A stretch of DNA of 64,000 nucleotides from Actinomycetota bacterium (GTDB lineage Bacteria; Actinomycetota; CADDZG01; WHSQ01). This document shows positions 1 to 64,000 of the stretch, in pieces. A model generated the notes under the pieces. The model did not search any database. It was given only the letters and a program-made list of their open reading frames with translations, and was not told the origin of the DNA. How positions within the stretch are numbered: position 1 is the first letter of the stretch; every line of letters begins with the position of its first letter. Location: positions 543,859 to 607,858 of the forward strand of contig JAUJNI010000001.1 of assembly GCA_030446465.1 (NCBI GenBank). Direction: 5' to 3'. The translations under genes were made by a program, and so were the position numbers.

Positions 1-323
1 ATTGCCGCATCTGCGCCGAAGCTTGTCGTCGCTGCGAGCAGGCTTGTCAAGAGCTGCTTTCGGCGATGAAGTAGCCGTGCGCTTGATCGAACTCCGCGCG
101 ACCGCTGGAGCCGGGTTGGTAGGCGGATGGCGATACCACCCGCGCCGCGGTGATGAGTTGAAGGAACAGGTTTGAGCAGAGCGGTCCGGGACTGAGCGGT
201 TGATCCGGGTCGGGTGCGGGGGATCTTGGGGTGCCGCACGCACCGGCCGGATCAACAGGCATCGGGTTCTCATGAGTGAACGACATTCGGCCCCGATGCG
301 CCTCTCGCGGTATACCTGGGGCC
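1..323. other. No gene recognised at left edge
   Basis: I see no convincing gene here. Open frames on both strands lack a ribosome site and look like shadows of GC-rich DNA. The last part should hold the promoter and leader of the antiporter gene that starts near 324. Confidence 0.4.
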
Positions 324-1583
324 GTGAACGTCGACATCGTGCTCGTTGTCGTTGGCGGGATGTTGTTCGTCCTGGGCATTCTGTCTTCCATTCTGAAGAG
401 GCTATTTCTGACTACGGTTCTGGCGGCCCTCGTTCTGGGTGTGGTCCTGGGTCCCGAGATGCTAGGCCTCTTAGATCCGACGGCTACGTTGACTTCGGAG
501 CGAAGAGTGCTAGAGGAGCTCGCGCGGATCACGCTTGCCGTCACGCTGATGTCCGCAGGTTTGCAGGTCAGCAAGCAGAACCTGCTCGAGCAATGGCGAC
601 GGGTTGTGTCGCTGCTCACGATCGGGATGTTGGGGATGTGGCTCATCACGGCCGCGGGAGCGTATCTATTGCTCGGGGCTCCTCTGTGGATGGCGATGTT
701 GCTCGGAGCGGTCCTGACGCCCACGGATCCTGTTGTCGCTTCGACCGTCGTTACGGGTCAGATGGCGCAGGAGAACCTTACCCCCACTGTACGAAGAACC
801 CTGCAGCTCGAGTCTGCGGCCAACGACGGGCTTGCGCTTCCGCTGGTCCTGATCGCGATCTCTTTCGCTCCTGGAGGAGGAAGCCTGAGCCATTTCGTGC
901 TGGAAGCGGCTAAGGAAGTGGTTATAGCCGTTGGCATCGGGGCGGTCCTCGGTTACCTGGCGGGGAAGATCTTGGAGCTCGCGCGACAGAGGTGGGACGT
1001 CGAGCACACGAGCGTCGTGACTTTGGGTCTTGCTCTTGCCTTGGCAGGGCTCGGATCTATCCATCTGGTCGGTGGGTCGGGAGTGCTGGGCGTTTTCGTC
1101 GCCGCTCTCGTGTTCTCGCTCGTCGTGGAGTCGCGCCTCAGGGACGAGCTCGAGGAGGTGGAAGAATCCCTCGTCAACGTGTTAATCCTTCCCGTCTTCA
1201 CGTTCTTCGGCGCGATGTTGCCCTGGGAGACGTGGGGCGGCTTGGGGATCGGGGGAGTCTTGTTCGCGCTGTGGGCTGTTTGCCTACGTCGACCGCTTCC
1301 GGCATGGGGCGCGTTGATTGCGGCACGCATCGATCGGTCTGAGAAGGTCTTCCTCTCTTGGTTCGGTCCGATGGGTGTCGCCGCCCTCTACTACGCGCTC
1401 TTTATCGAGTCGTACAACGTTCCTCGTCACGAGGAGTTGTTCGGAGCTGCCACCCTGGCGATTTGCCTATCAGTAGTTGTGCACTCGATGACGGCAACTC
1501 CGGGGACTCGTATGTTCGCCGGACGATCACCCTGGGAAACGCTCCTCCACCCACTGAGCAGCCACATCGAGAGTTCGAAGTAA
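324..1583 (+). CDS. CPA1-family sodium/proton antiporter
   Basis: This is an inner-membrane cation/proton exchanger of the NhaP/CPA1 type, which would export Na+ or K+ in exchange for H+ and help control cytoplasmic pH. The protein is almost wholly hydrophobic, with about 11-12 predicted membrane helices. The family motifs are visible: LTPTDPVVAS near residue 140 and LESAANDGLALPLV near residue 165, where the paired acidic residues bind the ion. The open frame runs back to an ATG at 276, but the first 16 residues are polar and unlike the family; the GTG at 324, giving VNVDIVLVVVGG, starts directly at the first helix and is preferred. It has no obvious partner. It lies just outside the tRNA-Lys fragment at 1643, so it probably belongs to the chromosome flank rather than the island. 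Confidence 0.85.
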   Translation: MNVDIVLVVVGGMLFVLGILSSILKRLFLTTVLAALVLGVVLGPEMLGLLDPTATLTSERRVLEELARITLAVTLMSAGLQVSKQNLLEQWRRVVSLLTIGMLGMWLITAAGAYLLLGAPLWMAMLLGAVLTPTDPVVASTVVTGQMAQENLTPTVRRTLQLESAANDGLALPLVLIAISFAPGGGSLSHFVLEAAKEVVIAVGIGAVLGYLAGKILELARQRWDVEHTSVVTLGLALALAGLGSIHLVGGSGVLGVFVAALVFSLVVESRLRDELEEVEESLVNVLILPVFTFFGAMLPWETWGGLGIGGVLFALWAVCLRRPLPAWGALIAARIDRSEKVFLSWFGPMGVAALYYALFIESYNVPRHEELFGAATLAICLSVVVHSMTATPGTRMFAGRSPWETLLHPLSSHIESSK

Positions 1584-1642
1584 GGGACGGGTTCGCCGTT
1601 GCTGCTAACAGGCTGTCGGTCGCGCAAAGGTGCGGGCCAGAG

Positions 1643-1686
1643 AGTGGGTCGCCAGCGAATCGAACCTTGAACCTACGGATTAAGAG
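1643..1686 (-). repeat. tRNA-Lys 3'-half fragment (att-like site, distal)
   Basis: About 44 bp match the 3' half of the tRNA-Lys at 41879-41954, from the anticodon loop to beyond the acceptor stem, with about two mismatches. The match stops right at the anticodon. There is no 5' half, so this is not a working tRNA. It is best read as an attachment-site remnant marking the left limit of the island. Confidence 0.75.
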
Positions 1687-1825
1687 CTCATTTCGTCTTT
1701 TGCTCTGACCTGCGGGCTTGGGCGGAAACCCCCGCTGCCTGCTTTTTTAGTCGTTGTCGTTCATGGGCGTTCATGGGTCTTCATTGTTGCCTTGCGGCCC
1801 AGTTGCGGCCTAAACGTACGGAATC

Positions 1826-2107
1826 ATGTACGTTCGGGGCGTGGCCAAGATAGTGCCTTTCACGGAGGCGCGCGCCAATCTGACGGAGCTCCTCGACGCG
1901 GTTGAGGATAAGCATGAGCATGTCCTCATCACTCGCAACGGGCGCCCATCTGCAGTCATGCTCTCTGCCGACGAATACGAGTCGCTCGAGGAGACTCTGA
2001 ACGTCCTCCAGGACAAGGACCTAATGGAAGCCCTCGGGAAGAGCGAGGGCGACGTGAGGGCCGGCCGGCTCGTCTCCCTCGGGGATGTCCGCAGCCGCCG
2101 TCGCTGA
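1826..2107 (+). CDS. Phd/YefM-family antitoxin
   Basis: This small protein (93 residues) resembles Phd/YefM antitoxins, which bind DNA with the N-terminal half and neutralise a RelE/ParE toxin with the C-terminal half. The pattern IVPFTEARANLTELLDAVE followed by VLITRNGRPSAVMLSADEYE is the usual Phd/YefM signature: a helix, a short strand with a basic N-G-R/K turn, then the 'AVLVS..DY/EY' strand. A GTG at 1841 (VAKIVPFTEAR) is an alternative start closer to the family length. The stop overlaps the ATG of the next gene (TGATG), the usual coupling in toxin/antitoxin operons. The pair should autoregulate its own promoter just upstream. It is the first gene inside the island and may have stabilised it. 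Confidence 0.85.
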   Translation: MYVRGVAKIVPFTEARANLTELLDAVEDKHEHVLITRNGRPSAVMLSADEYESLEETLNVLQDKDLMEALGKSEGDVRAGRLVSLGDVRSRRR

Positions 2108-2366
2108 TGCCCGGGGGCCAGTTGACCCGCCAAGCGGCATCCACTTTGAGTCTCTTCGTCGGCACCTTCAGGACCCGGTGCTGAACGCGCTCACAGATCT
2201 TGAGATCGATCCCGACGCGGCTGACACACCACTGCTCGGTCGACTCAAGGGACTGCGCGCTGAGCGCGTCGGCAGTTACCGAATCATTTACTCGATTGAG
2301 AAAAGCCGCCGTCCACCGACGGTGATGGTCCGAGCGATAAAACACCGCGCCCAGGCGTATAAGTAA
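2107..2366 (+). pseudogene. RelE/ParE-type toxin, apparently frameshifted near its start
   Basis: Partner of the preceding antitoxin. The C-terminal part reads LKGLRAERVGSYRIIYSIEK, the core of RelE/ParE mRNA interferases or gyrase toxins, and ends RAIKHRAQAYK, where the His/Arg tail normally sits. The expected start is the ATG at 2107 that overlaps the antitoxin stop and gives MPGGQLTRQAAS, matching the usual first strand of these toxins. That frame runs out after about 12 residues, while the rest (HFESLRRHLQDPVLNALTDL) is in another frame that opens upstream at 2085. A one-base shift near 2140 would restore a normal 85-residue toxin. Either the toxin is dead or the base call is wrong. If the frame from 2085 is used, the protein would have an atypical N-terminus. 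Confidence 0.65.
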
Positions 2367-2478
2367 GTGCCGTGTTCTTGCGTGCTTAATCACTCTTGAG
2401 TAACCGCCTCGCCCCCCAGCCGGCAGACTCGGGGGCGAGCTTCAGCCGCGCTCGGACGCGGGTGCTTCGTGTATACCG

Positions 2479-3038
2479 ATGTCGATGCAGCTCGATGGAA
2501 CCCTGCTCGCCCAAACATTCGTGACCGTATTGGCCATCATGGATCCACTCGGGAACGTGCCGGTGTTCCTGTCCCTCACGCGAGACCTCGACGGGCTCGG
2601 AAGCGGAAAGCTGCGTTACAAGCAGTGTTCGTTGCTGCAGGTGTCATCGCCATCTTCGCCGCGTTCGGTCAGAGCATCATCGAGTTGTTGGGGATCTCCA
2701 TCCAAGCCCTTCAGGTCGCTGGCGGGCTGCTGCTGGTCCTCGTTGCGCTCGGCTCTTGCGGCCGGAGGGCCGAGGTCGCTCGGACTGGCGCACGTGGGAA
2801 CGTCGCCCTCGTTCCGCTCGGGACCCCTTTGCTCGCGGGCCCGGGAACGATCGCCACCGCGATGCTGTACATGCGCCGTGCGAGTTCCGCCGGTGACGTC
2901 GCGTCGGTCGTGATCGCTCCTGATGGGAGCGCTGCTGGTCGTATCGATTGCGATGCGAGCCGGGCGTCGTGGCAGGACGGGAGCGGGCGCGTCAGCACGA
3001 AGGAGGAAAGTTCGGAGGCTGAGGTCGCGGAAAGGTGA
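2479..3038 (+). pseudogene. MarC-family membrane protein, broken by frameshifts
   Basis: Pieces in different frames add up to the first two thirds of a MarC (UPF0056) inner-membrane protein. The first piece, from the ATG at 2479, reads VTVLAIMDPLGNVPVFLSLT, the hallmark first helix. A second frame continues from about 2600 with QAVFVAAGVIAIFAAFGQ and LLGISIQALQVAGGLLLVLV. Further on, VALVPLGTPLLAGPGTIATA is the conserved central loop. The end is not recognisable after about 2950. MarC proteins are predicted multi-pass membrane proteins of unclear transport role. At least two indels are needed to join the pieces, so this copy is inactive unless the sequence has errors. Confidence 0.7.
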
Positions 3039-3185
3039 CATCACCGAAGATCGGCGACTGGCGTGGAAGAACCCTTCCGCTCAAACAGCAAACGGTTGTC
3101 GTGCAGGCCCGGCGCGAGTTCCGCTTCGGAGTTGTCCGTCTTTGCGCTGCTTCCAACGGGGATTAATCGGGTAATCTGCAGTCCT

Positions 3186-3476
3186 ATGTCGCTTGACTAC
3201 TTGAAGGATGCTGTAGCCACGGGAGATAGCGACGCGTTGATCCGTTACGTGCGCCTACACGTGGGTGATGGCGATGATCAGCAGGGACGTAACGAGATAG
3301 ACAAGGCATGGGTGCAGGCGCTCAAGGTGTTACTGGATGTGCCTGTGACCGACCGCCAGTTCATCGTAGATACATTGGCGAACAAAGACGAAGCGACGCT
3401 CGCGCACCTGTTCTTCTCGCTGCACTTCCACCTCGTGAAGCAGTCTGGAGATTGGATACATGACGGCACCCTCTGA
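3186..3476 (+). CDS. Small alpha-helical protein upstream of selenoprotein
   Basis: I do not recognise this 96-residue protein. It is soluble, mostly helical and acidic, with no signal peptide, membrane helix or metal motif. The start is the ATG at 3186 (MSLDYLKDAVATGD). Its last 17 bases overlap the start of the GrdB-like selenoprotein gene at 3460, so the two are almost certainly co-translated. Such tight coupling suggests a partner or chaperone for the selenoprotein. It is the first gene of a probable three-gene operon with the selenoprotein and the nitrilase. Confidence 0.6.
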   Translation: MSLDYLKDAVATGDSDALIRYVRLHVGDGDDQQGRNEIDKAWVQALKVLLDVPVTDRQFIVDTLANKDEATLAHLFFSLHFHLVKQSGDWIHDGTL

Positions 3477-4278
3477 AACTCAGCGCCAGTTGCGCCCCGG
3501 GCTGTGGCAAACGGTGAACGAGCGGTATCCCGGTGCCATGATCTCGAAGAGCGACGTGGTTCCGCTCGCACGGCTCGACAAGCCTCTCGAAGCGGCGCGC
3601 CTCACATTCATCAGCTCGGCGGGCGTGCAGCCGAAAGGGACGCTGCCGTTCGATGTGGTTCACCCCGTGGGCGACTACACGTTCCGCCGCGTCCCGTCAG
3701 ATGCCTCACCGTCCGACCTCGAGATCCATCAGCTGAAGTACCCGACCGACGGAGCGAGCCGCGACCTGAACGTGATTTTCCCGATAGAACGGCTCCAGGC
3801 GCTCGCTGCGGAGAGGGTCATCGGTAGCCTCACCCGGAACTTTTTCTCGTTCATCGGCTACAACATGGATCCGGAGCGGCTGGAGGCGACCCTCGCGGAG
3901 GACATCGCCGACGCCACAGTCGCAGACCATGCCGACATCGCACTGCTGGCGCCTGCCTGACCTATATGACACCAGTCTGTCGCGCTCGTGCAGCGCGCTG
4001 TAGAGCAACGGGGTATCGCCACCGTGTCCATAAGCGTCGCCCGTGACGTAACGGAGCACTGCAAGCCGCCCCGCGCCGTCTTCGTGCCGTTCCGGATGGG
4101 ACACCATTTCGGCGTTCCATTCCACGCCGACCTACAGCGGCGCATCATCGTCGAAGCTCTTGCGCGGATCGAGGACGTCGAGACCAGCGGCGACATCCAA
4201 GACCTTCCGATCACGTGGGCGCAGGCGCGCAGAGAGGGTCGAGTCATCGAGCAGGAGATCGGCCGGACCTCCGCATGA
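3460..4278 (+). CDS. GrdB/PrdB-like selenoprotein with UPIU motif (two in-frame TGA)
   Basis: One frame runs from the ATG at 3460 to the TGA at 4276 if two TGA codons (3958-3960 and 3967-3969) are read as selenocysteine. The product is 272 residues with Sec167 and Sec170 in LLAPA-U-P-I-U-HQSVAL. This belongs to the glycine/sarcosine/betaine or D-proline reductase 'selenoprotein B' superfamily, where Cys homologues carry CPxCHQ at this point. The part before the TGA matches the family (repeat of 'FPIERL..LAAERVIGSLTRNFFSF') and the part after it (GIATVSISVARDVTE, PPRAVFVPFRMGHHFG) is the expected C-terminal half, so the TGA is not a natural end. A hairpin at 3981-3997 fits a bacterial SECIS. 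The paired Sec residues suggest a diselenide/thiol redox centre; substrate unknown. Two nonsense mutations exactly at the two redox Cys would be the alternative. Confidence 0.8.
3981..3997 (+). promoter_or_regulatory. SECIS-like hairpin of the UPIU selenoprotein
   Basis: Perfect 6-bp stem CGCGCT/AGCGCG closing a five-base loop CGTGC. The loop begins 17 nt after the second TGA (3967-3969) and 26 nt after the first (3958-3960), within the range used by bacterial SelB, so one hairpin could serve both codons. The loop carries the G-U that SelB reads in known elements. Confidence 0.7.
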
Positions 4279-4297
4279 GTGAACGGAGCTATCGATA

Positions 4298-5236
4298 ATG
4301 AGGATCGCAGCGGCGCAAGCTCACTCGGTATGGCTAGACCCCGCCGCGACTTCGAAGAAGGTCTTGTCGTTCTTGCAGGACGCGGCCGCCGAAGGGGTAG
4401 AGCTCCTGGCTTTCCCTGAGACCTTCTTGTCCGGATACCCGTTCTGGGTCGAGAAGACCGACGGGGCTCGTTTCAACGATGACCGCCAGAAGGCCGCCTA
4501 CGCCTATTACCTTGACGCAGCGGTCGAGATGGACGGGCCGGAGATCGGTGACATCACCGAAGCTGTAGCCGATCTCGGTGTCTTCACCTATCTCGGGATC
4601 ACCGAGCGAGGTAGCGGAGCAGCGCACGGGACCGTGTTCTGCACCCTCGTCGCCATAGATCCCAGGCACGGGATCCTTTCACGCCACCGAAAGCTGGTTC
4701 CGACCTACGAAGAAAGGCTGGTGTGGGGGCATGGTGATGGCTACGGACTCCGGGTCCACGACCTCCCAGGCGGAAAGGTCGGCGGGCTGAACTGCTGGGA
4801 GAACTGGATGCCACAGGCTCGTCACGCGCTCTACGCGGGCGGCGAGGACGTACACGTGAGCGTGTGGCCGGGCGCTACACGACTAACCCGTGACATCGCC
4901 AGATTCATCGCGCTGGAGGGCCGTGTTTATTCGCTTGCTGCGTGCGGCGTGCTGGCGCTCGAGGACGTCCCTACCGACTTCCCCCTTCGGGACCTACTGG
5001 AGGACCAAGACAACAACCTCTACTACAACGGCGGTTCGGCCATCGCGGCTCCGGACGGGACCTGGGTTGTGGAGCCGGTCGAGAACGAAGAACGGCTGAT
5101 CGTCGCCGATATCGATCTGGCTCTGGTTCGACGGGAGCGACAGAGCTTCGACCCCACCGGCCACTACAGTCGGCCGGACGTATTCGACGTTCGCGTCGAC
5201 CGTCGCCGCAGAGACGCGGCTGTCTTCACCGACTGA
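4298..5236 (+). CDS. Nitrilase / carbon-nitrogen hydrolase
   Basis: This 312-residue protein is a nitrilase-superfamily enzyme that would hydrolyse a C-N bond, most likely turning a nitrile into an acid plus ammonia. The catalytic triad is visible: Glu41 in AFPETFLSGYP, Lys132 in HRKLVPT and Cys166 in GGLNCWENWMP. The sequence YP after FLSG and the CWEN motif favour the true nitrilase/cyanide-hydratase branch over amidase branches, and the length is usual for it. It starts 20 bp after the selenoprotein gene on the same strand and is probably in the same operon. That pairing suggests a common small nitrogen-containing substrate or a detoxification role, but the sequence does not identify the substrate. 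Confidence 0.88.
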   Translation: MRIAAAQAHSVWLDPAATSKKVLSFLQDAAAEGVELLAFPETFLSGYPFWVEKTDGARFNDDRQKAAYAYYLDAAVEMDGPEIGDITEAVADLGVFTYLGITERGSGAAHGTVFCTLVAIDPRHGILSRHRKLVPTYEERLVWGHGDGYGLRVHDLPGGKVGGLNCWENWMPQARHALYAGGEDVHVSVWPGATRLTRDIARFIALEGRVYSLAACGVLALEDVPTDFPLRDLLEDQDNNLYYNGGSAIAAPDGTWVVEPVENEERLIVADIDLALVRRERQSFDPTGHYSRPDVFDVRVDRRRRDAAVFTD

Positions 5237-5343
5237 TAGCCGCCGTCTCTTATCGCGCTCATGACGCCCAAGCGCGCTATGGCAACTTTTGAGGCCAAAT
5301 GTCTGAGATTGGCACCACAACCGTGGGAACCGTAGCCAGAAAA

Positions 5344-5384
5344 GGGTCGCCGGGGAAACGAACCCTGAACCTACGGATTAAGAG
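5344..5384 (-). repeat. tRNA-Lys 3'-half fragment (att-like site, internal)
   Basis: About 41 bp match the 3' half of tRNA-Lys(CTT) at 41879, again ending at the anticodon loop, with a few mismatches in the T arm. Same orientation as the functional tRNA. It divides the island into a 3.7-kb left unit and a 36.5-kb right unit and is read as an internal attachment site. Confidence 0.75.
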
Positions 5385-5502
5385 CTGGGATGTTGTCAAC
5401 GCTTGTCAAGTTCTTGCGAGACCGTGCATGCTCCCAGGTCGGCGCCATGGTTGTAGTTCGCAAGACTTGCCCTCGTTTTTCATCGCTTTGCGTCGCTCGC
5501 GT

Positions 5503-5608
5503 GTCAAAATCGTGTCGCCGTCAGCAAGGCGTCGGCCGTCCCCGGGGCCGCCGGTTGAAGGAGGCGACTTCGGGGGCCGAGACCGTTGTGGGTCACGGGT
5601 CTCTTTGG
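5503..5608 (+). repeat. 106-bp segment, inverted copy at 39320-39427
   Basis: This stretch is the reverse complement of 39320-39427 with a handful of mismatches and indels, mostly at the outer end. It lies directly against the left edge of the 1.87-kb direct repeat in both places, but in opposite orientation. No gene is seen in it; it contains GGCGACTTCGG and GTGGGTCACGGG blocks. Its origin is unknown. Confidence 0.8.
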
Positions 5609-5774
5609 TGTCTTTCTTCTGCAGGATGGGTACGGCAGGATTCGCGATGGCGGTGAGCTCGCTGTCGGTCGTGCTGGACGCCAATGAGATGCGTAAATTT
5701 CCGCCCCGCGCGCTTAGTCGATGGAGGAAGACCCCTTCCCGCTACTTTTTAGTGTCCGTTACAGTGAAGTGGAT

Positions 5775-6038
5775 ATGAAGACGCTGCTGGTTCTAGGGCT
5801 TGTGTTGCTTCTGCTCGTGGTGGGGCTTCCCATCGCCATGGGCATGGGCGACATGGGACCGTGCCCTTCCTGTTCAGCGCCGGATGCCTCCGTCGCTGTG
5901 GCGATGTGCCTCGCGATCCTCGCGATCGGCGGGCTCTTCATGACGCCGGCGTTCTCGGGCCGAATCTCGCAGTGCAGCAAGCGCACCCCTCGTTTCCTCG
6001 CCGTCTCTGGCCTCGATAGACCTCCGCAGCACGCGTAG
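5775..6038 (+). CDS. Small membrane protein with CPSC motif (repeat copy 1)
   Basis: Starts at the ATG at 5775 (MKTLLVLGLVLLLLVVG). The protein has two hydrophobic segments, residues 2-22 and about 43-62, around a loop with GPCPSCSAP. The Cys pair could bind a soft metal or form a disulfide outside the membrane, but I do not recognise the family. In this copy an extra C in a run changes the last 20 or so residues compared with copy 2 (39590-39856), so at least one C-terminus is wrong. It leads a small operon with the 69-residue membrane protein and the BNR protein. In other actinobacteria such sets often lie near copper-handling genes; this is only a weak hint. Confidence 0.55.
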   Translation: MKTLLVLGLVLLLLVVGLPIAMGMGDMGPCPSCSAPDASVAVAMCLAILAIGGLFMTPAFSGRISQCSKRTPRFLAVSGLDRPPQHA

Positions 6039-6101
6039 CTGATCTTTGCGCGCCATGCGCGCGCTCTGTCCTCACTGCGTTCTCGATAGGAGGTCTTTCA
6101 A

Positions 6102-6311
6102 TTGGAATGGTTATTGGTCTATGTGCCGGCGATCGCCTGTGCGGCGATGATGCTGGTGATCTGTCTCCCCATGATGCGCAAGATGTCGGGTGGTCACGCA
6201 CAAGAAGGAGGGGCATCGAGCGACGAGGTCGCCGAGCTCCGCTACGAGGTGGCGCGCCTTCGCGCTGAGCGGGCACTGGCGTCCCAGCCCGACGAGGTGA
6301 CCCATGGCTAA
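6102..6311 (+). CDS. 69-residue membrane-anchored protein (repeat copy 1)
   Basis: Starts with TTG at 6102, set well after an AGGAGG box, and overlaps the ATG of the BNR-protein gene by 8 bases, so the two are translationally coupled. The N-terminal 25 residues form one membrane helix (LLVYVPAIACAAMMLVICLP) followed by a short charged helix (ELRYEVARLRAERAL) that may form a coiled coil. The layout resembles small SHOCT-like or cytochrome-oxidase-accessory proteins, but I cannot assign a function. It is identical in copy 2 at 39916-40125. Confidence 0.55.
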   Translation: MEWLLVYVPAIACAAMMLVICLPMMRKMSGGHAQEGGASSDEVAELRYEVARLRAERALASQPDEVTHG

Positions 6312-7259
6312 GACCTCAACCCGCACCCGGCCGACGCCGTCCAGCAAGAAGGCCGGATCGCACCAGAAGAGCAGGCGACCTACGCCCAAGCCGTGGTACC
6401 AGCGGGTCGGTTCGACGACGTGGATAGCCGTCGTCTTGGTTGCCGGGATCGCTCTCTTCGCCCTGCTCAGCAGAGGAAACGAGACACCGGAAGGGCGGTC
6501 CGCGGTGCCGGTGGTGGGAGCGGACCTCCACTCTCTCGTCGTCGACCCCAAGAATCCCTCGCGTCTTTTCATCGGGAGTCATCAGGGCGTCTCGGCGTCG
6601 ACCGACGGTGGTGAGACGTGGCAGGTGCTCGAGAGCCTCAACGGCGCGGATGCGATGGGTTGGGCTTTTACCGAGGAAGCGATCCTCGTTGGCGGCCACC
6701 CTGGTCTCTACGTCTCAACGGACGGCGGCACCAGCTTCGAGCAGCGTAAGAAAGGCCTTCCCAACACCGAGACGTCCACGCGTTGGGGGCCGGCGACGGA
6801 GTGATCTACGCCGCATCACCTGGTGCAGGGTTCATAGCATCGACCGACGGGGGCGAGACATGGACAGTTCGCAACGACCGGGTCGGACAAGGGTTCATGG
6901 GCAAGATCCTGGTCGACCCCGAAGACCCGGACCACGTCATAGCGCCGGACATGCGGGCCGGTGCGGCGGAAAGCACCGACGGCGGTAAGAGCTGGGGCGC
7001 GCTTGGCGGCGTCCAGGGGGCGATGTGGGTCTCGTGGGACCCGTCCGACACCGGCGACATCATCGTGACGGCGACGGGGTCTGCCGTTCGTTCCACCGAC
7101 GGCGGCAAGACGTGGGACCCAATCGAGATCCCCGATGGCGCCTCGATCGTTGAGTTCTCCCCGGACGACCCGAAGACGCTCTACGCCGCGGTCCACGAAG
7201 ACCCGGAGGCGCGGGTCTGGGTCAGCACCAATGACGGCCAAACGTGGGAGGAGCTGTGA
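6304..7259 (+). pseudogene. BNR-repeat (sortilin/exo-glycosidase-like) protein, frameshifted (copy 1)
   Basis: The gene encodes a basic N-terminus, one membrane helix (about residues 39-58) and a beta-propeller made of Asp-box repeats: SASTDGGETW, VSTDGGTSF, ASTDGGETW, STDGGKSW, RSTDGGKTW and VSTNDGQTW. This is the 'F510_1955-like glycosylhydrolase' or sortilin-like type, probably an anchored extracellular propeller. In this copy two extra bases near 6772 shift the frame after KKGLPNT; the rest reads on from about 6783. Copy 2 is intact here but broken elsewhere, so combining the copies gives one uninterrupted protein of about 318 residues. The function is unknown; catalytic residues of true sialidases are not seen. 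Confidence 0.7.
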
Positions 7260-7484
7260 GTTTCAATGCAGACCGGCGAGGCAGTTCCAGGGGGCGGTGG
7301 CAGACGCTTGCAGGATGGATCCTTGCGGCGATCGGTGTCGCCGTCTTTCTCGGCGGCAACCTCGGCGCACGTATCGGCTTCACCTTTCTCCCGTTCGACC
7401 CCCATCACGCCTACGCGCAACTCGGGGTGCGGCCGTCGCGATCTTCGGCGTCATGTGGGCTTACCCGGTCAGGCTCGACCGAGG
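7256..7484 (+). pseudogene. Two-helix membrane protein, frameshifted (copy 1)
   Basis: The GTG at 7256 overlaps the stop of the BNR gene (GTGA). The frame gives a basic start, then LAGWILAAIGVAVFLGGNLGA as a membrane helix and FTFLPFDPHHAYAQLG. The second helix (AAVAIFGVMWAYPVRLDR) is in another frame, so a shift at the run of G near 7430 is needed in both repeat copies. The end is lost where the repeat stops and a sialidase-like fragment begins. No function can be given. Confidence 0.45.
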
Positions 7485-8089
7485 CGATCAGTCGCGACGA
7501 GGGTGGGACATGGACGCGTGTGCAGGTCGCGAATCTGGGGGCGCCGCATCACGAAGCCGGGGTGGCGGCGGATAAGCAAGGCAATATCTACTACCTGTGG
7601 ATCGTGAAGGACCGTCTTTCCTACCTCGTCGTGTCCACCGATCGCGGAAAGACCTGCAGCGAACCGCAGATGGTCGCCGCTCCCGGTGTCAATGAAGCCT
7701 CTCTTCCGTCGATCGCTGTAGGTGACACGGGCGGGGTAGCCATCAGCTACATGGGCACCACAGAATCACCTGGGCCTACCTTTCGACGGCGACTACGACA
7801 AGGTCACGTGGAATGGCTACATGACGATCACTGCCAACGCGTTGGCAGCACGTCCAAGGTTCCTGTCGGCGAGCGTGAATGAGCCGTCAGACCCCCTCAT
7901 CAAGGCTCGTGTTACGCGAGATGTGGCGCAGCGTTTGATTTCCTCGACGTCGTCATAGCTGCGGACGGCACGCCGCTGGCGTCTTTCGTCGACGGGTGTT
8001 TCAAGAACGCATGTGATCACAGTGGGCGCTTCTTCGGGCTCGGGGAAGCCAGCGTAGGACGTCTTGTGGGAGGCCCCAGGCTTCGCTGA
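7485..8089 (+). pseudogene. Exo-sialidase-like BNR protein remnant
   Basis: Right after the repeat edge the frame reads AISRDEGGTWTRVQV, an Asp-box, then ENCE-free propeller segments such as YLWIVKDRLSYLVVSTDRGK and SLPSIAVGDTGGVAISYMG. A frame change near 7780 leads to DGDYDKVTWNGYMTITAN and SASVNEPSDPLIK, and another near 7915 to FDFLDVVIAADGTPLASFVD and HSGRFFGLGEASVGRLVGG, ending at 8089. Together this is the C-terminal two thirds of a secreted exo-alpha-sialidase-like propeller. The N-terminus was lost at the repeat junction, so this is a fusion-created fragment. Confidence 0.6.
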
Positions 8090-8676
8090 TCGGAACTGGA
8101 ACGAGGTTCTCAGGATCGATCGCACCAAACCGACGCCGCCGCAGCTCGTGCTGGCGAAGCTGACTCCGTCGGTTGACTCCAGATGGACGACTCTCATGTC
8201 CTCGTTCGTCAGGCCGGCGCGTCATTGTTACTTATGTAGTGCGCGAGACGGGACCAGAGGCATGACCCAGCAGCAGCGAGATAGCGCGGCATCACCTGGC
8301 GACTTTCCCTCGCCCTCGTGAGCAGGTTGTGATGAAGAATAGACAGGCCGAAGCAAGACTCGGCTGTTATGTGTCGACTGCCGCCTCTGGAGGACTCCCC
8401 GGCGTCACGCACGAAGCAGGCCGTGAGCGCGACCCGACGCGGCGCGACGCCCAGAACGATCCCGCGGTTCCAGGATCAAGTGGGCGGTGCCGTCACAGCC
8501 CCTCCCCATGAGGACCCTCAGGGGCCTGGCAGATCCGATGAAGCCCACTTGCGCGGGCGTCAAGATCCTCCTGGACGTCAGCGGCCCGCCAGCTCGTGGC
8601 CAAGGGGTGACTAGTGACGGGACTGGCGCTCGAGGCCACTGACATCCTCCGCGGCTCGTGGTGCACGCGGTCGCCG
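8090..8676. other. No gene recognised
   Basis: About 590 bp without a convincing coding region. Short frames on both strands lack ribosome sites and family features. It separates the sialidase remnant from the end of the MocR-type regulator gene and may be decayed DNA. Confidence 0.4.
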
Positions 8677-10188
8677 CTACTGCGGTCGCGGGACTTCCAA
8701 CACAGGGGCCGCGTCTGGCTCCCTCTGCACGTAGTCGACCCACGCGGCCTTGAGTCGATCGACGGCTTCAGTCATCGACGTCGCATCCAGTACGAACGGG
8801 ATTCGGAGGTGGTTGTCATGGCCTCCACTCGGAGAGAACATCGGTCCGGGCAACAAAGCGACCTGGTGACGGGCGGCTAGCTGTGCGTACTCCGTTGCCG
8901 ATCCAATTGGGAGGCGCGCCCACAGCGAAGCGCCACCGGCTGGCTCCGTCCACGACCACTCCGGGATCTGACTCCTAAGCAGCGTTGTTAGATGGTGGTA
9001 GTTCTCCCTTAGCTGCTGCGTCCGATGACAACTAGCGTCGGCTGCACGCTCGAGAGCTCGACTGGCGATGAATTGACCAATCAACGGTGTTCCGAGATCG
9101 AGGTTCGCCTTCAAGCGCTTCAGGCGCCCCAACACCGATTTGTCTGCTCTGATCCATCCGATCCGTAGACCCGCCCAGAACAGAGTGCTGAGAGATCCGA
9201 TCGAGATCACTAGTTTCCGGTCCGTAGCGCCAAGTGGGGGAGGCGGTTCGAACTTCGTAAGAGCCGTATCCATCAGGGCGAGGTTCTCGACTATCGGGAC
9301 TCGCTGATGACTTGCCAAAGCAATCAGATCCCGACGCCTTTGCTCTGAGAGCAGCACTCCGGTGGGGTTGTGGTACGTCGGAACGATATAGATCAACGCG
9401 GGAGCACCGGTTGTCATCGCTTCACGCGCGCGATCCACGCGCATCCCATGCTCGTCGATGGGTATGGGCACCAGCCGTGCCCTCGCACTACGGAGCAGCG
9501 GTAGCGTCCCCGTGTACGTCGGATCTTCTAGAAGCACCCGGCGGCCCGGGCTCAGGTACAAGGAGGTCACCAAGTGGACCGCCTGCTGCGCTCCCGTGGT
9601 GATCATCAGCTCGTCTGCGGAAGTGGGGAGGCCTCGCCTCGTTAGATGACCGGCGATCGCGGTGCGCAGCTCTGGAAGACCGGCCGGAAGGTAGCCCTCG
9701 TGTGCGAGCGCGGCGTCCCAATCCGACCTGGTCATCGTTTCCACGGCCTCGACGAAGATCGGTGATGCCGGCACGTCGGTCGATCGAAGTCCGAGGACCC
9801 CCGGCTCCGTCGGCCGACCTTTGGATGGAGCCGGAAGGAGCAGGTTGGGCCACGGGAAAAACGTCGCCGCCGGGTCGGGGTCGCTATCGCCGGCTCGACT
9901 CCTCACCCACGTACCGCTGCCTTGGAGCGTCTCTAGGAGTCCACGCGCTCGAAGGGCCTCGTAGGCCGCTGTGACCGTGGTGCGGCTGACTACGAGGGCG
10001 CCCGCGAGAACCCGCTCAGGAGGGAGTAGCTCCTGCGGGGAAAGGTGCCGCTCCTGGATCAACAGCTCGAGCTTGCTTGCCAGATCCTGGTATAGCGGGT
10101 TGGCCCGGGTGGCCCAGTCACCCAACATCGTCACGAGCTGACCCGTATCGGTGTGCTTCAACAGCGGCGGCTGCATGAGCCGGTTCAC
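8677..10188 (-). CDS. MocR/GabR-type regulator lacking the PLP lysine
   Basis: The 503-residue protein joins a GntR-type winged helix (about residues 30-100: LYQDLASKLELLIQERHLSP, LPPERVLAGALVVSRTTVTAAYEALRARGLL) to a class I aminotransferase-fold domain (about 125-480). Family landmarks are present: ITTGAQQAVHLVTSLYL, VLLEDPTYTGT and PTYHNPTGVLL. The segment that should read SLSKLFWxGLRxGW instead reads SLSTLFWAGLRIGW, so the lysine that forms the PLP Schiff base is Thr335. The Asp that should touch the PLP ring nitrogen appears as Asn302 (VPIVENLAL). Regulation by covalent PLP is therefore doubtful. It is divergent from the membrane-protein/PKS operon at 10345 and may control it. Confidence 0.88.
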   Translation of the reverse strand: MNRLMQPPLLKHTDTGQLVTMLGDWATRANPLYQDLASKLELLIQERHLSPQELLPPERVLAGALVVSRTTVTAAYEALRARGLLETLQGSGTWVRSRAGDSDPDPAATFFPWPNLLLPAPSKGRPTEPGVLGLRSTDVPASPIFVEAVETMTRSDWDAALAHEGYLPAGLPELRTAIAGHLTRRGLPTSADELMITTGAQQAVHLVTSLYLSPGRRVLLEDPTYTGTLPLLRSARARLVPIPIDEHGMRVDRAREAMTTGAPALIYIVPTYHNPTGVLLSEQRRRDLIALASHQRVPIVENLALMDTALTKFEPPPPLGATDRKLVISIGSLSTLFWAGLRIGWIRADKSVLGRLKRLKANLDLGTPLIGQFIASRALERAADASCHRTQQLRENYHHLTTLLRSQIPEWSWTEPAGGASLWARLPIGSATEYAQLAARHQVALLPGPMFSPSGGHDNHLRIPFVLDATSMTEAVDRLKAAWVDYVQREPDAAPVLEVPRPQ

Positions 10189-10344
10189 CTACTACTTCAC
10201 CCTCTCCTGCGAAAGACCCAATATCGGCAGATTGGCCTGGAACCATCGGTAAGAGTCTGAGCACCGATTGATTCGCCTTCGTCCCGTTATTCGGTGGCGA
10301 AGCTCGCCAGGGATTGTCTTATCCGTCAGCGAAGGGAGATGCCG

Positions 10345-10836
10345 GTGGAGTTTGAACTTGGACCCGCAGTGTTTGCGGGCTTGATCGCGGGCGCAATCAT
10401 GGAGGGTCCCGTCTACATGCAGAAGGCGATGGGGCTCCCCGTCAAGCAGAACATCTTCCGCACGTGGGGACAGAACCTGCTGAAGATCCCCGGCGGCGCA
10501 GGGTATTTCGCGGGGTTCCTCTTCCACCAGGGTGTAGCGGTCTTTGCCGCCGTGCTCTATGCCCTCTTCTTCAACCTGATCGGCGCCGATAACAACCTCC
10601 TGATCTGGGGGTTGGCAGGCGGCTTGATCCACTACATGATCGCAGGGCCCGTTGTCGCGATGCTCCCGTCGACCGATCCTGAGACCGGCGAGGTCGGGCG
10701 CCAGGGGTTCGCCTACAAGAACTACGGTGCTCTCGACGTCGCCACCTCGTTCATGGGCCACATGATCTTCGGCCTCAGCACCGGGGCCCTCTATGGGCTC
10801 TTCCACAGCCAGGGTGGTAGTGGGTTGATCACGTGA
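10345..10836 (+). CDS. Multi-pass membrane protein, first gene of PKS operon
   Basis: About 163 residues with four predicted membrane helices (AVFAGLIAGAIMEGPVYMQ; GVAVFAAVLYALFFNLIG; NLLIWGLAGGLIHYMIAG; SFMGHMIFGLSTGALYGLF) and conserved-looking His and Gly in the helices. I do not recognise a named family, but the 'AGxxAGAxM' first helix and terminal 'GxxTGAxYG' resemble several other small membrane proteins in this window (13844, 26601, 30300). The GTG at 10345 lies six bases after a GAAGGGAG ribosome site; an ATG at 10339 sits too close to it. It is divergent from the MocR gene and probably first in an operon with the methyltransferase, acyl-CoA-dehydrogenase-like protein and type III PKS. 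Confidence 0.6.
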   Translation: MEFELGPAVFAGLIAGAIMEGPVYMQKAMGLPVKQNIFRTWGQNLLKIPGGAGYFAGFLFHQGVAVFAAVLYALFFNLIGADNNLLIWGLAGGLIHYMIAGPVVAMLPSTDPETGEVGRQGFAYKNYGALDVATSFMGHMIFGLSTGALYGLFHSQGGSGLIT

Positions 10837-10852
10837 TAGCTCGTCGGCATAG

Positions 10853-11623
10853 GTGACAGGAGCGCCTAGAGCCACCCATATCGGCCAACGTGAGCGGGTT
10901 CGACCTACGAGATCGATCTCACGGCCGCGCAACGACCTGAGGCAATACGACGATCTGCAGGACGAGTGGGGGCGAGGCGACGGCGCCTTTGCTGCGTTGC
11001 ACTGGCTAGCCCGATCGCGGGCAGAGTTGATCCCGCACGCCGATGGGGAAGACGTCGTCCTCCTCGACCTTGCGTGCGGCGGCGGCCTCCTGGCTCCCAT
11101 GGTCAAAGGTTACCGGCACGTAGGCCTGGATGCGGTCGCTTCCGCTCTGGGTGTCGCCGTACAGCACGGGCTGATGCCGGTCCAGGGCGACGTCCACCAT
11201 CTGCCGTTCCGCCCTGCCTGTGCGGACGTTGTCGTGGCGGGCGAGATCTTCGAGCACATCGCGGATGTCGAGAAGATGATCGACGAGATCGCGCGCGTTC
11301 TGCGCCCCGGCGGCGTCGTCATATTCGATACGCTCAACGACACGCGTTGGTCACGCTTCTCCATGGTGACCGTGGGCGAACGCGCCCCCGGGGGGCCCCC
11401 GCCTGGGATCCACGACCCCGATCTTTTCGTTGACCCTTCCCGCTTGCACGCCCGCTTCGCGCGTCACGGGATCAGCCTCACCACGTGGGGACTCCGTCCC
11501 GCAGTGATCGATTACCTGCGATTCCTCGTCGCTCGTCAACGGCCGGTGCGTTTCGTCCGCACCAAGTCCGTGGCCGGGCTGTACCAGGGGGTAGGTCGAA
11601 AGGACCCGTCATGGACGCTGTAG
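10853..11623 (+). CDS. Class I SAM-dependent methyltransferase (UbiG-like)
   Basis: A class I methyltransferase related to UbiG/Coq3 O-methyltransferases. Motif I (LLDLACGGGLLAPM, about residue 70), motif post-I (HVGLDAVASALGVA), motif II (ADVVVAGEIFEHI) and motif III (RVLRPGGVVIFDTLN) are all clear. The N-terminal RPRNDLRQYDDLQDEWGR is also typical of UbiG-type enzymes; residues before it look unconserved, so translation may begin later than the GTG at 10853. It overlaps the next gene by 13 bases. Next to a type III polyketide synthase, the likely substrate is a phenolic or quinone product of that enzyme. Confidence 0.85.
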   Translation: MTGAPRATHIGQRERVRPTRSISRPRNDLRQYDDLQDEWGRGDGAFAALHWLARSRAELIPHADGEDVVLLDLACGGGLLAPMVKGYRHVGLDAVASALGVAVQHGLMPVQGDVHHLPFRPACADVVVAGEIFEHIADVEKMIDEIARVLRPGGVVIFDTLNDTRWSRFSMVTVGERAPGGPPPGIHDPDLFVDPSRLHARFARHGISLTTWGLRPAVIDYLRFLVARQRPVRFVRTKSVAGLYQGVGRKDPSWTL

Positions 11624-12798
11624 TGAAGGCGCAGAGGATCGCGCCGCTCTTGCGTAAGCGGGCCGAGCAGTACGACGCAGCGGCAGAGTTCCCGAACCAA
11701 GATCTCGAAGACATCAGGACGGAGGGGCTGCTCTCACTGCTCGTGCCCCAGGAGCTCGGCGGCATGGGCGCAACCTTCGAGGACTACGTGCAGGTTGCGA
11801 TGGCCCTCGCTTCCGGAAGTGGCTCAACGGCGTTGATCTTCAACATGCACGCGTGCGTCACGGGCGCGCTGGCGACCTTGCCGCGCCAGCTCCTCGAGAA
11901 CCTCGGTGTGGACGAGTCGTTCTTCGCGGTCCGAGATGACATCCTGCGTGGAGCTGTGGACGGCGCCGCGTACGGCGTCGCGGTCACCGAGAAGGAGGCG
12001 GGATCAAGACTCTCCGCCCTGCGTACCGAGTACGGACGCGAAGGAGACGGCTACTGGATCCGCGGCCACAAGTCCGTCTGCTCCGGAGCTGGTCATCTGG
12101 ACGGTTACCTAGTCGCGGCACGCAGTTCCGAGACCAGTGGCGGGGATGCGGCAGTGTCCTACTTCCTGGTCCCGCGGGGGCCCGGGATCGAAGTGCACGA
12201 GACGTGGGACCCGCTGGGGATGCGCGCGACTGCGAGCAACGAGCTCGACCTCGATGTCCGCGTTCCTTCTGACGCTCTGCTGGGTGGGATGGAGGGCCTC
12301 GTGTTGCCGCTCGCTCATCTCATGCCGCAGTGGCTGGTCGCGTCCTACGCCGCGGTCTACGTCGGACTAGCGCGCTCGGCGGTCGACGAAGCGGTCACCT
12401 ACGTAAACGAGCGAGTGGTCGTCGGCCGACGCGGTGGTCTGGCAGATCTACCGGTGGTCCGGTCCCGTTTGGGACGGGCGGACACAGACGTCGAGGCGGC
12501 GCGCCTGGTGCTCGAAGAGGCAGCGCGCAGGATCGACGCAGCACCGGGGGAACGCGATACGAACAGGTGGATCTACAGAGCCAAACTCGTGGCGGGTGAC
12601 GTCGCCATGACGGTCGCGGCGACGGTCACAGAAGCATGTGGATTGGGGGCACTGCGCCGTGGCTCCGCGTTGGAGCGCATCTTCCGCGACGCGAGGTCCG
12701 GAGCGATAATGCCGCCGTCGTCGGATGTCTGCGCCGACTACCTCGGCACCGCCACATTGGGGCTCGACCCCGTCACACAAGGAGGTAACGCATGGTAG
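11611..12798 (+). CDS. Acyl-CoA dehydrogenase-family flavoprotein, possible monooxygenase
   Basis: The 395-residue protein has the acyl-CoA dehydrogenase fold: an N-terminal helical domain (ending LVPQELGGMGATFEDY), the FAD-binding strand region (AVTEKEAGSRLSALRTEY, WIRGHKSVCSGAGHLDGYLV, VHETWDPLGMRATASNEL) and a C-terminal helical bundle. The loop where classic dehydrogenases carry the catalytic Glu ('YEGTxEI') instead reads AIMPPSSDVCADYLG, which is closer to flavin monooxygenase-like members. It overlaps the methyltransferase and the PKS gene, so it is in the same operon. A hydroxylase or desaturase acting on the polyketide or its acyl starter is plausible; this is inference. Confidence 0.8.
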   Translation: MDAVVKAQRIAPLLRKRAEQYDAAAEFPNQDLEDIRTEGLLSLLVPQELGGMGATFEDYVQVAMALASGSGSTALIFNMHACVTGALATLPRQLLENLGVDESFFAVRDDILRGAVDGAAYGVAVTEKEAGSRLSALRTEYGREGDGYWIRGHKSVCSGAGHLDGYLVAARSSETSGGDAAVSYFLVPRGPGIEVHETWDPLGMRATASNELDLDVRVPSDALLGGMEGLVLPLAHLMPQWLVASYAAVYVGLARSAVDEAVTYVNERVVVGRRGGLADLPVVRSRLGRADTDVEAARLVLEEAARRIDAAPGERDTNRWIYRAKLVAGDVAMTVAATVTEACGLGALRRGSALERIFRDARSGAIMPPSSDVCADYLGTATLGLDPVTQGGNAW

Positions 12799-13847
12799 CG
12801 GCTGCCATCACCGGGTTCGGCAGCGCCTTTCCGGATCACTTGATCGATCAGCAGGAGGCGTGGGAGAAGTTCTTTGCGAACCATTACGGCGGCGTGCCGG
12901 TCGCGGAGAAGGTGTGGAACGCGACGGGAGTTACGACCCGCTATGGCGTCATCGACCCGACGCACGAAGACATCAGTCTGTGGTCGACCGAAGAGAGGAT
13001 GCAGCGTTTCATCCAAGAGGCGTTGCCGTTGGGTGCCTCCGCCATCCAGGATTCTCTGACGCAAGCGGGCGTGGCAGCGGGGGACGTCGATCTGCTTACC
13101 GCCGTTTCCTGCACCGGATACGCGAGCCCCGGGATCGACATCCTCCTCGCGCGCGACCTGGGGATGCCGTCTTCAACTGAACGGGTGCACGTAGGCCATA
13201 TGGGTTGCTACGCGGCGATCCCCGCCTTGGGGCTCGTCCAGGACGCTGCGGTGGCGCGAGGCAAGGTGGGAATTCTGTTGTGCCTCGAGCTAGCCAGTCT
13301 GCACGTCCAGCCGCCCACCGATGAGATCGGCCAGGTCGTCGCCCACGCGTTATTCGCCGACGCCGCCGCCGCGATCACCGTGGAGCCAGGCGCGACAGGT
13401 CTCGAAGTGGTCGACGTGATCGCACGTACAGATGCCAATGAGGCAGACAAGATGGCATGGGATGTCACCGACCATGGCTTCCGGATGGGGCTTGCGCCAC
13501 AGGTCCCCGACGTTCTGGGACGGCACGTGCACGACGTGGTGTCAGACCTCTTGTCGCGCCACCAGCTGCGGACGCAGGACGTCCGAGCTTGGGCCGTGCA
13601 CCCGGGGGGGCCGAAGATAGTGGACGTGGTAGGCGAGCAGCTCGCACTGACGGATGATCAGTTGTCGTTGTCTCGTCAGGTGCTCAGCGAATGTGGCAAT
13701 TGTTCGTCGGCGACGGTGCTCTTGATCCTGCAACGGATCTTCGATCAGGACGATCTCGATGAAGGAGACTTCGTGGTGGCTATGGCGTTCGGGCCCGGGC
13801 TCACCCTCTATGCGGCGCTGCTGCGCCAGACGAGGTCAAGTCGATGA
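12792..13847 (+). CDS. Type III polyketide synthase (chalcone/stilbene synthase family)
   Basis: A 351-residue homodimer-type ketosynthase of the type III PKS family, which condenses an acyl-CoA starter with malonyl-CoA units without an acyl carrier protein. The catalytic triad is visible: Cys139 in VGHMGCYAAIPAL, His270 in WAVHPGGPKIVD and Asn303 in ECGNCSSATVL. The C-terminal GFGPGLT-like motif appears as AFGPGLTLYAALL. Bacterial relatives make alkylresorcinols, alkylpyrones or tetrahydroxynaphthalene; the gene set (methyltransferase plus flavoprotein) fits a methylated alkylresorcinol or alkylquinone. The start overlaps the previous gene by seven bases, and the stop overlaps the next gene (ATGA). 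Confidence 0.9.
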   Translation: MVAAAITGFGSAFPDHLIDQQEAWEKFFANHYGGVPVAEKVWNATGVTTRYGVIDPTHEDISLWSTEERMQRFIQEALPLGASAIQDSLTQAGVAAGDVDLLTAVSCTGYASPGIDILLARDLGMPSSTERVHVGHMGCYAAIPALGLVQDAAVARGKVGILLCLELASLHVQPPTDEIGQVVAHALFADAAAAITVEPGATGLEVVDVIARTDANEADKMAWDVTDHGFRMGLAPQVPDVLGRHVHDVVSDLLSRHQLRTQDVRAWAVHPGGPKIVDVVGEQLALTDDQLSLSRQVLSECGNCSSATVLLILQRIFDQDDLDEGDFVVAMAFGPGLTLYAALLRQTRSSR

Positions 13848-14360
13848 CGCCGACGGGCAGTACTTCGTTCGGCGCATCCGTTGGTCGAGGCGTCGTGGCC
13901 GGTATTGCAGGGACCGCCGTGATGACCGCGTTCCAGAAGCTGATCGAGATGCCGATCACCGGCCGCGACCGCCGTGATGACCGCGTTCCAGAAGCTGATC
14001 GAGATGCCGATCACCGGCCGCGGCGAGAGCTTCGCCCCTGCGGATCTTGTCGAGCGAGTCCTGCCGATCGAGGCGAAGGATGAGCGCCAACGGCGGCAGT
14101 TGAACTGGGTCACGCACTTCGCTCTCGGAGCGATGTGGGGGAGTGCTTTCGCCATCGCAGATCGCGCCGGTCTTCGTGGTCAGAAGGCGGTCGCCACAGT
14201 TTTCGCGGTTGTCTACACCGGCGACGTCCTGCTGAACGCGGCGCTGGGACTATACGAGCCGACGAAGTGGTCCGCCGGTGAGCTTGCCGTCGATGTGGTC
14301 GACAAGCTCGTTCAGGCTGAGGCGACGGGGCTGATCTTTGAGCGCATGAAGGACATCTAG
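13844..14360 (+). pseudogene. Membrane protein broken by a 55-bp tandem duplication
   Basis: The ATG at 13844 overlaps the PKS stop and begins a protein with GRGVVAGIAGTAVMTAFQKL as first membrane helix. A 55-bp perfect duplication (13912-14021) then shifts the frame; removing one copy restores a single protein of about 153 residues with helices at FALGAMWGSAFAIADRAG and TVFAVVYTGDVLLNAALG. The second copy supplies a GTG-ATG at 13971-13974 from which the C-terminal 128 residues could still be made. The closest relative in the window is the protein at 30300-30752, which shares GRGxxAGxxGTAVMT and the layout. Function unknown. Confidence 0.75.
13912..14021 (+). repeat. 55-bp perfect tandem duplication
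   Basis: Two identical, head-to-tail 55-bp units, 13912-13966 and 13967-14021. 55 is not a multiple of three, so the duplication disrupts the reading frame of the gene that contains it. Perfect identity points to a very recent event or an assembly artefact. Confidence 0.95.
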
Positions 14361-14920
14361 CCGACTTCGTCCCGGCCGAGTTCGAAGAAGATCTCGTCGA
14401 CGAGCTCATAGACGCGGCGCGTCGCCATAGGAACGGCCGCAGCGACATCAGGGCTAAGACCTTGATGGAAGTCCTCACACGTAGCTGCTTGACATCCCAC
14501 GACCAGGACGTGCTCGGGTAGGACGTCTGCGGCTTGTGCGATGCGCAGGATCCGTGATGGCTCCGCGAGATGAAGGTCGGCGTACTGGCCCTGCCATTCC
14601 TCCATCGTCGGTTCCGTGACCTTAGGAATCTGCGGGATCAGGACGAAGACAGTTCCGGCCGGCGCGTTGCGCTCGATTGCGTCGACGACGATCAACCCGC
14701 AGTAGCCCTCCATCAGCTGCTGGACGATCCCGAGACCCCCGATGCCGGTTTCGATGAGGTCGACTCGGTCCGGCAGAGAGTCTTGCAGCTGGGCCGCGAC
14801 CGCGACACCGAATCCGTCGTCGCCGCGCAGCGGGTTTCCGACACACGCGACGAGGACGCGCCAGCGCCGATCAGGCCCCGTGGGAACAACCACAGCTGCC
14901 GCCGCCTGGCCCGCAGCCAC
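14357..14920 (-). CDS. [NiFe]-hydrogenase maturation endopeptidase (HyaD/HybD type)
   Basis: This 187-residue protein is the protease that clips the C-terminal tail of the hydrogenase large subunit after nickel insertion. It shows the family start VLVACVGNPLRGDDGFG, where the second Asp of DD takes the place of the first nickel ligand (Glu16 in E. coli HybD), then LIVVDAIERNAPAGTVF with the second ligand Asp, and a His in YADLHLAEPS that is the probable third. It is the last gene of the hydrogenase operon and overlaps the NifU-like gene. Its stop overlaps the end of the convergent membrane-protein gene by four bases. The large subunit's 20-residue tail after the last active-site motif is the expected substrate. 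Confidence 0.88.
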   Translation of the reverse strand: MAAGQAAAAVVVPTGPDRRWRVLVACVGNPLRGDDGFGVAVAAQLQDSLPDRVDLIETGIGGLGIVQQLMEGYCGLIVVDAIERNAPAGTVFVLIPQIPKVTEPTMEEWQGQYADLHLAEPSRILRIAQAADVLPEHVLVVGCQAATCEDFHQGLSPDVAAAVPMATRRVYELVDEIFFELGRDEVG

Positions 14921-15503
14921 CGTGGGATGGTTCTCCTCCGCTGCGGAAGCTCAGGGTGGGCGCCGGTATGACCACGGGTTGCGGTTTGGATGTTTGCGCT
15001 CCCTCATGTTCGGGCGATGACGACACGTTCATCCGAACGAACTCCGGCAACTCTCCGCGCAGCGCTTCCTCCACGAGGTCGCCCAGTCCCGCGGTCGAGC
15101 CGGAGCAACTCTCACACGCACCCAGCAGGCGGATGGTGATCACACCGCCCTCGGCCGTAACCACCTCGAGCCGGCCGCCGTGGCTCTCGACGTACGGACG
15201 GATCCCCTCGACCGCCGCCTCCGCACGTTCTCTCTCGTCCTCGATCTCTTGCGACCCGTACAGGTCGAACAGCAGCGCCATGTGCGCATCGGCTAGCGCC
15301 TCGTCCAGAAGCGAACGTTGCTCGAGGAAAGCCGCGACCCGCTGCAGGCCACCGCGATGAAGCACGTCGACGGCGCGCAACACCGCGATCACGCCGTCCT
15401 GCACGTTTTCGTCGGGGTGGTCCACGAACATCTGGATCAGATCGTCGAGTTGACGCAACGCTGCAGCGACCTCGGGAGGCAGCTCTGCCGGCGCCGACGT
15501 CAT
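14871..15503 (-). CDS. NifU C-terminal domain protein of the hydrogenase operon
   Basis: A 210-residue protein with an acidic helical N-terminal part (about 1-95) and a NifU-type Fe-S scaffold domain (about 95-165), recognised by VESHGGRLEVVTAEGGVITI and the CxxC in LLGACESCSGSTAGL. Such proteins carry or assemble Fe-S clusters and are often found beside actinobacterial hydrogenase genes, where they would serve the small subunit. The tail is Gly/Cys/His-rich (HGGCGPGGGSCGCSHG), an unusual extra metal-binding candidate. The ATG overlaps the stop of the upstream membrane-protein gene (ATGA), and its own end overlaps the protease gene. Confidence 0.82.
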   Translation of the reverse strand: MTSAPAELPPEVAAALRQLDDLIQMFVDHPDENVQDGVIAVLRAVDVLHRGGLQRVAAFLEQRSLLDEALADAHMALLFDLYGSQEIEDERERAEAAVEGIRPYVESHGGRLEVVTAEGGVITIRLLGACESCSGSTAGLGDLVEEALRGELPEFVRMNVSSSPEHEGAQTSKPQPVVIPAPTLSFRSGGEPSHGGCGPGGGSCGCSHGA

Positions 15504-16066
15504 GGCGACTCACCACTGCCGTGGGACCACCAGCCCCAGCCAACGGCGTCGAGTGGTTGCAGCCCGCGCGCCATCCCAGCTACTACTGCCGCTGTGAGCG
15601 AATAGATCTGAGTCCCGACGAGGAGCTGTAGCGGCCCAGACAGTCCGAGCGCGCCACCGAACGGCCCGGGCTCGGGAACGCCCGGGGGAGAGGTCCCGTT
15701 CAAGAGATCGAGGACGGGCAGCAGGATCCCGCCCGAGACGAACAGAACGAGGCCCCAGAGAACGCCCTTAGTGGCGGCGCCGCGGAAGGTGAATCGATCG
15801 CCGGGCGTGATCGGCCACAACAGGGCGAGTGGGAGCGGCAGGATGAATACGCCGATGACTACGAACATGGCATAGCCGACGCCAAAGATCGTGTCGTGAT
15901 CGCCCGATCCGATCGCTCCGAGCAGCCGCGGCAGGTCCAGGACGGTCAGTCCTACCGCTGCCGCCAACTGCAACGATGCCGTCAGGAGCACGGTACCGGT
16001 GAGTCCGCCGAGGAGCGTGAGCGGAAAAAGCGCCGGATGGGGTTTGTACAGCAGCGGAGAGTCCAC
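15500..16066 (-). CDS. Hydrogenase-operon multi-pass membrane protein
   Basis: A 188-residue integral membrane protein with about four to five helices (FPLTLLGGLTGTVLLTASLQ; GVGYAMFVVIGVFILPLPLALLWP; GVLWGLVLFVSGGILLPVLDLL; LQLLVGTQIYSLTAAVVAGMARG). The long open frame upstream is noise; the GTG at 16066 (VDSPLLYKPHPALF) follows an AGAAGG box and begins two bases after the stop of the protease-like gene. I do not recognise a family and see no heme-binding His pair like that of HyaC, so it is not the usual cytochrome b partner. Its position inside the operon suggests a link to membrane attachment or electron transfer. Confidence 0.65.
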   Translation of the reverse strand: MDSPLLYKPHPALFPLTLLGGLTGTVLLTASLQLAAAVGLTVLDLPRLLGAIGSGDHDTIFGVGYAMFVVIGVFILPLPLALLWPITPGDRFTFRGAATKGVLWGLVLFVSGGILLPVLDLLNGTSPPGVPEPGPFGGALGLSGPLQLLVGTQIYSLTAAVVAGMARGLQPLDAVGWGWWSHGSGESP

Positions 16067-16068
16067 GG

Positions 16069-16590
16069 CTACCTTCTCACCGAGGCCGGTGGTGCGACGC
16101 GCGCTATGGCCGATACCTCTTGGCGCACCAGGTCGACGACCTGCGGGACCAATGCTTGCACGTCCCGGGTGAGTCCATCGCCGACCGTGCCCCGATGCGG
16201 CTCGAGCTCGATCGCGATGACATCGTCGGGAAGGGCGCCGAAGTGGCGGCCGATCACGACGAGGTGGTCGAGATCGATCACGCCCGCTCCCGCCTCGTAC
16301 ATCCGCGCTTGGATCTCTTCGCTGTCCGCCAGGGTCGTTTCGCACGGGGACCGGTATAGCCGCCCAGGCTCGCGACCCCGCTCCGTGACGCCGATCAGGA
16401 TGACTCGCTCGTAGGGTGGATCCGCATCGGCGAGGTCCAGCGCCACGTGCAGCGCGCCGTAGCCGAGATCCTCGACGTCAACGCCCGGTGGCCACTCCAG
16501 CAGCGCGAGCGCATCGCTCACGACCAACCCGAACGAGCCGTCGCCGAACCACCGATAGCCGACCCCGCCGATGAGGACGCGCGAGGTCAT
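16069..16590 (-). CDS. Degenerate HyaD-like protein of the hydrogenase operon
   Basis: A 173-residue paralogue of the hydrogenase endopeptidase at 14357. The start GVGYRWFGDGSFGLVVSDAL aligns with the protease motif GxGNxLxxD(D/E)GxG, but the Asn is Tyr and the nickel-ligand position (Glu16 in HybD) is Gly. The second ligand region reads VILIGVTERGREPG, where the protease has VVDAI, so that Asp is lost too. The fold is probably kept, but nickel recognition and cleavage are unlikely. It may be an assembly factor or have lost function. It lies 43 bases downstream of the large-subunit gene and two bases before the next start. Confidence 0.75.
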   Translation of the reverse strand: MTSRVLIGGVGYRWFGDGSFGLVVSDALALLEWPPGVDVEDLGYGALHVALDLADADPPYERVILIGVTERGREPGRLYRSPCETTLADSEEIQARMYEAGAGVIDLDHLVVIGRHFGALPDDVIAIELEPHRGTVGDGLTRDVQALVPQVVDLVRQEVSAIARVAPPASVRR

Positions 16591-16633
16591 GACATCCCCC
16601 GGTCGCGCCGGTGGCTCAAACAGCCCTGCTGGT

Positions 16634-18508
16634 TCATGTAGCCCCGCATGCGCAGGTCGTAGCGTCGCGGATGATCATGTTGTCGCCGTTCGCGATGTGC
16701 ACGGTGCACGGCATGCACGGGTCGAACGACCGGATAGCGCGGAAGATGTCGATCCCGGTGAACTCCTTGTCCGAGTCGAACTCTTCGAGGATCGGCGTGT
16801 TCACAGCCGCTTCCTCATAGGGGCCAGGCTGTCCGAACGGATCGACAGGTGAAGCGTTGAAGGTAGACGGGGTCACGACCTGATAGTTGGTGAGGACTCC
16901 CTTGTCCATCGTGAGGTGGTGGGTGAGGAAACCGCGCCCCGCGCCCCAGAAACCCACCCCGACGCGCTCGTCACGCGGCACCCTGAACTCGGTCATCGTC
17001 GCAACCTTGTTCTCACCGTCGCCCATGAGCTCGAAGGCGATCTGCACGTTCTCATACGCGACCATGAGCGAGTAGACGACGTGATAGGCCCGAGCGAGGT
17101 TGCGTTCGAACGCGTTCCATGTCTCCGGGATCTGCCATTCCAGCTCCATCGCCGGCAGAGCTGGGGTCTGTGGTGTGTCGATCTTGACGCTGGTGCCGGT
17201 TGCCTGCAGGAAGCGCGTGTGCGGCATCTTCGCAGCGGCCGCGGTGGCCCACAAGCGAGCGTAGGCGCCTGCCTCCATGACCTGACGATCCCACCGCGGT
17301 GAGGTGCTCCAGGTGTAGCGATCCTTCCAACTGCGCTTGTCCGGGCGCGGCTTCGTCTCCTTGTTCCAGGGGTGGTTCGGAGAGAGCGGGTTGCCCGCGG
17401 GATCTGTCGGGTACGGCGTTCCTTCGTTCTCCCAGCCCTCGTAATAGGCGTGCTCGACGAACTCCTCCATCCCCATGTTGATGTGGTGCAGGTTCGTCGT
17501 CACGAGCTCGCCGTCCATGATCACGCCGGGAGTCGCCCACCGCTGATCACCCCACTCCGCGGCCCCCGCATAGGTGCCGTCATAGGCGAACGGGTCATCC
17601 CACATGCCGGTGTCAATCATGTTCTTCGGTCGCGTACCCACCTGCTTGTAAAGCGGGTCCGCGTCGTAGAAGAACTGAGTGATGTCGTCCCAGATGAACA
17701 CGCCTCTTTTTGCGTAATCGAGCGTCCGGATGATGCGTATCTCGGTCTCGTTGAGCACCTGCATCGACACCGTGGTCGACAGGCCGCCGGGAACCACGGT
17801 CTGCGGGTGTGGATACTTCCCGAAGAGGATCGAGTAAGCCTCCTTCGGTGCCCGGGTCATGTGGAGGCCTTCCAGGTACAGCTTGCCCGTCAGCGGGTTG
17901 AACGCCGTCATGAGCTCCGCCATCGTCGCGAAGCCGTGGATGTTGCCGTGGCGCGTCTCGGTCTTCTTCGCCCGTTCCCATAGAGACGGGTTCGTACGCT
18001 CGATGACGACCTGCGAGTAATCAGGCCCCGCCAGTAGATAGAGGTGGACGGGGTTGTCGATCTGGAAGTCGAGACCGAGCTGGATGTTGCGTAGGGCGAG
18101 CCCCATCGGCGGGACCCCGATCCCGAACGCCATCTCCATCGCCAGTGACGAGGCGACCGAATGAACTCCTCCGCACACTCCGCACACGCGACTGGAGATG
18201 AACATCGCATCGCGGGGATCGCGTCCCTTCAGGATCACCTCGTAGCCGCGGAACAGCGTGCCGATGGAGTGTGCCTCCAGCACCTTGCGCTGCTGCAGGT
18301 CGACGACCGTGTGGAAGGCCATGGCACCGGCAACCCTGGTGACCGGGTCGAGGTTGATGTCCTTGACGTGGCCGTTGCTCGCCAGGAGCTGTTCGATCTG
18401 CGACCGATCGACGTCCCGTGTCTGGTAGGCGTAGGGGATGCCGACGCCTTCCTTTAGTCGCGCGTTTCCTTGCGCGTCGAACTCAACGGGCAGGTTCTGA
18501 AAGCACAT
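16634..18508 (-). CDS. [NiFe]-hydrogenase large subunit
   Basis: Catalytic subunit (624 residues) that splits H2 at a Ni-Fe(CN)2CO site. The N-terminal motif RVCGVCGGVH holds Cys109 and Cys112; the C-terminal motif SFDPCMPCTVH holds Cys598 and Cys601, followed after His604 by a 20-residue tail that the HyaD-type protease would remove. The ligands are normal Cys, not selenocysteine. Length, the missing Tat signal on its partner and the NifU neighbour fit the aerobic, high-affinity uptake hydrogenases of soil actinobacteria (group 1 or 2), which oxidise trace H2 and feed the respiratory chain. I cannot fix the exact subgroup by eye. It lies six bases after the small-subunit gene. Confidence 0.93.
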   Translation of the reverse strand: MCFQNLPVEFDAQGNARLKEGVGIPYAYQTRDVDRSQIEQLLASNGHVKDINLDPVTRVAGAMAFHTVVDLQQRKVLEAHSIGTLFRGYEVILKGRDPRDAMFISSRVCGVCGGVHSVASSLAMEMAFGIGVPPMGLALRNIQLGLDFQIDNPVHLYLLAGPDYSQVVIERTNPSLWERAKKTETRHGNIHGFATMAELMTAFNPLTGKLYLEGLHMTRAPKEAYSILFGKYPHPQTVVPGGLSTTVSMQVLNETEIRIIRTLDYAKRGVFIWDDITQFFYDADPLYKQVGTRPKNMIDTGMWDDPFAYDGTYAGAAEWGDQRWATPGVIMDGELVTTNLHHINMGMEEFVEHAYYEGWENEGTPYPTDPAGNPLSPNHPWNKETKPRPDKRSWKDRYTWSTSPRWDRQVMEAGAYARLWATAAAAKMPHTRFLQATGTSVKIDTPQTPALPAMELEWQIPETWNAFERNLARAYHVVYSLMVAYENVQIAFELMGDGENKVATMTEFRVPRDERVGVGFWGAGRGFLTHHLTMDKGVLTNYQVVTPSTFNASPVDPFGQPGPYEEAAVNTPILEEFDSDKEFTGIDIFRAIRSFDPCMPCTVHIANGDNMIIRDATTCACGAT

Positions 18509-18514
18509 CGGTTT

Positions 18515-19972
18515 TCACTCCTGATCTCCCTGAAGGGGGGTCTCGAACCCGTCGGCTTGAGGCGACAGCCCCGGCCGTTGATAGGTGCCGCGCTTGCGAG
18601 CCTCGTCTGCTCTGCGATCCGGCAGCAGCTGCGCGTACTCCTTGCCGTAGGCCGCCTCGGGCGGCACCATGTAGCCGCTCGCGTACTTCTCTTCGTCTTT
18701 CTCGTGGCGCCCCGGAAGCTCCGAGCGGAAGTATTGGATCCGGGTGTAGAAGTACTCGAAAGTGCGGTGGGCGATGGTGACGTTGTCGTATTGAGGGGCC
18801 CAGCCGCTGGGGGTCGTGCTCCTCCAACGCGGCTCTCGGTTGCGCTCCAGCTGAGTGGTTCGACGGAGCGGCTTGGTCAGGGCGCCGTGGATGCGTGACA
18901 GGGCCGTCGCCGGTGTCGTTTGCGGCGGCCGCTTGTAGAACGGCGTGAACTTGTCGGGGAATCCCGGCGACATGCAGCCGATGCACGCACCGCCCGCGAC
19001 CATGCAACCCCCCTTGCCGTTGATGAATCCGCGTTCGGTGATGTGGCAGTTGACGACGGGTCCCCAGCACCCGATCTCCGCCAGGCACTCCTTCCCGCCG
19101 AACTCACGGGCGAAATTGCCCTCCTCGTACCAAGCGCCGCGCGGACAGTGCAGGTGGACGGTCTCGCCGAACTGCCACGCGGGACGCCCCAGCTCGTCGA
19201 ACTCAGGCACGGGGCCTTGGCCGTTCATGTACTTGAGCAGCATCGTCACGGCTTCGGTGAAGTCGTCCCCGATCGGGGGGCAACCAGGAACGTTTACGAC
19301 CGGCAGCCCCAAGGAGCTCCTGTAGTCCTTGCCCAGGAAGTCCATCATGCTCATGGCGCCGGTGGGGTTCCCCAGCGATGCCGGGATCCCGCCCCAGGTG
19401 GCGCATGTGCCGATAGCGATCGTTACGGCTGCTCCCGGCGCAAGCCGACGGACCCACTCCGGTGTTGAGCGACGCTGGCGCTGGTCGGCGGGTGCCCACG
19501 TCGGCAGCGATCCCTTCGCCGCCCATGGCTCCGCGCCCACGGTCAGGTGCTCGTCGGTGATCGAACCTTCGTAGACGAGGATGTACGGCGCGTCGAGCGC
19601 CCCGGCGTCCGCCTGCTCCAGCAGGAGCGTGAAGTGGTCGCCCGACTCCATCTGGAACTGGTAATGATGCAGGACCACGACGGGGACGCCCGGCAGCGCT
19701 CCCGTCAGCAGCTCCTCGATCGAGGGGTCCGTCGCGCCGAGCGTAGAAACCGTGCACCCGTCGCAACTCATCCCCGGCAGCCAGAACAGGTAGACCTTCT
19801 TCAATGGCCCAAGCGTGTCCCTGCGGCCCCCGCTCTCTAGGAGACGCTGCTGAAGCTCGGAATTGTGCGCACCGGCAACGTTTCCCACTTGATCAGGCAG
19901 TAGTCGGCTGACCTCCCCCTCGAGGGGGAGGTCCACCCGCGCCTTCATCGGCACCGAGATCATGTTCTCCAT
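18515..19972 (-). CDS. [NiFe]-hydrogenase small (Fe-S) subunit with C-terminal extension
   Basis: Electron-transfer subunit, 485 residues, with three Fe-S clusters. Proximal-cluster ligands appear as Cys70/Cys73 in PGMSCDGCTVST, then IGTCATWGGIP and VNVPGCPPIGD. Medial and distal ligands lie in HLHCPRGAWYEEGNFA, KECLAEIGCWGP and GGCMVAGGACIGCMSPGFPD. There is no twin-arginine signal, so the enzyme stays on the cytoplasmic side. Actinobacterial group 1h enzymes, as I recall, have CxxD at the proximal site; here it is CxxC, which argues for another subgroup. After the distal cluster there are about 140 extra residues, charged and Pro-rich, longer than usual for the family (about 330-370 total), possibly for contact with the small membrane proteins encoded just upstream. 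Confidence 0.9.
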   Translation of the reverse strand: MENMISVPMKARVDLPLEGEVSRLLPDQVGNVAGAHNSELQQRLLESGGRRDTLGPLKKVYLFWLPGMSCDGCTVSTLGATDPSIEELLTGALPGVPVVVLHHYQFQMESGDHFTLLLEQADAGALDAPYILVYEGSITDEHLTVGAEPWAAKGSLPTWAPADQRQRRSTPEWVRRLAPGAAVTIAIGTCATWGGIPASLGNPTGAMSMMDFLGKDYRSSLGLPVVNVPGCPPIGDDFTEAVTMLLKYMNGQGPVPEFDELGRPAWQFGETVHLHCPRGAWYEEGNFAREFGGKECLAEIGCWGPVVNCHITERGFINGKGGCMVAGGACIGCMSPGFPDKFTPFYKRPPQTTPATALSRIHGALTKPLRRTTQLERNREPRWRSTTPSGWAPQYDNVTIAHRTFEYFYTRIQYFRSELPGRHEKDEEKYASGYMVPPEAAYGKEYAQLLPDRRADEARKRGTYQRPGLSPQADGFETPLQGDQE

Positions 19973-19981
19973 CGAGCTCTT

Positions 19982-20242
19982 CTAACCCCGCTCTCGCTGT
20001 GACTGTCGTCCCGATGCCGCATTCAGTGCGTCGATCGTCTCCCGCATCGATGCCACCAGGACCGCACCTCTTGTCGGTAAATCTCGGGTCTGGTGCTGGA
20101 CGGCGCGCAGTCCGACGGTCGTCTTCTCGAACCAGTGCCGGATGCTCTGCAGTGACTTCAGGACGAGAAACAATCCGACGAGAAGGACGCCGAGCAGGGC
20201 CCACGCCGCGAGCACCGACAGGATCGTGAGAAGGGTTGTCAC
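19982..20242 (-). CDS. Small single-helix membrane protein D, hydrogenase operon
   Basis: 86 residues from the GTG at 20242, which overlaps the stop of the preceding gene (GTGA). One or two closely spaced hydrophobic segments (LLTILSVLAAWALLGVLLVG) are followed by a basic turn and an amphipathic helix (SLQSIRHWFEKTTVGLRAVQ). It is the fourth of four similar tiny genes and ends nine bases before the hydrogenase small-subunit gene. It has no Cys or heme motif. A role as membrane anchor or scaffold for the hydrogenase is inferred from position only. Confidence 0.65.
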   Translation of the reverse strand: MTTLLTILSVLAAWALLGVLLVGLFLVLKSLQSIRHWFEKTTVGLRAVQHQTRDLPTRGAVLVASMRETIDALNAASGRQSQRERG

Positions 20243-20532
20243 GAGAACCGCCCGCCGATCCCGGGCGACGACGAGCTGACTCTCGGACCCGCGGCAGCGG
20301 CACTGCGCGGCAGCCCTTGAACCGCCTGCGGCAGCTGGCGGGCGAGAAGCTCGAGCTCGGCAAACGCCTCGTCGTGAGCCAGGTTGTCCACGATGCCTCT
20401 TGCAGCGTCCCGCGACATCTGAGCGAGCCGACGCGCCTGCTTTAGTACGCGCAGCACGAGGAACACGAACTTCAAGAGCACAACCAGCAGGAGCCACGAC
20501 ACCACGAGGCCGATCCAGGCCAGACCCTCCAC
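20239..20532 (-). CDS. Small single-helix membrane protein C, hydrogenase operon
   Basis: 97 residues from the GTG at 20532, preceded by GGGAGAAG. A long N-terminal membrane helix (LAWIGLVVSWLLLVVLLKFVFLV) is followed by a strongly basic helix (LKQARRLAQMSRDAARG) and an Ala/Ser/Pro-rich tail. The upstream extension of the open frame is not preferred because it overlaps the neighbouring gene and lacks a ribosome site. The layout matches genes A, B and D, suggesting they arose by duplication. Unknown function; probable membrane anchor. Confidence 0.65.
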   Translation of the reverse strand: MEGLAWIGLVVSWLLLVVLLKFVFLVLRVLKQARRLAQMSRDAARGIVDNLAHDEAFAELELLARQLPQAVQGLPRSAAAAGPRVSSSSPGIGGRFS

Positions 20533-20542
20533 TGTCTTCTCC

Positions 20543-20767
20543 CTAGGTCTCGACCGGCGCGAGCTCGCCAGCGGCGGCGAGGGTCGCGTGTTGGATGCTC
20601 TGGATGCGGCCAGCGAACCGTGCGGCCCCCTCACTGGCGAGCTCGAGGGTCGATGACGTCTGCCTCAGGAACCGGCGGATCTGCATCACGAAGATCAAGA
20701 TGGCAACAAGAGCTGCCACGACGATCACCCCGAGTAGGGCTGCGGTCACCATGACCAACGTGATCAT
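20543..20767 (-). CDS. Small single-helix membrane protein B, hydrogenase operon
   Basis: 74 residues from the ATG at 20767, three bases after the stop of gene A. The N-terminal helix (VMVTAALLGVIVVAALVAILIF) is followed by QIRRFLRQTSSTLELASEG, an amphipathic helix, and a short tail. Same plan as the three neighbours. No cofactor motif is visible. Confidence 0.65.
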   Translation of the reverse strand: MITLVMVTAALLGVIVVAALVAILIFVMQIRRFLRQTSSTLELASEGAARFAGRIQSIQHATLAAAGELAPVET

Positions 20768-20769
20768 CT

Positions 20770-21111
20770 CTAGGAACTCTTGTCCTCGTCGTGCTCGGCG
20801 CGGCCCAGCCAGTCCTGCACCTTTTCTGCGGCGGCGCTCACCGAGCCAACGACGCCGGCCCCGATCCCGGCACGCTGGATCCCGCGAGCTGCATCTCGGA
20901 TAGCGACCAGGTCTCGGTTCGTCTGCTCCAGCGTCCAGAGTGCGACCGTGTTCTGGGCAACCTGCTTGGCAGCGGTATAGGTGCGAGCTGCGTGCCGGTC
21001 GATCCTTTGAAGGGTGGCGATGATCAGCCCGAATAGGACCGCGATCACAACGACGGCCACGGAGGCCACGGCCAGCGCAGCCGCCCAGAGGTCGTTGTTA
21101 CTCAAGTCCAC
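20770..21111 (-). CDS. Small single-helix membrane protein A, first gene of hydrogenase operon
   Basis: 113 residues from the GTG at 21111, six bases after an AGGAG box. The membrane helix covers about residues 8-30 (ALAVASVAVVVIAVLFGLII), followed by RIDRHAARTYTAAKQVAQNT, a second helix with AVRDAARGI-like Ala/Arg pattern and an acidic end. It opens the ten-gene hydrogenase operon; the promoter should lie in the 240 bp between it and the divergent DUF2231 gene. Four such proteins in a row, all directly before the small subunit, are unusual. Confidence 0.65.
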   Translation of the reverse strand: MDLSNNDLWAAALAVASVAVVVIAVLFGLIIATLQRIDRHAARTYTAAKQVAQNTVALWTLEQTNRDLVAIRDAARGIQRAGIGAGVVGSVSAAAEKVQDWLGRAEHDEDKSS

Positions 21112-21351
21112 CGCGTCTCCTGTCGGCGTAGCTCAGCCGGGTCTTCGCCTGATCGGCCAATCAAATCTATGCAGGGCACTATCGCCGATTCAGCGAAGGC
21201 CAATTAACAGCGATTGGACCTTCCACCGCTGCGGCCATTTGATCCGGCACAGCACCAAATCGAGGTCAAGATTCGGCCGAGGAGGTGACGCAATCAACCG
21301 GATCAAATGAGCGTAGATTCGAGCAGAAGTCGTCTTTGAAGGGATAGATGA

Positions 21352-21861
21352 ATGGAAAGCAGGGTCAAGTTCTTGGGCCACGCGTTGCACCAACAACTCA
21401 TACCGTTTCCGCTCGGTCTTCTCGTTACCGCCGTGCTTTTCGATGTGCTTTATCTGTTGACTGATAGCCGTGAACTGGCGACCGCCGCTTACTGGATGAT
21501 CGCTGCTGGTGTGGTCGCTGGCGTTGCGGCGGTCATTCCCGGCACGCTGGATTGGCTGGCGATCCCGCCCGACACTCGGGCGAAGTTCGTGGGTCTGGTC
21601 CACGGGTGGGGAAACATCTTGGTCCTGGTGTTGTTCGCTATCAGCTGGATGATTCGGCGCGGCGACGAAACCTCGCCTGAAGGTCTTGCCATTGCGCTCG
21701 CTGTAGCGGGGGCCACGGTGTCAGGACTCACAGCCTGGTTGGGCGGCGAGCTGATCGATCGTCTGGGCGTGGGAATCGACAATGGCGCCCACCTGGATTC
21801 CCCTAACTCGTTATCGGGTCGTCCTGCCGCGGAAGGCGCCAGCCACAGCCGGACCACATGA
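21352..21861 (+). CDS. DUF2231-family membrane protein
   Basis: A 169-residue membrane protein with four helices and the DUF2231 landmarks: HALHQQLIPFPLGLLVTAVLFDV at the start, IPGTLDWLAIPPDTRAK in the first loop, LVHGWGNILVLVLFAISW and WLGGELIDRLGVGI near the end. The conserved His in the first and third helices have led others to suggest heme or metal binding, but the role is not established. It is divergent from the hydrogenase operon and may share its control region. Confidence 0.78.
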   Translation: MESRVKFLGHALHQQLIPFPLGLLVTAVLFDVLYLLTDSRELATAAYWMIAAGVVAGVAAVIPGTLDWLAIPPDTRAKFVGLVHGWGNILVLVLFAISWMIRRGDETSPEGLAIALAVAGATVSGLTAWLGGELIDRLGVGIDNGAHLDSPNSLSGRPAAEGASHSRTT

Positions 21862-21915
21862 AGTCGCCTGATCGAGCCACGACTACGCCTGTACCTCACC
21901 CAGAGGAGGACGTTG

Positions 21916-22284
21916 ATGGAGCCGAAGGATCGGATAGAAGCAGTTGCCAACACCAACCTCGGCGGCAACGGGAGAAGGCGACGGATGGTTCGGTGTCGGG
22001 ATCGGGAGCACGTCACCTGGTTTCACAGATCGAGGTCGACGGCATAGTGCAGAGCTGGCCACCTGCGCCAAAGAAGATCGTGGGGTGAAACCATCGAGAA
22101 GTATGGGCTGCCGAACGAGGCAACCCCTCCCTTGCTGAGCTGGCACGACAGGGCCCATGAAGCGCACCATCATCACGAGCGACGAGACCGCGCACGACTT
22201 CCCCACCCGTTGGTGCATGGACGCAACGGCCAGGTCCGCATGCGCAACTCCTACGGAAAAGACCTCCGCCGCAGCAAAGGCTAG
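21916..22284 (+). pseudogene. Conserved hypothetical protein remnant, frameshifted
   Basis: The ATG at 21916 follows an AGGAGGA box at good spacing and gives MEPKDRIEAVANTNLGGNG. Later pieces in other frames read SQIEVDGIVQSWPPAPKKIV, ETIEKYGLPNEATPPLLSWH and MKRTIITSDETAHDFPTRW. These look like consecutive parts of one soluble protein of about 130 residues that I have seen only as a conserved hypothetical. At least two indels separate them. No function can be offered. Confidence 0.4.
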
Positions 22285-22360
22285 GTCTCGTACTACGAGG
22301 TAGACCAGACGAGGGTTGTCGTCCCCCGTCGCGCCGGCGGTGCTGCCCAGTGGGCGTGGC

Positions 22361-22388
22361 GAACGGAGTGCTAATCCGTAGGTCCGCT
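22361..22388 (+). repeat. att-core-like site, inverted relative to tRNA-Lys
   Basis: Contains GAACGGAGTGCTAATCCGTA followed by GGTCCGC, sharing TAATCCGTAGGT with the anticodon/variable-loop part of tRNA-Lys(CTT) but on the opposite strand. A near copy is at 39119-39146 and a looser one at 22468-22494. Confidence 0.5.
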
Positions 22389-22467
22389 TCCATTTCTCGG
22401 GCGCGCATATACGAGGAGCTAACCGCTGACCCCGCTTCGTCGAAATGCGGCCCATTAGGCGCCGGAA

Positions 22468-22494
22468 AACGGGCTAAAAATCCGTAGGTTCGCT
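22468..22494 (+). repeat. att-core-like site, second
   Basis: AATCCGTAGGTTCGC preceded by AACGGGCTAA; similar to the sites at 22361 and 39119 and to the core of tRNA-Lys. It lies between the hypothetical remnant and the end of ccdA. Confidence 0.45.
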
Positions 22495-22520
22495 ATCTCA
22501 GCAGGTCAGATGCGGTTTTC

Positions 22521-23275
22521 TTAACGACCTTGTAGATAACGGCCCGCGGCGGCAGCACGAGTTACGGCGCCGACGACGGGGTCGGACCCGCTCGCGGCTG
22601 CGCCCCGTAGCAGGATCTGCCCCCAGTAGTAGGTGACGTATATGCCGGCGACTAGGAGCAAGGCGCTGCTTAGTCGGTGCATTTGGGGGATGAGGCGCTT
22701 GATCCGCCAACCAGACCGGCTCGCGCTCCGGCGATGGTCACAGCGATGGCTACGAGCGTGATCATCGTGCCGAGCCCGTATGCGGCGAACGTTGTGACCG
22801 GGCCGATCGCGCTACCGGATGTGGTTGCGGCTCCGATGAGCGCGAGGAGAACCGGCAACGTGCAGCCGAGCGACGCCGTGCCGTAGCCGATCCCGAAGGC
22901 GACGAGACTGGGCCGGCTCGGGGGAGCATTGCTTCTCCCGTGGATGGAGAAGCCGATGTGCTTCCCGCTTAGCCCCATCACTGCCACGACGACCAGGGCT
23001 AGCCCAACCAGGAAGCCTGCCCACGAGAAGTAGCCGGCGAGTGCTGTCGCGCCCAAGGCGATCGGAACGGCGGCAACGACGAAGATCGCGAGGAACCCGG
23101 CTGCGACGGCAACGCCTACTTCCAGGCCCCGGCTGACACGACGCGTTGCGTCTCCTTCGCCCGTCTCCTCCGTTATCTGCAGCGAAAGGAAGGCGGGGAG
23201 AAGCCCGAACCCGCACGGATTGAACGTCGCGAGAGACCCTGCCACGAGTGCGACGAGCACAGCTCCGGTGTCCAT
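22521..23275 (-). pseudogene. ccdA: CcdA-type thiol-disulfide transporter, frameshifted near C-terminus
   Basis: CcdA carries reducing equivalents across the membrane to extracytoplasmic thioredoxin-like proteins. The first 195 residues show six helices and the two redox Cys, in FNPCGFGLLP (helix 1) and ASLGCTLPVLL (helix 4). The frame then ends at 22670, while a different frame continues RLIPQMHRLSSALLLVAGIY and YYWGQILLRG to a stop at 22521, which is the normal CcdA ending. One indel near 22705 explains this. The shortened protein still has most helices and might work. It is divergent from the TlpA-like gene, its natural partner, across about 100 bp. Confidence 0.8.
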
Positions 23276-23381
23276 GCCGATATGGACGCACTACCCACCT
23301 GATCGCTTGCATCGGCAATCACCAGGGCTGTCGTCGAGTCCCTCTATGTGAGACCGCATCCACGAGAGGTTGACCACGACG

Positions 23382-23939
23382 ATGACTGCCGAACATGAAC
23401 CTTTGACAGGCGAGGCTGGTTTCTCACCAGCGCGCAAGGCGATCGTGATCTTCGCGGTTGTGGTGCTGGGCGCGACCGTCGCCATCTGGCTCGTTCGTGG
23501 CGACGCGTCTCCCGATGACGCTCATCGAAGGCATCTCGCCGTGGCACTGCAGGATTTCGACGGCGGTGACTTCACGTTGGAGAGCTATGAGGGAGCTCCC
23601 CTGGTGGTGAATTTCTGGGCGTCCTGGTGTCCGAGTTGCGCTGCAGAGATGCCCGCGTTCGAACAGGTTCACCAGCGCTTCGACGAGACGGTGGAGTTTC
23701 TCGGCGTGAACCACAGCGATCGCAGATCCTCCGCGGAGGAACTCGCAGACTCGACGGGCGTGACCTACCGGCTTGCGGAGGATCCTGACGGGGAGCTTTT
23801 CGCTGCGTTCGGCGGCACCGGGATGCCGACCACCGCGTTCATAGACGCCGATGGAGGTGTCGCCGAGGTCGTCGTAGGTCAAATCAGCGCCGAACAGCTG
23901 ACGTCTCTCATCCAGGAGCATCTGGAGGTGTCGAGCTGA
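23382..23939 (+). CDS. TlpA/ResA-like membrane-anchored thioredoxin
   Basis: A 185-residue thiol-disulfide protein with an N-terminal anchor (AIVIFAVVVLGATVAIWLV, about residues 22-40) and a thioredoxin fold outside the membrane. The active site is NFWASWCPSCAAEMPAF (CPSC) and the cis-Pro loop is GGTGMPTTAFIDADG. Such proteins reduce disulfides in exported proteins, classically apocytochrome c, with electrons from CcdA, encoded divergently next door. A TTG at 23370 is too close to the GAGAGG ribosome site, so the ATG at 23382 is preferred. The stop overlaps the next start (TGATG). Confidence 0.87.
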   Translation: MTAEHEPLTGEAGFSPARKAIVIFAVVVLGATVAIWLVRGDASPDDAHRRHLAVALQDFDGGDFTLESYEGAPLVVNFWASWCPSCAAEMPAFEQVHQRFDETVEFLGVNHSDRRSSAEELADSTGVTYRLAEDPDGELFAAFGGTGMPTTAFIDADGGVAEVVVGQISAEQLTSLIQEHLEVSS

Positions 23940-25129
23940 TGGACCAAGGCGTGTGGCGTCGCAGCACGCGATCCGCGGTTGTTCCGGTCATTGCCGCGCT
24001 GTTGTTGCTCGTGGGTGCCGGATCCGTGGCCTATCTGCTTACGAGGACTCAACCTTCTAGCGTCGGAGGCGCGGAACTTCAGAGCGATCCTGGCCCCGAG
24101 GCACCGGTGGCCGCTGATGCCGGTTTGGATCCAGACGACATCGTTGAAGTGATCCCGCCGGATGGGATCCCCGCCATAGATGACCCTTCCTTCGTAGCGG
24201 TTGACGAGGTCGATTGGTTGAGCGACCGAGAGCCCGTGATCGCGCTCGAGTTGGGCGATGAAGCCCGGGCGTATCCACTTCAGATCATGACCTGGCACGA
24301 AATCGTCAACGACACCGTGAGCGGAACCCCGGTCGCGGTGACGTTCTGTCCGCTGTGCAACACCGCTATCGCCTTCGAACGCCCGCGCATCGATGGCGAA
24401 ATCACGACCTTCGGGACCTCCGGCAAATTGATCAACTCGAACCTGCTCATGTACGACCGAGCGACCGAGTCGTTGTGGCCGCAGGTCACAGGGGTTGCTC
24501 TCACGGGACCCGAGAAGGGCCGGGAGCTCACTCGGATCCCGGTGCAGATCGTTTCGTGGGCGGACTTTGCCGTGGCACACCCCGACGGCGATGTCCTGAG
24601 TCGCGATACGGGCCACGATCGGCGATATGGCGAGAACCCCTACCCGGGTTACGACGACGTCGACAGCGCTCCGTTCCTCTACAAGGGCGAGGTCGACGGG
24701 CGTCTTGCCGCGGTCGAACGCGTCCTGGGCATCGAGGCCGGAGGTGATGCCGTTGCCTTCCCCTACTTCCGGCTTCGCCAGGAGGCGCAGGAGGGCCTGA
24801 CGGTGATCGAAGCAGACGTTGGTGGGGAGCCGGTGGTCGTCTTCTGGAAACAGGGAACCGTGTCCGCTCTCGATGACTCGGAGATCGCGGCATCCAAAGA
24901 CGTAGGGGCGGCATCGGCGTTCTCACCCGTTCTCAACGGCGAGCCCGAGACCTTCGCAGTGTCCGCCGGCAAGATCATCGACACCCGTACGGGCAGCGTG
25001 TGGGACATCTTCGGCAGAGCGATCGAGGGGCGTCGAGAAGGCCAGCGATTGAAAGCCATCCCCGCGACAGACTCGTTCTGGTTCGACTGGGCGGCCTTCC
25101 ACCCCGACACCGAGGTGTGGGAGCCATGA
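23939..25129 (+). CDS. DUF3179 protein, membrane-anchored
   Basis: 396 residues: one N-terminal membrane helix (about 13-33), a linker, then a DUF3179 domain over most of the length. Recognisable segments are WLSDREPVIALELGDEARAY, MTWHEIVNDTVSGTPVAVTF and the CPLCNTA Cys pair, with FGTSGKLINSNLLMYDRATE and LWPQVTGVALTGP. The biochemical role of DUF3179 is unknown; the domain looks extracytoplasmic. It is coupled to the TlpA-like gene by TGATG and to the ECF sigma gene by ATGA, so the four genes form one operon. The Cys pair could be a target of the TlpA-like reductase. Confidence 0.85.
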   Translation: MDQGVWRRSTRSAVVPVIAALLLLVGAGSVAYLLTRTQPSSVGGAELQSDPGPEAPVAADAGLDPDDIVEVIPPDGIPAIDDPSFVAVDEVDWLSDREPVIALELGDEARAYPLQIMTWHEIVNDTVSGTPVAVTFCPLCNTAIAFERPRIDGEITTFGTSGKLINSNLLMYDRATESLWPQVTGVALTGPEKGRELTRIPVQIVSWADFAVAHPDGDVLSRDTGHDRRYGENPYPGYDDVDSAPFLYKGEVDGRLAAVERVLGIEAGGDAVAFPYFRLRQEAQEGLTVIEADVGGEPVVVFWKQGTVSALDDSEIAASKDVGAASAFSPVLNGEPETFAVSAGKIIDTRTGSVWDIFGRAIEGRREGQRLKAIPATDSFWFDWAAFHPDTEVWEP

Positions 25130-25650
25130 GCATGGGCAGGAGAGCCCACGACGAGTTCCTCGAGGCCACGCTTCCCGCCCTCGATCTCGTCTACAACCTG
25201 ACACGGCGGTTGGTCGACCCGGACGATGTAGAAGACGTGGTCCAAGAGACCTTCACGCGTGCGTTCGACGCGTGGTCGGCCGGCCGTCCTCCGCGAAAGG
25301 TGGAGCCGTGGCTGGCGACGATCTGCCTCAATACCGGTCGCAGCTTGCTGAGACGGGCATCGACCCGGCGAGAGGTTTCGACCGAGCCCGATCCGACGCT
25401 TGCGGCACGCGACGACGTCGCCGGCGACGCGGTCGGCAATATCCGCAAGGAAGCGGTTCATGCAGCGTTGTGGGAGCTTCCAGAGGAGCAGCGCATCGCG
25501 ATCACCCTTATGGACCTCGACGGGTTCACCGCGTCTCAGGCAGCCAAGATCACGGATTCACCCCGAGGCACCGTGCTTGCGCGCGTGCATCGCGGCCGTA
25601 AGAAGCTCGCACGCATACTCCAGAAAGAGGTGGACCAGGTTGAGACATGA
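25126..25650 (+). CDS. ECF-family RNA polymerase sigma factor
   Basis: 174 residues, an extracytoplasmic-function sigma factor. Region 2 is seen in LVDPDDVEDVVQETFTRAFD and the RPPRKVEPWLATICLNTGRS block; region 4 in ELPEEQRIAITLMDLDGFTA, SQAAKITDSPRGTVLARVHR and GRKKLARIL. It should redirect RNA polymerase to a small set of stress promoters, probably including its own operon. The ATG at 25126 overlaps the stop of the DUF3179 gene. The next gene, overlapping its end, is a membrane anti-sigma factor. Confidence 0.88.
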   Translation: MSMGRRAHDEFLEATLPALDLVYNLTRRLVDPDDVEDVVQETFTRAFDAWSAGRPPRKVEPWLATICLNTGRSLLRRASTRREVSTEPDPTLAARDDVAGDAVGNIRKEAVHAALWELPEEQRIAITLMDLDGFTASQAAKITDSPRGTVLARVHRGRKKLARILQKEVDQVET

Positions 25651-26317
25651 TCCGGAGCGTCACGCCGCTGCTTATCTCGGCGGTCTCTTGAAGGGCGCTC
25701 GGCGCAGGATGTTCGAGCGCCACATCGTGGATTGCGAGGACTGCTGGCGGGAGGTGGATCTCGGCCGCAAGGGCCGGTCCGTCGCCGAGGCGGGTCGGGA
25801 GATGGCACCGCAAGCGCTTCGCGAACGCGTTCGAGCTGCGATCGAAACGGTACGACGCGGGCGCCGCCGCCCCCGCTGGCTCTTTGGAGCAGGGCTAGCC
25901 GCGGTTGTTGCTGTGGCGGTCGTTGCCGCGGTAGCGTTGATGCCGGAACCTGAGCCTCGCGAGATCGAGGCGGTGCTGGCTTCCTTCCGCAGCGGCAACG
26001 TCGGCGCACCGACAGATCCCCTGCTTCCGCCCCGCCTAGAGGAACTGGAGCTGGTCCGTGCGACAGAAACGCGGATCGAGGGTCGCGAAGCCATCGCCCA
26101 CACTTACGTCGACGGATCCGGCGACGAGGTCGTCGTCTACGTTGCCGACGAGGAGTGGCCGGTGGCGGTAGGAGCGGAGCACGACAATTCCGGCGAGACG
26201 TGGTTGGCAGAGAAGGACGACCTCGTCCTCATCTGCCTGAACCAACCGCAGCCGTCATTGGTAGTTGGCGACGACGTCCACGACGTCGAGCTGGCGGCGT
26301 ACAGCCTGCGTCCGTAA
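25640..26317 (+). CDS. Zinc-finger anti-sigma factor, membrane-anchored
   Basis: About 225 residues from a TTG at 25640 that follows GAAAGAGG and overlaps the sigma gene. The N-terminal domain holds a zinc-type anti-sigma motif (RRRMFERHIVDCEDCWREVD, with His and CxxC). A membrane helix follows at about residues 76-95 (LFGAGLAAVVAVAVVAAVAL), and the outer domain of about 125 residues is a predicted sensor with no known fold. It would hold the ECF sigma factor inactive until a signal outside the membrane releases it; the redox neighbours suggest thiol or envelope stress. Confidence 0.78.
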   Translation: MRHDPERHAAAYLGGLLKGARRRMFERHIVDCEDCWREVDLGRKGRSVAEAGREMAPQALRERVRAAIETVRRGRRRPRWLFGAGLAAVVAVAVVAAVALMPEPEPREIEAVLASFRSGNVGAPTDPLLPPRLEELELVRATETRIEGREAIAHTYVDGSGDEVVVYVADEEWPVAVGAEHDNSGETWLAEKDDLVLICLNQPQPSLVVGDDVHDVELAAYSLRP

Positions 26318-26327
26318 ACGAAGCTGG

Positions 26328-26519
26328 GTGCCTCAGGTCGTCGAGCTCCTGCTTCCGCGCAGCAACAGCGCCGTACTCCTCCAGCTGAACCTGTCGGTGG
26401 TCGTCGCGATCGCGGTTGTAGTTGGCCTGTCCCGCACGGACAGATCGGACTCAGCATGGTTCCCGGCAGGCATCAGCTGCCTGTGGATAGCGTTCATGGC
26501 ATTCCGCACGCTCCATTGA
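26328..26519 (+). CDS. Small two-helix membrane protein
   Basis: 63 residues from a GTG at 26328. Two hydrophobic segments (VLLQLNLSVVVAIAVVVGLS and FPAGISCLWIAFMAFRTL) are joined by a short charged loop. There is no clear ribosome site, and the family is not recognised. It may be a short membrane peptide or a remnant. Confidence 0.35.
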   Translation: MPQVVELLLPRSNSAVLLQLNLSVVVAIAVVVGLSRTDRSDSAWFPAGISCLWIAFMAFRTLH

Positions 26520-26600
26520 GCGCAATCACCAGACGAGGTGTTGCGTCCTAGATAGCAGAAGCAGTCGAAGAAGAAGAAGTCGACAGTGGAGGTGTTCGGG

Positions 26601-27185
26601 ATGGCAGTTGCAACGGTAGACCGTAGTTTGGTCCGAGAACGACCCGACATAGGCGCGGCCGTGCGCACGGGGGCAGTGTGGGGAATCATCGCTGCGGCTG
26701 TGATGGCTATGTTGGCGATGATCGCAGGAGCCACCTACCTCGGTAGCGGCTTCTTTACGCCGATGTACCACATCGCTTCGTCGGTGATCGCGCCCGACGC
26801 CATGATGACCTCGGTGCAGAAGGCGACGGAGGGCGAGACGATGTTCTACTTCACCGGCGGTTCGGCCGCTGTAGGCATGATGGTTCACTTCATGACCGGC
26901 GCTATCTACGGCGTGATATTCGCCCTCATAGCCCGAGCCCTGCGCGTGTCCGGTGGTGCTGCGATCGCCGCGGGCGCAGCGTTCGGTATCGCCGTCCTTC
27001 TTTTCAGCAGCTTTGTGGCTCTTCCGGCCGCCGCCGCGCTGTTCGGCGGTGGAGAGCCGATCGCCGACATGCCGAAGCTGGTGGGTTGGCCGACCTTTAC
27101 CATCGAACACGTGATGTACGGGATGGTGCTGGGGGCGGGGTGGCTCTTGTTCACCCGTCGCAACCAGCCTGCGGAAAGGACGTGA
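26601..27185 (+). CDS. Multi-pass membrane protein, unknown family
   Basis: 194 residues from the ATG at 26601, about 10 bases after GGAGGTG. Four to five helices are predicted: AVWGIIAAAVMAMLAMIAGA, MVHFMTGAIYGVIFALIARA, AAIAAGAAFGIAVLLFSSF and VMYGMVLGAGWLLFTRR. His residues in MYHIASSV, MVHFMTG and IEHVMYG are regularly placed in helices. The style (HxMxGxxYG near helix starts) is shared with proteins at 10345, 30300 and 34066, suggesting a family expanded in this island. No function is known to me. Confidence 0.6.
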   Translation: MAVATVDRSLVRERPDIGAAVRTGAVWGIIAAAVMAMLAMIAGATYLGSGFFTPMYHIASSVIAPDAMMTSVQKATEGETMFYFTGGSAAVGMMVHFMTGAIYGVIFALIARALRVSGGAAIAAGAAFGIAVLLFSSFVALPAAAALFGGGEPIADMPKLVGWPTFTIEHVMYGMVLGAGWLLFTRRNQPAERT

Positions 27186-27272
27186 GCTGAGCCGAGTACG
27201 CCTGAAGCGACAGACAGTTCACGTGGCTGCGCCGCGCGAGCCTTCGAAGAGAGCCGCTCCGGAGAAACGTTG

Positions 27273-27437
27273 ATGACGTATTCGGGGAGCCGTGGTTTGC
27301 GTGGCTGGCTCCGAACGGTGTTCGCCGTGCGGCCCACATTCAACCGCCTCGTGACAGAGCACCTCGATCAAGGACAGCAGATGGCGGAGAAGCGCGCGAA
27401 GCGATCGCGTGTCCACCGGCGGTCGTCCCAGAGCTAG
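27273..27437 (+). CDS. Possible 54-residue basic protein
   Basis: Starts at the ATG at 27273, about eight bases after GGAGAAA. The product is Arg/Lys-rich (RGLRGWLRTVFAVRPTFNRL, then EKRAKRSRVHRRSS) with no known motif. It could bind nucleic acid or simply be a random frame; the good ribosome site is the only support. Confidence 0.3.
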   Translation: MTYSGSRGLRGWLRTVFAVRPTFNRLVTEHLDQGQQMAEKRAKRSRVHRRSSQS

Positions 27438-27551
27438 CCGAAGACTACTCACACCGCCTGAACTGTTCCGCAGCGAACGATCTCTGGGACGCGGTCGGCT
27501 GGGTGGGTAAACCCAGGCAGAAGAGTGGCCATACATCAAGGAGGTTCACAA

Positions 27552-27848
27552 ATGATGACAGCGACTTGGAACGGCGAGGTGATCGCTGAGAGCGACGACA
27601 TCGTGTACGTGGAAGGCAATCCCTATTTCCCGCGCGAGTCACTCAAGGAGGGTGCGTTCGAGGAATCGAGCCACCAGTCAATGTGTCCATGGAAGGGGAT
27701 GGCGAATTACCTCGACGTTGTGATCTACGGGAAGCGCAATGAGAACGCTGCATGGTACTACCCGAATCCGTCCGTCCTCGCGCGAAAGATCAAGGGGCGC
27801 GTCGCATTCTGGAAGGGCGTCGAAGTAAAAGACGCGCAGGCAGCGTGA
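27552..27848 (+). CDS. DUF427-family protein
   Basis: 98 residues with the DUF427 fold signature: TATWNGEVIAESDDIVYVEG, YFPRESL, SMCPWKGMANYLDVVIYGK, and AWYYPNPSVLARKIKGRVAF with WKGVEV near the end. DUF427 proteins are small beta-rich proteins of unknown role. The Cys of CPWKG is a family feature. The start follows GGAGGTTCACAA. The stop overlaps the GTG of the thioredoxin gene (GTGA), so the two are coupled and may act together. Confidence 0.85.
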   Translation: MMTATWNGEVIAESDDIVYVEGNPYFPRESLKEGAFEESSHQSMCPWKGMANYLDVVIYGKRNENAAWYYPNPSVLARKIKGRVAFWKGVEVKDAQAA

Positions 27849-28261
27849 TCGAAGAGGTTACGACGGAGACATTCACCGAACGGGTCGGGCGCTCGGACGT
27901 TCCCGTCGTGGTGGATTTCTACGCCGACTGGTGCCAACCATGTCGACAGATCGCGCCCGCCCTGGAGACTCTCTCGCGGCAGCACGACGGACTCGTGCGG
28001 TTCATGAAGGTGAACATCGACCAACAACCGGAGCTAGCCGCCGCGTATCGCGTTTCGTCTATCCCTGCGGTGTTGCGCTTCGACTCGGGGGTTCCCACTG
28101 CGTGGAGCCTCGGCCCGAAGCCGGGTTACCTGCTGGAGAAAGAGCTCAAGCTGGGTCGTGCCCCGAAAAGATCCTCGGTAGGGGAGTCGGATGGGGAAAC
28201 GGAACCACGGCAAACGCGTGGATTCATCGGCGCCGTGAGGTCTTGGTGGGGATCGCAGTGA
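27845..28261 (+). CDS. Thioredoxin with CQPC active site
   Basis: 138 residues, a cytoplasmic thioredoxin. The active site reads VVVDFYADWCQPCRQIAPAL; Gln replaces the usual Gly of CGPC, which should shift the redox potential. Other family marks are VRFMKVNIDQQPELAAAYRV and the cis-Pro loop SSIPAVLRFDSG. After the fold there is an extra basic/polar tail of about 35 residues ending RSWWGSQ, absent from ordinary thioredoxins. It is translated together with the DUF427 protein. It could reduce the Sec/Cys proteins of the island, but no sequence evidence ties them directly. Confidence 0.85.
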   Translation: MIEEVTTETFTERVGRSDVPVVVDFYADWCQPCRQIAPALETLSRQHDGLVRFMKVNIDQQPELAAAYRVSSIPAVLRFDSGVPTAWSLGPKPGYLLEKELKLGRAPKRSSVGESDGETEPRQTRGFIGAVRSWWGSQ

Positions 28262-28329
28262 GTATCCACTAAGGCGGCGGTCGTCGTCATCGTCGGGATG
28301 CTGGGGTTGCAGGCGGCAGGCGTCTCGAC

Positions 28330-29094
28330 CTAGCTCGACCCCCGTCGGCCCCGCGATCTCAACAGCTGTCGGGTCCGCAACGCGTCCCACGGGCCACCAG
28401 CTTGACGGGAGGGTTCAGGCTCGAGGGGTGAGTCCCCCGTCAGGCGCGCAACTCCTGGTTCGTCGAGGATCTCGACCTGGCCGTAGCCGATAGCGACGAC
28501 GCCGAGTCGCTCGAACTCCTTGAGAACCTGGTTCACCGGCGCGCGGCTCGCTCCCAGCATCGCCGCGCAGGTGTCCTGCGAGAAAGCGAAAACGCCGTCG
28601 CGGCTTTCGTGGAGGAGGAGCCTCGCGACCTGCTCCCTAAGGCTGCTCCCCAACATCTCAACGATGCGTCCCTGTACGCGAGCCACCCGACCTGCAAGCT
28701 TTCCGGCCCAACGAAGGAGAAACTTCGGGTTTCCTGCAATGACGCGAGCGAAGTCTGGCGCTGCCATGAAGAGGCACGAACCTTCCGTCACCGCCTTTGC
28801 TGTGTACGGTGCAGGCTCTTCCAGCATCAACGGGATCTCCCCGAAGCATTGGAGGGGGCCCAATAGCTCTATGACTCCAGCGGCCGGCGTGGCGCCGGCC
28901 AGGAGCTCGACCCACCCGTTCTTGATGATCCAGACGCCGTCGGGTACCGAACCGCGGTCGAAGAGGACTTCCCCAGGGTTGAAGCTACAGTCCTGCAGCA
29001 TCGGAGCGAGTGCTTCGACTTCAGCCGGCGAGAACAAGGCAGCTTCGGACCTGCCGAGGTGTTTTGCAACCCATCTAGCGTCTTCGTAGGTCAC
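28330..29094 (-). CDS. CRP/FNR-family transcription regulator
   Basis: 254 residues: a cyclic-nucleotide-binding-type beta barrel (about 30-125; PGEVLFDRGSVPDGVWIIKN, CFGEIPLMLEEPAPYTAKAV), a long dimer helix, and a C-terminal winged helix (FSQDTCAAMLGASRAPVNQV, then VLKEFERLGVVAIGYGQVEI). It lacks the N-terminal Cys set of FNR, so an Fe-S oxygen sensor is unlikely. The first residues WVAKHLGRSE match the second CRP-like protein encoded divergently at 29382, so the two are paralogues separated by a shared control region of about 290 bp. Confidence 0.85.
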   Translation of the reverse strand: MTYEDARWVAKHLGRSEAALFSPAEVEALAPMLQDCSFNPGEVLFDRGSVPDGVWIIKNGWVELLAGATPAAGVIELLGPLQCFGEIPLMLEEPAPYTAKAVTEGSCLFMAAPDFARVIAGNPKFLLRWAGKLAGRVARVQGRIVEMLGSSLREQVARLLLHESRDGVFAFSQDTCAAMLGASRAPVNQVLKEFERLGVVAIGYGQVEILDEPGVARLTGDSPLEPEPSRQAGGPWDALRTRQLLRSRGRRGSS

Positions 29095-29381
29095 AGCGTG
29101 CCTCCATGCGCAGAGTCGGATGCGGCCGGAATGCTCCTCCAGGTGAGCTTAGCCCCTGGACGTTGAGGCGGATGGTCAACCGTGGAGGACGCGGAATCAC
29201 AACGCTCTTCGGCGCTCAGCGCGACGGAGCCGTCAGTTTCCGACCTGAAGCCTGCAGTGGCGATCCGATGCTCCACCTCCGAGCGGGGTCTGACGCGCGG
29301 TGCCGAATGTCATCTGGCGAACACTCCGCGTGCGTCGTCGGTACTGGTGGGCAAGCATGGCCTTAACGAAGGGAGAACGCC

Positions 29382-30068
29382 ATCGATGCGAACCGCGATG
29401 CGGGTTGGCTCGCTCGCCACTTAGGACGAAGCGAGGATCCACCGTTCAAGCGCGACGAACTGGCCGCGATGGACGAGGTCGTTGAAGAACGGGAGCTCGA
29501 ACAGGGAACCGTGCTTTTCCGGTTGGGTACGCGCCCTCGCGGCGTCTGGCTGATCGTGAGCGGATGGGTCGAACTGGTCGCGGCATCGATGGGGCGCAAG
29601 GAGATAATCGCTACGATTGGGTCCGAGCAGTGCGTCGGCGACGGGATCCTGCTTCAGCGCAGCGTCGCCCCCTACACCGCCACTGTCCTGATGCCAGGCT
29701 CGGCAGGATTCATAAGTGCGGCACGGTTCACGCGATTGATCGCGGATGACGCTGAGATCGCGCGTCGATGGGCGGCGAAGCTTGCAGCGGCGACGGCGCG
29801 AGCCCAAGGCCGAGTCGTGGAGCTTCTGGGCGAAAACCTCCAGCAACAGGTCGCGAGGGTCCTTCTGCACGAGGGTTTCAACGGAACCTTTCCCTTCCCG
29901 CAAGACGTCTGTGCAGGACTCCTCGGTGCGAGTCGGCCTGCCGTGAATCAGGTCCTCAAGGACCTCGAGGCGCGGTCTCTGATCCGGCTGTCCTATGGCC
30001 GGATCGAGGTTCTCGAGAAGGCGCGCGTCGTGCAGCTCGCTCAAAGCGTCAGGTCCGGAACGCATTGA
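29382..30068 (+). CDS. CRP/FNR-family regulator, apparent ATC start
   Basis: A CRP-type regulator with sensor barrel (ELEQGTVLFRLGTRPRGVWL, CVGDGILLQRSVAPYTATVL), dimer helix and winged helix (FPFPQDVCAGLLGASRPAVN, then QVLKDLEARSLIRLSYGRIE). The first ATG in frame (29469) would cut away the start of the barrel. The frame is open back to 29364, and the stretch DAGWLARHLGRSED matches the N-terminus of the paralogue at 29094. Six bases after a strong GAAGGGAG box the frame has ATC at 29382, which either is a rare non-AUG start or hides a miscalled ATG. No FNR-type Cys cluster is present. Confidence 0.78.
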   Translation: MDANRDAGWLARHLGRSEDPPFKRDELAAMDEVVEERELEQGTVLFRLGTRPRGVWLIVSGWVELVAASMGRKEIIATIGSEQCVGDGILLQRSVAPYTATVLMPGSAGFISAARFTRLIADDAEIARRWAAKLAAATARAQGRVVELLGENLQQQVARVLLHEGFNGTFPFPQDVCAGLLGASRPAVNQVLKDLEARSLIRLSYGRIEVLEKARVVQLAQSVRSGTH

Positions 30069-30098
30069 ACAAAGCCCATCTGAAGAAAGAGGAGAGAC

Positions 30099-30250
30099 AT
30101 GTCTGCACAGACCCGGAGCCCGTGCCCCTCGGCACCAACTATGCCAGCGTCATCGAATTCGATGTTCCGATCGTTGTGCAGTACACCCGGCTCGACTCAC
30201 GTCAGGCAGAGAACGCCCTGCTGACGACGATCGCTTACAGCGACAACTGA
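30099..30250 (+). pseudogene. Small protein remnant, frameshifted
   Basis: The ATG at 30099 follows AGAGGAGAGAC and gives MSAQTRSP, then the frame is lost. A second frame, from about the GTG at 30122, reads VPLGTNYASVIEFDVPIVVQ and ends at 30250 with NALLTTIAYSDN. One missing or extra base near 30115 would join them into a protein of about 50 residues. I do not know the family. Confidence 0.4.
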
Positions 30251-30299
30251 CAAAGAGGACAGAGGCGGCGCGATGGCGCCGGAGTAGGAAGGAGAACCG

Positions 30300-30752
30300 A
30301 TGAATCAGATCGGAACGCTGGCAGGATCGATCGGCCGCGGCCTGTTCGCCGGAGCATTCGGTACCGCGGTGATGACCGTCTCGAGCACAGTCGAGATGAA
30401 GATGCGGGGGCGGGAGGGAAGTTCCGCTCCGGCCGACGCGGCGGGCAAGGTTTTGGGCGTGGAGCCGACAGATGACGCGGGCAAAGAACGCTTCTCGAAC
30501 TTCGTGCACTTCGGCTATGGCACCGGCTGGGGAGCCATGCGCGGGCTGATCGGCTTCCTCGGCCTCAGCGGTCCCGCCGCTGCCGCGGCGCACCTCGGCG
30601 CGGTGTGGGGGAGCGAGATGGTGATGCTTCCGGCGCTCAATGTTGCTCCCCCGGCCACCAAGTGGGGGACCAAAGAGGTCGGGATCGACTGGTTCCACCA
30701 TGCGGTCTATGCAGCCGCCACGTCACTGGCATATGAGTGGCTGGATCGATGA
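30300..30752 (+). CDS. Membrane protein, paralogue of the broken gene at 13844
   Basis: 150 residues with about four helices. The start GSIGRGLFAGAFGTAVMTVS, the polar segment REGSSAPADAAGKVLGVEP and the third helix FGYGTGWGAMRGLIGFLG match the plan of the protein at 13844-14360, including the APAD motif. YagU/DUF1440-type membrane proteins look similar. ATG at 30300 follows GGAAGGAGAACCG. Its stop overlaps the next start (ATGA), and it leads an operon with the VKOR-like protein and the SDR. Confidence 0.7.
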   Translation: MNQIGTLAGSIGRGLFAGAFGTAVMTVSSTVEMKMRGREGSSAPADAAGKVLGVEPTDDAGKERFSNFVHFGYGTGWGAMRGLIGFLGLSGPAAAAAHLGAVWGSEMVMLPALNVAPPATKWGTKEVGIDWFHHAVYAAATSLAYEWLDR

Positions 30753-31291
30753 TCTTCCGCGACTCGACCCCAGAAGCCAGACGTCTCAGCGACTACCTCC
30801 GCGAGGGTTCAGATCGCTTCCTGAACGCGCGACGCCGGGTGACGGGGCTGTACCTGGCGGGCAGCGCCGCATTCGGTGTCGTAGCGCTCTACCAGATGGG
30901 CCTCATCAAGCGGGTTCCAGAACCGCGCCTGCCGTTCCTGGATGCCGACCGTGTCGACGCGTCCGGTGAGGCTTTCACGACGTTGCGGATGCCGGACGCG
31001 GTGCTGGGGCTGCTCAGCTATGCCGCGACGTTGACGTTGATTACGAGCGGCGGCAAAGATCGAGTCTCAACCCACCCCTGGCTTCCTGTTGCTGCGGCTG
31101 CCAAGGTCCTGCTAGACGCCGCGTCCGGAGGCGTCCTGACCGCTGAACAAGCCGTTAAACACCGTGCCTTCTGCTCTTGGTGTCTGGGAGCAGCCGCGGC
31201 ATCCGTTGTTGCTCTGCCGGCCGTGCTGCCTGAGGCCTCGGCAGCGGCGCGCTCACTCATCAGTAACCGGCCTGGAGGGAGAAGCCGATGA
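30749..31291 (+). CDS. VKOR-like membrane thiol oxidoreductase
   Basis: 180 residues, about four membrane helices. The last-but-one helix contains HRAFCSWCLGAAAASVVALP, a CxWC pair in the position used by vitamin K epoxide reductase-family proteins, which pass electrons between quinones and disulfides. Upstream there is a non-canonical loop rather than the usual conserved loop Cys pair, so it may be a simplified member. The ATG at 30749 overlaps the previous stop, and its end overlaps the SDR start, so three genes are coupled. A bacterial VKOR would support disulfide formation outside the membrane, balancing the CcdA/TlpA reducing pair in the same island. Confidence 0.65.
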   Translation: MIFRDSTPEARRLSDYLREGSDRFLNARRRVTGLYLAGSAAFGVVALYQMGLIKRVPEPRLPFLDADRVDASGEAFTTLRMPDAVLGLLSYAATLTLITSGGKDRVSTHPWLPVAAAAKVLLDAASGGVLTAEQAVKHRAFCSWCLGAAAASVVALPAVLPEASAAARSLISNRPGGRSR

Positions 31292-32307
31292 GCACCGGAT
31301 CAGGAAACGACAAGCCTCGGGTCGTGGTCGTCACCGGCGCTTCGGCCGGCCTCGGTCGCGCTATCGCAAGAGCGTTCGCTGAGGATGGCGCCGACGTAGC
31401 TGTGTTGGGGCGCGATGCCGATCGACTCAAGTCGGCGCGTGCGGAGATCGAGTCGCTCGGACGCCGTGCCTTCGACGCGGTCGTGGACGTGGCGGACCAC
31501 CAGGCGGTCGAGGACGCAGCTGCGGCGGCCGAGCAGGAGCTGGGCGACATTGACGTGTGGGTCAATAACGCGATGGTGTCGGTATTTGCCCCGGTCGTGG
31601 ATATCTCGCCTGAAGACTTCGCCCGCGTGACCGACGTGACCTATCTCGGCTATGTGTACGGAACGATGGCCGCGTTGCGCAGGATGCGCAGTCGGAACCG
31701 CGGCGTCATCGTTCAGATAGGTTCCGCCCTGGCTCACCGCGCGATCCCACTCCAATCGGCGTACTGCGGCGCGAAGCATGCGATCGAGGGCTTCACCGAG
31801 TCTCTGCGCTGCGAGCTGCTCCACGAGAAGAGCGACGTGCGGGTGACCATGGTCCACATGCCTGCTCTCAACACGCCCCAGTGCCACTGGGTCAAGACGG
31901 ACCTCGACAAGCACCCTCAACCGCTTCCTCCGATCTTCGATCCGCATGCGGCGGCTCGAGCCGCGGTGTATGCCGCGGCGAAGCCGCGCCGCGAGTACTG
32001 GTTCACTGCCGCTACGGCGCGAGCGATCCTGGCCAACCGCGTTGTACCGGGCTTGTTGGACCGCTACCTCGGCCGCTACGGCATCGATTCTCAGAAGGCA
32101 GACCGTCCGATCGAGCCGGATCGCCCCGGCAACCTGTACGACTCTGTGGCGGGAGATTTCGGCGCCAAAGGCGAGTTCACGTCACAGGAGAAGTCTCGCA
32201 GCGTGCAGTGGTGGACGACGGTTCACAGAGGCGCGTTAGCCGCAGCGGGAGCAGCGGCCGTTGCGTCGATCGCTGGATGGCGCGGGTTGAGCGACCGCGC
32301 TCGCTAA
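31288..32307 (+). CDS. Short-chain dehydrogenase/reductase with long C-terminal part
   Basis: 339 residues. The N-terminal 250 residues are a classical SDR: VVVVTGASAGLGRAIARAF binds the nucleotide (TGxxxGxG), VWVNNAMVS replaces NNAG, and the catalytic residues are in VIVQIGSALAHRA (Ser) and SAYCGAKHAIEGF (YxxxK). Asp/Arg preference after the second strand (LGRDADRL) suggests NADP. The last 90 residues extend beyond the usual length and end in a hydrophobic segment (HRGALAAAGAAAVASIAGW), a possible membrane tether. It is coupled to the VKOR-like gene and precedes the GH15 gene by a few bases. Substrate unknown. Confidence 0.87.
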   Translation: MSTGSGNDKPRVVVVTGASAGLGRAIARAFAEDGADVAVLGRDADRLKSARAEIESLGRRAFDAVVDVADHQAVEDAAAAAEQELGDIDVWVNNAMVSVFAPVVDISPEDFARVTDVTYLGYVYGTMAALRRMRSRNRGVIVQIGSALAHRAIPLQSAYCGAKHAIEGFTESLRCELLHEKSDVRVTMVHMPALNTPQCHWVKTDLDKHPQPLPPIFDPHAAARAAVYAAAKPRREYWFTAATARAILANRVVPGLLDRYLGRYGIDSQKADRPIEPDRPGNLYDSVAGDFGAKGEFTSQEKSRSVQWWTTVHRGALAAAGAAAVASIAGWRGLSDRAR

Positions 32308-32311
32308 AGCG

Positions 32312-34078
32312 TTGCAGCCCCCGATCGCCGACTACGCCTTAATCGGCGATACGCGCACGGCTGCTCTCTGTTCTCGTGCCGGATCGATCGACTGGATGGC
32401 TGTGCCGCGCTTCGATTCGAAGCCGATCTTCTCCAGGATGATCGACGACGATGGCGGCCACTTCACCCTGTGCCCGGTTGAACCCGTGGAAACCTTTCGT
32501 TCGTACGCAGGGGACTCGGCTGTCCTCGCGACGACTTGGACCGGCTCCAGCGGACGGACTGTTCTGCGCGAGGGCATGGTGGTGCGGGCGACGGGTGAGC
32601 TGCTCCCTCAGACCTTGCTGGTCCGCCGCATCACCTGTGACCGCGGCACGATGCCGCTGCGCATCGTCTACTCGCCGATCCACGGCTTTGACCGACGTCG
32701 CCCGAAGGTTCGTCGAGGGGACAACCACGTTGTCTGTTCCTGGGATGCACTCGCAGTCTTTCTGCGTTGGACGCGGGGTCTCGATGTGACACCCGGAGAA
32801 GAGGTCCAGCATGTCCTAGGGGAGGGTGAAGAGCTGACGTTCGTGCTAACCGTCGCCGACCGGGAGCCGCTGGTGTTCGTCACCGCCGATCGGGCGATCG
32901 AGCTCCTCGACGAGACGCAGTCGTGGTGGGAGAACTGGTGTGAGGCCCTTTACCTATCTGAGGACACCTACGACGCGATGCTTCGGAGCTTCATCACGCT
33001 GCGGCTCCTTACTTACTCGCCGACGGCGGCGCCGGTCGCGGCGCCGACGACCTCTCTGCCCGAGAAGATCGGCGGAAGTGACAACTGGGACTACAGGTTC
33101 TCGTGGCCACGCGACGCAAGCATCGGGCTAGCTACATTCCTGGGTGTGGGTCGCACGGAAGAAGCACATGCATTCATGCACTGGCTCCTGCACGCAGCTC
33201 GGCAATCGCGGCCTCGCATCGATGTCCTCTACGACATCTATGGAAGAACAACCGGCAACGAGACCGAGGCTGACGTCAGCGGTTACCACGGCAGCCGGCC
33301 CGTGCGCATAGGAAACGCGGCAGCCGAGCAGCACCAGCTCGATGTGTACGGGTGGGTCCTGGACACCGCATACCTACTCGCGCAGGAGCAGGGCTACTTG
33401 CACAAAGAGACGTGGCGCGCCCTGTCGGCCGCGGCGAACTTTGTTGCCGATCACTGGCGCGAACCGGACTCGGGCATCTGGGAGAGACGCGGTGAACCAA
33501 AGCATTACGTGCACTCCAAGCTGATGGGATGGCTCGCTCTCGACCGCGCGATCAAGATCGCGGAGACCTTAGGGCTTCAGCCTCCACCCGCGCACAGGTG
33601 GGCTGAGCATCGCGACCAGCTCGCCGACGAGGTGCGTGAGCGAGGATTCAGTGAGACCCTCGGTTCGTACGTTGACACATACGACAGTGACGATCTGGAC
33701 GCGGCATTGCTTCTGTTGCCCATCCTCGAGTTCGATCCGCCCGACTCAGATCGAGTCCGCGGGACGATCCGGGCCATTCGCGAGCAGCTTGGTGCCGGCG
33801 GGCCGCTCGTCTATCGCTTCTCTGCGGCCGTCGGCAAGGAAGGTGCTTTCCTGCCCTGTTGTTTCTGGCTGGTACAGGCGCTGGCTCGCGTGGGGGAGCG
33901 CGAGGAAGCCCGGGAGTTGTTCGACCAACTGATGCTCAAGGCGAATGATGTTGGTCTGTTTGCTGAGGAGCTGGAACCCAGTAGCGGTGACCATCTCGGG
34001 AACTTTCCCCAAGCCTTCACCCTTGCAACGCTGCTGCAGGCGGCGTTGGCTCTAGATAGAGCCGCTCAAGAGGGCTGA
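32312..34078 (+). CDS. GH15-family glucoamylase/trehalase
   Basis: 588 residues, full length for the bacterial GH15 trehalase/glucoamylase group. The N-terminal beta-sandwich begins IADYALIGDTRTAALCSRAG and SIDWMAVPRFDS. The (alpha/alpha)6 barrel shows GGSDNWDYRFSWPRDASIGL, the catalytic-acid region IWERRGEPKHYVHSKLMGWL and the base region LFAEELEPSSGDHLGNFPQA. There is no signal peptide, so it acts on cytoplasmic trehalose or maltodextrins. Translation begins at TTG 32312, five bases after the SDR stop. Such enzymes help remove trehalose after stress; the link to the SDR is unclear. Confidence 0.9.
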   Translation: MQPPIADYALIGDTRTAALCSRAGSIDWMAVPRFDSKPIFSRMIDDDGGHFTLCPVEPVETFRSYAGDSAVLATTWTGSSGRTVLREGMVVRATGELLPQTLLVRRITCDRGTMPLRIVYSPIHGFDRRRPKVRRGDNHVVCSWDALAVFLRWTRGLDVTPGEEVQHVLGEGEELTFVLTVADREPLVFVTADRAIELLDETQSWWENWCEALYLSEDTYDAMLRSFITLRLLTYSPTAAPVAAPTTSLPEKIGGSDNWDYRFSWPRDASIGLATFLGVGRTEEAHAFMHWLLHAARQSRPRIDVLYDIYGRTTGNETEADVSGYHGSRPVRIGNAAAEQHQLDVYGWVLDTAYLLAQEQGYLHKETWRALSAAANFVADHWREPDSGIWERRGEPKHYVHSKLMGWLALDRAIKIAETLGLQPPPAHRWAEHRDQLADEVRERGFSETLGSYVDTYDSDDLDAALLLLPILEFDPPDSDRVRGTIRAIREQLGAGGPLVYRFSAAVGKEGAFLPCCFWLVQALARVGEREEARELFDQLMLKANDVGLFAEELEPSSGDHLGNFPQAFTLATLLQAALALDRAAQEG

Positions 34079-34482
34079 ATGAAGGCCCCGAGGATGGCCC
34101 CGTAGAGGACGTGCGCGAGCAGCGTGATCGCCGGGACGCGCGCGCCATAGTTCAGGCCGAGCATGCCCGGCGGCTCGAGGTTCTGGCTGAGAGTCGTGCC
34201 GGCGCGTTCAGATGCCATCCGCGGATGCATCCCCGGCATCATGGCCATCACTATCGTCAGTGCTGCCGCGCCATGGAAGGCGCCGAAGCCCGCACCCAAC
34301 CACCACGACGCCCGGTCCAGAGCTGCAAACGCGCCCGCGTAGACAAGCGCGAAGACATATCCGTTCATGACGTGAGCCATGAAGCCGATCACGCGCGCTC
34401 GATCTGGATCTTCGACGAACATCGTGCCGAGCATCATGGGCATATCCATGCGGGACCAACCGGCCATCTGGGCTGCCGCCAT
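34066..34482 (-). CDS. Four-helix membrane protein
   Basis: 138 residues, about four helices (VIGFMAHVMNGYVFALVYAG; ASWWLGAGFGAFHGAAALTI; ARVPAITLLAHVLYGAILGA). It is Met-rich (MDMPMMLGTMF, MAMMPGMHPRM). His residues recur in 'HVMNGYV', 'GAFHGAA' and 'AHVLYGA', as in the other unassigned membrane proteins of this island (10345, 26601, 30300). The Met-rich loops could bind copper, but this is a guess. It overlaps the end of the convergent GH15 gene by 13 bases. Confidence 0.6.
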   Translation of the reverse strand: MAAAQMAGWSRMDMPMMLGTMFVEDPDRARVIGFMAHVMNGYVFALVYAGAFAALDRASWWLGAGFGAFHGAAALTIVMAMMPGMHPRMASERAGTTLSQNLEPPGMLGLNYGARVPAITLLAHVLYGAILGAFIQPS

Positions 34483-34539
34483 GATGCCCGTGAGAGCGAT
34501 CTACCCAAATCCCTCGGTAGGTCCGGAGAGAAGCCTCGA

Positions 34540-35916
34540 TTAGCGACATTTCACGTCGACTCCGACCCGCCGGGCGGACCGAATTTCGGCGTGCGGCTTT
34601 GGTCGATAAAGAGTCACCTCATCCATGCCCGTGCATTCGGCAATGCCGACTAGCCGTAGCCCCGGGCGGTTCTTCAGCGAGTCGGCGAAAGTTGTCAGCC
34701 GACGGGGAAAGGAAAGCGATTGCAGGCGGTCAGCGCGGCGACGAAAGGCGCCTGGCATCGGGTAGTCGCGCTGAGCTTGGTACAGGCCGGCGGCCCGAGC
34801 GAACCAGCACAGCCGGCACATTGAGATAGCGGTAGCGGAGCCTCTTGGCTCGGAGATCGCGATCTGATCGAGGATCCGAGAAGCTGTGACCAGGCGCGCC
34901 AGGTTGAGGAGGTTGCCACGATCACAAGCCACGCCCAGTTGGCCATGAAGCCGTGCTTTCGAGGACATTGAGTCCGAAATTCTCCTTGGCTCGCACGCCG
35001 GACTCGACCTGGGCCTTGTGCCGGTGCTCGGACCGAGCGTCGCCGCATCGGTTACGTGATCGTTGGTCACCAGCACCCAGGTGGTGGTAGCCGCTGCTTT
35101 CGATCTCTAGCTGCTCGCCGACATTGGACCGGGATTCGCTTGACGATGTAGCGGCGAACTTGTTGTGCTTGTCGTTGCCGTCATATAGCCGAACTCGGCA
35201 TTCTCACCTTCGTCTTTGTCGAGGCAGGGCGACCAGCAGGCAGCTGGGGTCTGCCGGATGATGCTGGTCAGGCGGGATGTCAGCGGCGCTCCGCAGAGAT
35301 AGACGCTCTTTTCCTCGAGGTAAGCTGAACAGCTCCGAGGAAAAGAACCCTGAGTCGAAGCGGGCTCTCACCTCGGCTCCTTCAGGAACGCGGCGCAGAC
35401 ATTCGGCCACGAACGGTTTGATGTCCCTCGACGGTGCCGCCTTGCTGCGCCCCAGCGTGCAAGCAGGTTCGAGCTCTGCGACAAAGCACAGCAACGGGTG
35501 CAACGCATAGCGCTTGATCCAGGTCGGGTCTGCGCCCTGGCGCGCGACGAGAACGAGCGGATGTAGGTCGAGTCGAAGTCGAGCGTGACGTTCTTGCCGG
35601 AGGTGATCCCAAGCAGCTGAAAGGCGTTGATGGACGGCCCCGAGCGCCTTGTCGAGCTGGCGGATGTGGCCGAGCGGTGAAGCGCTTGAGGAACGATCCG
35701 GCCGTCTGGGGAGCGGGCGGCGAAGCCCTCGCAGCTCCTCCTGAACATGATCGGCGCGCGACCGCCAGGTCGTCGAGGCATTCCGCCCTCAACGCGACCG
35801 CTTCTGTCATGGCGCGGATCGCCTCGGCTCCGCTCAGCCCACGGGCACGCTTCTTCAAGCGCAGGTGCTGCGATCGAGGCGCCGAGACCCACCCCGTAGG
35901 CCGCGGCCCGGATCAA
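34540..35916 (-). mobile_element. IS1380-like transposase remnant
   Basis: Fragments of one DDE transposase are spread over several frames on the minus strand. The best pieces are KRARGLSGAEAIRAMTEAVA, GSINAF-like segments, GITSGKNVTLDFDSTYIRSF (first catalytic Asp strand), YALHPLLCFVAELEPACTLG and RARFDSGFFSSELFSLP (second Asp). Distal pieces near 34850 (RILDQIAISEPRGSATAI) fit the C-terminal end. This order matches IS1380/IS4-type transposases. Many frameshifts and stops make it inactive. I could not define inverted repeats or a target duplication. Confidence 0.6.
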
Positions 35917-36248
35917 AACTGCGCCAGCATGGGCTGTGAGGTTGCGATCTGTGGTGGAAACCGTGAAGGCGCTGACCGGGACGGCTTATGCTCACCTTAT
36001 AGATACCTCCTGTGTCGGTGGATGATGGTTCTCGGCAAACTCGCCATCGCTGCTCAGGGGCTTTTTCTTTGGACTTCCGCGTGAAGTTGCCGTTATCGGT
36101 GGTTCTCAGTAGCCAGGTCCCGTCCGGTTGAAGAGGCAAGTGTTCTCTCCCTAACGTTTGTCTGCCTCAGCATCGACGTGAGAGGTAAACAAGGGGAACG
36201 GCGCCTCCTACGAAACAGACGGCGTGGCAGTGTCCGACTGGTGCGGCT
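35917..36248. other. No gene recognised between IS remnant and repeat
   Basis: No coding region with family features or ribosome site is seen. It may hold the outer end of the IS remnant and the upstream region of the next damaged gene. Confidence 0.35.
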
Positions 36249-36392
36249 GCGCGATACGACTGAGGAGGATCAATGAGTCAGGCCGGAACTAGCGGCAGCA
36301 CTCCCGACACGTACCGCCCGCGCGATACGAGCATGAGGAGGATCAATGATGACGCAAGGCGAACTAGCGGCGGCACGCCCGACACCTACCGC
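36249..36392 (+). repeat. 71-bp imperfect tandem repeat, each unit with ribosome site and ATG
   Basis: Two units, 36249-36319 and about 36320-36392. Both contain GCGCGATACGA, a GAGGAGGATCAATG start region, a GAACTAGCGGC block, then CCCGACAC and TACCGC. They duplicate a translation start, so two in-frame or overlapping starts exist for the damaged gene that follows. Confidence 0.8.
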
Positions 36393-36626
36393 TTGCGTGG
36401 ACAGGCAGGTGCCACCTACGACCCGCGCATACGGTGCTGGGATCGTGGGGTGCCAATTTCCATCCTGATCTGCAGCCAGTTGACGATGAGGTGGTTCTTC
36501 TGCCTCATGGGGATCGACGTCTTCGAGACGGACCTGCCGCAGATCGTGCCCCTGCAGTCGGACTCCGAGGCGGCATCGCATCCTGAGGAAGCGATCGCCC
36601 GGGCTAAGGCACTTCATGAGGGCTGA
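36273..36626 (+). pseudogene. Isochorismatase-like cysteine hydrolase remnant
   Basis: The open frame from the ATG at 36273 carries the duplicated start, and only its middle resembles anything known. In another frame 36450-36520 reads ANFHPDLQPVDDEVVLLPHG, and the main frame then gives GIDVFETDLPQIV, together a typical piece of an isochorismatase-family hydrolase between the catalytic Asp and Cys. The rest of the family, including the nucleophile Cys, is missing. It is a truncated and shifted remnant lying before the second GrdB-like gene. Confidence 0.4.
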
Positions 36627-36779
36627 CGGGAATAGGAATAAGGCAGCGCTGCCTGCTTTCGCGTTGCGTCGTTCACTCAATCAACGCTCGGTGCGAGTCC
36701 CGATCCAATTCCGCGGTGACGGTGGTTGCGGCCATGCGAATCCTGTTGCCAGCTGGCGTACCACTTGAGCCAGGACGAT

Positions 36780-37585
36780 GTGAAGATCGCCGGCACCCGC
36801 CCGGGGTTCGATGATGACTCCAGAGGGTTCGCCGCGATCGAGCGTGATCACGTCCGCACGTTCGTGCCCGACTTCGAATGGCTCCGCTTCCCAGATCCCT
36901 CGCAGCGCAACCCGCTGACTGTGCCACTTGGCGAAGCACGGATCGCGCTGATCGGCACTGCCGGCGCACATCTTCCCGGTGAGCCCGGCATGTCTCCGCG
37001 TGGCGAGGTCAGGTTCATCCCTTCGACCAGCACCAAGATCGATTTCACGCACCCGGGCTTCGACACGGCGCGGGCGGCGCTCGATCCCGAGGTCGTTTTC
37101 CCGCTAGAGACCGTGCGCAGGCTGGTCGAGGCGGGTTTCGTGGGCGAACTAGCGCCAACAGCCATTTCAACCATGGGCTTCATCCCACGCGGAGCCCGCG
37201 TCCTCGGGCACCTCGTGCCCGAGGTCGTCAGGCGGGTGCGAGACGAGGAGGTTCATCTCGCGCTGCTGGTTCCCGCGTGACCGGTTTGTCAGCAGTCAGT
37301 CGGGCTGCTACAGCGCGGGATCTATGAAGCCGGCATCGGGACGGTGTCCGTAACTCAGGTTCCTGGATCACTGAGTTCGTGAAGCCTTCGTTGGCGTGCT
37401 TCGTCGCACACCCGTTCGGGCTGACGCTTGGCGCTTTGAACGATTCTGACACGCACACCGCGGTGGCGCGCGCCGTCCTCAATGAAGCAGAACACGATCA
37501 CCCCCCGGGAAAGATCGTCCCCCTGTCGCGTTTCCAGTGGCCGGACGATCTTCGTCGCCGTCAACTGCGCAAGGATGCGCATTAG
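36780..37585 (+). CDS. GrdB/PrdB-like selenoprotein with UPVC motif, one frameshift
   Basis: Second member of the selenoprotein-B-like family. From the GTG at 36780 the frame reaches a TGA at 37278-37280, predicted Sec167, in LALLVPA-U-PVCQQSVGLL; the same residue number as the first Sec of the protein at 3460, which supports this start. Reading continues GIYEAGIGTVSVTQV, then one base shift near 37352 leads to ITEFVKPSLACFVAHPFGLT and on to the stop at 37585. The second redox position is Cys170, so the motif is UxxC. A hairpin at 37291-37309 fits a SECIS. The shift may be a sequencing error or make this copy inactive. Confidence 0.65.
37291..37309 (+). promoter_or_regulatory. SECIS-like hairpin of the UPVC selenoprotein
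   Basis: Seven-bp stem AGCAGTC/GGCTGCT, with one T-G wobble, closing a five-base loop AGTCG. The loop begins 17 nt after the TGA at 37278-37280, the same spacing as in the UPIU gene. Loop positions two and three are G-T as in the other three hairpins. Confidence 0.6.
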
Positions 37586-37750
37586 CGGTGGCTACCGCTG
37601 GTCTGGATCAGGCGGAGGAGCGGCAGGCGTTGCAAGGAGAGAAGTATTGCCCGCTGATCCCGCACGATCGTTCTGAACCACACATTTCAAGCGCGTGACG
37701 TCCGGCTACGGGTACGGCTAGGGCAAGTGCGTGGACGAGAGGAGGTCGGT

Positions 37751-38512
37751 ATGGCGGAGCCTGAACGTGAACCGAGGAACAGGAAAGCAGATGTGAAGGT
37801 GGTGATCGATCAACAAGAGGTGCGGCGGCTGCTGGACCAGGAGAACGCGCAACTGGTGGAGGTGCTACCTCACCAGGAATACGAGCAGGAGCACCTTCCA
37901 GGCGCGATCAACATGCCGTTGAAGGAGCTGACGCCGGATGCGGTAGCGACCCTCGATCGGGCTCGGCCCGTCATCGTCTACTGCCACGACTTCCTGTGAG
38001 ACATGAGCCCCCGAGCCGCGTGCCGGCTCGAGAGCCTTGGCTTCATCGCCGTTTATGACTATGCCGCCGGGAAGACCGACTGGACCGGGAGTGGACTTCC
38101 CACCGGTGGAACCCAAGCGGACATGCCCCGGCCGGGTCGCCTAGCGCGCGAGACGCCTACGTGTCGGCTGACCGACACAGTTGCGACCGCTCGGGAGCGC
38201 GCCGGCGACGGCGGAGCCTGCATCGTTACCAGCGACAACGGCATCGTCTTAGGGCGTCTGCGCGGCAAGACGTTGGAGCACGATGGTGCCTTGAGTGTCG
38301 CCGACGTGATGGAGGCCGGACCGACGACCGTCCGATACGACGAATTCCTCCCGGATTTGGTGGATCGGATGCAGAAGGCTGGCGTCGGCTCGATAGTGGT
38401 CACCAAACCCTCCGGTGAGCTCGTCGGCCTGATGCAGCGGAGCGATGCCGAAGAGTTGCTGGCTGAAGTACATCGGGAGCATCACGACCATGACGACCAT
38501 GACGCCGGTTAG
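37751..38512 (+). CDS. Rhodanese-CBS selenoprotein (in-frame TGA)
   Basis: The ATG at 37751 follows GAGGAGGTCGGT. One frame runs to 38512 if the TGA at 37997-37999 is read as Sec83. Residues 15-110 form a rhodanese domain (QLVEVLPHQEYEQEHLPGAI, INMPLKEL, PVIVYCHDFL-U-DMSPRAA, CRLESLGF). Cys homologues have Cys at the U position, five residues after Cys78. Residues 120-235 are a CBS pair (CRLTDTVATARERAGDGGAC, ALSVADVMEAGPTTVRYDEF, VGSIVVTKPSGELVGLMQRS) and the tail is His/Asp-rich (HREHHDHDDHD), a likely metal site. Rhodaneses move sulfur or selenium between thiols. The text after the TGA is clearly coding. A hairpin at 38012-38030 fits a SECIS. Confidence 0.8.
38012..38030 (+). promoter_or_regulatory. 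SECIS-like hairpin of the rhodanese selenoprotein
   Basis: Perfect 7-bp stem CGAGCCG/CGGCTCG with a five-base loop CGTGC, identical to the loop of the UPIU gene hairpin. The loop begins 19 nt after the TGA at 37997-37999. Confidence 0.75.
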
Positions 38513-38518
38513 GGCTTC

Positions 38519-39061
38519 TCAGGCTTCTGCAGCGGAGCGGGCTGCGGCGATGATGGCACCGACCGGCGCTCGATCCTCCGGCCCTTGCTCGCGATGAGAG
38601 AGAATCACCTGCCCGTTGCGACGGACGACGAAATCTCCGCCGAGCTGCCTCCGGTCCTGTCGTCTGCGCAGCTTCGGGAACTCGCCTTGCAGAGCGAAGC
38701 GGGCGTATGGTCGCAACACATCGGGGTGCAAGTAGGTTCGGAGGAGCCCGGCGCGGCCGAGTCCGAGCGTGCGATACCCAGCGCGAGACGCATCTCTCAT
38801 GAAGATGAAAGGGCTCGAGAGTCGGCGCTTCATGTCGTCGAGCGTCTGTAGCTCGTCGAACCCGATCACAAGTACGCCGATGTCTCGAGATTCAAGCTCT
38901 TCGGCGTAGCTGGCCATCTTCACGAGATGGCGTTCACAGAGAAGTCAGCCGACGTATCTCAAGAAGGTGAGGATCGCCAGCTGTTGTCGCATCTGACCGA
39001 TCCGGATTGTGCCGCCGCCGACCTTGTCGAACTGAAGCGCCGTGATGTCGTCGCAAGGCAT
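38519..39061 (-). CDS. Peroxiredoxin-like (AhpC/TSA) selenoprotein with UxxC
   Basis: The frame reads from ATG 39061 (or GTG 39088) through a TGA at 38947-38945, predicted Sec39, to 38519; 180 residues. Around the TGA it reads LAILTFLRYVG-U-LLCERHLVK, where peroxiredoxin-like homologues have FLRxxGCxxCREH, so Sec sits at the peroxidatic Cys with Cys42 as partner. The rest is the thioredoxin-fold body: YAEELESRDIGVLVIGFDEL, PFIFMRDASRAGYRTLGLGR and FVVRRNGQVILSHREQGPED. It would reduce peroxides or act as thiol oxidoreductase. A hairpin fitting a SECIS lies at 38931-38913. It is convergent with the rhodanese selenoprotein, six bases apart. Confidence 0.8.
38913..38931 (-). promoter_or_regulatory. 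SECIS-like hairpin of the peroxiredoxin-like selenoprotein
   Basis: On the minus strand, perfect 7-bp stem GCCATCT/AGATGGC with a five-base loop CGTGA; the loop begins 20 nt after the TGA at 38947-38945. Same loop type (CGTGN) as two of the other three. Confidence 0.75.
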
Positions 39062-39118
39062 GACCAACAGAATGACACCATCTTTCACCGTTTGTACTGT
39101 TGATGCTGACTGGCTTGA

Positions 39119-39146
39119 AACGAAGTGCTAATCCGTAGGTTCGCGA
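39119..39146 (+). repeat. att-core-like site near the second 1.87-kb repeat
   Basis: AACGAAGTGCTAATCCGTAG followed by GTTCGCG, sharing TAATCCGTAGGTTC with tRNA-Lys(CTT) but on the opposite strand, and nearly the same as 22361-22388. Lies about 170 bp before the inverted 106-bp segment. Confidence 0.5.
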
Positions 39147-39319
39147 TCCGTTGTGCCCGAAGGACAACCAGCGCCGAGGCTGCTGCGTTTACCGACGCGG
39201 TGGGGCGGCGGCGCCTAGCTCAGTCACTGGAGGAGTATGTGGAAGACATCGGGTCACCCGTAGTTCACCGCTCCTCGGTTCCCGGGTGACCCGGGTGCGC
39301 GGGGTTGCCAGGATTGCCG

Positions 39320-39427
39320 ACCAAAGAGACCCGTGACCCACAACGGTCTCGGCCTCCCGAAGTCGCCTCCTTCAACCGGCGGCCCCGGGGACGGCCGACG
39401 CCTTCCCGTCCGCGACAGGATTTTGAC
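39320..39427 (-). repeat. Inverted copy of the segment at 5503-5608
   Basis: Reverse complement of 5503-5608 with few differences. It abuts copy 2 of the 1.87-kb repeat, which is in direct orientation, so only this short border piece is flipped between the two loci. Confidence 0.8.
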
Positions 39428-39589
39428 GTCCTTTCTTCTGCAGGATGGGTACGGCAGGATTCGCGATGGCGGTGAGCTCGCTGTCGGTCGTGCTGGACGC
39501 CATTGAGATGCGTAATTTCCGCCCCGCGCTTAGTCGATGGAGGAAGACCCTTCCCGCTACTTTTTAGTGTCCGTTACAGTGAAGTGGAT

Positions 39590-39856
39590 ATGAAGACGCT
39601 GCTGGTTCTAGGGCTTGTGTTGCTTCTGCTCGTGGTGGGGCTTCCCATCGCCATGGGCATGGGCGACATGGGACCGTGCCCTTCCTGTTCAGCGCCGGAT
39701 GCCTCCGTCGCTGTGGCGATGTGCCTCGCGATCCTCGCGATCGGCGGGCTCTTCATGACGCCGGCGTTCTCGGGCCGAATCTCGCAGTGCAGCAAGCGCA
39801 CCCTCGTTTCCTCGCCGTCTCTGGCCTCGATAGACCTCCGCAGCACGCGTAGCTGA
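39590..39856 (+). CDS. Small membrane protein with CPSC motif (repeat copy 2)
   Basis: Same as the protein at 5775-6038 up to ISQCSKRT; the last residues differ (LVSSPSLASIDLRSTRS) because copy 1 has one extra C. Two hydrophobic segments flank GPCPSCSAP. Which C-terminus is real cannot be decided by eye. It precedes the 69-residue protein in the same operon. Confidence 0.55.
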   Translation: MKTLLVLGLVLLLLVVGLPIAMGMGDMGPCPSCSAPDASVAVAMCLAILAIGGLFMTPAFSGRISQCSKRTLVSSPSLASIDLRSTRS

Positions 39857-39915
39857 TCTTTGCGCGCCATGCGCGCGCTCTGTCCTCACTGCGTTCTCGA
39901 TAGGAGGTCTTTCAA

Positions 39916-40125
39916 TTGGAATGGTTATTGGTCTATGTGCCGGCGATCGCCTGTGCGGCGATGATGCTGGTGATCTGTCTCCCCATGATGCGCAAGATGT
40001 CGGGTGGTCACGCACAAGAAGGAGGGGCATCGAGCGACGAGGTCGCCGAGCTCCGCTACGAGGTGGCGCGCCTTCGCGCTGAGCGGGCACTGGCGTCCCA
40101 GCCCGACGAGGTGACCCATGGCTAA
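39916..40125 (+). CDS. 69-residue membrane-anchored protein (repeat copy 2)
   Basis: Identical to the protein at 6102-6311: TTG start after AGGAGG, one membrane helix, then an Arg/Glu-rich helix. It overlaps the BNR-protein start by eight bases. Function unknown. Confidence 0.55.
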   Translation: MEWLLVYVPAIACAAMMLVICLPMMRKMSGGHAQEGGASSDEVAELRYEVARLRAERALASQPDEVTHG

Positions 40126-41069
40126 GACCTCAACCCGCACCCGGCCGACGCCGTCCAGCAAGAAGGCCGGATCGCACCAGAAGAGCAGGCGACCTACGCC
40201 CAAGCCGTGGTACCAGCGGGTCGGTTCGACGACGTGGATAGCCGTCGTCTTGGTTGCCGGGATCGCTCTCTTCGCCCTGCTCAGCAGAGGAAACGAGACA
40301 CCGGAAGGGCGGTCCGCGGTGCCGGTGGTGGGAGCGGACCTCCACTCTCTCGTCGTCGACCCCAAGAATCCCTCGCGTCTTTTCATCGGGAGTCATCAGG
40401 GCGTCTCGGCGTCGACCGACGGTGGTGAGACGTGGCAGGTGCTCGAGAGCCTCAACGGCGCGGATGCGATGGGTTGGGCTTTTACCGAGGAAGCGATCCT
40501 CGTTGGCGGCCACCCTGGTCTCTACGTCTCAACGGACGGCGGCACCAGCTTCGAGCAGCGTAAGAAAGGCCTTCCCAACACCGACGTCCACGCGTTGGGG
40601 GCCGGCGACGGAGTGATCTACGCCGCATCACCTGGTGCAGGGTTCATAGCATCGACCGACGGGGGCGAGACATGGACAGTTCGCAACGACCGGGTCGGAC
40701 AAGGGTTCATGGGCAAGATCCTGGTCGACCCCGAAGACCCGGACCACGTCATAGCGCCGGACATGCGGGCCGGTGCGGCGGAAAGCACCGACGGCGGTAA
40801 GAGCTGGGACGCGCTTGGCGGCGTCCAGGGCGATGTGGGTCTCGTGGGACCCGTCCGACACCGGCGACATCATCGTGACGGCGACGGGGTCTGCCGTTCG
40901 TTCCACCGACGGCGGCAAGACGTGGGACCCAATCGAGATCCCCGATGGCGCCTCGATCGTTGAGTTCTCCCCGGACGACCCGAAGACGCTCTACGCCGCG
41001 GTCCACGAAGACCCGGAGGCGCGGGTCTGGGTCAGCACCAATGACGGCCAAACGTGGGAGGAGCTGTGA
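40118..41069 (+). pseudogene. BNR-repeat protein, frameshifted (copy 2)
   Basis: Same protein as at 6304-7259. Here the frame is intact past the point where copy 1 breaks (KKGLPNTDVHALGAGDGVIY) but is lost near 40830 at GGVQG, where two G present in copy 1 are missing. The remainder (WVSWDPSDTGDIIVTATGSA and RSTDGGKTW) follows in another frame to 41069. The reciprocal damage means the true product, an anchored Asp-box beta-propeller of about 318 residues, can be rebuilt from the two copies. Confidence 0.7.
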
Positions 41070-41309
41070 GTTTCAATGCAGACCGGCGAGGCAGTTCCAG
41101 GGGCGGTGGCAGACGCTTGCAGGATGGATCGTTGCGGCGATCGGTGTCGCCGTCTTTCTCGGCGGCAACCTCGGCGCACGTATCGGCTTCACCTTTCTCC
41201 CGTTCGACCCCCATCACGCCTACGCGCAACTCGGGGTGCGGCCGTCGCGATCTTCGGCGTCATGTGGGCTTACCCGGTCAGGCTCGACCGAGGAGGTGAT
41301 GACAGATGA
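41066..41309 (+). pseudogene. Two-helix membrane protein, frameshifted (copy 2)
   Basis: GTG at 41066 overlaps the BNR stop. One G fewer than copy 1 near 41100 breaks the frame early; the pieces WIVAAIGVAVFLGGNLGARI and AAVAIFGVMWAYPVRLDRGG can still be read in different frames and end in a TGA that overlaps the SHOCT gene's ATG. Unlike copy 1 the original C-terminus is kept. Unknown function. Confidence 0.45.
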
Positions 41310-41548
41310 CCTGTGCGTGCGAGATGGGCGCAGGCATGTTCTGGATGATGGCCCTACCGGTGCTATTGATTGCGGGACTGGTGATCGCCGGCATCCTGAT
41401 CGTGCGAGCCGTTTCAAACCACGCCGGCTCCCGTCCGGACAAGGACATATCTGCGGTCTCGCTCCTCGAGGAGCGTTATGCGCGGGGCGAGATCGATGCC
41501 GACGAGTTCAGGCAGCGTAAGGAGCATCTCGTCGGTCGACAGGTGTGA
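41306..41548 (+). CDS. SHOCT-domain membrane protein
   Basis: 80 residues from the ATG at 41306, six bases after a perfect AGGAGGTGA box. A short Cys-containing start (MTCACEMGAG) is followed by a membrane helix (FWMMALPVLLIAGLVIAGIL) and a C-terminal SHOCT motif (SLLEERYARGEIDADEFRQR). SHOCT tails are short helical oligomerisation modules found on many membrane proteins. It is the last gene of the operon carried by repeat copy 2 and is absent from copy 1. Confidence 0.8.
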   Translation: MTCACEMGAGMFWMMALPVLLIAGLVIAGILIVRAVSNHAGSRPDKDISAVSLLEERYARGEIDADEFRQRKEHLVGRQV

Positions 41549-41878
41549 CCGCCGGTATGCGATAGCGATGGTGGCGGGGTGCCTTCAAGCGTCTCGGACG
41601 ACAGGGCGGGTTGCATCCCTCGAACCGTCCTGCACGACGTCCGTCACGCTGTCGCCACGGAGCTCGGGCGTCAGGGTGCACGGGGTGATCGTTTCCGCGG
41701 TGCCGGGCCACGCGTCGCCCGCGTTCACCGCAGCACGCGTGGCAAGATTCCGTACGAGCCGCCGCGGCGCTGGAGAAGGCATTTCGTTCCGACCTCTCCG
41801 ACGTTGGCAATCCGTTGGCACCCGACCTCTTCGAGCCAGTCGTCGAAATGGACCGGTTGCGAATTAGCAGGTCAGGAG
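41549..41878. other. Non-coding interval before tRNA-Lys
   Basis: No supported gene. This is the island side of the tRNA-Lys 3' end, where an integrase gene is often found; none is visible here. Open frames on both strands look like noise. Confidence 0.45.
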
Positions 41879-41954
41879 TGGTGGGTCGCCAGGGAATCGA
41901 ACCCTGAACCTACGGATTAAGAGTCCGTTGCTCTGCCAATTGAGCTAGCGACCC
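41879..41954 (-). tRNA. tRNA-Lys (CTT)
   Basis: 76 nt with encoded CCA. Acceptor stem GGGTCGC/GCGACCC, D arm GCTC...GAGC, anticodon stem ACGGA/TCCGT with loop CTCTTAA (anticodon CTT), T arm CAGGG/CCCTG with loop TTCGATT. All stems pair. Its 3' half is duplicated at 1643 and 5344, marking it as an integration target. Confidence 0.97.
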
Positions 41955-42054
41955 GAGCCTGCATCCTAACAACGGCCCTATTCGGCCCGAAAAGAGCGTC
42001 CATTGGACGTTTACCCACGGGAACGGTGTGGAGATGTCCGGTGGACATAGAAGG

Positions 42055-42133
42055 TGGGGCGACCGACCGGATTCGAACCGGCGACATCCTGGACCACAAC
42101 CAGGTGCTCTAACCATGCTGAGCTACGGCCGCC
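42055..42133 (-). tRNA. tRNA-His (GTG)
   Basis: Acceptor stem GCGGCCG/CGGTCGC with one G-T pair, anticodon stem CCTGG/CCAGG with loop TTGTGGT (anticodon GTG), T arm GCCGG/CCGGT with loop TTCGAAT. The extra 5' G at position -1 facing C73, special to tRNA-His, is present, and CCA is encoded. It lies 100 bp from tRNA-Lys on the same strand, probably one transcript. Confidence 0.97.
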
Positions 42134-42169
42134 ACGGCTCTGGCAAGAGTAGCAGTGCGGAGCACGGGC

Positions 42170-43429
42170 TCAGGCGGTGGGGGCGACCTGGGTCAGCCTC
42201 TTTTCGCTCGTGTGATAGAGCAGCACCGAAAGGCCCCCGAGCGCAATCACCGCCGCGGTCAGGAACAGCCCCCTGTAGCCGACTAGTGCAGCAACCGCCC
42301 CAAGGGTCACGGCCCCCAGCCCGAAGGCCAGGTCGAAGAAGGCGGTGAAGGTGCCGACGACCGCACCCCGCTCGGAAGCCGGCGCGCTGCCGATCGCCAT
42401 CGTCATCAACGCGGGAAAAACGAGAGAATGACCGAGCGCGAACAGCCCGGCCCCCACGAACAGCCCAACGGGCTCGGCCCACAGCGACATGACTAAGAAG
42501 CCGAACGCCGTCGTCGACAGTGCGATGCGCACCGTGGTGCGAGCTCCGAACCGATCGGGGATGCGGGCTCCCACGCTACGGATCAGCAGCACGATGACGG
42601 AGTAGACGGCGAACACCATGCGGGAGCCGCTCAGCCCGAGGTCGAGCGCATACAGCGGAACGAAGGTCGTGAAGCCGGCAAGGCCCCAGATGTTCGAGGC
42701 GAGCACCACCCCCGGCACGAGGCCCGCTCGGTGAACCAGCTGTCCCTTCCCGGCTGGCTCGATCCCGGCGGGACGGGTGTCGGGGACCGGCAGGCCCAGC
42801 GCCCCCGCCAACAGCGCGGCCGCTCCGGCGACGATCCACGCCGCTTCGAATCCTCCCGGCCCCAGCACCGACTCCCCGATGATGGGCCCCACCGCCAGGC
42901 CCCCGAACAGAGCTAACGAAAAGTAGCTGAGCGCTTCGCCCCGCCGCTCGTCGGGGGCCAGGTCGTTTATCACGCTCGCGGCGCCGACATAAAAGGCTGC
43001 TTCACCAAGGCCGGAGACAAACCGCAGGGGAAGAAGAAGGGACAGGGAGTCGGCGACCAGATACGCGAATACCGAGAGGCCGACGATGGCTCCCCCGAGG
43101 ACCATGAGGACGCGCCGCCCCCTCTCGTCGCTGATGCGTCCAACCAGGGGGCGGAACAGCACTGCCGCCAAGCTAAAGACACCTATTGCGATCCCGACCG
43201 CGACGTCCCCACCGCCTAGTGGACCTTCCACGAAGCGGGGAAGAGTCGGAACCAGGGCGCCCACCGACAGGAAGTAAGCGAAGGTCGACAGCATGATGAG
43301 CAGGAAGACCGGCCCGACCAATCGAGGCCGAGTTGCAGTTTCTGCGTTCTTTGGCCGCAGCTGATCCAGCAAGAGTGAAGTCCTTTGGTCGGAGCGTGGT
43401 CGAACGAGGGAGGTGCTACCTAGCAGCAA
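42170..43429 (-). CDS. Major facilitator superfamily transporter
   Basis: 419 residues with twelve predicted membrane helices. The loop between helices 2 and 3 reads RPLVGRISDERGRRVLMVLG, matching the MFS GxLaDrxGrkxxl motif, and a similar half-motif RSVGARIPDRFGARTTVRI lies after helix 8. The loop after helix 4 (FVSGLGEAAFYVGAASVIND) fits drug or metabolite exporters. Residues before VFLLIMLSTFAYFLSVG (about 45) look unconserved, so translation may begin later. The gene is next to the tRNA pair and appears to be core chromosome. Substrate cannot be told. Confidence 0.85.
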   Translation of the reverse strand: MLLGSTSLVRPRSDQRTSLLLDQLRPKNAETATRPRLVGPVFLLIMLSTFAYFLSVGALVPTLPRFVEGPLGGGDVAVGIAIGVFSLAAVLFRPLVGRISDERGRRVLMVLGGAIVGLSVFAYLVADSLSLLLPLRFVSGLGEAAFYVGAASVINDLAPDERRGEALSYFSLALFGGLAVGPIIGESVLGPGGFEAAWIVAGAAALLAGALGLPVPDTRPAGIEPAGKGQLVHRAGLVPGVVLASNIWGLAGFTTFVPLYALDLGLSGSRMVFAVYSVIVLLIRSVGARIPDRFGARTTVRIALSTTAFGFLVMSLWAEPVGLFVGAGLFALGHSLVFPALMTMAIGSAPASERGAVVGTFTAFFDLAFGLGAVTLGAVAALVGYRGLFLTAAVIALGGLSVLLYHTSEKRLTQVAPTA

Positions 43430-43492
43430 CGCGGGGACCGGCAGCCATCTTCCAGAAGTTCCGCGGATCCCTGGGTCACCAAGGCGTCGAGC

Positions 43493-44650
43493 TCAGTCGC
43501 AGAACAAAGCCATGGATGCGGTGAAACCATGGATGAAGTTGCGGCCCCCCACGGGCCCCAGCTCACCGGCTGCAAAGAACCCTGCGAGAGGCAAACCATC
43601 GAGCTCCTTGGTGACGAGGGAGGCGTCGTGACTGGGCGACGAGAACATCCTCGAGCCGCGGCCGTTGCAAGTGAAGAGCAGCGCGCCGGAAGGCTGTCGT
43701 CCGTCTAGCCGCTCGCGGGCCGATGCGAGGGCCTCCATCAGGTCTTCGTCTGCCGAGGCGGCGTCGCGCACATGGAACTTCACGGTCTCACCTACGCTCA
43801 CCGGTTCCCCAACTGCCAGCGCGCCCGACCTCGGATCGGCTCCGAGCACGGACCGGATGAGGAAGTCGCCGCGCTCGGGTTTGTGCTTGTACTCGTCGAT
43901 GACTCTTCCAATCAACAGACCTTGCGACATCAGCCGCCGATCTTGGTCCGAGAGCGAGGCGTACAGTTCCTTCAGCCGATGGGCCGGGGGCCGGCCCCCG
44001 AGCTCGAGGATGACGTTTCTCTCTGCCTTCGTCACCGTGAACACCTCGCCAATCGGCTTGCACCCCTGGGATACGAGAGTCACAACCTCCACTTCATCGG
44101 GGACGCGCACGGCGACCGCTCCGGAATCGAGCACATGGTTGTCAAGAAAGAGGCGGCTCTCGCCCGGCCCCGAACCTCCTGACGCCATACCGCCGACGAT
44201 CAGGGCGCCCGGCATCGTTTCGTTCACCTCACGCAGAAGGAGATCCACCGGAAACGTGTACGGGTCCGCGATTACCAGGAAGGCGCCGGGCTCACCTCCG
44301 GGCCACCCCGAAACGAACCCGCCCTCCTCCATGCGCGTGAACTCGAGGTGAAAAGCACGGGCTGCCGACGGTAGCTCGGCCAGCCACACGGAAACGGCAG
44401 GCTCTCCCTCGACCTCGACGGCGCCGCCCACGATCGACTCGCCGACGCACCCGATCAAACTCGAAGGTGCGACGGCCTCCCGTACGGCGTCGACCGCTGC
44501 TTCGGCCGAGCCGGTGAAGTGGCGGGACGCAAACAAGACCGCAAGGGAGGGACCGCCGGCGCCCAGCTCAGTCCTCGCGTCGAGTGCCGCCTCCATCGCC
44601 GCCTGCCTCGCATCGGCCAGTCTCGAGAGGCCAACTCCGGTTCTCATCAC
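43493..44650 (-). CDS. FIST-domain sensory protein
   Basis: 385 residues with FIST N and FIST C domains, which bind small molecules, probably amino acids or related signals, in bacterial sensing. Family segments are SLAVLFASRHFTGSAEAAVD, LIGCVGESIVGGAVEVEGEP, ALIVGGMASGGSGPGESRLF and the C-terminal GALLFTCNGRGSRMFSSPSH followed by LPLAGFFAAGELGPVGGRNF. No signal peptide, membrane helix or output domain is attached, so it acts as a stand-alone binding protein in the cytoplasm. It is divergent from kgd across about 95 bp. Confidence 0.87.
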   Translation of the reverse strand: MMRTGVGLSRLADARQAAMEAALDARTELGAGGPSLAVLFASRHFTGSAEAAVDAVREAVAPSSLIGCVGESIVGGAVEVEGEPAVSVWLAELPSAARAFHLEFTRMEEGGFVSGWPGGEPGAFLVIADPYTFPVDLLLREVNETMPGALIVGGMASGGSGPGESRLFLDNHVLDSGAVAVRVPDEVEVVTLVSQGCKPIGEVFTVTKAERNVILELGGRPPAHRLKELYASLSDQDRRLMSQGLLIGRVIDEYKHKPERGDFLIRSVLGADPRSGALAVGEPVSVGETVKFHVRDAASADEDLMEALASARERLDGRQPSGALLFTCNGRGSRMFSSPSHDASLVTKELDGLPLAGFFAAGELGPVGGRNFIHGFTASMALFCD

Positions 44651-44746
44651 ATGAACCTATCGTGCACGGGAATTCGTCCGGTTTGCTGAGTGCGGCGGGG
44701 CCACTACTCTTGGGGGTGACCAATCGGCGCACTCAGCTGGAGTGAC

Positions 44747-47700
44747 ATGGCCCAGAGCATCGAACCTCGAGAGGTCTTCGGCCCGAATGTTTGGCTCGTC
44801 GACGAGATGTATCGCCGCTACCAGGACAACCCGGAGTCGGTTGGGGAGTCGTGGCGAGACTTCTTCGAGGACTATCAGCCGTCGCGCACCGAGCCCGCCG
44901 CTCAGGGTGACGGCAAGGGGACGCCCCGCGGCGCGCCTGCCGAAACGGATCGCAAGGAGAACGGCAAGGCAAAGTCACCGTCTCCGCCACAACCTGTTGC
45001 CGCCACAGCCGAGCCCGCCGCGCAACAGCAAGCCGATGCCGCGCCCGAACAGCACCCCGCCCCCGTCGAGCCGCCGGAGGACGCCTTCCCCCTTCGAGGC
45101 GTCGCCGCCCGCATCGCACAGAACATGGAGGCATCTCTGTCGGTTCCGACCGCGACCTCGGTGCGCACGGTCCCTGCGAAGTTGCTCGAGGAGAACCGCC
45201 GCATCATCAACCGGTACCTCGCCGACAGGCAGGGGGGGAAGGTCTCGTTCACGCATCTGATCGGGTACGCGGTGCTTAAGGCACTCGAGGCTCGCCCGGC
45301 GATGAAGTCAAGCCACGCCGAGTTCGGGGGGAAGCCCCACGTGGTTCAGCACAAGCACGTCAACTTCGGGCTTGCAGTGGACGTCGAGCGCGGCGACTCT
45401 CGAATCCTGATCGTGCCCAACATCAAACAGGCCGACGAGCTCGATTTCGCCGGCTTCTGGGCCGCCTACGAGGACTTGATTCGCCGGGTCAAGCTCAACG
45501 AGCTCAAGCCAGATGACTACACGGGAACCACCATGACCTTGACCAATCCGGGCACCGTTGGAACGACGCAATCGGTCCCTCGCCTCGTCCAGGGCCAGGG
45601 ACTCATTGTCGGTACAGGGGCGATCGCTTATCCGACAGAGTACGAGGCGGCCGATCCCAGGATGCTCGCCCGCATGGGCGTGAGCAAGCTCATCACCATC
45701 ACCAGCACGTACGACCACCGGGTCATCCAGGGGGCGGAGTCTGGTCAGTTCCTGGCCCAGCTCCACGATCTGCTTCAGGGGGCCGACCGCTTCTACGACG
45801 AGATCTTTGCGTCGCTGCGGATTCCGTACCAGCCGGTCCGCTGGAGTCGCGACTCCGCAACGGTCGAGGACGAAGACTCTCGCCTCGAGAAGCAGTCGCG
45901 CGTGATCCGGTTGATCAACATGTACCGGGTTAGAGGACACTTGCTTGCGGAGCTCAATCCCATTGGATGGGAGATCCTTCATCATCCGGAGCTCGACCTC
46001 TCTCACTATGGTCTGACCGTGTGGGACCTGGATCGGGAGTTCGTGACCGACGGATTGCCGGGCCCCCGTAAACAACCACTGCGTCAGATCCTCGACACCC
46101 TCCGGGACGCCTATTCCCGAACGATCGGGTTCGAGTACATGCACATCTCGGATCCGGAGGAAAAGCGCTGGATTCAGCAACGGGTCGAGTCACCACCGGA
46201 GGAGCTGGACATCGAAGACAAGAAGCACGTCCTCGACCGGCTGAATGCAGCCGAAGCGTTCGAGCGTTTTCTTCACTCCAAATACCCCGGGAACAAGCGA
46301 TTCTCGCTCGAGGGGGCGGAGACGCTCATCGCGATGCTCGACACGCTCCTCGAGGAGACAGCGGACGACAGTCAGCTCGAGATCGTCATGGGCATGTCTC
46401 ATCGAGGCAGGCTGAACGTCCTTGCAAATACGGTCGGCAAGCCCCTGAAGGACATCTTCAGACAGTTCGAGGGCGCGGTCGATGAAGACACCGTTCAGGG
46501 GTCTGGAGACGTGAAGTATCACCTCGGCATGACCGGTCGCTTCAAGTCGCGCAAGGGTAACGAGATCGGGATCGCGCTGGCATCGAACCCCTCCCACCTC
46601 GAAGCGGTCGATCCGGTCGTCGAGGGCATGGCCCGCGCCAAGCAGGATCTGCTCGGCGAGGACTCAGTCGACAAGGTGCTCCCTGTTCTCCTCCACGGTG
46701 ATGCGGCGTTCGCGGGTCAGGGCGTGGTGGCAGAGACCTTCAACATGTCGCAACTGCAGGGCTACAGGACGGGCGGCACCGTGCACATAGTCGTGAACAA
46801 CCTGATCGGGTTCACGACCGCCCCCCACTTCGGACGTTCGACCACCTACGCGACCGACATCGCCAAAATGGTTCAGGCACCCATCATCCACGTCAACGGC
46901 GACGATCCCGAAGCTTGCGTGCGCGCCACTCGTCTTGCTTACGCCTACCGGCAGGAGTTCAACCGAGACATCGTGATCGACCTCGTCTGCTACCGGCGCT
47001 ACGGACACAACGAGGCCGACGAACCGGCGTTCACTCAGCCGTTGATGTACGCCAAGATCGAAGAGCGCCGCTCAGTCCGCAAGCTTTATACCGAATCCCT
47101 TCTGAATTCCGGAGATCTCAGCGTCGAAGACGCGGAGAAGATCCTCGACGACTTCCAGAACAAGCTGAAGAAGGCGTTCGACGAGACCAAGCACGACAAA
47201 GCTCGCGAGCCGGTGCGCGCTCGAACTCCTCAAGTCGTCGGCGTGCTCCCGGCGGTGGACACCGGCGTCGATGAGCAACGGCTACGGCGGATCCACGAGA
47301 CCCTGACGACCTTCCCCCAAGGGTTCGAGCCCCATCCAAAGCTCAAGCGCATGATGGAGAAGCGCGCCTCGATCCTCGACGAGGGGAAGATCGACTGGGC
47401 CCACGCCGAGGCGCTTGCTTTCGGATCGCTTTTGCTCGAAGGGATCGACGTGCGGCTGTCGGGCCAGGACTCTAGACGAGGGACATTCAGCCAGCGTCAC
47501 GCAGTGATCCTCGACTACAGGACCGGCGAGGAATACATGCCGCTCAACAACCTCCAACAAGGCCAGGCCCCCTTTCGCTGTTTCGACAGTCTGCTCTCCG
47601 AGTTTGCGGTGATGGGTTTCGAATACGGCTACTCGATCGGCAACGGCGACGCGCTCGTGTGCTGGGAGGCTCAGTTCGGAGACTTCGTCAACGAAGCGCA

Positions 47701-48427
47701 GGTCGTCATCGACCAATTCATCACTGCAGGCGAGGACAAGTGGCATCAGCCCAGCGGACTCGTGCTGCTGCTTCCGCACGGGTACGAGGGCCAAGGTCCC
47801 GAGCACTCGAGCGCACGCCTCGAACGGTTCCTCACCCTTTCTGCTGAGGACAACATCCAGGTCGCTCAGCCGACCACTCCCGCGCAGTACTTCCATCTGC
47901 TGAGAAGACAGATGGCCAGGTCCGTGCGCAAGCCGCTGATCGTCATGACCCCCAAGTCACTGCTTCGCTCCCCGGATGCTCGGAGCACCCTCGAGGAAGT
48001 CGCCGACGGTCACTTCTGCGAGACACTCGACGATCACAAGCTGAGCGACCCCGAAAGCGTGCAGCGGATCTTGCTGTGCACGGGAAAGGTCGCCTACACC
48101 CTCATGGACGAGCGAGAAAAGCGAGAGTCCCCCGTTGCCGTGGTCCGCGTCGAGCAGCTCTATCCCTTCCCGAGCCAGCAGCTGTTCGAAATCTTCGAGC
48201 GTTACCCGCATGCGAAGGAGGTCCTCTGGGTGCAAGAAGAGCCCGAGAACATGGGGGCCTGGTGGTTCATCTACGGCAAGCTGAAGGGGGCTCTGCCGTC
48301 GCGGCTCACTCTGTCGAACGTCGCTCGCGCGGAAAGCGGCAGCCCTGCAACAGGGACGGCGACAGTCCACGACCAGGAGACCGAGGAGCTCATGGACAAG
48401 GCCCTGAATTTCGCTCCTAAGGCATGA
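44747..48427 (+). CDS. kgd: Multifunctional 2-oxoglutarate metabolism enzyme (E2-E1 fusion)
   Basis: 1226 residues, the length of mycobacterial Kgd. It decarboxylates 2-oxoglutarate with ThDP and passes the succinyl group on in the TCA cycle. Residues 1-45 (FGPNVWLVDEMYRRYQDNPE) are the E1 N-terminal helix; 50-115 are a Pro/Ala linker; 115-350 are an E2 acyltransferase domain without lipoyl domain, ending STYDHRVIQGAESGQFLAQL; 360-1226 are the E1 domain. ThDP and dimer motifs include VMGMSHRGRLNVLANTVGKP, LLHGDAAFAGQGVVAETFNM and VNNLIGFTT. The E2-E1 order in one chain is characteristic of Actinobacteria, so it is the best taxonomic marker in the window. It is followed closely by a hemerythrin gene. 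Confidence 0.95.
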   Translation: MAQSIEPREVFGPNVWLVDEMYRRYQDNPESVGESWRDFFEDYQPSRTEPAAQGDGKGTPRGAPAETDRKENGKAKSPSPPQPVAATAEPAAQQQADAAPEQHPAPVEPPEDAFPLRGVAARIAQNMEASLSVPTATSVRTVPAKLLEENRRIINRYLADRQGGKVSFTHLIGYAVLKALEARPAMKSSHAEFGGKPHVVQHKHVNFGLAVDVERGDSRILIVPNIKQADELDFAGFWAAYEDLIRRVKLNELKPDDYTGTTMTLTNPGTVGTTQSVPRLVQGQGLIVGTGAIAYPTEYEAADPRMLARMGVSKLITITSTYDHRVIQGAESGQFLAQLHDLLQGADRFYDEIFASLRIPYQPVRWSRDSATVEDEDSRLEKQSRVIRLINMYRVRGHLLAELNPIGWEILHHPELDLSHYGLTVWDLDREFVTDGLPGPRKQPLRQILDTLRDAYSRTIGFEYMHISDPEEKRWIQQRVESPPEELDIEDKKHVLDRLNAAEAFERFLHSKYPGNKRFSLEGAETLIAMLDTLLEETADDSQLEIVMGMSHRGRLNVLANTVGKPLKDIFRQFEGAVDEDTVQGSGDVKYHLGMTGRFKSRKGNEIGIALASNPSHLEAVDPVVEGMARAKQDLLGEDSVDKVLPVLLHGDAAFAGQGVVAETFNMSQLQGYRTGGTVHIVVNNLIGFTTAPHFGRSTTYATDIAKMVQAPIIHVNGDDPEACVRATRLAYAYRQEFNRDIVIDLVCYRRYGHNEADEPAFTQPLMYAKIEERRSVRKLYTESLLNSGDLSVEDAEKILDDFQNKLKKAFDETKHDKAREPVRARTPQVVGVLPAVDTGVDEQRLRRIHETLTTFPQGFEPHPKLKRMMEKRASILDEGKIDWAHAEALAFGSLLLEGIDVRLSGQDSRRGTFSQRHAVILDYRTGEEYMPLNNLQQGQAPFRCFDSLLSEFAVMGFEYGYSIGNGDALVCWEAQFGDFVNEAQVVIDQFITAGEDKWHQPSGLVLLLPHGYEGQGPEHSSARLERFLTLSAEDNIQVAQPTTPAQYFHLLRRQMARSVRKPLIVMTPKSLLRSPDARSTLEEVADGHFCETLDDHKLSDPESVQRILLCTGKVAYTLMDEREKRESPVAVVRVEQLYPFPSQQLFEIFERYPHAKEVLWVQEEPENMGAWWFIYGKLKGALPSRLTLSNVARAESGSPATGTATVHDQETEELMDKALNFAPKA

Positions 48428-48443
48428 CGGACAAGGAGGATCA

Positions 48444-48896
48444 GTGAACGCGCTGGAGTTGCTGAAACAGGATCACCGCAAGGTCAAGGACCTTCTGTCT
48501 GAGCTGGATTCGACGAGCGAAGGCGACGCGGGGCGGCGCGAGGAGCTTTTCTCCACCGTTAAGGACGAGCTCAAGGTGCACGAGATCATCGAGGAAGAGA
48601 TCCTCTATCCGGCCCTCAAGGAGCACCCAAAGGCCCGCGAGATCGTGCTCGAGGGGATCGAGGAGCACAACGTCGTCGACACCCTCCTTGGCGACATGGT
48701 GAGCCTGTCCGTCGAGGACGAGACGTGGGCCGCCAAGCTCGCGGTGATGAAGGAGAACGTCGAGCACCACATCGAGGAGGAAGAGGAGGAGATGTTCGAG
48801 AAAGCTCAGGACATCTTCGGCGATGATGAGCTCGCCGCCATGGGCGCCAAGATGCAGGAGCGTAAGAAGTCGGCGGAGTCAGAAGTCAAAGGCTGA
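48444..48896 (+). CDS. Hemerythrin-like HHE-domain protein
   Basis: 150 residues, a four-helix bundle that binds a di-iron site. The His/Glu ligands are seen in LLKQDHRKVKDLLSEL, VHEIIEEEILYPALKEH, GIEEHNVVDTLLGDM and VEHHIEEEEEEMFEKAQ. HHE proteins bind O2 or NO or store iron; in actinobacteria they often respond to nitrosative or oxidative stress. It starts 17 bases after kgd with a GGAGGATCA box and may be read through from it. Confidence 0.9.
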   Translation: MNALELLKQDHRKVKDLLSELDSTSEGDAGRREELFSTVKDELKVHEIIEEEILYPALKEHPKAREIVLEGIEEHNVVDTLLGDMVSLSVEDETWAAKLAVMKENVEHHIEEEEEEMFEKAQDIFGDDELAAMGAKMQERKKSAESEVKG

Positions 48897-48967
48897 GACG
48901 CTGCATCGCAGCGTCGCTGAGATTCACCTCGGCCCTAGTGTGAGGTCTTCAAGACCCGGAGCGAGAC

Positions 48968-49435
48968 ATGCCGAAGCTAGACAATGTTCACTGGCGCGCC
49001 TCAGCCTTGCCTGCAGGATCCTGTTCATCGCTCGAGGAGCTTCCGGAGGAGGCGCGAGCAGTGGTGGACCAAGCGCCCCGGGCGGTACTGACGACGATCG
49101 ACGATGACGGTCGTCCCCATGCCGTTCCCGTCTGCTTTGCAGTGAGCGGGAGCCACATCTTCACTGCCATAGACCACAAGCCGAAGACGACCACCTCGTT
49201 GGCCCGGCTCCGGCACATCGAAGCGCGTCCATTTGCAACCGTGCTGGTCGATCGTTACGACGATGATTGGTCGAAGCTCGGTTGGGTCATGGTGCGGGGC
49301 CGCGCGCGCATCGACCATCCGGGTGCCGCGGGCTCCGAACTCGAGGCGCGCTACCGGCAATATCGCGAGCGGCCCCCCGAGGGGCCGGTCATCGTGATAG
49401 AGCCACAACGGATCAGTTGGTGGCTGGCGCAGTGA
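48968..49435 (+). CDS. PPOX-class F420/flavin-dependent enzyme (Rv0121-like)
   Basis: 155 residues with the split-barrel fold of pyridoxamine-phosphate-oxidase-like proteins. Recognisable parts are APRAVLTTIDDDGRPHAVPV, IFTAIDHKPKTTTSLARLRH and WVMVRGRARIDHPG, ending with ISWWLAQ. The match is best with the Rv0121-type 'probable F420-dependent' group, so F420 or FMN is the likely cofactor. The start ATG at 48968 follows GGAGCGAGAC. It sits among core genes, and its substrate is unknown. Confidence 0.82.
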   Translation: MPKLDNVHWRASALPAGSCSSLEELPEEARAVVDQAPRAVLTTIDDDGRPHAVPVCFAVSGSHIFTAIDHKPKTTTSLARLRHIEARPFATVLVDRYDDDWSKLGWVMVRGRARIDHPGAAGSELEARYRQYRERPPEGPVIVIEPQRISWWLAQ

Positions 49436-49456
49436 ACGACGGGATCCGGTAGTGAC

Positions 49457-50197
49457 ATGACCCTTGATGTCGAGCTCGCACTCGAGCGTGTGCTTGCAGA
49501 AGGCGACGAGTGGCAGTCGTGGCTGGCCCTGCGACTTTCGCATGAGCAGGTCGGCGAGCCGCCGACGCCTCCGTCACAGGATCCGGCCGGTGCATTCCTC
49601 GGCCCCCGGGGCCGCGCGTCGCCCGGCGCGACGGGCGAGGCGCTCTGTCACCTCAAAATTGTCAGAGCGCAGGAGTCGGGCCCTGCCGCGATAGCCCTCG
49701 ACTGGCTCGAGGAAGCTCGGACTCCGGCGGGGGCGTGGCTCGATGCTCCCGAGGAAGTGCCCGGGTTGCTGGACAGCTATGGCGGCGGCAAGGTCTGGGC
49801 TACGGCTTCGGCAGTGTGTGGCTTGGCGTCGCACGGGCGTGGGCCCGGCCCCAGGGCGATGGACCTCTTGCGGGCAGAGGCGGACCTCGATGGCCACTTC
49901 ACTGGAGGGCCCTACCCAACCTTCGCCGCCGCCGGCGCATGGTGGCTCACAGAGGGACCAAGGACGGAAACCGCAGAGTGGGCACTGCGCTGGGTGAGGG
50001 AGGCGACCGATGAGTCGTGGGGGCCGTGGGAGCGCGCCACCGCTCTGACCTTTTGGGCGGCCGCCGGGATTCCGGCGGAGCATCCCTCCGTCGACCTCTT
50101 CCTCGACCAGCTAAAGGAGGAGGCGCTGCCGGCGGGGTGGCCCGACCTGGCTCTGACCCTTCGATCGCTCGAGCTATCGGCGACCTTTGAGGGATGA
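49457..50197 (+). CDS. Hypothetical protein, possible alpha/alpha-toroid
   Basis: 246 residues. Repeating helical segments with Gly/Trp-rich turns (ARTPAGAWLDAPEEVPGLLD, GGKVWATASAVCGLASHGRG, FAAAGAWWLTEGPRTETAEW, WVREATDESWGPWERATALT) resemble the alpha-alpha barrels of prenyltransferase or terpene-cyclase-like proteins, but no catalytic motif is visible. No signal peptide. It follows the PPOX gene by 21 bases and may be cotranscribed. Function unknown. Confidence 0.6.
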   Translation: MTLDVELALERVLAEGDEWQSWLALRLSHEQVGEPPTPPSQDPAGAFLGPRGRASPGATGEALCHLKIVRAQESGPAAIALDWLEEARTPAGAWLDAPEEVPGLLDSYGGGKVWATASAVCGLASHGRGPGPRAMDLLRAEADLDGHFTGGPYPTFAAAGAWWLTEGPRTETAEWALRWVREATDESWGPWERATALTFWAAAGIPAEHPSVDLFLDQLKEEALPAGWPDLALTLRSLELSATFEG

Positions 50198-50252
50198 GGG
50201 CCTTCTATTCCCGCGTCGCCCCCATAGTCGCCGTCGAAGGCAACGTCGTGCG

Positions 50253-50801
50253 CTAACCGGTGCGGTCGTCGTCGCGGATCTCGAGTAACTCGGCGAAGAG
50301 GGACCGGTAGTGCACCATCGCTTGACGCATGTCTTCCGTGCTCGCTTGTCCGTGCTCGTTGGCTAGGGAAATACCGTGAGCCGCCCTGTAGTCCTCGACC
50401 ACCTGCGGATGATCGACGGAGATGTCGGAGGCCCGTTGGTCGAAGTTGTCGACTGGATACCCTCGCTCCATCATCACGGTCTGGACCAGCGTGTCCGCCT
50501 CGGACAGCGCTTTCGAGGGGTCATCGACGAATCGAGCTTGCGCTTCTGTCCAAGCCGTGACGTAGCGTTCCTGTGATGCCGGATCGAGAGGACGGATGTC
50601 GAGCTCGGAACGACGCTTTTCACGCTCGGCCAGCTCGCTTTCCGCCTGTCTCCGACCGCCGCTTTCGGTGATCGTGCGGTCGTACTCAGGACCAAAGCGT
50701 TCCTGAAGGCCCTGGCTTTTCTTCTTGCGGGCGCTGACGAAAGCCGCTACGGCTATGGCCAGCAGGACGACGATGATGACAACCCATATCCAGGTGTCCA
50801 C
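50253..50801 (-). CDS. Membrane-anchored hypothetical protein
   Basis: 182 residues from the GTG at 50801, six bases after AAGGAGG; the longer frame upstream is rejected on that ground. An N-terminal helix (WIWVVIIVVLLAIAVAAFVS) is followed by a basic stop-transfer KKK and a helical cytoplasmic domain: QERFGPEYDRTITESGGRRQ, AWTEAQARFVDDPSKALSEA and GYPVDNFDQRASDISVDHPQ. This is a common actinobacterial conserved hypothetical with no known function. Confidence 0.75.
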   Translation of the reverse strand: MDTWIWVVIIVVLLAIAVAAFVSARKKKSQGLQERFGPEYDRTITESGGRRQAESELAEREKRRSELDIRPLDPASQERYVTAWTEAQARFVDDPSKALSEADTLVQTVMMERGYPVDNFDQRASDISVDHPQVVEDYRAAHGISLANEHGQASTEDMRQAMVHYRSLFAELLEIRDDDRTG

Positions 50802-50914
50802 TTCGAGCCTCCTTACCACGGTCCCTGTCGCCCGCCCCCCACTGTGGATACCCTTGTGTTCGCGGGTCAAACCGGACTCGACCTGCGTCACTCTGTCGTG
50901 ACAGGGTGGAGGCT

Positions 50915-51337
50915 ATGCGGCGATCGTCTGTGCGGATCAAGCGTCGTACCAGAACGGTCCTGTGGATCCTTGGGATCGCTCAACTGGCAACCGGCATATG
51001 GGCGTTCGCCTTTCCCGCTTCGTGGTTCCGGTCGTATCCAGGTTTGGACCTCGACTGGGTGTCGGAGCTCGGTCCCTACAACCAGCACCTGGCAGTCGAT
51101 GTCGGCGCCTTCTTCATTGCCTTCGGCGCGCTCCTGTTGATCGCCGGTTACCTGTTGGATCGAAGACTCGTGGGGGTCGCGAGCGTCGTGGAGCTTGCCT
51201 TCGCGCTCCCGCACTTCGTCTATCACGTCGTGCAGCTCAACCGGCTGCCCGCGGCCTCCGGCGTACTTCAGATGCTGGTGCTGGGTACGCAGGTGCTCCT
51301 GCCGTTTGTGGTCCTGAGATCGGTAAGGCGCCTCTGA
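50915..51337 (+). CDS. Four-helix membrane protein
   Basis: 140 residues from the ATG at 50915 after GGTGGAGGCT. Four predicted helices ([77 protein letters not shown]). The general plan resembles small DoxX-like or DUF4345-type proteins. No catalytic motif is visible, and it has no clear operon partner. Confidence 0.7.
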
Positions 51338-51438
51338 GCTCTGCGTTTTTGGCTCAGAAGCGACACGCTGATCCCCGGCTTCGGTCATATAGGGCGTGCG
51401 GTGAGACACTTAGATCCCTACCGAGTTGGAGGTTCGCC

Positions 51439-51855
51439 ATGGATGCAAAAGTTTCGAAGACCGATGAGCAGTGGCGTGCGGAGCTCACCCCGGAGCAATA
51501 TGCGGTTCTTCGCCGAAGCGGCACGGAGCCGCCCTTCACCGGTAAGTACGTCCACTCCAAGGAAGACGGGATCTATCGCTGCGGAGGCTGCGGGGCCGAG
51601 CTCTTCGACTCCGACACCAAGTTCGAATCCGGTACGGGTTGGCCGAGCTTCACTGATCCGGCTACTGAGGCAAGCGTGGAGCTTCGACCGGACAAGAGCT
51701 TGTTCATGCGCAGGACCGAGGTCGTGTGTGCTCGTTGCGGGGGTCACCTCGGCCACGTCTTCGATGACGGACCGGGGCCGAACGGCAAACGTTATTGCAT
51801 CAACTCTTGCGCGCTCGAGCTGGACTCCAAAACGTCGGAGGGTAGCGGCGCCTAA
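51439..51855 (+). CDS. msrB: Peptide methionine-R-sulfoxide reductase MsrB
   Basis: 138 residues, full-length MsrB, which repairs the R form of methionine sulfoxide. The catalytic Cys is in [12 protein letters not shown], and two zinc-binding CxxC pairs are in [13 protein letters not shown] and [32 protein letters not shown] and [14 protein letters not shown] are also family marks. The active residue is TGC-encoded Cys, not selenocysteine, although Sec versions exist in other organisms. ATG at 51439 follows GGAGGTTCGCC. It is convergent with the GAF/HD-GYP gene. Confidence 0.95.
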
Positions 51856-52927
51856 TAGTCACTCGGAGGGTGGGCGCGTAGGACCCGAGCCAGCGCATCG
51901 ACGCTGATGGGACAAAATTGGCTCCCCGCATGACGCACGAGCTCTCGAACTGCCTCTTCTTTGCTCATCGCTTTGCGATAGGGCCGATCGGAAGTCATCG
52001 CGTGGTAGGCGTCGCAAGCGAAGACGATTCGGCTTGCCAGCGGGATGGCGTCGCCCGCGAGCCCGTCGGGATACCCCTTCCCGTCCCACCGCTCGTGCTC
52101 TGCTCTGATCGCCCGTCCGAGGTGGGATAGCCCGTCGATGGAGCCCACGCTCTGCGCGCCGATCACGGGATGTTCCTTCATCATCTTCCATTCCGCGTCG
52201 TCGAGCTTGCCTTCTTTCTTCAGGATGGAGTCCGAGATCGCGACCTTCCCAATGTCGTGGAGGAGCGCGACGTGCTGGATCTCGGCCGCTTCCTCATCGG
52301 ACAGGTCGAGCTCTTCGGCCACTGCGGAAGCAAGACTAAGGACGGCTTCCGAATGCGTTCCGGTATAGCCGTCGCGGGCCTGCAGGACGGCAAGCAATGC
52401 TCGCGCTCCGGTAGCTTCAACCTTTAGCCGAGCATTCTCCTGCTCCAACTTCTAGCGTTCCAGCTGATCCGCCATCAGTCGTCCGAGCACATGCATGAAG
52501 CGAGCGTCCCGCTGGGTCAGGGAAGGGTCGGCCTCGTGGCTCACGCAGCACAGTGCCCCGTACACGGTCCCGTCCGAGAAGGTCAAAGGAACGCCCACAT
52601 AGGCGCCGATGCCTCCCATGGTCGTTGCTTCGAGGTGACCGACGTCCCGGTTGCTCCTGGCGTCAGTGATGACGTTCGGTATGGAGCAGCTCGCCATGCG
52701 CTGGCAATAAGTCTGCTCCAGTTTCACGCCGGCGTCCTTGGTAATTCCAGAGGACTCTCCATCTCCGTCGATCGCCCGGAAGACCTCCTCGCCCCCGGTG
52801 AACTCACCGACGAAAGCAACATCCATGCCCAGTTGCTCCCGGGCCGTAGCAAGGATGCGCTAATGGCGTCACGAGGGGAATCGGAGGCCAACCTTGCCAG
52901 GTGCTCCAGCCGTTGGGGTTCACGCAT
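51852..52927 (-). pseudogene. GAF/HD-GYP signalling protein broken by TAG and a frameshift
   Basis: Read together this is a GAF sensor joined to an HD-GYP phosphodiesterase for cyclic-di-GMP. The N-terminal piece (MREPQRLEHLARLASDSPRD) is in one frame; near 52860 it shifts to LGMDVAFVGEFTGGEEVF, VITDARSNRDVGHLEATT and GIGAYVGVPLTFSDGTVYGA (GAF). An in-frame TAG at 52452 then separates MADQLER from KLEQENARLKVEATGAR. The HD-GYP part is complete: VALLHDIGKVAISDSIL, KEHPVIGAQSV and RAEHERWDGKGYPDGLAGD. The HD domain could be made alone from the ATG at 52448. Two independent lesions suggest a real pseudogene or base errors. Confidence 0.75.
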
Positions 52928-53212
52928 AACGCTGTAATCGCGCCGTCGCACGGCGTGTGCGTTGTGATCGGTCTTGTCATTTAGCCTCAAGGAGGCGACC
53001 TCGGTAGAGCTCACAACTGTTCCTGGTGGCAGCGTCTTTGGGTCCTACTTCGTCCCCCAGGGCGCCTTAGCTTTAGCTGGGCAAGCAAATGGCGCGCGGT
53101 CGGGGCTCTCTCATTTAGAGTTCTCCGGATTGACCTCGTTCAGGAGGGCCCTTGTGCGCCGTCTCGCGAGCAAAGGTGCTGATCGGTCCCTGCAGATGAA
53201 ACGCGACCGATA

Positions 53213-54100
53213 GTGCCCCCAGGCAAGACTCCTGAGTCGCGTCGAACCGTCACTGCCATACTTGGCGCGGCTGCGGCGGTCGGGGCTCTGTCGATCGTTG
53301 CCATGGCCGCCCGCCAGGGACTCGGAACCGGACGTTCCAGTGGGAACGGTCTTCTCTTCTTACCGGCCATGCCCACTGCTTTCTACTATCTGCTGGTCGT
53401 TTTCTTGGTCGTGGGTCTCGTCCTACTCGTTGCCCTGGGCGTAACAGGCCCCAGGAGAGCCGGCCCGGAGCCGGTGGGGTACGGCCCTTGGTGGCCAAAG
53501 GTTCTTGCGCTCCTACTCGTCGTGGGACTGTTCGCGTTGATGCCGCGTGTGAGCGGGGCCCTGCGCGGAGGGCTCTTGACGGGGGACGGCGAAGGCGTCG
53601 TGGCGCCTGCCGACAATTACGAAGCTCCAAGAGATGAGTCACAGGGTGTCTCTTCACCGACCTTGGGCGTCTTCTTGACGGTGCTCTTCGCGATTCTCAT
53701 CGCAGCTCTGGTAGTGGGGCTGGTTTGGTTGTTCAGGAAGGACGAGGAGGATCTGGCTGGGCCGAGTGAACGCGTGGCCGATCCCTTGAGGGAGGAGGTA
53801 GAGGCAGGGATCGACGACCTCACTTCGATAAAGGATCCTCGCAGGGCGGTGATCGCCTGCTACGCGCGCATGCAGGGGTTTCTGCCTACAGCGGGTGTGG
53901 CGAGTCGTCCATCGGATACTCCCTTTGAGGTAGTTGCTCGTGTTCTTGAGCGCAGGAACGTCGCTCCCGGCAGCATCACCACTCTTACCGAGTCGTTCGA
54001 GCGAGCCAAGTTCAGCAGACACTCAATCGGTGAGGCCACCCGGCTGGAAGCGCTGGCAGCGCTGCGGGACATCCGAGACCAGCTCGTAACGAACTCATGA
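53213..54100 (+). CDS. DUF4129-domain membrane protein
   Basis: 295 residues from GTG 53213. Four predicted membrane helices (AILGAAAAVGALSIVAMAAR; FYYLLVVFLVVGLVLLVALG; VLALLLVVGLFALMPRV; GVFLTVLFAILIAALVVGLV) precede a cytoplasmic C-terminal domain with the DUF4129 pattern DPRRAVIACYARMQGFLPTA and PSDTPFEVVARVL. DUF4129 proteins accompany MoxR ATPase and DUF58 genes, as here. The whole set probably acts at the cell envelope; the exact process is unknown. Its stop overlaps the next gene by four bases. Confidence 0.85.
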   Translation: MPPGKTPESRRTVTAILGAAAAVGALSIVAMAARQGLGTGRSSGNGLLFLPAMPTAFYYLLVVFLVVGLVLLVALGVTGPRRAGPEPVGYGPWWPKVLALLLVVGLFALMPRVSGALRGGLLTGDGEGVVAPADNYEAPRDESQGVSSPTLGVFLTVLFAILIAALVVGLVWLFRKDEEDLAGPSERVADPLREEVEAGIDDLTSIKDPRRAVIACYARMQGFLPTAGVASRPSDTPFEVVARVLERRNVAPGSITTLTESFERAKFSRHSIGEATRLEALAALRDIRDQLVTNS

Positions 54101-54606
54101 AAGCCGCTCCAACTCGGGCAGTGGGTGCGGTCCCGATCGTCCTGGTTGGTGTCGCCTCGTGGATCTTCTTCCCGGCCAACCGGATCCTCGTGGTGGAGTT
54201 GACCGTGGCCGCCTTGCTAGCCGTGGGTTTGATCAAGATGGCAAGGGACGCAGGTTCCCTCCGGCCTCGGGGTGGCTCATTCTTCGCTCGTGACTTCGAC
54301 CAATCGGGCCGCGCCGCACAACGGCCAGACGACTTGATTCGAGTGGAACGAATTGTGGGATGGCGCTCATATGACGCATTGGACTTCGACCGTCGAGTCC
54401 GTCCCTTCCTGAGGCAGATGCTCTCCTACCGTCTGCGCGCCGGGTATGGCATCGATCCGGACCATGACCCTGAAGCCGCCCGGGCTGTGCTTCCCCCTCA
54501 GCTCGCCCAGCTGGTCGAAGGGTCGAGCAACCCTGACCCCTTTGCAGGTGTTCGTGTCGACGCTCGACTCGTCTCGGCGTTGCTGTCTCAGATAGAGGAG
54601 CTCTAA
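54097..54606 (+). CDS. Membrane protein of the MoxR operon
   Basis: 169 residues: two N-terminal helices (GAVPIVLVGVASWIFFPANR; ILVVELTVAALLAVGLIKM) and a soluble helical region (VGWRSYDALDFDRRVRPFLR, QMLSYRLRAGYGIDPDHDPE). It overlaps the DUF4129 gene, and its stop touches the start of the MoxR gene. The family is not recognised, but such small proteins are regular in actinobacterial MoxR/DUF58 operons. It may help couple the ATPase to the membrane. Confidence 0.75.
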   Translation: MKAAPTRAVGAVPIVLVGVASWIFFPANRILVVELTVAALLAVGLIKMARDAGSLRPRGGSFFARDFDQSGRAAQRPDDLIRVERIVGWRSYDALDFDRRVRPFLRQMLSYRLRAGYGIDPDHDPEAARAVLPPQLAQLVEGSSNPDPFAGVRVDARLVSALLSQIEEL

Positions 54607-55581
54607 GTGGGTGCCTCGCTCGAAGAGACCCGCCGACTGGCCCAATCTGTCTTGAACGAGGTCGAGAAGGTGATCGTGGGAAAGCGAGGCGTTCTCCGTC
54701 TGCTCCTAGCCACGATGCTCTCCGGGGGCCACTTGCTGTTCGAAGACTTTCCCGGGCTGGCCAAGACGCTGATCGCCCGTTGTTTTGCGGACGTCTTGGG
54801 CATCGACTTCAGCCGCATCCAGTTCACTCCCGACCTGTTGCCGGCCGACATAACAGGCTCCTCCATCTTTGATCAGCGTCGGGGGACTTTTGAGTTCCGG
54901 CGGGGGCCAGTGTTCGCTAATCTGGTCTTGGGCGACGAGATAAACCGTGCCCCGCCGAAGACCCAGGCTGCGCTGCTCGAAGCGATGCAGGAGAATCAGG
55001 TAACGGTCGAGGACTCCACCCACCGGCTGCCGCCTCCTTTCATAGTGATCGCAACTCAGAATCCAATTGAGTTCGAGGGCACTTATCCGCTGCCGGAAGC
55101 CCAGCTGGACCGCTTCATGACTCGCTTGCGGGTGGGCTACCCGACCCACGACGACCAGTGGGAGATCTTGCGGAGAAGGCTCGAGCGAAAGCATGAGGAC
55201 GCCAAGCTAGATGCGGTGGTCGACGCGGCCACGTTGATCTCAATGCAAGCGTCGCTCGAGAAGGTTTACGTCGACGAGAGCATTGGCCACTACATCATCG
55301 ACATCGTCGAGGCGACACGCAGCCACCCCGACGTTCAGGTGGGAGCGAGTCCCAGGGGCGCACTCTCGCTGATGAAGCTGGGTCGCGCCCACGCCCTTTT
55401 TAACAACAGAGACTTCGTGACGCCCGAAGACATCAAGTCGGTGGGAGTCCCTGGGCTCGGTCACAGGCTTTCCCTGCGCCCGGAGTCGTGGGTTCGACGC
55501 ATCGGCGGGGACGAGATAGTGAGGGCAATCCTGCAAGAGGTCCCCACGCCGCGCGCTGAAGAGGTCGGCCCTCACAAGTGA
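54607..55581 (+). CDS. MoxR-family AAA+ ATPase
   Basis: 324 residues, start GTG 54607. A MoxR chaperone-like ATPase: Walker A as LLFEDFPGLAKTLIARCFAD, Walker B as NLVLGDEINRAPPKTQAALL, sensor 1 in FIVIATQNPIEFEGTYPLPE, arginine finger in AQLDRFMTRLRVGYP and the sensor 2 helix in GASPRGALSLMKLGRAHALF. MoxR proteins help fold or insert metal and VWA-type proteins; the DUF58 protein encoded next is the usual partner. Part of a five-gene operon 53213-57360. Confidence 0.93.
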   Translation: MGASLEETRRLAQSVLNEVEKVIVGKRGVLRLLLATMLSGGHLLFEDFPGLAKTLIARCFADVLGIDFSRIQFTPDLLPADITGSSIFDQRRGTFEFRRGPVFANLVLGDEINRAPPKTQAALLEAMQENQVTVEDSTHRLPPPFIVIATQNPIEFEGTYPLPEAQLDRFMTRLRVGYPTHDDQWEILRRRLERKHEDAKLDAVVDAATLISMQASLEKVYVDESIGHYIIDIVEATRSHPDVQVGASPRGALSLMKLGRAHALFNNRDFVTPEDIKSVGVPGLGHRLSLRPESWVRRIGGDEIVRAILQEVPTPRAEEVGPHK

Positions 55582-56843
55582 CTCCTGCGGTCACGCCGAA
55601 ATTCACGGCCTGGTTGACGCTCGCCAGCACCGCGTTGTTCGCAGGGTTGGTGCTCGGCCGTCCGGAGCTCGTCGCGATTGCGGCACCGCTGCTGGTTGTC
55701 TTGCTCGTTGGCACCCGCTTGAGTGAACCCCCCGAGGTCTCGGTCACTCTGGGTGTGGACAAGACGCGGTGCATAGAGGGCGACGCCCTTGAGGTCTCCA
55801 TTAGCCTCGAGTCTCAGCGCGCCGTCGACGAGCTCGAGGTCGGCTTGGTGCTGCCTTTTGGGTTCCAGCTCATGACCGGTGGATTGCGTTGGCTGGTCCC
55901 CGTCGTTCCCGAAGAGCCGACAGTCATTCGGGTGCCGGTCCGAGCGACCCGTTGGGGCGTCCACAAGATTGGTCTCGTCGCGCTGAGGGGGTTCGGCCCG
56001 TACAGGTTGGTTCAGTATGAGCGTGCCCACGACCTCCGGCAGGCCATTCGGGCCTATCCGGCCATGGAATTCATCAGGACGGGGCCCGTGCCGCCTCGCA
56101 CGCAAGTCTTCGCCGGTCCCTACCTGTCGAGGAACGCGGGCGAAGGCATCGAGTTTGCCGACGTGCGACGGTTCGCTCCAGGAGACTTGGTGCGCCGAGT
56201 TAACTGGGGAATCACCTCACGCCGCAACGAGCTACACGTCAACCTCTTCACTCCCGAGCGAAACGCCGACATCCTGTTGTTCATCGACTCCTTTTCCGAT
56301 GTGGGCCCATGCGGCGCTAGCAGCCTGGACCTTTCGATCAGGGGGGCCGCCGATGTCGCGCGTCACTATCTCGCTCACCGCGATCGGGTAGGACTTGTCA
56401 ACTTCGGGGGCACGCTCAACTGGCTCACCGCCTCCATGGGACGGGGCCAGCTCTACCGCATCGTCGAGCATTTGCTGGATGTGCAAGCCGGTCTGAGTTG
56501 GGCATGGAGGGATCTCGACGTGCTGCCGCGCAAGACGATTTCGCCGCTGGCGCTCGTCGTCGCGTTCTCGCCATTGATCGACGAGAGGGCTGTTGGGGCG
56601 ATGACGGATCTCCACGCTCGCAGGTTCCCCGTTGTGATCATCGACACCCTGCCAGAGAGCGCTATCGAGCCGGCGCCTTCCTTCGAGAAACAGGTCGCCT
56701 ATCGCGCCTGGAAGCTCAAGAGAGCTGCGCTGCGCTTTGACCTGGCGGCGTCTGGCATTCCCGTGGTTCAGTGGTCGGGCGACTCCCCACTCGAGGCCGC
56801 CCTGGTTACCGTGCCTCGCCTTCTAAGGGGCTTGGTGTATTGA
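55578..56843 (+). CDS. DUF58-domain protein, MoxR partner
   Basis: 421 residues from GTG 55578, overlapping the MoxR stop. Two N-terminal membrane helices (about 10-50) are followed by a beta-rich domain (VSVTLGVDKTRCIEGDALEV) and a DUF58/VWA-like domain with GEGIEFADVRRFAPGDLVRR, VNWGITSRRNELHVNLFTPE and ADILLFIDSFSDV, where the DxS metal site appears as FIDSFSD. DUF58 proteins work with MoxR ATPases at the membrane. Full length for the family. Confidence 0.9.
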   Translation: MTPAVTPKFTAWLTLASTALFAGLVLGRPELVAIAAPLLVVLLVGTRLSEPPEVSVTLGVDKTRCIEGDALEVSISLESQRAVDELEVGLVLPFGFQLMTGGLRWLVPVVPEEPTVIRVPVRATRWGVHKIGLVALRGFGPYRLVQYERAHDLRQAIRAYPAMEFIRTGPVPPRTQVFAGPYLSRNAGEGIEFADVRRFAPGDLVRRVNWGITSRRNELHVNLFTPERNADILLFIDSFSDVGPCGASSLDLSIRGAADVARHYLAHRDRVGLVNFGGTLNWLTASMGRGQLYRIVEHLLDVQAGLSWAWRDLDVLPRKTISPLALVVAFSPLIDERAVGAMTDLHARRFPVVIIDTLPESAIEPAPSFEKQVAYRAWKLKRAALRFDLAASGIPVVQWSGDSPLEAALVTVPRLLRGLVY

Positions 56844-56844
56844 A

Positions 56845-57360
56845 ATGAGGGCTGTCCCCACCGCAACTGCGGTCCTTCTCTCCGTAGCTCTAGCTACGTA
56901 TCCGCTTGCAGTCGCGGGCTGGTCGACTGTTTCGGTGGTAGTCGGCGTTTCTGGAATCGTATTGGTCGTGGCAGGTCTAACGTTGCAGAAGACGATGCTC
57001 GCCGTAACGGCTGCATTCTTCTTGGGCATCCAGTACGGGGGTTCACTAATCGTTGGACAGGCTCCCCTTGACGTCTACGCAGTGATGGTGGGTCTCGCGT
57101 GGTTGATCCTGCTCGAGTCCGTGGAGTGGGCCTCGATGCGCAAAGGTGGTGTTGTCATCGACCCTCGCGTCTTGGTGAGGCGTCGTCGCTTCCTGAAACT
57201 GGAGGTCGCTGTTGGGGGGTTGGCCGCGGCCGTGGTGGTCGGCGCGGCGGCCGCCGTGCGGGATCGTGGCGATCCCGTCCTCTTCATACTGGGCGTGACC
57301 TCGGCGGTTCTTGCGGCGGCTGTGGTGGTGACTTCCGGCAGACGCTCCGTGGGACGCTGA
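56845..57360 (+). CDS. Membrane protein closing the MoxR operon
   Basis: 171 residues, about five helices (ATAVLLSVALATYPLAVAGW; VVVGVSGIVLVVAGLTLQ; VYAVMVGLAWLILLESVEWA; AVGGLAAAVVVGAAAAV; LFILGVTSAVLAAAVVVTS). It starts one base after the DUF58 stop. No known motif. Its place and hydrophobicity suggest an accessory membrane component of the MoxR/DUF58/DUF4129 set. Confidence 0.7.
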   Translation: MRAVPTATAVLLSVALATYPLAVAGWSTVSVVVGVSGIVLVVAGLTLQKTMLAVTAAFFLGIQYGGSLIVGQAPLDVYAVMVGLAWLILLESVEWASMRKGGVVIDPRVLVRRRRFLKLEVAVGGLAAAVVVGAAAAVRDRGDPVLFILGVTSAVLAAAVVVTSGRRSVGR

Positions 57361-57415
57361 CCATCCGGCAGCACAAGACCCACCGGCCTCTACAACACCA
57401 AAGATACTGAGGCGC

Positions 57416-58558
57416 ATGGAGACAGGCAACGCGGGAGGCCGAACCTCACTCGCTTCCGTTGCGACTCTTTTTTTGAAACTGGGGATCATCGGCTTCGGGG
57501 GGCCCGCAGCCCACATCGCGCTGATGAGGCAAGAGGTTGTCGCACGACGACGCTGGCTAACCGATGCCCACTTCTTGGATCTGGTCGGAGCCACCAACCT
57601 CATACCGGGTCCCAACTCCACCGAGATGGCGATGCACGTGGGACGGGAGCGGGCCGGCTTGAAGGGCCTGATGGTGGCCGGTGCTGCCTTCATCGCTCCT
57701 GCCGCTCTGATGGTCCTGGCCCTCGCTTGGGCCTACGTCGAATACGGCGCCACGCCGGCGGCCGAGAACCTCCTCTACGGCATCGAGCCCGTCGTCATTG
57801 CGATCATCGTCCACGCCGTCTGGCAGCTCGGAAGAACCGCGATCGTGGGCCCGATCCTGGCTCTAGCCGGCGCTGCGGTCCTCGGGCTGTACCTGGCGGG
57901 GGTGAACGAGCTTCTGCTCCTTGCCGCCTCGGCCTTGATCGTCTTGGTCGTTGCCAACCGGCATCGTCTCGATTCCCGAGGGAGTCTTGTCCTGCTCCCT
58001 CTGATTCCGTTTGGACTCCCTCGGGAGAGCGGCGAGGAGCTCCCTGACCTGTTCCTTCTCTTCTTGAAATACGGGGCCCTCGTCTTCGGAAGTGGCTACG
58101 TGCTGCTCGCCTTCTTGAGAGGGGATCTCGTCGTTCGACTGGGTTGGCTCACGAGCGAGCAGCTGGCCGACGCGATATCGATTGGCCAGGTGACGCCGGG
58201 GCCCGTCTTCACCACCGCGACCTTCGCCGGTTACCTCGTCGCAGGGCTGCCCGGCGCGCTTCTGGCCACTCTCGGCATCTTTCTTCCGAGCTTCATCCTG
58301 GTTGCCGCCCTCAACCCGCTCATTCCTCGGTTGAGACGTTCCCCGTGGGCGGGTGCTGCCCTCGACGGCCTCAATGTTGCTGCTGTGGGCCTGATGGCCG
58401 GGGTCAGCTTCCAGCTCGGACGGGTCGCGCTGATCGACTTGCCGGCGGCTCTGCTTGCGCTTGCCACGCTCATCGTCTTGTTCCGATGGAAACCGAACCC
58501 CGCCTTGCCCGTCGTCGTAGGGGCGTTGGTGGGGGCTGCTCGATGGGCGCTGATCTAG
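57416..58558 (+). CDS. chrA: Chromate transporter ChrA
   Basis: 380 residues with about ten membrane helices arranged as two homologous CHR halves. Half one shows FLKLGIIGFGGPAAHIALMR, WLTDAHFLDLVGATNLIPGP and NSTEMAMHVG; half two shows LFLKYGALVFGSGYVLLAFL, WLTSEQLADAISIGQVTPGP and VFTTATFAGYL. ChrA exports chromate using the proton gradient. Both 'xxxxxPGP' motifs are intact. It is monocistronic or follows the MoxR operon at 55 bp. Could transport another oxyanion such as sulfate or selenate-like ions. Confidence 0.93.
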   Translation: METGNAGGRTSLASVATLFLKLGIIGFGGPAAHIALMRQEVVARRRWLTDAHFLDLVGATNLIPGPNSTEMAMHVGRERAGLKGLMVAGAAFIAPAALMVLALAWAYVEYGATPAAENLLYGIEPVVIAIIVHAVWQLGRTAIVGPILALAGAAVLGLYLAGVNELLLLAASALIVLVVANRHRLDSRGSLVLLPLIPFGLPRESGEELPDLFLLFLKYGALVFGSGYVLLAFLRGDLVVRLGWLTSEQLADAISIGQVTPGPVFTTATFAGYLVAGLPGALLATLGIFLPSFILVAALNPLIPRLRRSPWAGAALDGLNVAAVGLMAGVSFQLGRVALIDLPAALLALATLIVLFRWKPNPALPVVVGALVGAARWALI

Positions 58559-58602
58559 GATCGTTGGAACCTTTGTCCACCAACCCGTCGTCGAATGGGT
58601 GC

Positions 58603-59193
58603 ATGAAGCGGATCCGTTTGATCGTAATTGTGTCGACAGCCGTTGTTGGATTGGGACTTTCCCAATCTCCGGCGCTCGCTTCTTGTGTCGCGCCTCCTCC
58701 TTTAGGCAAGAGTTTGTCGGGGGCCGAAGTCGCCTTCGTCGGAACCGTGATGGCAACAAGCAACGCCGGCCGATGGGCGTCAGTTCGAGTGGAGGAGGTC
58801 TGGAAGGGCTCGGGCGTGCCCGACAAGGCGGAGGTGCGTGGGGGCCCGAAAGACCCTCCAGGCCCAGTGAGCGTGATGACGTCCGTCGATAGGAGCTACA
58901 AGAAAGGCGTCCGCTACCTGTTCGTGCCGTTTAGCGCGCGGCCCCCGTACCGCGACAACTCGTGCACCCCAACGCAACCCTACCGGCCGGCTCTCGACCG
59001 GTTCAGGCCTGCAGAGGTTGATGAGCGTCAGCCGGCTCGAGAGTCGCAGCCCGGGGCCACGCCCAGGCCGGTCGCTCGTACCGTACGCCCGGTCGGGAGC
59101 AACCCTTCATGGGCTGCGATCCCGATTGCGGTCCTTTTTGTGGTCGGTGTCGTTGGGCTTATCAGGCGTCGGGCAGCAGCACGCCGCAACTGA
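58603..59193 (+). CDS. Exported, membrane-anchored hypothetical protein
   Basis: 196 residues from the ATG at 58603. Signal peptide (MKRIRLIVIVSTAVVGLGLS, cut near ALAS-C), an extracellular domain with VAFVGTVMATSNAGRWASVR, VRVEEVWKGSGVPDK and a Cys near DNSCTPTQPYRP that could bond with the Cys after the signal, a Pro-rich stalk and a C-terminal helix (AAIPIAVLFVVGVVGLIRRR). The domain resembles NTR/TIMP-like 'VWKG' proteins common in actinobacteria. Surface role unknown. Confidence 0.75.
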   Translation: MKRIRLIVIVSTAVVGLGLSQSPALASCVAPPPLGKSLSGAEVAFVGTVMATSNAGRWASVRVEEVWKGSGVPDKAEVRGGPKDPPGPVSVMTSVDRSYKKGVRYLFVPFSARPPYRDNSCTPTQPYRPALDRFRPAEVDERQPARESQPGATPRPVARTVRPVGSNPSWAAIPIAVLFVVGVVGLIRRRAAARRN

Positions 59194-59217
59194 GCGGCTC
59201 CGACCCCGTGGGCTCCC

Positions 59218-60087
59218 CTATCCGACGACCTCTTTCTTGTCGAGCAGCAGCCGATTAGAGGTGAGGAAGTTGTCGGTCAGGTAGAAGGCCTCCCGCGTCA
59301 TCTCTCGGGTCTTGAGACTGAAGATCAACGACAGCTCCCGGCGACCGTCTGGATAGTGGGTGTAGGTCTTTATCGTCGAGGCGTCGATCTGCAGCTCGTT
59401 CCACGACGGGGGAGTCCTGCCCCGGACCCGCCGGGTGCTGGCGGTGCTCGAGTTGCAGATCAGGATGCCGTTGACGCCCCAGAAGTAGGGCACATGCTTG
59501 TGACCCGACAAGACGACATCGATGTCGAGCTGGGTCAGCTCGGCAAGGACATCTCCCGCATCGGTGATGATGTTGCGCTCTCGCCCGGTGCCAGGAATGG
59601 GCACGAGGTGGTGATGAATGACGAAGATCTTGAGGTCGTGGGGCTCGTCGAACTGCTCCTTGATCCAGCCGTAGTGCTCGCGGCCCACGCGACCGTCGTT
59701 CAGGTCCGGCTCGGAGGAGTCAACTGCAACGGCCGTGATTCCGGTGGCCCGCAGGCGTTCGGCCCGTTCCCCATCGAACACCTGCCGATGTTTGGAAAAC
59801 CGCTCGCCGAAGTGGTGCTCGAAGTGGATGTACCCGACGTTGCGGGAGTCGTGGTTGCCCGGAACCACCACCTGGGGGCGAGGGAGCTGATCGAGCCAGC
59901 GTTTGGCTTCTTCGAACTCCCACTCGTAGCCGGCCGCCGTCAGATCGCCCGCGATGACAACGAGATCCGGCTCCATCCGGTTAACCCGCTCGATGATCGA
60001 TGCCATCATCCCTTCATTGAAGGTGGGTTCTCCGCAGTGGATGTCGCTGATCTGCGCTATGCGCACTGGGATGCTAGAAAGAGACAT
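59218..60087 (-). CDS. Calcineurin-like metallophosphoesterase
   Basis: 289 residues. All metal-ligand motifs are present: ISDIHCG (D-x-H), VVIAGDLTAAG (GD), VVPGNHDSRN (GNHD), VIHHHLVPIPG and LSGHKHVPYF (GHxH). This type (cAMP phosphodiesterase CpdA/Icc-like) cleaves phosphodiesters, often cyclic nucleotides. A C-terminal part of about 70 residues (STRRVRGRTPPSWNELQIDA onward) completes the fold. It is divergent from the cyclic-nucleotide-binding protein at 60138, which makes a cAMP link attractive but unproven. Confidence 0.88.
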   Translation of the reverse strand: MSLSSIPVRIAQISDIHCGEPTFNEGMMASIIERVNRMEPDLVVIAGDLTAAGYEWEFEEAKRWLDQLPRPQVVVPGNHDSRNVGYIHFEHHFGERFSKHRQVFDGERAERLRATGITAVAVDSSEPDLNDGRVGREHYGWIKEQFDEPHDLKIFVIHHHLVPIPGTGRERNIITDAGDVLAELTQLDIDVVLSGHKHVPYFWGVNGILICNSSTASTRRVRGRTPPSWNELQIDASTIKTYTHYPDGRRELSLIFSLKTREMTREAFYLTDNFLTSNRLLLDKKEVVG

Positions 60088-60137
60088 CCGTCCTCCTCTT
60101 CCGGCGGCTCACTGCTCGCAATGATACGGAGGCCCGT

Positions 60138-60629
60138 TTGGATCGTCCGGTAACTCACAGCCTGGTCAAAGCCCTTCGCCGGGTGCCGGACTTCGATCTA
60201 CTCCCGAATGACCTCCTTCTCAGAGTCGTTGGAGCATCGGTCAACCTCTTCTGGCCGGCAGGCAGCTACGTCTTCGTCAAGGACTCTCCGGGCGAGGCCC
60301 TCTACGTCGTTTTGTCGGGGAAGGTCCGCATCTTCGACGTCGTGGACGGGATCGAGGTACCAATTGCGGAGACCGGCCCAGGCGACTTCTTCGGTGAGAT
60401 GTCGTTGCTCGCAGACACGACTCACACAAAGAACGTGCAAGCAGTGGAGGACAGCGAGCTTCTGGTCCTGATGAAGGGCTCGTTCAGGGCTCTGCTGGAG
60501 CTGAATGCCGAGGTCGCTGCGCACGTTCAGAGAAGACTCGAGGCCCGCCTCGCCGAGACTCGGGCCAAGTACGAGACTGACAAGCAAACCAGCGCTCCGC
60601 AATCAAAGCAAGAGAGCGCTTCTTTCTAG
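60138..60629 (+). CDS. Cyclic nucleotide-binding domain protein
   Basis: 163 residues from TTG 60138. A stand-alone cNMP-binding barrel: NLFWPAGSYVFVKDSPGEAL, YVVLSGKVRIFDVVDGIEVP, the phosphate-binding cassette GDFFGEMSLLADTTHTKNVQ and ELLVLMKGSFRALLELNAEV. Arg of the cassette is replaced by His/Thr (ADTTHTKN), so true cAMP binding is uncertain. There is no DNA-binding domain, only a charged tail (RRLEARLAETRAKYE). Divergent from the phosphoesterase; tail-to-tail overlap of four bases with the sucrase/ferredoxin-like gene. Confidence 0.83.
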   Translation: MDRPVTHSLVKALRRVPDFDLLPNDLLLRVVGASVNLFWPAGSYVFVKDSPGEALYVVLSGKVRIFDVVDGIEVPIAETGPGDFFGEMSLLADTTHTKNVQAVEDSELLVLMKGSFRALLELNAEVAAHVQRRLEARLAETRAKYETDKQTSAPQSKQESASF

Positions 60630-61528
60630 GGGATCGGATCGAGGGGCGTTATCCGGAACTCGCGCGGCGATCCCGGGTGAGCAGCCTCACATGTGAGTCG
60701 CCTGCGTTCGCCATGCCCCACTGCCAGCCGGATGACGTGGATCGCCCCCACCTGGTCTCTGAACTCGAGCGTCCATTCGTTCCCCGCATGCTTGATCCTT
60801 GCCTCGAGCGCGAGATTGTCGAGCCCGCTGATGGCGCGCTGGGCCCGCACCAGGGCCTCGGCGGCTTGGACCACGGGGTCGTAGCAGGAGCGACCGCGGT
60901 AATGCTCGAGATCGATGATTCCTTGCTCGTAGGCGGTCGCGATCGATGCGACCTCCTCGGGCCTGACGCGCCCGAAGTAGAGGCCACTTGGAAGGCACAC
61001 GAGGTTTGCCGCGAAGCGGTCGCCACCTAGGTGCGAGGACTCCCAGGTTCGCTCCGGCCGGCTCTGTGCCAGGGCTTGGGCAACGGGAGGGCCATGGGTG
61101 CCGCAGCAAGGGTCGTGGTCGCCGTTGGTGCAAATGAGGTACAGCGGTCCTTCCCAGGGTGCGCCAAGCGCGGGCCGCTCCCCCTCCCGCAGGCATTCCA
61201 GATCGACCTCGAGTATCTCCGACGGATCGTCCAGTGGGCACTCTTGTATCCATTGTCGCTCCACACCGGTATGCGCGACGAAGCAGTGATATCCCTTCTG
61301 CTCGTACTCGCCAGGCCGCCGGATGAGGAGTACGCGCACCCCGTAGTCACCCGTCCTTCTCTTGAGCCTTAGCGCAAGCTCTTGATCGAGGTCGCTGTCC
61401 GTGAGCGCGTCGTGCCCCCATGCCCCACTCTGCTCGATCAGCAGCCAGTTGCGTACTCGTGACGCCGTGCCGTACAGAGGTTCTCCGTAGTGGCACGAGA
61501 TCTGGGAGCAGCTAGGCGCGTTAGCCAC
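60626..61528 (-). CDS. Sucrase/ferredoxin-like [2Fe-2S] protein
   Basis: About 300 residues from GTG 61528, overlapping the end of the JmjC gene; the longer frame upstream lies wholly inside that gene and is rejected. A thioredoxin-like ferredoxin domain is recognised by SCHYGEPLYGTASRVRNWLL, EQSGAWGHDAL, the Cys-rich ICTNGDHDPCCGTHGPPVAQ and WESSHLGGDRFAANLVCLPSG. These proteins (sucrase/ferredoxin-like family) bind a [2Fe-2S] cluster and may supply electrons. Here the partner is likely the JmjC oxygenase upstream. Confidence 0.85.
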   Translation of the reverse strand: MANAPSCSQISCHYGEPLYGTASRVRNWLLIEQSGAWGHDALTDSDLDQELALRLKRRTGDYGVRVLLIRRPGEYEQKGYHCFVAHTGVERQWIQECPLDDPSEILEVDLECLREGERPALGAPWEGPLYLICTNGDHDPCCGTHGPPVAQALAQSRPERTWESSHLGGDRFAANLVCLPSGLYFGRVRPEEVASIATAYEQGIIDLEHYRGRSCYDPVVQAAEALVRAQRAISGLDNLALEARIKHAGNEWTLEFRDQVGAIHVIRLAVGHGERRRLTCEAAHPGSPREFRITPLDPIP

Positions 61529-62723
61529 CAAGATCTTGCTCGAGCAATCCCTCTTTGATGAGCCGCCGGACGAGCACGAGTCGACTGCCGGCATCGAGAT
61601 GGTCGCCGAGCTCCTCGATCCTGAACTCAGCGCGTCCGAGGAGGTAACGCACAACGGGTTCCAGCGAAGCGGGCAAGTGAAGGGTGCGGTCTCCTAGCAA
61701 CAGCGTCAGGCCGTCGTCTCTCTTGATATCGACGTGGCAGGTCGCTCCCCTTCGCCGGCGAACCAGCGACGAGTCATCGAGCTGGTCCAGGTTGAGGATC
61801 TGCTGCAGTTGGCCGGTTAGCACGGGGGGCCGGCTCGCCCAGAACTTCCTGGTTAGCTTGTCTGCTATCTCCTGCGGGTCCCGGCCCCCCGCCCAGCGAG
61901 CGAATTCCTGGAGCTTTGCGGGGATCTGCTCCAGCAGCTTCTCATTTGCTCGAGCGAACCCTGGTGGCAGCGATTCCCGCAAGAACACCTGATGATCCAC
62001 GTCGCCCATCAGCGCGTCGATGACGTCCCTCCACGTATAGCTGAGGATGCCGATCGTCAGGTGCGCCGACTCGCGCTCGACCGTCTCGGCGCCATGCAGA
62101 AAGCCCCTGGGAATGTAGAGGCAGTCGCCCGGCTTGAGCTCGACGTCGATCTGGGCCTCGCCGGGATCGGTGATCTTTCCTTCCCGCTTTTGGTGGGCCA
62201 GGGGGTAGTGGATCGCCTCGCCGTAGACGGCCCAGTGCTTGACCCCCGATACCTGCAGCACGAAGACATCGTGCGTGTCGTAGTGAATGTCCAACCCGCG
62301 CGACGATGGGGGAGTGAGGTAGACGTTGACCTGCACGGGATGCGTGAGGGCCAGCTCCAGCTCGCGACAGAAGTGCGATAGGGGGCTCCAGTATCGGTGC
62401 AGGGCTTGAAGAACGATCGTGGCGCCCTGCGAGAAGTGCTCGTAGACACGCCCAGGATCGATGACGTCATCGAGGTTGCGGGACTGCAAGCGAGCGCGCT
62501 TCGTGTAGGTCGAAGGTGCGAGCGTGGCGCCGTCTTTGACCAACCGCAGGGCGGGGAACCGCAGCCCTCTCTCGGCCAGCAAGCTGTCGATGTCCTCGAG
62601 GGTCAGGACATCGGCGAAGGCATCCGTGCCCGAGCCCGGCCGGTGCAGGGGGGCCTGGCCCCAGTAGTGATCGAGGAAGCCGCCGACGTCTCCGACGCAG
62701 CGCTCGAAGGCTGTCGTGCCCAT
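61521..62723 (-). CDS. JmjC/cupin-type Fe(II)/2-oxoglutarate hydroxylase
   Basis: 400 residues, ribosomal-oxygenase-like (ROXA/YcfD) JmjC family. The iron-binding facial triad is visible as LDIHYDTHDVFVLQVSGVKH (HxD) and FLHGAETVERESAHLTIG (His), with KHWAVYG and GDCLYIPRGFLHGAE around the cofactor pocket. A C-terminal helical region (FRIEELGDHLDAGSRLVLVR) is the family's winged-helix-like end. These enzymes hydroxylate side chains in proteins or peptides. Directly upstream lies a tiny Asp/Thr-rich peptide gene, a plausible substrate, and downstream an Fe-S protein. Confidence 0.88.
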   Translation of the reverse strand: MGTTAFERCVGDVGGFLDHYWGQAPLHRPGSGTDAFADVLTLEDIDSLLAERGLRFPALRLVKDGATLAPSTYTKRARLQSRNLDDVIDPGRVYEHFSQGATIVLQALHRYWSPLSHFCRELELALTHPVQVNVYLTPPSSRGLDIHYDTHDVFVLQVSGVKHWAVYGEAIHYPLAHQKREGKITDPGEAQIDVELKPGDCLYIPRGFLHGAETVERESAHLTIGILSYTWRDVIDALMGDVDHQVFLRESLPPGFARANEKLLEQIPAKLQEFARWAGGRDPQEIADKLTRKFWASRPPVLTGQLQQILNLDQLDDSSLVRRRRGATCHVDIKRDDGLTLLLGDRTLHLPASLEPVVRYLLGRAEFRIEELGDHLDAGSRLVLVRRLIKEGLLEQDLGG

Positions 62724-62741
62724 CTGACGCTCGTCTATCGG

Positions 62742-62933
62742 TTAGCCGGCGTCGGTCGTGTCGTCGTCGGTGTCCGTGGTGTCGGTGTCGGTGCTGTCTG
62801 TGGTGTCGGTGTCGCTGCCGGTGTCGTCCTTCGCATCAGTGGTGTCGTCGTCATCGTCGGCCACGGCGACCGGCCTGCCGTCTTCTCGCCACGTCGTGCG
62901 GATTTGCTCGTCGGTGAGAGTCGGATCGGTCAT
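62742..62933 (-). CDS. Asp/Thr-rich small peptide, possible modified-peptide precursor
   Basis: 63 residues. The first 24 (MTDPTLTDEQIRTTWREDGR and PVAV) look like a soluble leader with charged helix; the remainder is a run of Asp and Thr in loose TD/DT repeats (DTTDSTDTDTTDTDDDTTDAG at the end is 21 residues of only D, T, S, A, G composition, described here as a D/T block). It is 18 bases upstream of the JmjC hydroxylase gene on the same strand, with AGGAGGTTCGTA before its ATG. The layout, a leader-like start plus a low-complexity core next to a peptide hydroxylase, resembles a ribosomally made peptide system. No cleavage motif is seen. Confidence 0.6.
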   Translation of the reverse strand: MTDPTLTDEQIRTTWREDGRPVAVADDDDDTTDAKDDTGSDTDTTDSTDTDTTDTDDDTTDAG

Positions 62934-63082
62934 TACGAACCTCCTGTGGGGCGGACGGGTCAGAGGATGCTACGACCTGCGCTTCATCCGCGCACGATCC
63001 GGTCACCCTCGACAGCTCCAACATCGCATGGTCCTATACGACTACGACGTAGCCGGCTGCTGGAGAACGACGGGAGGCGCAG

Positions 63083-64000
<918 letters not shown>

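Follow-up and report, generated by a model that had tools for sequence, protein, structure and literature searches.

Four probable selenoprotein genes in an Actinomycetota genome, among them a PrdB-like gene with two in-frame UGA codons

Within a 64,000-nucleotide stretch of an Actinomycetota genome (the window; bases 543859-607858 of contig 4, in an assembly of 2.76 Mb and six contigs), four genes continue in frame past TGA, and we consider them, with a probability of about 0.95 judged from sequence comparison, to be bacterial selenoprotein genes in which UGA is decoded as selenocysteine (Sec). Decoding would be performed by SelB and tRNA-Sec, guided by a short hairpin whose apical loop reads N-G-U and lies 17-20 nt 3' of the codon. 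Reading UGA as Sec is a known device and the families involved are mostly known already; gene callers unaware of Sec truncate all four proteins at the UGA, which leaves the selenoproteome largely invisible to automatic annotation. Gene 1 of the set represents a PrdB-like, double-Sec clade that is rarely seen and is shared across phyla together with a partner gene, here called orfX.

The machinery needed for such decoding is encoded in the genome. An earlier reading of the letters alone (the sequence-only reading) had named a lack of selB and tRNA-Sec as an observation that would speak against Sec, and both were found, plus selA and selD. The tRNA-Sec scored 83 bits and has the anticodon TCA (UCA), while genome profile searches returned selB at 328.7 bits (cut-off 242), selA at 519.5 bits (cut-off 267.9; adjoining fdhD) and selD at 388 bits (above cut-off), so that SelA, SelB, SelD and tRNA-Sec occur in one genome. 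SelD is a selenoprotein too, with its own in-frame TGA in the motif GGGUACKLG; an FdhA gene elsewhere in the genome carries Sec in the classical motif UHSSTVPGL, and so does a further Prx-like gene away from the four genes code for Sec, in what is a partial census based on searches and one 20-kb stretch. A confinement of the selenoproteins to an accessory island, where the sequence-only reading had placed the set of four, is unsupported, since others are scattered over the genome and G+C stays level along the window.

All five in-frame TGA codons that the sequence-only reading had reported in the four genes were located in the window, and in every family the TGA aligned with the Cys or Sec of homologues, as had been proposed; the homologues do not terminate there. 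Of 36 PrdB-like loci, 33 have Sec and 3 have Cys in the column of the first TGA of gene 1, the rhodanese-CBS column (gene 3) holds Sec in 18 of 19 relatives and Ser in one, and the Prx-like column (gene 4) holds Sec in seven of seven, the loci being drawn from many genera. Purifying selection past the TGA resembles that before it (dN/dS about 0.08-0.25 in the double-Sec clade). Because relatives keep TGA in the column and the sequence downstream is under purifying selection, a chance TGA is excluded, as the earlier argument against chance nonsense had it. That argument had also relied on normal family sequence on both sides of each TGA; this holds for the PrdB/GRDB, rhodanese plus CBS and AhpC-TSA/SelL-related sequences, except that gene 2 loses its frame shortly afterwards.

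Every gene is also provided with a SECIS-like hairpin. In gene 1 it is CGCGCU-CGUGC-AGCGCG (3981-3997, plus strand), with its loop 17 nt past the second UGA and 26 nt past the first; in gene 2 (37291-37309, plus) the loop lies 17 nt past the UGA, at the same site as in UxxC relatives; in gene 3 (38012-38030, plus) it lies 19 nt past, and in gene 4 (38913-38931, minus) 20 nt past. The five-base loops of the four window genes (CGUGC, AGUCG, CGUGC and CGUGA) share the form N-G-U-N-N. The published bSECIS rules (loop of 3-9 nt, stem of 4-16 bp, G in loop bases 1-2, 16-37 nt from the UGA, at most -7.5 kcal/mol; PMC13188914 Fig. 2A) describe the hairpins of all four genes, for both UGAs of gene 1, against a background in which 7.9% of 9,192 in-frame codons taken from the window as controls satisfy them too; among relatives, L033 and L083 have no hairpin under the strict rules. 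Codon identity among synonymous codons, followed along the gene family by family with permutation, showed its strongest excess from 4-5 codons past the TGA onward (double-Sec, p 0.017; rhodanese, 0/5000; Prx-like, 0.0024), and the hairpin site of gene 1 is near-invariant across phyla, third codon positions included. Base-pair counts fit the helices, with one change on both sides in each of two sets, which is modest evidence; the change in the gene 3 set is a compensatory one from C-G to U-A. Covariation is thin because coding constraint limits change. Machinery, aligned Cys or Sec and hairpins thus agree on the Sec reading proposed earlier, and we regard Sec decoding as well supported; from the families, selenol redox or nucleophilic chemistry would be expected to follow.

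Two explanations would dispense with Sec altogether. It might be argued, from the frames staying open when UGA is read through, that UGA has been given a sense meaning (Trp or Gly) throughout the genome and that the genes are ordinary. However, TGA is the commonest stop, ending 16 of 26 clear genes (7 end in TAG and 3 in TAA), genes 1 and 4 themselves stop at TGA, and read-through occurs solely at redox columns with a SECIS-like hairpin after them; since TGA serves as an ordinary stop, also between adjacent genes, we do not regard the code as reassigned and give this explanation practically no chance. The other explanation, also very improbable, takes the TGAs for nonsense mutations, errors of sequencing or signs of pseudogenes. 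The assembly does contain errors of the indel type, two near-identical 1.9-kb repeats being set apart for the most part by indels of 1-2 nt in G/C runs, and gene 2 is frameshifted. Independent genomes from several phyla nevertheless have the same TGAs, and the sequence past them is under purifying selection; for genes 1, 3 and 4 we reject this explanation.

Returning to the selenoproteins, gene 1 (3460-4278, plus strand; stop TGA 4276-4278) encodes a PrdB-like double selenoprotein of 272 aa with the motif UPIU. Its first UGA (3958-3960; Sec167) aligns with Sec/Cys of the UxxC relatives and its second (3967-3969; Sec170) with their Cys, and both TGAs are kept in the aligned relatives. Against the PrdB equivalog TIGR04483 gene 1 scored 131 bits and gene 2 scored 74 bits, both below the cut-off of 300, whereas against the GRDB superfamily (PF07355) the two scored 25.3 and 25.9 bits, above the gathering cut-off of 22; the UxxC active site of PrdB is present in gene 2 (UPVC) and absent from gene 1. 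Compared with PrdB of Terrisporobacter glycolicus (WP_081011614.1), gene 1 is homologous over about 215 columns, with the same Sec position and a SECIS-like hairpin after the Sec, and differs in carrying two Sec in UPIU instead of UxxC. In a genuine D-proline reductase operon, prdB comes after prdA and a small gene of the CBO2463 type; gene 1, in contrast, is preceded by orfX, which bears no resemblance to the CBO2463-type small protein, and PrdA was unmatched in the genome in a search that matched no control genome either, a weak negative. PrdB-family selenoproteins of the PF07355/PrdB-like kind are abundant in marine metagenomes and microbial communities (PMC2398784, PMC1088965), for which UxxC with a single Sec is listed, unlike the UxxU of gene 1. 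The 2026 inventory likewise enters D-proline reductase/TIGR04483 with a single Sec in UxxC and has no UxxU entry for it, and the deep-Sep paper mentions neither PrdB nor UxxU.

The AlphaFold2 model of gene 1, computed with Cys replacing Sec, is confident (pLDDT 91.7) and places UPIU between a strand (160-164) and a helix (168-183); searching the PDB with this model gave no fold at E <= 0.001, nor was a sequence relative found there. Situated at the helix N-terminus in the model, the two selenols could pair as a diselenide. A SelL diselenide family is cited in PMC2398784 (Shchedrina 2007). SelL reportedly has two Sec with two residues between them; gene 1 resembles it in this spacing, SelL being Prx-like and gene 1 PrdB-like.

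A collection of 84,980 genomes was searched with a narrow DNA pattern for UxxU in a PrdB context. Ten matches were obtained: six relatives of gene 1 (Actinomycetota YX3bin4, two Acidobacteria MAGs, two Thermomicrobiales MAGs and one Rubrobacter MAG), 74-89% identical to it where intact (one Acidobacteria copy is frameshifted), one distant Verrucomicrobia protein (UPMU, 42% identity) and three unrelated chance matches (L096, L099 and L100). More members may exist, because the pattern is narrow. A double-Sec gene of 88% identity was also present in G011, a member of the family to which the window's genome belongs; G011 and YX3bin4 may be one genome. A protein scan and the UxxU DNA pattern yielded no relatives in a viral contig collection. 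The gene 1 clade received support of 100/100 in the tree, and all six aligned members have TGA at both positions, never TGC or TGT. The Verrucomicrobia protein groups with UxxC proteins, and the double-Sec state therefore needs at least two changes, the second of which rests on that single sequence. In the gene 1 clade, which is separate and extends over several phyla, the second Cys of UxxC would have turned to Sec as well (UPIU).

In UxxC relatives the loop starts 17-18 nt past the UGA, and in the gene 1 clade it starts 17-18 nt past the second UGA, i.e., 26-27 nt past the first, both inside the 16-37 nt range, whereas the hairpin predicted in the Verrucomicrobia UPMU sequence is in register with the first UGA instead. 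The hairpin of the gene 1 clade lies three codons further 3' than that of the UxxC paralogues, and this single hairpin would have both UGAs within decoding range. The clade would offer a natural test of one SECIS serving two UGAs, the hairpin shift equalling the exact distance between the codons.

The partner gene orfX (3186-3476, plus strand; 96 aa) shares 17 nt with the start of gene 1, and the two are probably made in one operon. It recurs at 68-89% identity in seven other loci, directly 5' of the double-Sec gene, and a search of 396 genomes from the phylum located it in just the two that carry that gene. It matched no Pfam or NCBIfam family and its structure model is of low confidence (pLDDT 57.6). 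Directly 3' of gene 1 stands a nitrilase superfamily gene (CN_hydrolase; 4298-5236, plus strand; PF00795, distant Nit6803). Nitrilases adjoin the double-Sec gene in five loci (the window and four others), an ornithine-cyclodeaminase-like gene adjoins the pair in G011/YX3bin4, and an isochorismatase-like hydrolase does so in two loci. The functional link to the nitrilases is weak, because they share just 38-44% identity and none lies beside the gene in G011. With orfX so strictly linked to the double-Sec gene, partner and substrate can be sought in a family that is common in metagenomes.

As to the function of the double-Sec protein, our best guess, which we put well below even odds, is that it cleaves a small nitrogenous molecule reductively, in the style of D-proline or glycine reductase; the guess draws on the C-N hydrolases or the ornithine-cyclodeaminase-like enzyme adjoining the gene. 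A general thiol/peroxide redox protein, with no C-N reductase activity, is a serious competitor, although we would place it somewhat below even odds: a pair of selenols, spaced by three residues at the N-terminal end of a helix, resembles a dithiol redox motif, and UxxU is known from other redox selenoproteins (PMC2398784, PMC13188914), but the protein is homologous to PrdB/GrdB, which belong to enzymes of reductive C-N cleavage, and its neighbours are hydrolases of nitrogen compounds or the ornithine-cyclodeaminase-like gene. It could also be supposed that only the first UGA of gene 1 is Sec, with Cys, Trp or near-cognate read-through at the second, as two UGAs 9 nt apart on one hairpin might leave one of them poorly decoded; the TGA kept at both sites in all six aligned clade members and the hairpin in register with the second UGA make this improbable. 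Taken as a whole, the fuller picture of a cross-phylum, orfX-linked PrdB-like family with UPIU, a single relocated SECIS for two UGAs, a diselenide site and a new Se-dependent reductase activity on a nitrogenous compound is one that we offer as a possibility, rather doubtful in its entirety.

Gene 2 (36726-37585, plus strand; TGA 37278-37280) is the second PrdB-like gene, its nearest relative (L020) being 57% identical over 148 columns. Its frame breaks near 37361, about 80 nt past the TGA, after which the family sequence carries on in a different frame as far as a TAG at 37583. Being frameshifted as assembled, it may be dead or mis-assembled; an assembly error is plausible because of the indel differences in G/C runs of the 1.9-kb repeats, but the sequence local to the frameshift has no long run.

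Genes 3 and 4 are most likely thiol/selenol redox proteins, to judge from their families. Gene 3 (37751-38512, plus strand; TGA 37997-37999) joins a rhodanese domain (PF00581, 52 bits) containing UDMS to a CBS-type domain (PF00571). With its UxxS it corresponds to the rhodanese-like selenoprotein form 1 (PF00581, UxxS; PMC13188914 Table 1), from which it differs by the added C-terminal CBS-type domain in a comparison made with the listing and not with the WP_010941598.1 sequence. Among the neighbours of rhodanese-CBS genes, none was conserved beyond the gene itself. Gene 4, which the sequence-only reading had listed under 39061, lies on the minus strand (38519-39061; TGA 38947-38945, stop TGA 38521-38519). 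It matches the profile of the SelL-related redox protein (NF040769) over its full length, with Sec at the first redox position, but has UxxC (ULLC), not UxxU, and with 105.3 bits stays below the subfamily cut-off of 120; against AhpC-TSA_2 (PF13911) it scored 38.2 bits, above the gathering cut-off of 27.

The [NiFe] hydrogenase large and small subunit genes of the window (16634-19972), which lie near maturation-type genes (14357-16590), are Cys forms without Sec. DUF3179 is among the selenoprotein families listed in PMC13188914, whereas the DUF3179-like gene of the window (23939-25129), assigned by eye from the sequence, has the Cys form (FCPLC).

Besides gene 4, this genome carries elsewhere a second, broken piece of the SelL-related/AhpC-TSA_2 family (L087/L089, G000:C1:77360-77798). 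Matches to the FdhA selenoprotein gene (L106, G000:C6:628444-631243) are spread over several frames, and the gene is therefore frameshifted in the assembly as it stands. The window also holds a 1.9-kb direct repeat containing a BNR/Asp-box gene, with near-identical copies (5612-7484 and 39431-41293) spaced 33.8 kb apart; these differ mainly by indels of 1-2 nt within G/C runs, a pattern that points either to indel errors of long-read sequencing or to recent decay.

In genome G001, a rhodanese-CBS relative (L077:1504-2172) carries Ser at the Sec column, alongside an ordinary Sec paralogue (L054). The UPMU motif of a PrdB-like protein from Verrucomicrobia (L091:1500-2108) is a double-Sec state of apparently independent origin.

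What the first reader, a model, noticed from the sequence alone, without database searches (positions are those of the whole stretch)
3460..5236. UPIU double-selenocysteine protein coupled to a small helical protein and a nitrilase
The protein at 3460 has two predicted Sec three residues apart, a potential diselenide. It is translationally coupled to an unknown 96-residue protein and followed at 20 bp by a nitrilase with a complete Glu41/Lys132/Cys166 triad. I do not know this three-gene combination as a described system. It could act on nitriles, cyano or amine compounds, with the selenoprotein doing a reductive step.
Basis: partly seen in the sequence, partly recalled or inferred. Interest (0 to 1): 0.85.

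Follow-up and report, generated by a model that had tools for sequence, protein, structure and literature searches.

The report
Two-selenocysteine reductase-like operon with nitrilase
The window holds a real three-gene operon: an undescribed 96-residue helical protein, a D-proline-reductase-like protein with two selenocysteines read through one shared RNA signal, and a nitrilase; the first two travel together in at least nine bacterial phyla and a nitrilase sits near them in about 4 of 10 cases, so it is probably an uncharacterised selenium-dependent reductase system.

Summary
Confirmed and extended. Window 3460-4278 is one gene with two in-frame TGA (UPIU), overlapping a 96-aa gene (3186-3476) by 17 nt and followed after 19 nt by a nitrilase (4298-5236) with E41/K132/E139/C166. 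The genome has tRNA-Sec, SelA and SelB. Fifty-two loci of the same clade were found in many phyla, including cultured Bacillus and Planococcus. All 50 readable at that point keep TGA at the first site; 14 also have it at the second. Downstream synonymous sites are frozen into a SECIS hairpin with two mutually exclusive positions: 11 nt after codon 1 (UPIC only) or 11 nt after codon 4 (all UPIU). The 96-aa partner is present in about 49 of 52 loci, has no known family, and models as five helices without a PDB match. A nitrilase lies nearby in 20 of 52 (0 of 28 distant-family loci), up- or downstream, from two subfamilies, but is absent from six Bacillota carriers and replaced in the nearest relative. 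So the core is the pair; the nitrilase is a recurrent accessory. Function is inferred: selenol-based reductive cleavage. A new variant of the PrdB/GrdB-like selenoprotein family.

The parts
3186..3476 (+). P2: 96-aa all-helical protein, no Cys, no known family; invariant H25, G27-D28-G29, W42, H80, S87, W90-I91-H92-D93-G94
   Evidence: 35-row alignment; no Pfam family; AlphaFold2 pLDDT 93.9, five helices; no convincing PDB fold; homologue next to P1 in about 49 of 52 clade loci
3460..4278 (+). P1: GrdB/PrdB-like selenoprotein, 272 aa with two Sec (U167-P-I-U170); stop TGA 4276-4278
   Evidence: PF07355 25.3 bits over cut-off 22; TIGR04483 131 bits, below cut-off 300; pLDDT 93.1
3958..3960 (+). 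First Sec codon (UGA), U167
   Evidence: TGA in all 50 readable clade members, never a Cys codon
3967..3969 (+). Second Sec codon (UGA), U170; Cys (TGC/TGT) in 36 of 50 relatives
   Evidence: at least 5 changes on the tree
3981..3997 (+). SECIS hairpin S2: 6-bp stem, loop CGUGC, starts 11 nt after the second UGA and 20 nt after the first; loop 17 and 26 nt from them
   Evidence: synonymous sites frozen; 99.4% paired, compensatory changes; -8.1 kcal/mol
4298..5236 (+). Nitrilase (CN_hydrolase), catalytic E41/K132/E139/C166, CWENWMP motif
   Evidence: PF00795 152.5 bits; nearest solved: nitrilase 8uxu, NIT4 6i00

Best explanation
The operon encodes a selenium-dependent, two-subunit reductase-like system (P2 + P1) with a nitrilase as frequent accessory. 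Shown by sequence conservation: P1 is read through two UGA codons served by one SECIS hairpin placed so that both UGAs fall inside the known bacterial spacing window; P2 and P1 are a conserved, overlapping gene pair; nitrilases have become or stayed linked to that pair in many lineages. Inferred: P1 acts as PrdB/GrdB are thought to act, with Sec167 as selenolate nucleophile that takes a group off an electrophilic carbon (probably C-N, possibly C-S or C-O) and Sec170 (Cys in most relatives) releasing it through an Se-Se or Se-S bond that a cellular thiol system reduces. P2, which has no pyruvoyl precursor or Cys but a set of invariant His/Asp/Trp, provides the substrate- or metal-binding half instead of PrdA. 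The nitrilase hydrolyses a nitrile that is either made available to, or produced from, the same substrate; the pair can also work without it.
For: Sec machinery: tRNA-Sec 83 bits, SelB 328.7 bits, SelA 519 bits; SelB over cut-off in 15 of 16 other carriers. UGA and flank conserved in 50 loci with no Cys form at site 1. Hairpin: Ala GCG 33/33, Gln CAG 36/36 and Arg CGC 32/36 inside the stem against mostly 1-2 bits of synonymous entropy elsewhere; GC3 0.71-0.86 in the stem against 0.26-0.47 in the rest of Bacillota genes; paired 99.4% with compensatory changes. S1 and S2 exclude each other; all 14 UPIU have S2. bSECIS rule of 16-37 nt between UGA and loop from PMC13188914. P2-P1 pairing. Nitrilase in 20 of 52 clade loci against 0 of 28 distant-family loci (Fisher p 7e-5, relatedness not corrected), in two orders and two nitrilase subfamilies. 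Homology to PrdB/GrdB in all 34 members scanned; PrdB/GrdB motif UxxC and mechanism from PMC13188914.
Against: No substrate, activity or structure is known; the reductive-cleavage step rests on distant homology (PrdB model below its cut-off). P2's role rests on conservation alone. Six Bacillota carriers have no nitrilase at all, so the nitrile link cannot be essential. The sister genome has an OCD-family gene in the nitrilase's place and an unlinked nitrilase (79% identical) elsewhere. 32 of 52 loci show no nitrilase, some only because contigs end. Read-through at either UGA has not been shown by protein data.
Confidence: 0.45

Rival explanations
1. P1-P2 is an antioxidant or electrophile-detoxification module (peroxide, disulfide or alkylating-agent reductase) and the nitrilase is a separate detoxification gene in a shared stress or plant-compound island, not part of one pathway.
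For: Carriers look like ordinary soil bacteria including Bacillus and Planococcus; Bacillota have the pair without nitrilase; the third gene varies (OCD, AIRS/SelD-like, cupin, NifU).
Against: The nitrilase is the only neighbour recurring in more than a handful of loci, is immediately adjacent in both orders, and comes from two subfamilies.
Confidence: 0.3
2. An amino-acid reductase close to D-proline or glycine reductase, used in amino-acid catabolism; the OCD gene in the sister genome would belong to a proline/ornithine route.
For: Best named model is PrdB (131 bits); OCD-family neighbour in L074.
Against: Score is far below the PrdB cut-off (300). No PF09338 (PrdA/GrdE-type) subunit was found in 16 carriers, but that search rang in no control, so it is inconclusive. 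OCD occurs once.
Confidence: 0.1
3. The first TGA is a true stop and the gene is a pseudogene or a sequencing artefact.
For: The window assembly contains several apparently frameshifted genes (2479-2913, 6304-7259, 36780-37382).
Against: TGA at the same codon in 50 loci from many independent assemblies, with conserved coding downstream, frozen SECIS and Sec machinery.
Confidence: 0.01

Closest known systems
D-proline reductase PrdB (TIGR04483)
   Same: Homologous over residues 37-253; Sec three positions before a Cys/Sec (UxxC); all 34 members scanned match.
   Different: Below the family cut-off (131 against 300 bits); no PrdA-type partner found; carriers are common soil bacteria rather than amino-acid-fermenting clostridia; P2 and nitrilase as neighbours; UxxU form.
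GrdB/GrdF/GrdH, PF07355 family
   Same: P1 matches the C-terminal part of the profile (25.3 bits, cut-off 22), ending at the UxxC site.
   Different: P1 lacks the N-terminal half of GrdB; no GrdA/GrdE/GrdC neighbours.
Marine PrdB-like UxxC selenoproteins (Sargasso Sea and GOS surveys)
   Same: Same broad family, one of the most abundant marine selenoproteins, UxxC (PMC1088965, PMC2398784).
   Different: Those surveys and the 2026 review list only UxxC with one Sec for PrdB; UxxU is listed for other families. The 28 distant-family loci here have neither P2 nor nitrilase.
Nit1C cluster nitrilases (Podar et al. 2005)
   Same: A nitrilase in a conserved operon that includes an unknown protein of about 100 aa; the window nitrilase matches TIGR04048 below cut-off.
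   Different: Nit1C has seven genes including radical SAM, GNAT and AIRS (PMC1199592); none is in this operon and no selenoprotein is reported in Nit1C.

Membership tests
Bacterial selenoprotein gene | In-frame UGA aligned with a Cys or conserved Sec site | tested here: met
   TGA in 50 of 50 at site 1; TGA or Cys at site 2
Bacterial selenoprotein gene | bSECIS: loop 3-9 nt, stem 4-16 bp, G in first two loop positions, loop 16-37 nt from UGA, MFE <= -7.5 | tested here: met
   S2: loop 5 nt (CGUGC), stem 6 bp, 26 and 17 nt from the two UGAs, -8.1 kcal/mol (rule)
Bacterial selenoprotein gene | tRNA-Sec, SelA, SelB in the genome | tested here: met
   SelD not tested
D-proline reductase PrdB | Scores above the TIGR04483 cut-off | tested here: not met
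   131.1 against 300 bits
D-proline reductase PrdB | PrdA/pyruvoyl partner (PF09338) in the genome or next door | tested here: inconclusive
   None in 16 carriers, but no control genome rang
PF07355 GRDB superfamily | Above Pfam gathering score | tested here: met
   25.3 against 22 bits
Nitrilase (CN_hydrolase, nitrilase branch) | Glu-Lys-Cys catalytic residues | tested here: met
   E41, K132, E139, C166; CWE(N/H)WMP context; nearest solved homologues are nitrilases
Nitrilase (CN_hydrolase, nitrilase branch) | Hydrolyses nitriles | not testable with these tools
   No assay
Nit1C cluster | TIGR04048 above cut-off | tested here: not met
   187 against 502.6 bits

The most novel reading that the evidence does not exclude
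A new class of selenoenzyme: a P2-P1 heteromer in which a five-helix His/Asp/Trp protein replaces the pyruvoyl subunit of proline/glycine reductase, coupled to nitrile hydrolysis, and whose switch from one to two selenocysteines became possible because the SECIS hairpin moved 9 nt downstream so that one hairpin decodes two UGAs.
Probability: 0.25. Interest if true: 0.85.

Novelty: new variant of a known kind. Interest (0 to 1): 0.7.

Why it matters
It gives a defined, widely distributed gene pair around a very abundant but functionally unassigned selenoprotein family, and a first hint (nitrilase) of what its chemistry touches. Cultured carriers (Bacillus, Planococcus, Cytobacillus) make it testable. 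The two SECIS positions are a natural experiment on how bacteria gain a second selenocysteine and on the spacing rule for UGA decoding.

Tried and rejected
Three-gene unit as an invariant operon: rejected, since the nitrilase is absent from Bacillota genomes and from the sister locus. P2 as a known family: weak Pfam hits only (HAAS, DUF2939, Imm49; best 7e-4, scattered), judged chance helical matches. P2 elsewhere: no plasmid, no viral contig, no other member among 296-396 Actinomycetota genomes. Fold search of P1: best VIA-align Z 8.0 to LacI-type cores, rmsd 5.6, at the level of a common Rossmann-like arrangement; no PDB relative by sequence. P2: best Z 2.1. PrdA-type partner search gave nothing but had no positive control. 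No paper in the open library links selenoproteins and nitrilases as a system.

Full report
What is there. Window 3186-5236 (+) holds three genes with operon-like spacing: P2 (3186-3476, 96 aa), P1 (3460-4278, 272 aa with two in-frame TGA at 3958 and 3967), and a nitrilase (4298-5236, 312 aa). P2 and P1 overlap by 17 nt; 19 nt separate P1 and the nitrilase. The genome has tRNA-Sec (83 bits), SelB (328.7 bits, cut-off 242) and SelA (519 bits), so UGA decoding is expected.

P1 is a member of a distinct clade of the PrdB/GrdB-like family. It passes PF07355 and matches PrdB at 131 bits, below that model's cut-off of 300. Most distant relatives in Actinomycetota and other phyla carry U-P-x-C with one Sec. 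A scan of GTDB contigs gave 80 loci; 52 form a clade at about 60-88% identity, in Acidobacteriota, Gemmatimonadota, Chloroflexota/Thermomicrobiota, Armatimonadota, Verrucomicrobiota, Planctomycetota, Vulcanimicrobiota, Actinomycetota and Bacillota, the last with cultured strains. The spread suggests horizontal transfer (inference).

Two selenocysteines are real at the gene level. All 50 clade members readable at the site have TGA at the first position; 14 also have it at the second, the other 36 have Cys there. UPIU occurs in Actinomycetota, Acidobacteriota, Thermomicrobiota, Chloroflexota, Armatimonadota and Bacillota, with a minimum of five changes on the P1 tree (quick tree, several open forks).

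The SECIS evidence is the strongest single result. In 39 members a 6-bp hairpin (S2, window 3981-3997; one of them, L118, with 5 of 6 pairs) starts 11 nt after codon 4 of the motif; in 11 early-branching UPIC members a different hairpin (S1) starts 11 nt after codon 1. No sequence has both. In S2 members the codons under the hairpin are nearly frozen (Ala GCG 33/33, Gln CAG 36/36, Arg CGC 32/36), while other codons mostly show 1-2 bits of synonymous entropy; in Bacillota the stem codons have GC3 0.71-0.86 against 0.26-0.47 in the rest of the gene. Pairing is 99.4% with compensatory changes in S2 and 100% in S1; the swapped structures pair only 67% and 48%. By the published bSECIS rule (16-37 nt from UGA to loop; PMC13188914) S2 is 26 nt and 17 nt from the two UGAs, so one hairpin fits both; S1 is 17 nt from codon 1 but only 8 nt from codon 4, which would not fit. 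All 14 UPIU genes have S2 (Fisher p 0.02 without correction for relatedness). I read this as: moving the hairpin by nine bases made the second Sec possible. The direction is inferred from the tree. Folding energy alone does not single out the region in the GC-rich window (45-nt z-score 0.49); the case rests on conservation.

P2 is a new family tied to P1. A P2 homologue is directly upstream in about 49 of 52 clade loci, usually with the same overlap, in none of the 28 distant-family loci, and in no other of 296-396 Actinomycetota genomes besides the window's and its sister. It has no Cys, 26 invariant columns of 96 including H25, GDG27-29, W42, H80 and WIHDG90-94, no Pfam family, and a confident five-helix model (pLDDT 93.9) without a convincing PDB match. 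The density of invariant His/Asp/Trp points to a catalytic, metal- or substrate-binding role (inference).

The nitrilase is a recurrent accessory. A profile search finds a nitrilase near P1 in 20 of 52 clade loci (a 21st, L082, holds only a 46-residue N-terminal piece) and in none of 28 distant-family loci (Fisher p 7e-5, relatedness ignored). Nine loci have P2-P1-nitrilase as in the window, two more P1-nitrilase without a detected P2, five have nitrilase-P2-P1, one is divergent, one shows a C-terminal fragment upstream, two lie within 5 kb. Two subfamilies are involved: CWENWMP in the window, L111 and L123, and CWEHWMP in the others. At genome level 24 of 35 genomes carrying P1 (the window's included) have such a nitrilase (E 1e-15) against 37 of 246 Actinomycetota (E 1e-40); thresholds and taxa differ, so this is only indicative. 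Against obligate coupling: the six Bacillota carriers have none, and the sister genome has an OCD/mu-crystallin gene in that place and its nitrilase elsewhere.

Mechanism. By homology with D-proline and glycine reductase (as reviewed in PMC13188914), Sec167 would be the nucleophile and Cys/Sec170 the resolving residue. The pyruvoyl partner was not found, but that search had no positive control. I therefore propose a selenol-based reductive cleavage by a P2-P1 complex on a small electrophilic or nitrogen compound, with the nitrilase widening the substrate range or removing a nitrile. The gene-level claims are near certain; the chemistry is a hypothesis.

Known or new. The PrdB-like UxxC family is known from marine metagenomes (PMC1088965, PMC2398784). 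The surveys and reviews held list PrdB only as UxxC with one Sec; the UxxU form in this family, the P2 family, the nitrilase link and the two SECIS positions were not found described. Subscription literature could not be searched.

Noticed in passing
window 36780-37382: Second GrdB/PrdB-like selenoprotein gene (UPVC, TGA at 37278-37280); relative to L023 it seems to lose frame near 37360, by a real frameshift or an assembly indel.
   Followed up: partly
G000:C6:385302-386234 (L194): Second, unlinked nitrilase copy in the same genome, 78% identical to the operon copy, with an in-frame TAG.
   Followed up: partly
L052:9389-10378 (L074:7816-8805): In the sister genome an OCD/mu-crystallin family gene occupies the place of the nitrilase, starting next to the selenoprotein stop.
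   Followed up: partly
window 6304-7259 and 2479-2913: Apparently frameshifted genes (a repeat protein that is one ORF in L052 at 4919-5950; a MarC fragment), which suggests assembly indels or decaying genes in this window.
   Followed up: no
window 1826-2366: PhdYefM antitoxin / ParE toxin pair just upstream of the operon.
   Followed up: no
L097:7836-8918: In a Gemmatimonadota locus the selenoprotein is followed by an AIRS-family gene, possibly selD.
   Followed up: no
L126, L120: Clade members whose reading frame departs from the family near the Sec site (Terrihalobacillus L126 right after the first TGA; L120 before it), possibly decaying or rearranged copies.
   Followed up: no

Follow-up and report, generated by a model that had tools for sequence, protein, structure and literature searches.

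The window analysed here, 64,000 nt of an Actinomycetota genome, contains a [NiFe]-hydrogenase operon of ten minus-strand genes (Table 1). At its head lie four genes for mini-proteins, A to D, which directly precede the gene for the small subunit, S, as an earlier note on this DNA had described; the D-S gap is 9 nt. The note had further described the four genes as coupled by overlaps; the spacing is indeed tight (2 nt between A and B, 10 nt between B and C, and 6 nt between S and the large-subunit gene, L), although an overlap, of 4 nt, exists for C and D only. The DUF6789 multi-span protein of the operon ends in GWGWWSHGSGESP. Two CRP-family regulators are encoded a few kb upstream of the operon, at 28330-29094 (-) and 29469-30068 (+).

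Table 1. Genes of the hydrogenase operon, by position in the window; loci are those of the hydrogenase clade described in the text.
Feature	Position	Strand	Description
Protein A	20770..21111	-	113 aa, one N-terminal TM helix; HylTM1/2 type (hhalign: TM2 E 3.5e-24, TM1 7.7e-21)
Protein B	20543..20767	-	74 aa, one N-terminal TM helix; TM5 type (hhalign E 9e-16); paralogue of D
Protein C	20239..20532	-	97 aa, one N-terminal TM helix; TM4 type (hhalign E 6e-15); paralogue of A
Protein D	19982..20242	-	86 aa, one N-terminal TM helix; TM3 type (hhalign E 7e-20)
[NiFe]-hydrogenase small subunit S	18515..19972	-	485 aa, long C-terminal tail, Tat-less
[NiFe]-hydrogenase large subunit L	16634..18508	-	624 aa; closest solved structure HofG (5aa5)
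Maturation-protease-like protein, HycI family	16069..16590	-	just under Pfam cut-off; matched at 62/80 loci
DUF6789 multi-span membrane protein	15500..16072	-	Pfam; 6/80 loci: window's own subclade and one relative
NifU-domain Fe-S protein	14871..15503	-	HucE/HhyE-like candidate electron carrier or assembly factor; 38/80 loci
Hydrogenase maturation protease HycI	14357..14920	-	Pfam

The four mini-proteins had been said to share one plan, consisting of an N-terminal membrane helix, a basic turn and an amphipathic helix. The first two elements are found in all of them: each has one strong hydrophobic segment that starts at residue 9-13 (mean hydropathy 2.8-3.2), preceded by no K or R and followed directly by basic residues. 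The same positive-inside pattern runs through the families (0.1-0.3 K/R before the TM segment versus 2-3 after), and is consistent with an N-out/C-in orientation and cytoplasmic tails. The amphipathic tail, in contrast, is measurable for the B and D types only (mean moment z of 1.3 and 1.8, as against -0.1 for the A type and 0.4 for the C type), and the D family carries the motif LxKIxxGVRAIExQT. Ka/Ks values against orthologues, about 0.1-0.4 in most comparisons and loosest for B (about 0.8 with the locus L055), indicate that the four genes are under purifying selection. Pfam and NCBIfam scans of A to D gave no family over the cut-off. The best PDB profile matches of D and B are designed alpha-helical bundles or barrels (8qae, 8a3k), which the A and C profiles did not match; a heptad pattern suited to such assemblies may be all that these matches reflect, and they are not evidence of homology. 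Redox-active mini-proteins carrying haem or Fe-S clusters are disfavoured, as Cys is nearly absent from the families and no His is conserved across them.

The enzyme encoded behind the mini-proteins agrees with the outline given in the earlier note. S has neither a Tat motif nor a TM segment, and the Pfam small-subunit C-terminal domain stops at residue 346 of 485, leaving 139 further residues, so that the extra C-terminus of about 140 residues had been read correctly. A classic cytochrome b partner is likewise absent from the ten operon genes as searched with Pfam, their sole multi-span protein being the DUF6789 protein. S retains 12 conserved Cys together with Asp71, and its closest solved structure is HofK (5aa5, group 1h), with an alignment that reaches residue 388. 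L is about 39% identical to plasmid-borne group 1h large subunits, and a plasmid search found no close relatives. Although HofKG is the nearest structural relative of both subunits, the group 1h enzymes have a shorter small-subunit tail and form a separate branch: in a quick small-subunit tree of 85 rows, a branch with 100% SH-aLRT support divides the 10 group 1h rows from the 75 that belong to the window's clade. The clade extends over Actinomycetota, Acidobacteriota, Chloroflexota, Thermomicrobiota, Armatimonadota and Gemmatimonadota as well as a Sphingomicrobium. The window's own genome has a second member (L032, at G000:C4:739000-751000), with 60% identity in S, the look of group 1m and three divergent mini-proteins. 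Separately, in a genome assigned to another genus (G005, contig C14, loci L033/L052), S and the DNA around it recur with 100% identity, through either a recent transfer or a mixed assembly; this genome further holds a copy at 94-95% and a hydrogenase locus that is broken (L051).

Short membrane proteins beside hydrogenases of this kind have been described before. According to PMC9561532, which cites an earlier study, the subunit genes of group 1l clusters are separated by those for five short proteins with predicted TM helices, HylTM1-5, and the general phenomenon is therefore known. No such five genes lie between S and L in the window's operon, but they do so at other loci of the clade (L089, L107, L112, L115, L117, L122, L124, L127), and these S-five-L loci fit group 1l, a group that HydDB is unable to tell from 1h (PMC11519504). 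When A to D are compared by profile with the five positions of these loci, A corresponds to TM2/TM1, B to TM5, C to TM4 and D to TM3. All five positions are thus matched, and the four-gene set looks like the five-gene set with types 1 and 2 as one protein. A to D have the single N-terminal TM helix, the basic turn, the tail and the homology to proteins at the TM1-5 positions that mark the HylTM family, and, like HylTM1-5, they are short, cross the membrane once and are encoded with a high-affinity hydrogenase related to group 1h. They differ in being four rather than five, in standing upstream of S in the order 1/2-5-4-3, and in leaving S and L adjacent. By arrangement and by their homologues at the TM1-5 positions, A to D would accordingly appear as a four-gene version of the HylTM set of group 1l-related hydrogenases. 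Within the set, profile comparison joins A to C (E 4e-18) and B to D (E 5e-21), with a weaker match between A and D (E 1.5e-7); on this profile evidence A/C and B/D are paralogous pairs, which are newly found here.

Group 1m offers a second point of comparison, since its subunit genes are adjacent, as in the window, and its clusters include two small single-TM proteins (PMC9561532). Many Actinomycetota loci of the clade have three divergent mini-protein genes upstream and, where visible, two downstream, and these loci fit group 1m; several of them thus have five mini-proteins, as against the published two. Neighbours of 1m type, recognised by eye and without Pfam, include a TPR-like protein and CooC-like genes at L036 and a DUF1059-like ORF at L106, whereas Pfam finds no TPR, CooC-type, BirA or DUF1059 gene among the ten operon genes of the window. 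The window's ABCD-S-L arrangement matches neither the 1l nor the 1m description.

The association of the mini-proteins with this hydrogenase clade is strong. HMMs built from 29 four-gene sets, and extended with group-1m-like and five-gene sets, detect 3-9 mini-protein genes at 78 of 81 clade loci from at least six phyla. The earlier note had held that operons of this hydrogenase type lacking the genes in close relatives would count against its proposal; only three clade loci without the genes were seen (L073, L128, L130), and each is explained by a contig that ends at or near the S gene. The same HMMs find mini-proteins at none of 10 group 1h control loci, and no further matches in the rest of the 64-kb window. 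Furthermore, a strong D match (E<1e-20) occurs in 18 of 296 Actinomycetota genomes, each of which carries a clade hydrogenase, nearly always adjoining the match. Gene order is far less constant: the order ABCD-S-L is found in the window, in Pseudonocardia nigra (L063), in a Chloroflexota locus (L060) and in Acidobacteriota (L062-L074), and the order S-ABCD-L at L076, L077, L080, L083, L090, L110 and L113. That the set persists while its arrangement varies suggests that it is retained by function and not by position alone.

Some loci depart from the simple set. Duplicated sets of 8-9 genes stand at single hydrogenase clusters (L092:4313-6482, L084:1218-2341, L125), and a few of the mini-protein genes detected at the clade loci are near-copies of each other. 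Longer one-helix coiled-coil proteins of about 200-300 aa, with repeated INxxAxxI-like segments, are encoded beside some short sets (L142:6355-8283, L150:2956-4868, L123:1911-4563, L075:13855-15368).

Wide occurrence of the four genes apart from hydrogenase had also been named as an outcome that would speak against the proposal. For strong D matches nothing of the kind was seen; however, matching five-protein sets do adjoin CO dehydrogenase (CODH) genes in genomes that have no clade hydrogenase. Of the 296 Actinomycetota genomes, 14 have weaker D matches but no clade hydrogenase, and ten of these (G016, G021, G087, G115, G156, G166, G213, G229, G261, G263) have the set on a contig with CODH genes, CoxG being the only such gene on that contig in G021. 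Five-protein loci on the CODH side include L142, L145, L146, L147 (set at 5041-6459), L148, L150, L151, L152 and L153. CoxL has the form I motif AYRCSFR at seven fetched loci, and CoxL and CoxG are Pfam-confirmed where tested. At each of eight fetched CODH loci, HMMs for the five types of the group-1m-like hydrogenase loci single out five distinct proteins, generally one protein for each type, except that one protein at L147 scores slightly better to a neighbouring type. The CODH-side members have weak Pfam similarity to DUF948 and ATP synthase b. About 33 of 45 CoxL genomes have no adjoining set, so that the set is not obligatory for CODH, although the number of CODH loci with a set may be undercounted because the D profile derives from hydrogenase loci.

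The other four of the 14 genomes belong to one genus, g15 (G017, G018, G020, G022), in which the sets (L143:7423-11165, L144:6953-7857, L149:7844-8737) lie near DUF255-like and penicillin-acylase-like genes and away from CoxL; in G020, CoxL is about 15 kb from one half of the set. No published report of a link between the mini-proteins and CODH was found in the literature searched, which excludes most subscription papers. The CODH-side sets are new here, and their presence suggests that gas-consuming enzymes share a device by which they are tied to the membrane.

From the genes, their topology signature, homology, paralogy and genetic association, we infer a bundle, its docking to the enzyme and a path for quinone, and consider it probable that A to D are a HylTM module forming a hetero-oligomeric membrane anchor, most likely with quinone access for the hydrogenase. 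Each mini-protein would span the membrane once, N-out/C-in, and on the cytoplasmic side the helices of paralogues (A and C, B and D) would come together as a hetero-oligomeric coiled coil without redox ligands. Such a bundle would hold the signal-less cytoplasmic hydrogenase against the inner surface of the membrane, and would most likely let menaquinone reach the distal Fe-S cluster of S. The position of the genes, either between S and L or immediately ahead of S, speaks for a role as structural subunits. A conserved multi-span partner was not seen: as candidates for a general membrane partner, the DUF6789 protein, with matches at 6 of 80 loci, and a DUF2231 protein (21352-21861), with a match at 1 of 80, were both rejected.

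The observation in the earlier note is confirmed, and the membrane stalk that it proposed, linking a cytoplasmic hydrogenase to the quinone pool, is partly supported. The note had likened this arrangement to that of HucM in Huc, a group 2a hydrogenase in which HucM makes up a helical tube that carries menaquinone (PMC10017518), while expecting different proteins. This expectation is borne out: the comparator, encoded where HucM would be expected in a group 2a-like locus (L132:4725-5288), reaches an hhalign probability of only 0.2 against the D and A profiles, and homology to HucM is rejected, there being no detectable sequence relation. The likeness is one of role: HucM is a helical, membrane-linked stalk that delivers menaquinone to a hydrogenase lacking a membrane subunit (PMC10017518), and A to D would fill this part with other proteins. 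In build they differ, HucM being a single protein of about 189 aa that forms a tetramer, attaches peripherally and has no N-terminal TM helix, whereas A to D each have one. A partner of this kind would also be in keeping with the anchorless group 1h enzyme, which is membrane-associated via an unknown partner, an association that matters for its affinity (PMC7174314).

We regard it as unlikely, though worth weighing, that the mini-proteins are purely an anchor or an oligomerisation scaffold, with electrons leaving via the NifU-domain Fe-S protein, as proposed for HucE/HhyE, and quinone not passing through the bundle. The presence of the NifU-type gene in the operon and at other clade loci (Table 1) agrees with such an exit, as does the requirement for HucE/HhyE in mycobacterial H2 oxidation (PMC6883350); yet this gene is rarer than the mini-proteins, even if some loci are truncated, and a simple anchor hardly accounts for four to five different paralogues. 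A role as assembly or maturation factors, keeping the apo-enzyme membrane-bound while its cofactors are inserted rather than serving as subunits of the working enzyme, appears less probable still. Group 1m-type loci do put part of the set with maturation genes (NifU, HycI, TPR), and CODH-side sets are also near CoxG, MoxR and CoxE genes, but NiFe and Mo-Cu cofactor assembly have no common steps, which makes a shared factor unlikely, and the position of the genes relative to S and L again points to structural subunits. That the mini-proteins serve some unrelated purpose, as generic coiled-coil membrane proteins of one helix that are neighbours by chance, is very improbable: the weak DUF948 and ATP synthase b similarity and the unrelated neighbours in the four g15 genomes would agree with it, but the tie of strong D matches to the clade hydrogenase, the spread over phyla and the empty group 1h loci do not.

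If A to D are such an anchor with quinone access, a relative of the module would serve some form I CO dehydrogenases alongside CoxG, which is described as quinone-binding (PMC13240472). CoxG, too, connects quinone with a trace-gas enzyme of the cytoplasm (PMC13240472), and is encoded beside relatives of A to D in several genomes; it is an SRPBCC-type protein (Pfam COXG), of a fold unrelated to theirs. We put forward tentatively, as something that could well prove wrong, that one family of four to five paralogues is a modular quinone-access stalk, exchangeable between [NiFe]-hydrogenase and Mo-Cu CO dehydrogenase, two unrelated cytoplasmic oxidisers of trace gases that it would join to the respiratory membrane.

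Hydrogenases of groups 1h, 1l and 1m account for much of the atmospheric H2 uptake in desert soils. Across the clade studied here the mini-protein set is the only membrane component that is kept, and its recurrence beside CODH genes, a link that is new and potentially important, makes it a concrete and testable candidate for electron transfer to the membrane in both enzymes.

Follow-up and report, generated by a model that had tools for sequence, protein, structure and literature searches.

The 64,000-nucleotide stretch of Actinomycetota DNA analysed here (the window) contains, at positions 37751-38512 of the forward strand, what computation well supports as one gene for one full-length selenoprotein, hitherto unlisted. 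When TGA is read as selenocysteine (Sec), the interval translates from ATG to a terminal TAG into 253 residues with one recoded codon, and orthologues occur in relatives. A Shine-Dalgarno-like AGGAGG can be read at 37740-37745 (forward strand), 5 nt upstream of the ATG. The protein joins a rhodanese domain (residues 21-112, positions 37811-38086; Pfam PF00581, E 1e-13, 52 bits against a cut-off of 22.2) to a C-terminal CBS region. This fusion had been proposed in an earlier, sequence-only reading of the window, and it is borne out by Pfam, which places Rhodanese and one CBS domain above cut-off, and by a profile match to CBS pairs. The active loop reads VYC(78)HDFL-U(83)-DMSPRAA, where Cys78 (codon 37982-37984) occupies the rhodanese catalytic position and the TGA codon for Sec83 (37997-37999) follows five residues later. 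Comparison of homologous sequences makes it almost certain that SelB and tRNA-Sec insert selenocysteine at this UGA, via a bacterial SECIS hairpin (bSECIS) just downstream.

The codon census carries much of this conclusion. In 61 related genomes, the homologue search returned 25 full-length genes with exactly one TGA and one gene without it, and a wider search over 396 sampled genomes of the phylum Actinomycetota added to these. Of 50 distinct homologous loops in all, codon 83 is TGA in 48, TGC (Cys) in one, TCA (Ser) in one, and TAA or TAG in none, with the TGA form carried by 41 of the 396 genomes. Agreement on TGA in 48 of 50 loops, with no other stop at codon 83 in any, is not a matter of chance. 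The sequence-only reading had named homologues stopping at this codon, or carrying a non-redox residue there, as evidence against its proposal. No homologue stops with TAA or TAG, and the nearest relatives have cysteine at this position; the one non-redox residue is the serine of a diverged paralogue nested within the Sec clade (L045 in genome G001, 4063-4743 on the reverse strand, CDGGLSDLSARAA), which sits on a long branch and has lost the hairpin. The TGC form is that of Nonomuraea gerenzanensis, a full-length fused protein. Across the homologue alignment Cys78, Asp84, Ser86 and Arg88 are essentially invariant and Sec83 nearly so; Cys78 is present in 50/50 loops, in agreement with the earlier description of a normal rhodanese cysteine five residues before the Sec. 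A scan of genome contigs with the window protein as single query returned two single-domain rhodaneses only, the matches being few because its patterns coded the Sec position as TGC or TGT. Phage records gave no match to the rhodanese-CBS gene.

The hairpin downstream of the TGA is conserved. Published criteria for a bSECIS are a loop of 3-9 nt with a G in its first two positions, a stem of 4-16 bp, a distance of 16-37 nt from the TGA and a minimum free energy (MFE) of at most -7.5 (PMC13188914). All 48 TGA genes carry a hairpin within these limits: it lies 13 nt downstream of the TGA, with a loop CGUGN that starts 19 nt after it, a 7-bp stem (outermost pair broken in two genes) and an MFE between -8.3 and -15.5 kcal/mol. 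In the window the element spans 38012-38030 on the forward strand, with arms CGAGCCG (38012-38018) and CGGCUCG (38024-38030) enclosing the loop CGUGC (38019-38023). Since 7-bp-stem hairpins with a SECIS-like loop occur at 9% of window positions, a lone hairpin proves nothing and it is conservation that counts. Among 47 distinct sequences, a leucine codon in the stem is always CTC (47/47) and one alanine codon always GCG (47/47). An Arg/Gln change is always matched on the opposite arm (GCC..CGG to GCT..CAG), giving a compensated pair that is C-G in 41 sequences and U-A in 6. By a structured count 98.7% of cells are paired, against 20-53% in slid versions, and none of 200 synonymous-codon shuffles reaches an alifold consensus energy as low. 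The mean single-sequence folding energy fails to separate the SECIS from such shuffles, 58 of 200 being as low.

The host genome encodes SelA, SelB, SelD and a tRNA-Sec (83 bits), so that the expected machinery accompanies the Sec codon that the sequence-only reading had placed in the rhodanese loop. SelA occurs in 36 of the 41 TGA-carrying genomes, compared with 199 of the 355 other sampled genomes of the phylum (p 4e-5). The SelA search found no copy in five of the 41: G013, G256 and G344 are assemblies at 73-83% estimated completeness, and G056 (94%) and G337 (96%) are not accounted for by incompleteness. That the carrier genomes instead read TGA as one of the ordinary amino acids has a negligible probability. 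No support for it was found, it is excluded by the many orthologues that terminate in TGA, and the presence of the selenium genes and tRNA-Sec also speaks against it. The host SelD (G000:C4:510091-511011, L133) carries one in-frame TGA and is probably itself a selenoprotein.

Named carriers of the gene are plasmids of Pseudonocardia autotrophica, P. broussonetiae and Rubrobacter marinus, and a replicon of Nonomuraea gerenzanensis. Public annotation splits the gene at the UGA on the Pseudonocardia plasmids, where the RefSeq entries WP_158092367.1 and WP_085916618.1 are two genes, one before and one after the TGA, and misses the rhodanese half on the Rubrobacter marinus plasmid (L065, identical to L131), where only the CBS half is annotated. 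Such models would suit a true stop that leaves either two independent proteins or a pseudogene, but this is very improbable given TGA in 48 genes with TAA and TAG in none, the conserved SECIS, the existence of fused Cys and Ser forms, and purifying selection before as well as after the TGA (9 pairs; dN/dS after the TGA of about 0.12-0.48, indicating selection at the protein level). The Rubrobacter marinus copy changes frame within its N-terminal part, before the Sec codon is reached. Genome G239 of the same-phylum sample has a stretch identical to this plasmid, which identifies the phylum of the sample as Actinomycetota. Read as a selenoprotein gene, the locus adds a well-supported Actinomycetota selenoprotein family and is a case in which Sec within a rhodanese loop can be tested; since named Pseudonocardia strains carry it, the test of the Sec claim can be a direct one.

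The nearest relatives of the family are single-domain rhodaneses of the same phylum, in which the loop is C-x4-C and the second cysteine stands in the Sec column. The earlier reading had proposed a search for homologues with cysteine at this position, and these are such proteins: 11 read YCSNxAC or a close variant, and one reads YCYSAEC. The actinomycetote rhodaneses with YCSNxACQNS differ from the window protein in having no Sec and no matched CBS region. BH2092, of solved structure (PDB 3nhv), is likewise C-x4-C (YCWGPACNG), but at 144 residues it too has neither Sec nor CBS region. A midpoint-rooted tree (57 sequences) puts the full-length Cys and Ser forms on long branches within the Sec clade. 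This placement fits a history in which Sec would have arisen once from cysteine in the ancestor of the fusion clade and been lost twice, as far as a midpoint root alone can tell. The Nonomuraea form fits a Sec-to-Cys loss, because its SECIS stem is retained and the CGUG loop is gone. A single-domain rhodanese-like frame on a plasmid of Gemmatirosa kalamazoonensis (L066, 2001-2321) also has a TGA at the corresponding place in the loop (CWDPG-U-PHSRYAA), followed by a hairpin, and may be another C-x4-U rhodanese selenoprotein, this one from Gemmatimonadota.

Selenoproteins with a rhodanese fold are known. A 2026 catalogue describes five forms, with the motifs UxxS, UxxG, CxU, UxxG and UxxxxU, and searching its text turned up neither the term CBS nor a CxxxxU motif (PMC13188914). 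NCBIfam 20.0 has no model above cut-off for the window protein and models no CBS form, and a literature search on rhodanese, CBS domain and selenocysteine found no paper. The best NCBIfam match is TsoB (NF045694, a rhodanese/DsbD fusion with UxxxxU), at 34.9 bits against a curated cut-off of 805; it resembles the window protein in its Sec-containing rhodanese loop and in the equal spacing of the redox residues, but has two Sec, a DsbD-like fusion and no CBS. Rhodanese-like selenoprotein form 3 (NF041203, CxU; 24.6 bits against a curated cut-off of 115) also combines Cys and Sec in the loop, but its Sec comes two residues after the cysteine and it is a single domain. Form 1 (WP_010941598.1), listed as a plain PF00581 protein, has the motif UxxS, which also reads here as U-D-M-S (PMC13188914). 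The Sec of form 1 may equal Sec83 in position, and by description only is this form set apart. Compared with these forms, and with form 1 by its description, what is new is the CBS fusion and, likely, a subfamily within the known rhodanese selenoproteins.

Taken as a whole, the motif and the homologues suggest that the protein is probably a thiol-selenol redox enzyme or persulfide resolver. Here, Cys78-x4-Sec83 would form a thiol-selenol pair in the rhodanese loop, a proximity that we infer from the loop spacing because an AlphaFold2 model of the window protein, built from its single sequence, had a mean pLDDT of 39 and was discarded as too poor for use. Cys78, at the catalytic position, would attack a substrate's sulfane sulfur or oxidised thiol, or accept it; Sec83 would then attack the Cys78 adduct, forming a selenenylsulfide and freeing the reduced product (HS- in the case of a persulfide), and a cellular thiol reductant would restore the pair. 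Its task would then be to reduce or resolve persulfides, disulfides or thiol adducts, unlike that of a classical transferase. To the sequence-only reading a sulfur/selenium transferase was one possibility; such a protein would carry a persulfide or selenopersulfide on the loop and hand it to an acceptor. The rhodanese fold and the catalytic cysteine position, kept throughout the homologues, agree with transfer, but the window loop (C-HDFL-U-DMSP-R) has the form C-x4-U-x4-R in place of the classical six-residue CRxGx[RT], a resolving Sec beside the acceptor cysteine favours reduction over transfer, and among the loci examined no neighbouring gene for selenium metabolism was noticed. A transferase is accordingly unlikely, and the C-x4-U pair would point to redox or persulfide chemistry in its stead. 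An Acr2-type rhodanese-fold arsenate reductase was also considered and rejected, as the loop is not C-x5-R, the pattern of that family.

The CBS region bears on whether such an activity would be regulated. Its second domain (residues 183-232, 38297-38446, forward strand) matches PF00571 (E 2.9e-6), a match shared by all 25 members of homologue set A1, and a first copy (approximately residues 132-180, 38144-38288, forward strand) is visible at profile level only, where the family profile spans the CBS pairs of solved structures. 'CBS pair', the term used by the sequence-only reading, is by this profile alignment the right label for two copies, of which the first is degenerate. The same reading had suggested that nucleotides could regulate the protein through its CBS domains. 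On this view, an adenosyl-nucleotide bound by the CBS pair would switch the rhodanese activity. Retention of the CBS fusion throughout the clade is in keeping with such gating. In the canonical motif G-h-x-[ST]-x-x-[DN], however, the Ser/Thr contact is present at CBS2 in just 1 of 47 sequences (one Ser), while at CBS1 Arg replaces it in 36 of 48 and the closing Asp is missing too. A CBS pair without the canonical Ser/Thr makes nucleotide gating doubtful, and we regard it as rather improbable. The pair would more likely serve for dimerisation or docking, or respond to redox state through Cys138 and Cys157 of the first copy; these two cysteines co-occur (both in 37 sequences, neither in 7, one in 5), with p 3e-5 serving only as a guide, as the sequences are related. 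The protein ends in a His/Asp-rich tail (HREHHDHDDHDAG, 38471-38509, forward strand), of the HREHHDHDDHD type that had been put forward as a metal tail. The tail is present in the window protein and is not conserved; at least 4 His in the last 20 residues are found in 6/50 homologues only, and a metal site in it, or a tail that defines the family, is not supported.

Gene context points, suggestively, to metal or thiol stress. Genes for ArsR, MerR, an HMA P-type ATPase, MerB or the DF family (NF049942) lie within 4 kb of 15 of the 50 loci, often directly upstream on the same strand, and Pseudonocardia autotrophica has MerR, alkylmercury lyase (MerB), DF protein and rhodanese-CBS genes in that order. 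The DF protein, a recurrent upstream neighbour, is an unrelated small thioredoxin-like protein and not a homologue; its family has a known Sec member (PMC12013277), and a literature search on the DF family and selenoproteins found no paper. These neighbours would suit a role in handling soft metals or organomercurials, in which Cys78 and Sec83 serve as a thiolate/selenolate pair in metal-resistance operons and bind or relay Hg(II), Cd(II), As(III) or the metal that remains once a C-Hg bond has been cleaved. Against this, 35/50 loci, the window copy included, have none of the metal genes, though many flanks are short, and another subclade (L042, L057, L058, L101) adjoins genes for an ECF sigma factor, a zinc-finger anti-sigma factor and DUF3179 instead, DUF3179 being itself listed with Sec members (PMC13188914). 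The enrichment is only suggestive: the control that gave zero hits was limited to 112 kb of the host genome, and recurrence at these very loci was the reason for choosing the query families. Metal handling by the pair is a possible but rather unlikely alternative. The neighbours hint at a possible role for selenium in metal or persulfide stress, and a broader reading can be offered tentatively, in which the Actinomycetota C-x4-U rhodanese with its CBS region and correlated Cys138/Cys157 would be a selenium-based enzyme or sensor for persulfides, soft metals or organomercurials, carried in part on mobile metal-resistance plasmids.

In the window, the neighbours of the rhodanese-CBS gene are two other TGA-containing genes, so that three such genes lie side by side. 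Upstream, a PrdB/GrdB-like gene (36726-37585, forward strand; TIGR04483, 3e-20) has an in-frame TGA in LLVPA-U-PVCQQS; its frame shifts near 37360-37380, and therefore the copy is broken or the sequence contains an error. Downstream and tail to tail with the rhodanese gene, a peroxiredoxin-like gene of the AhpC-TSA_2 family (38519-39103, reverse strand; PF13911) includes a UxxC motif (VG-U-LLC) whose U is an in-frame TGA.
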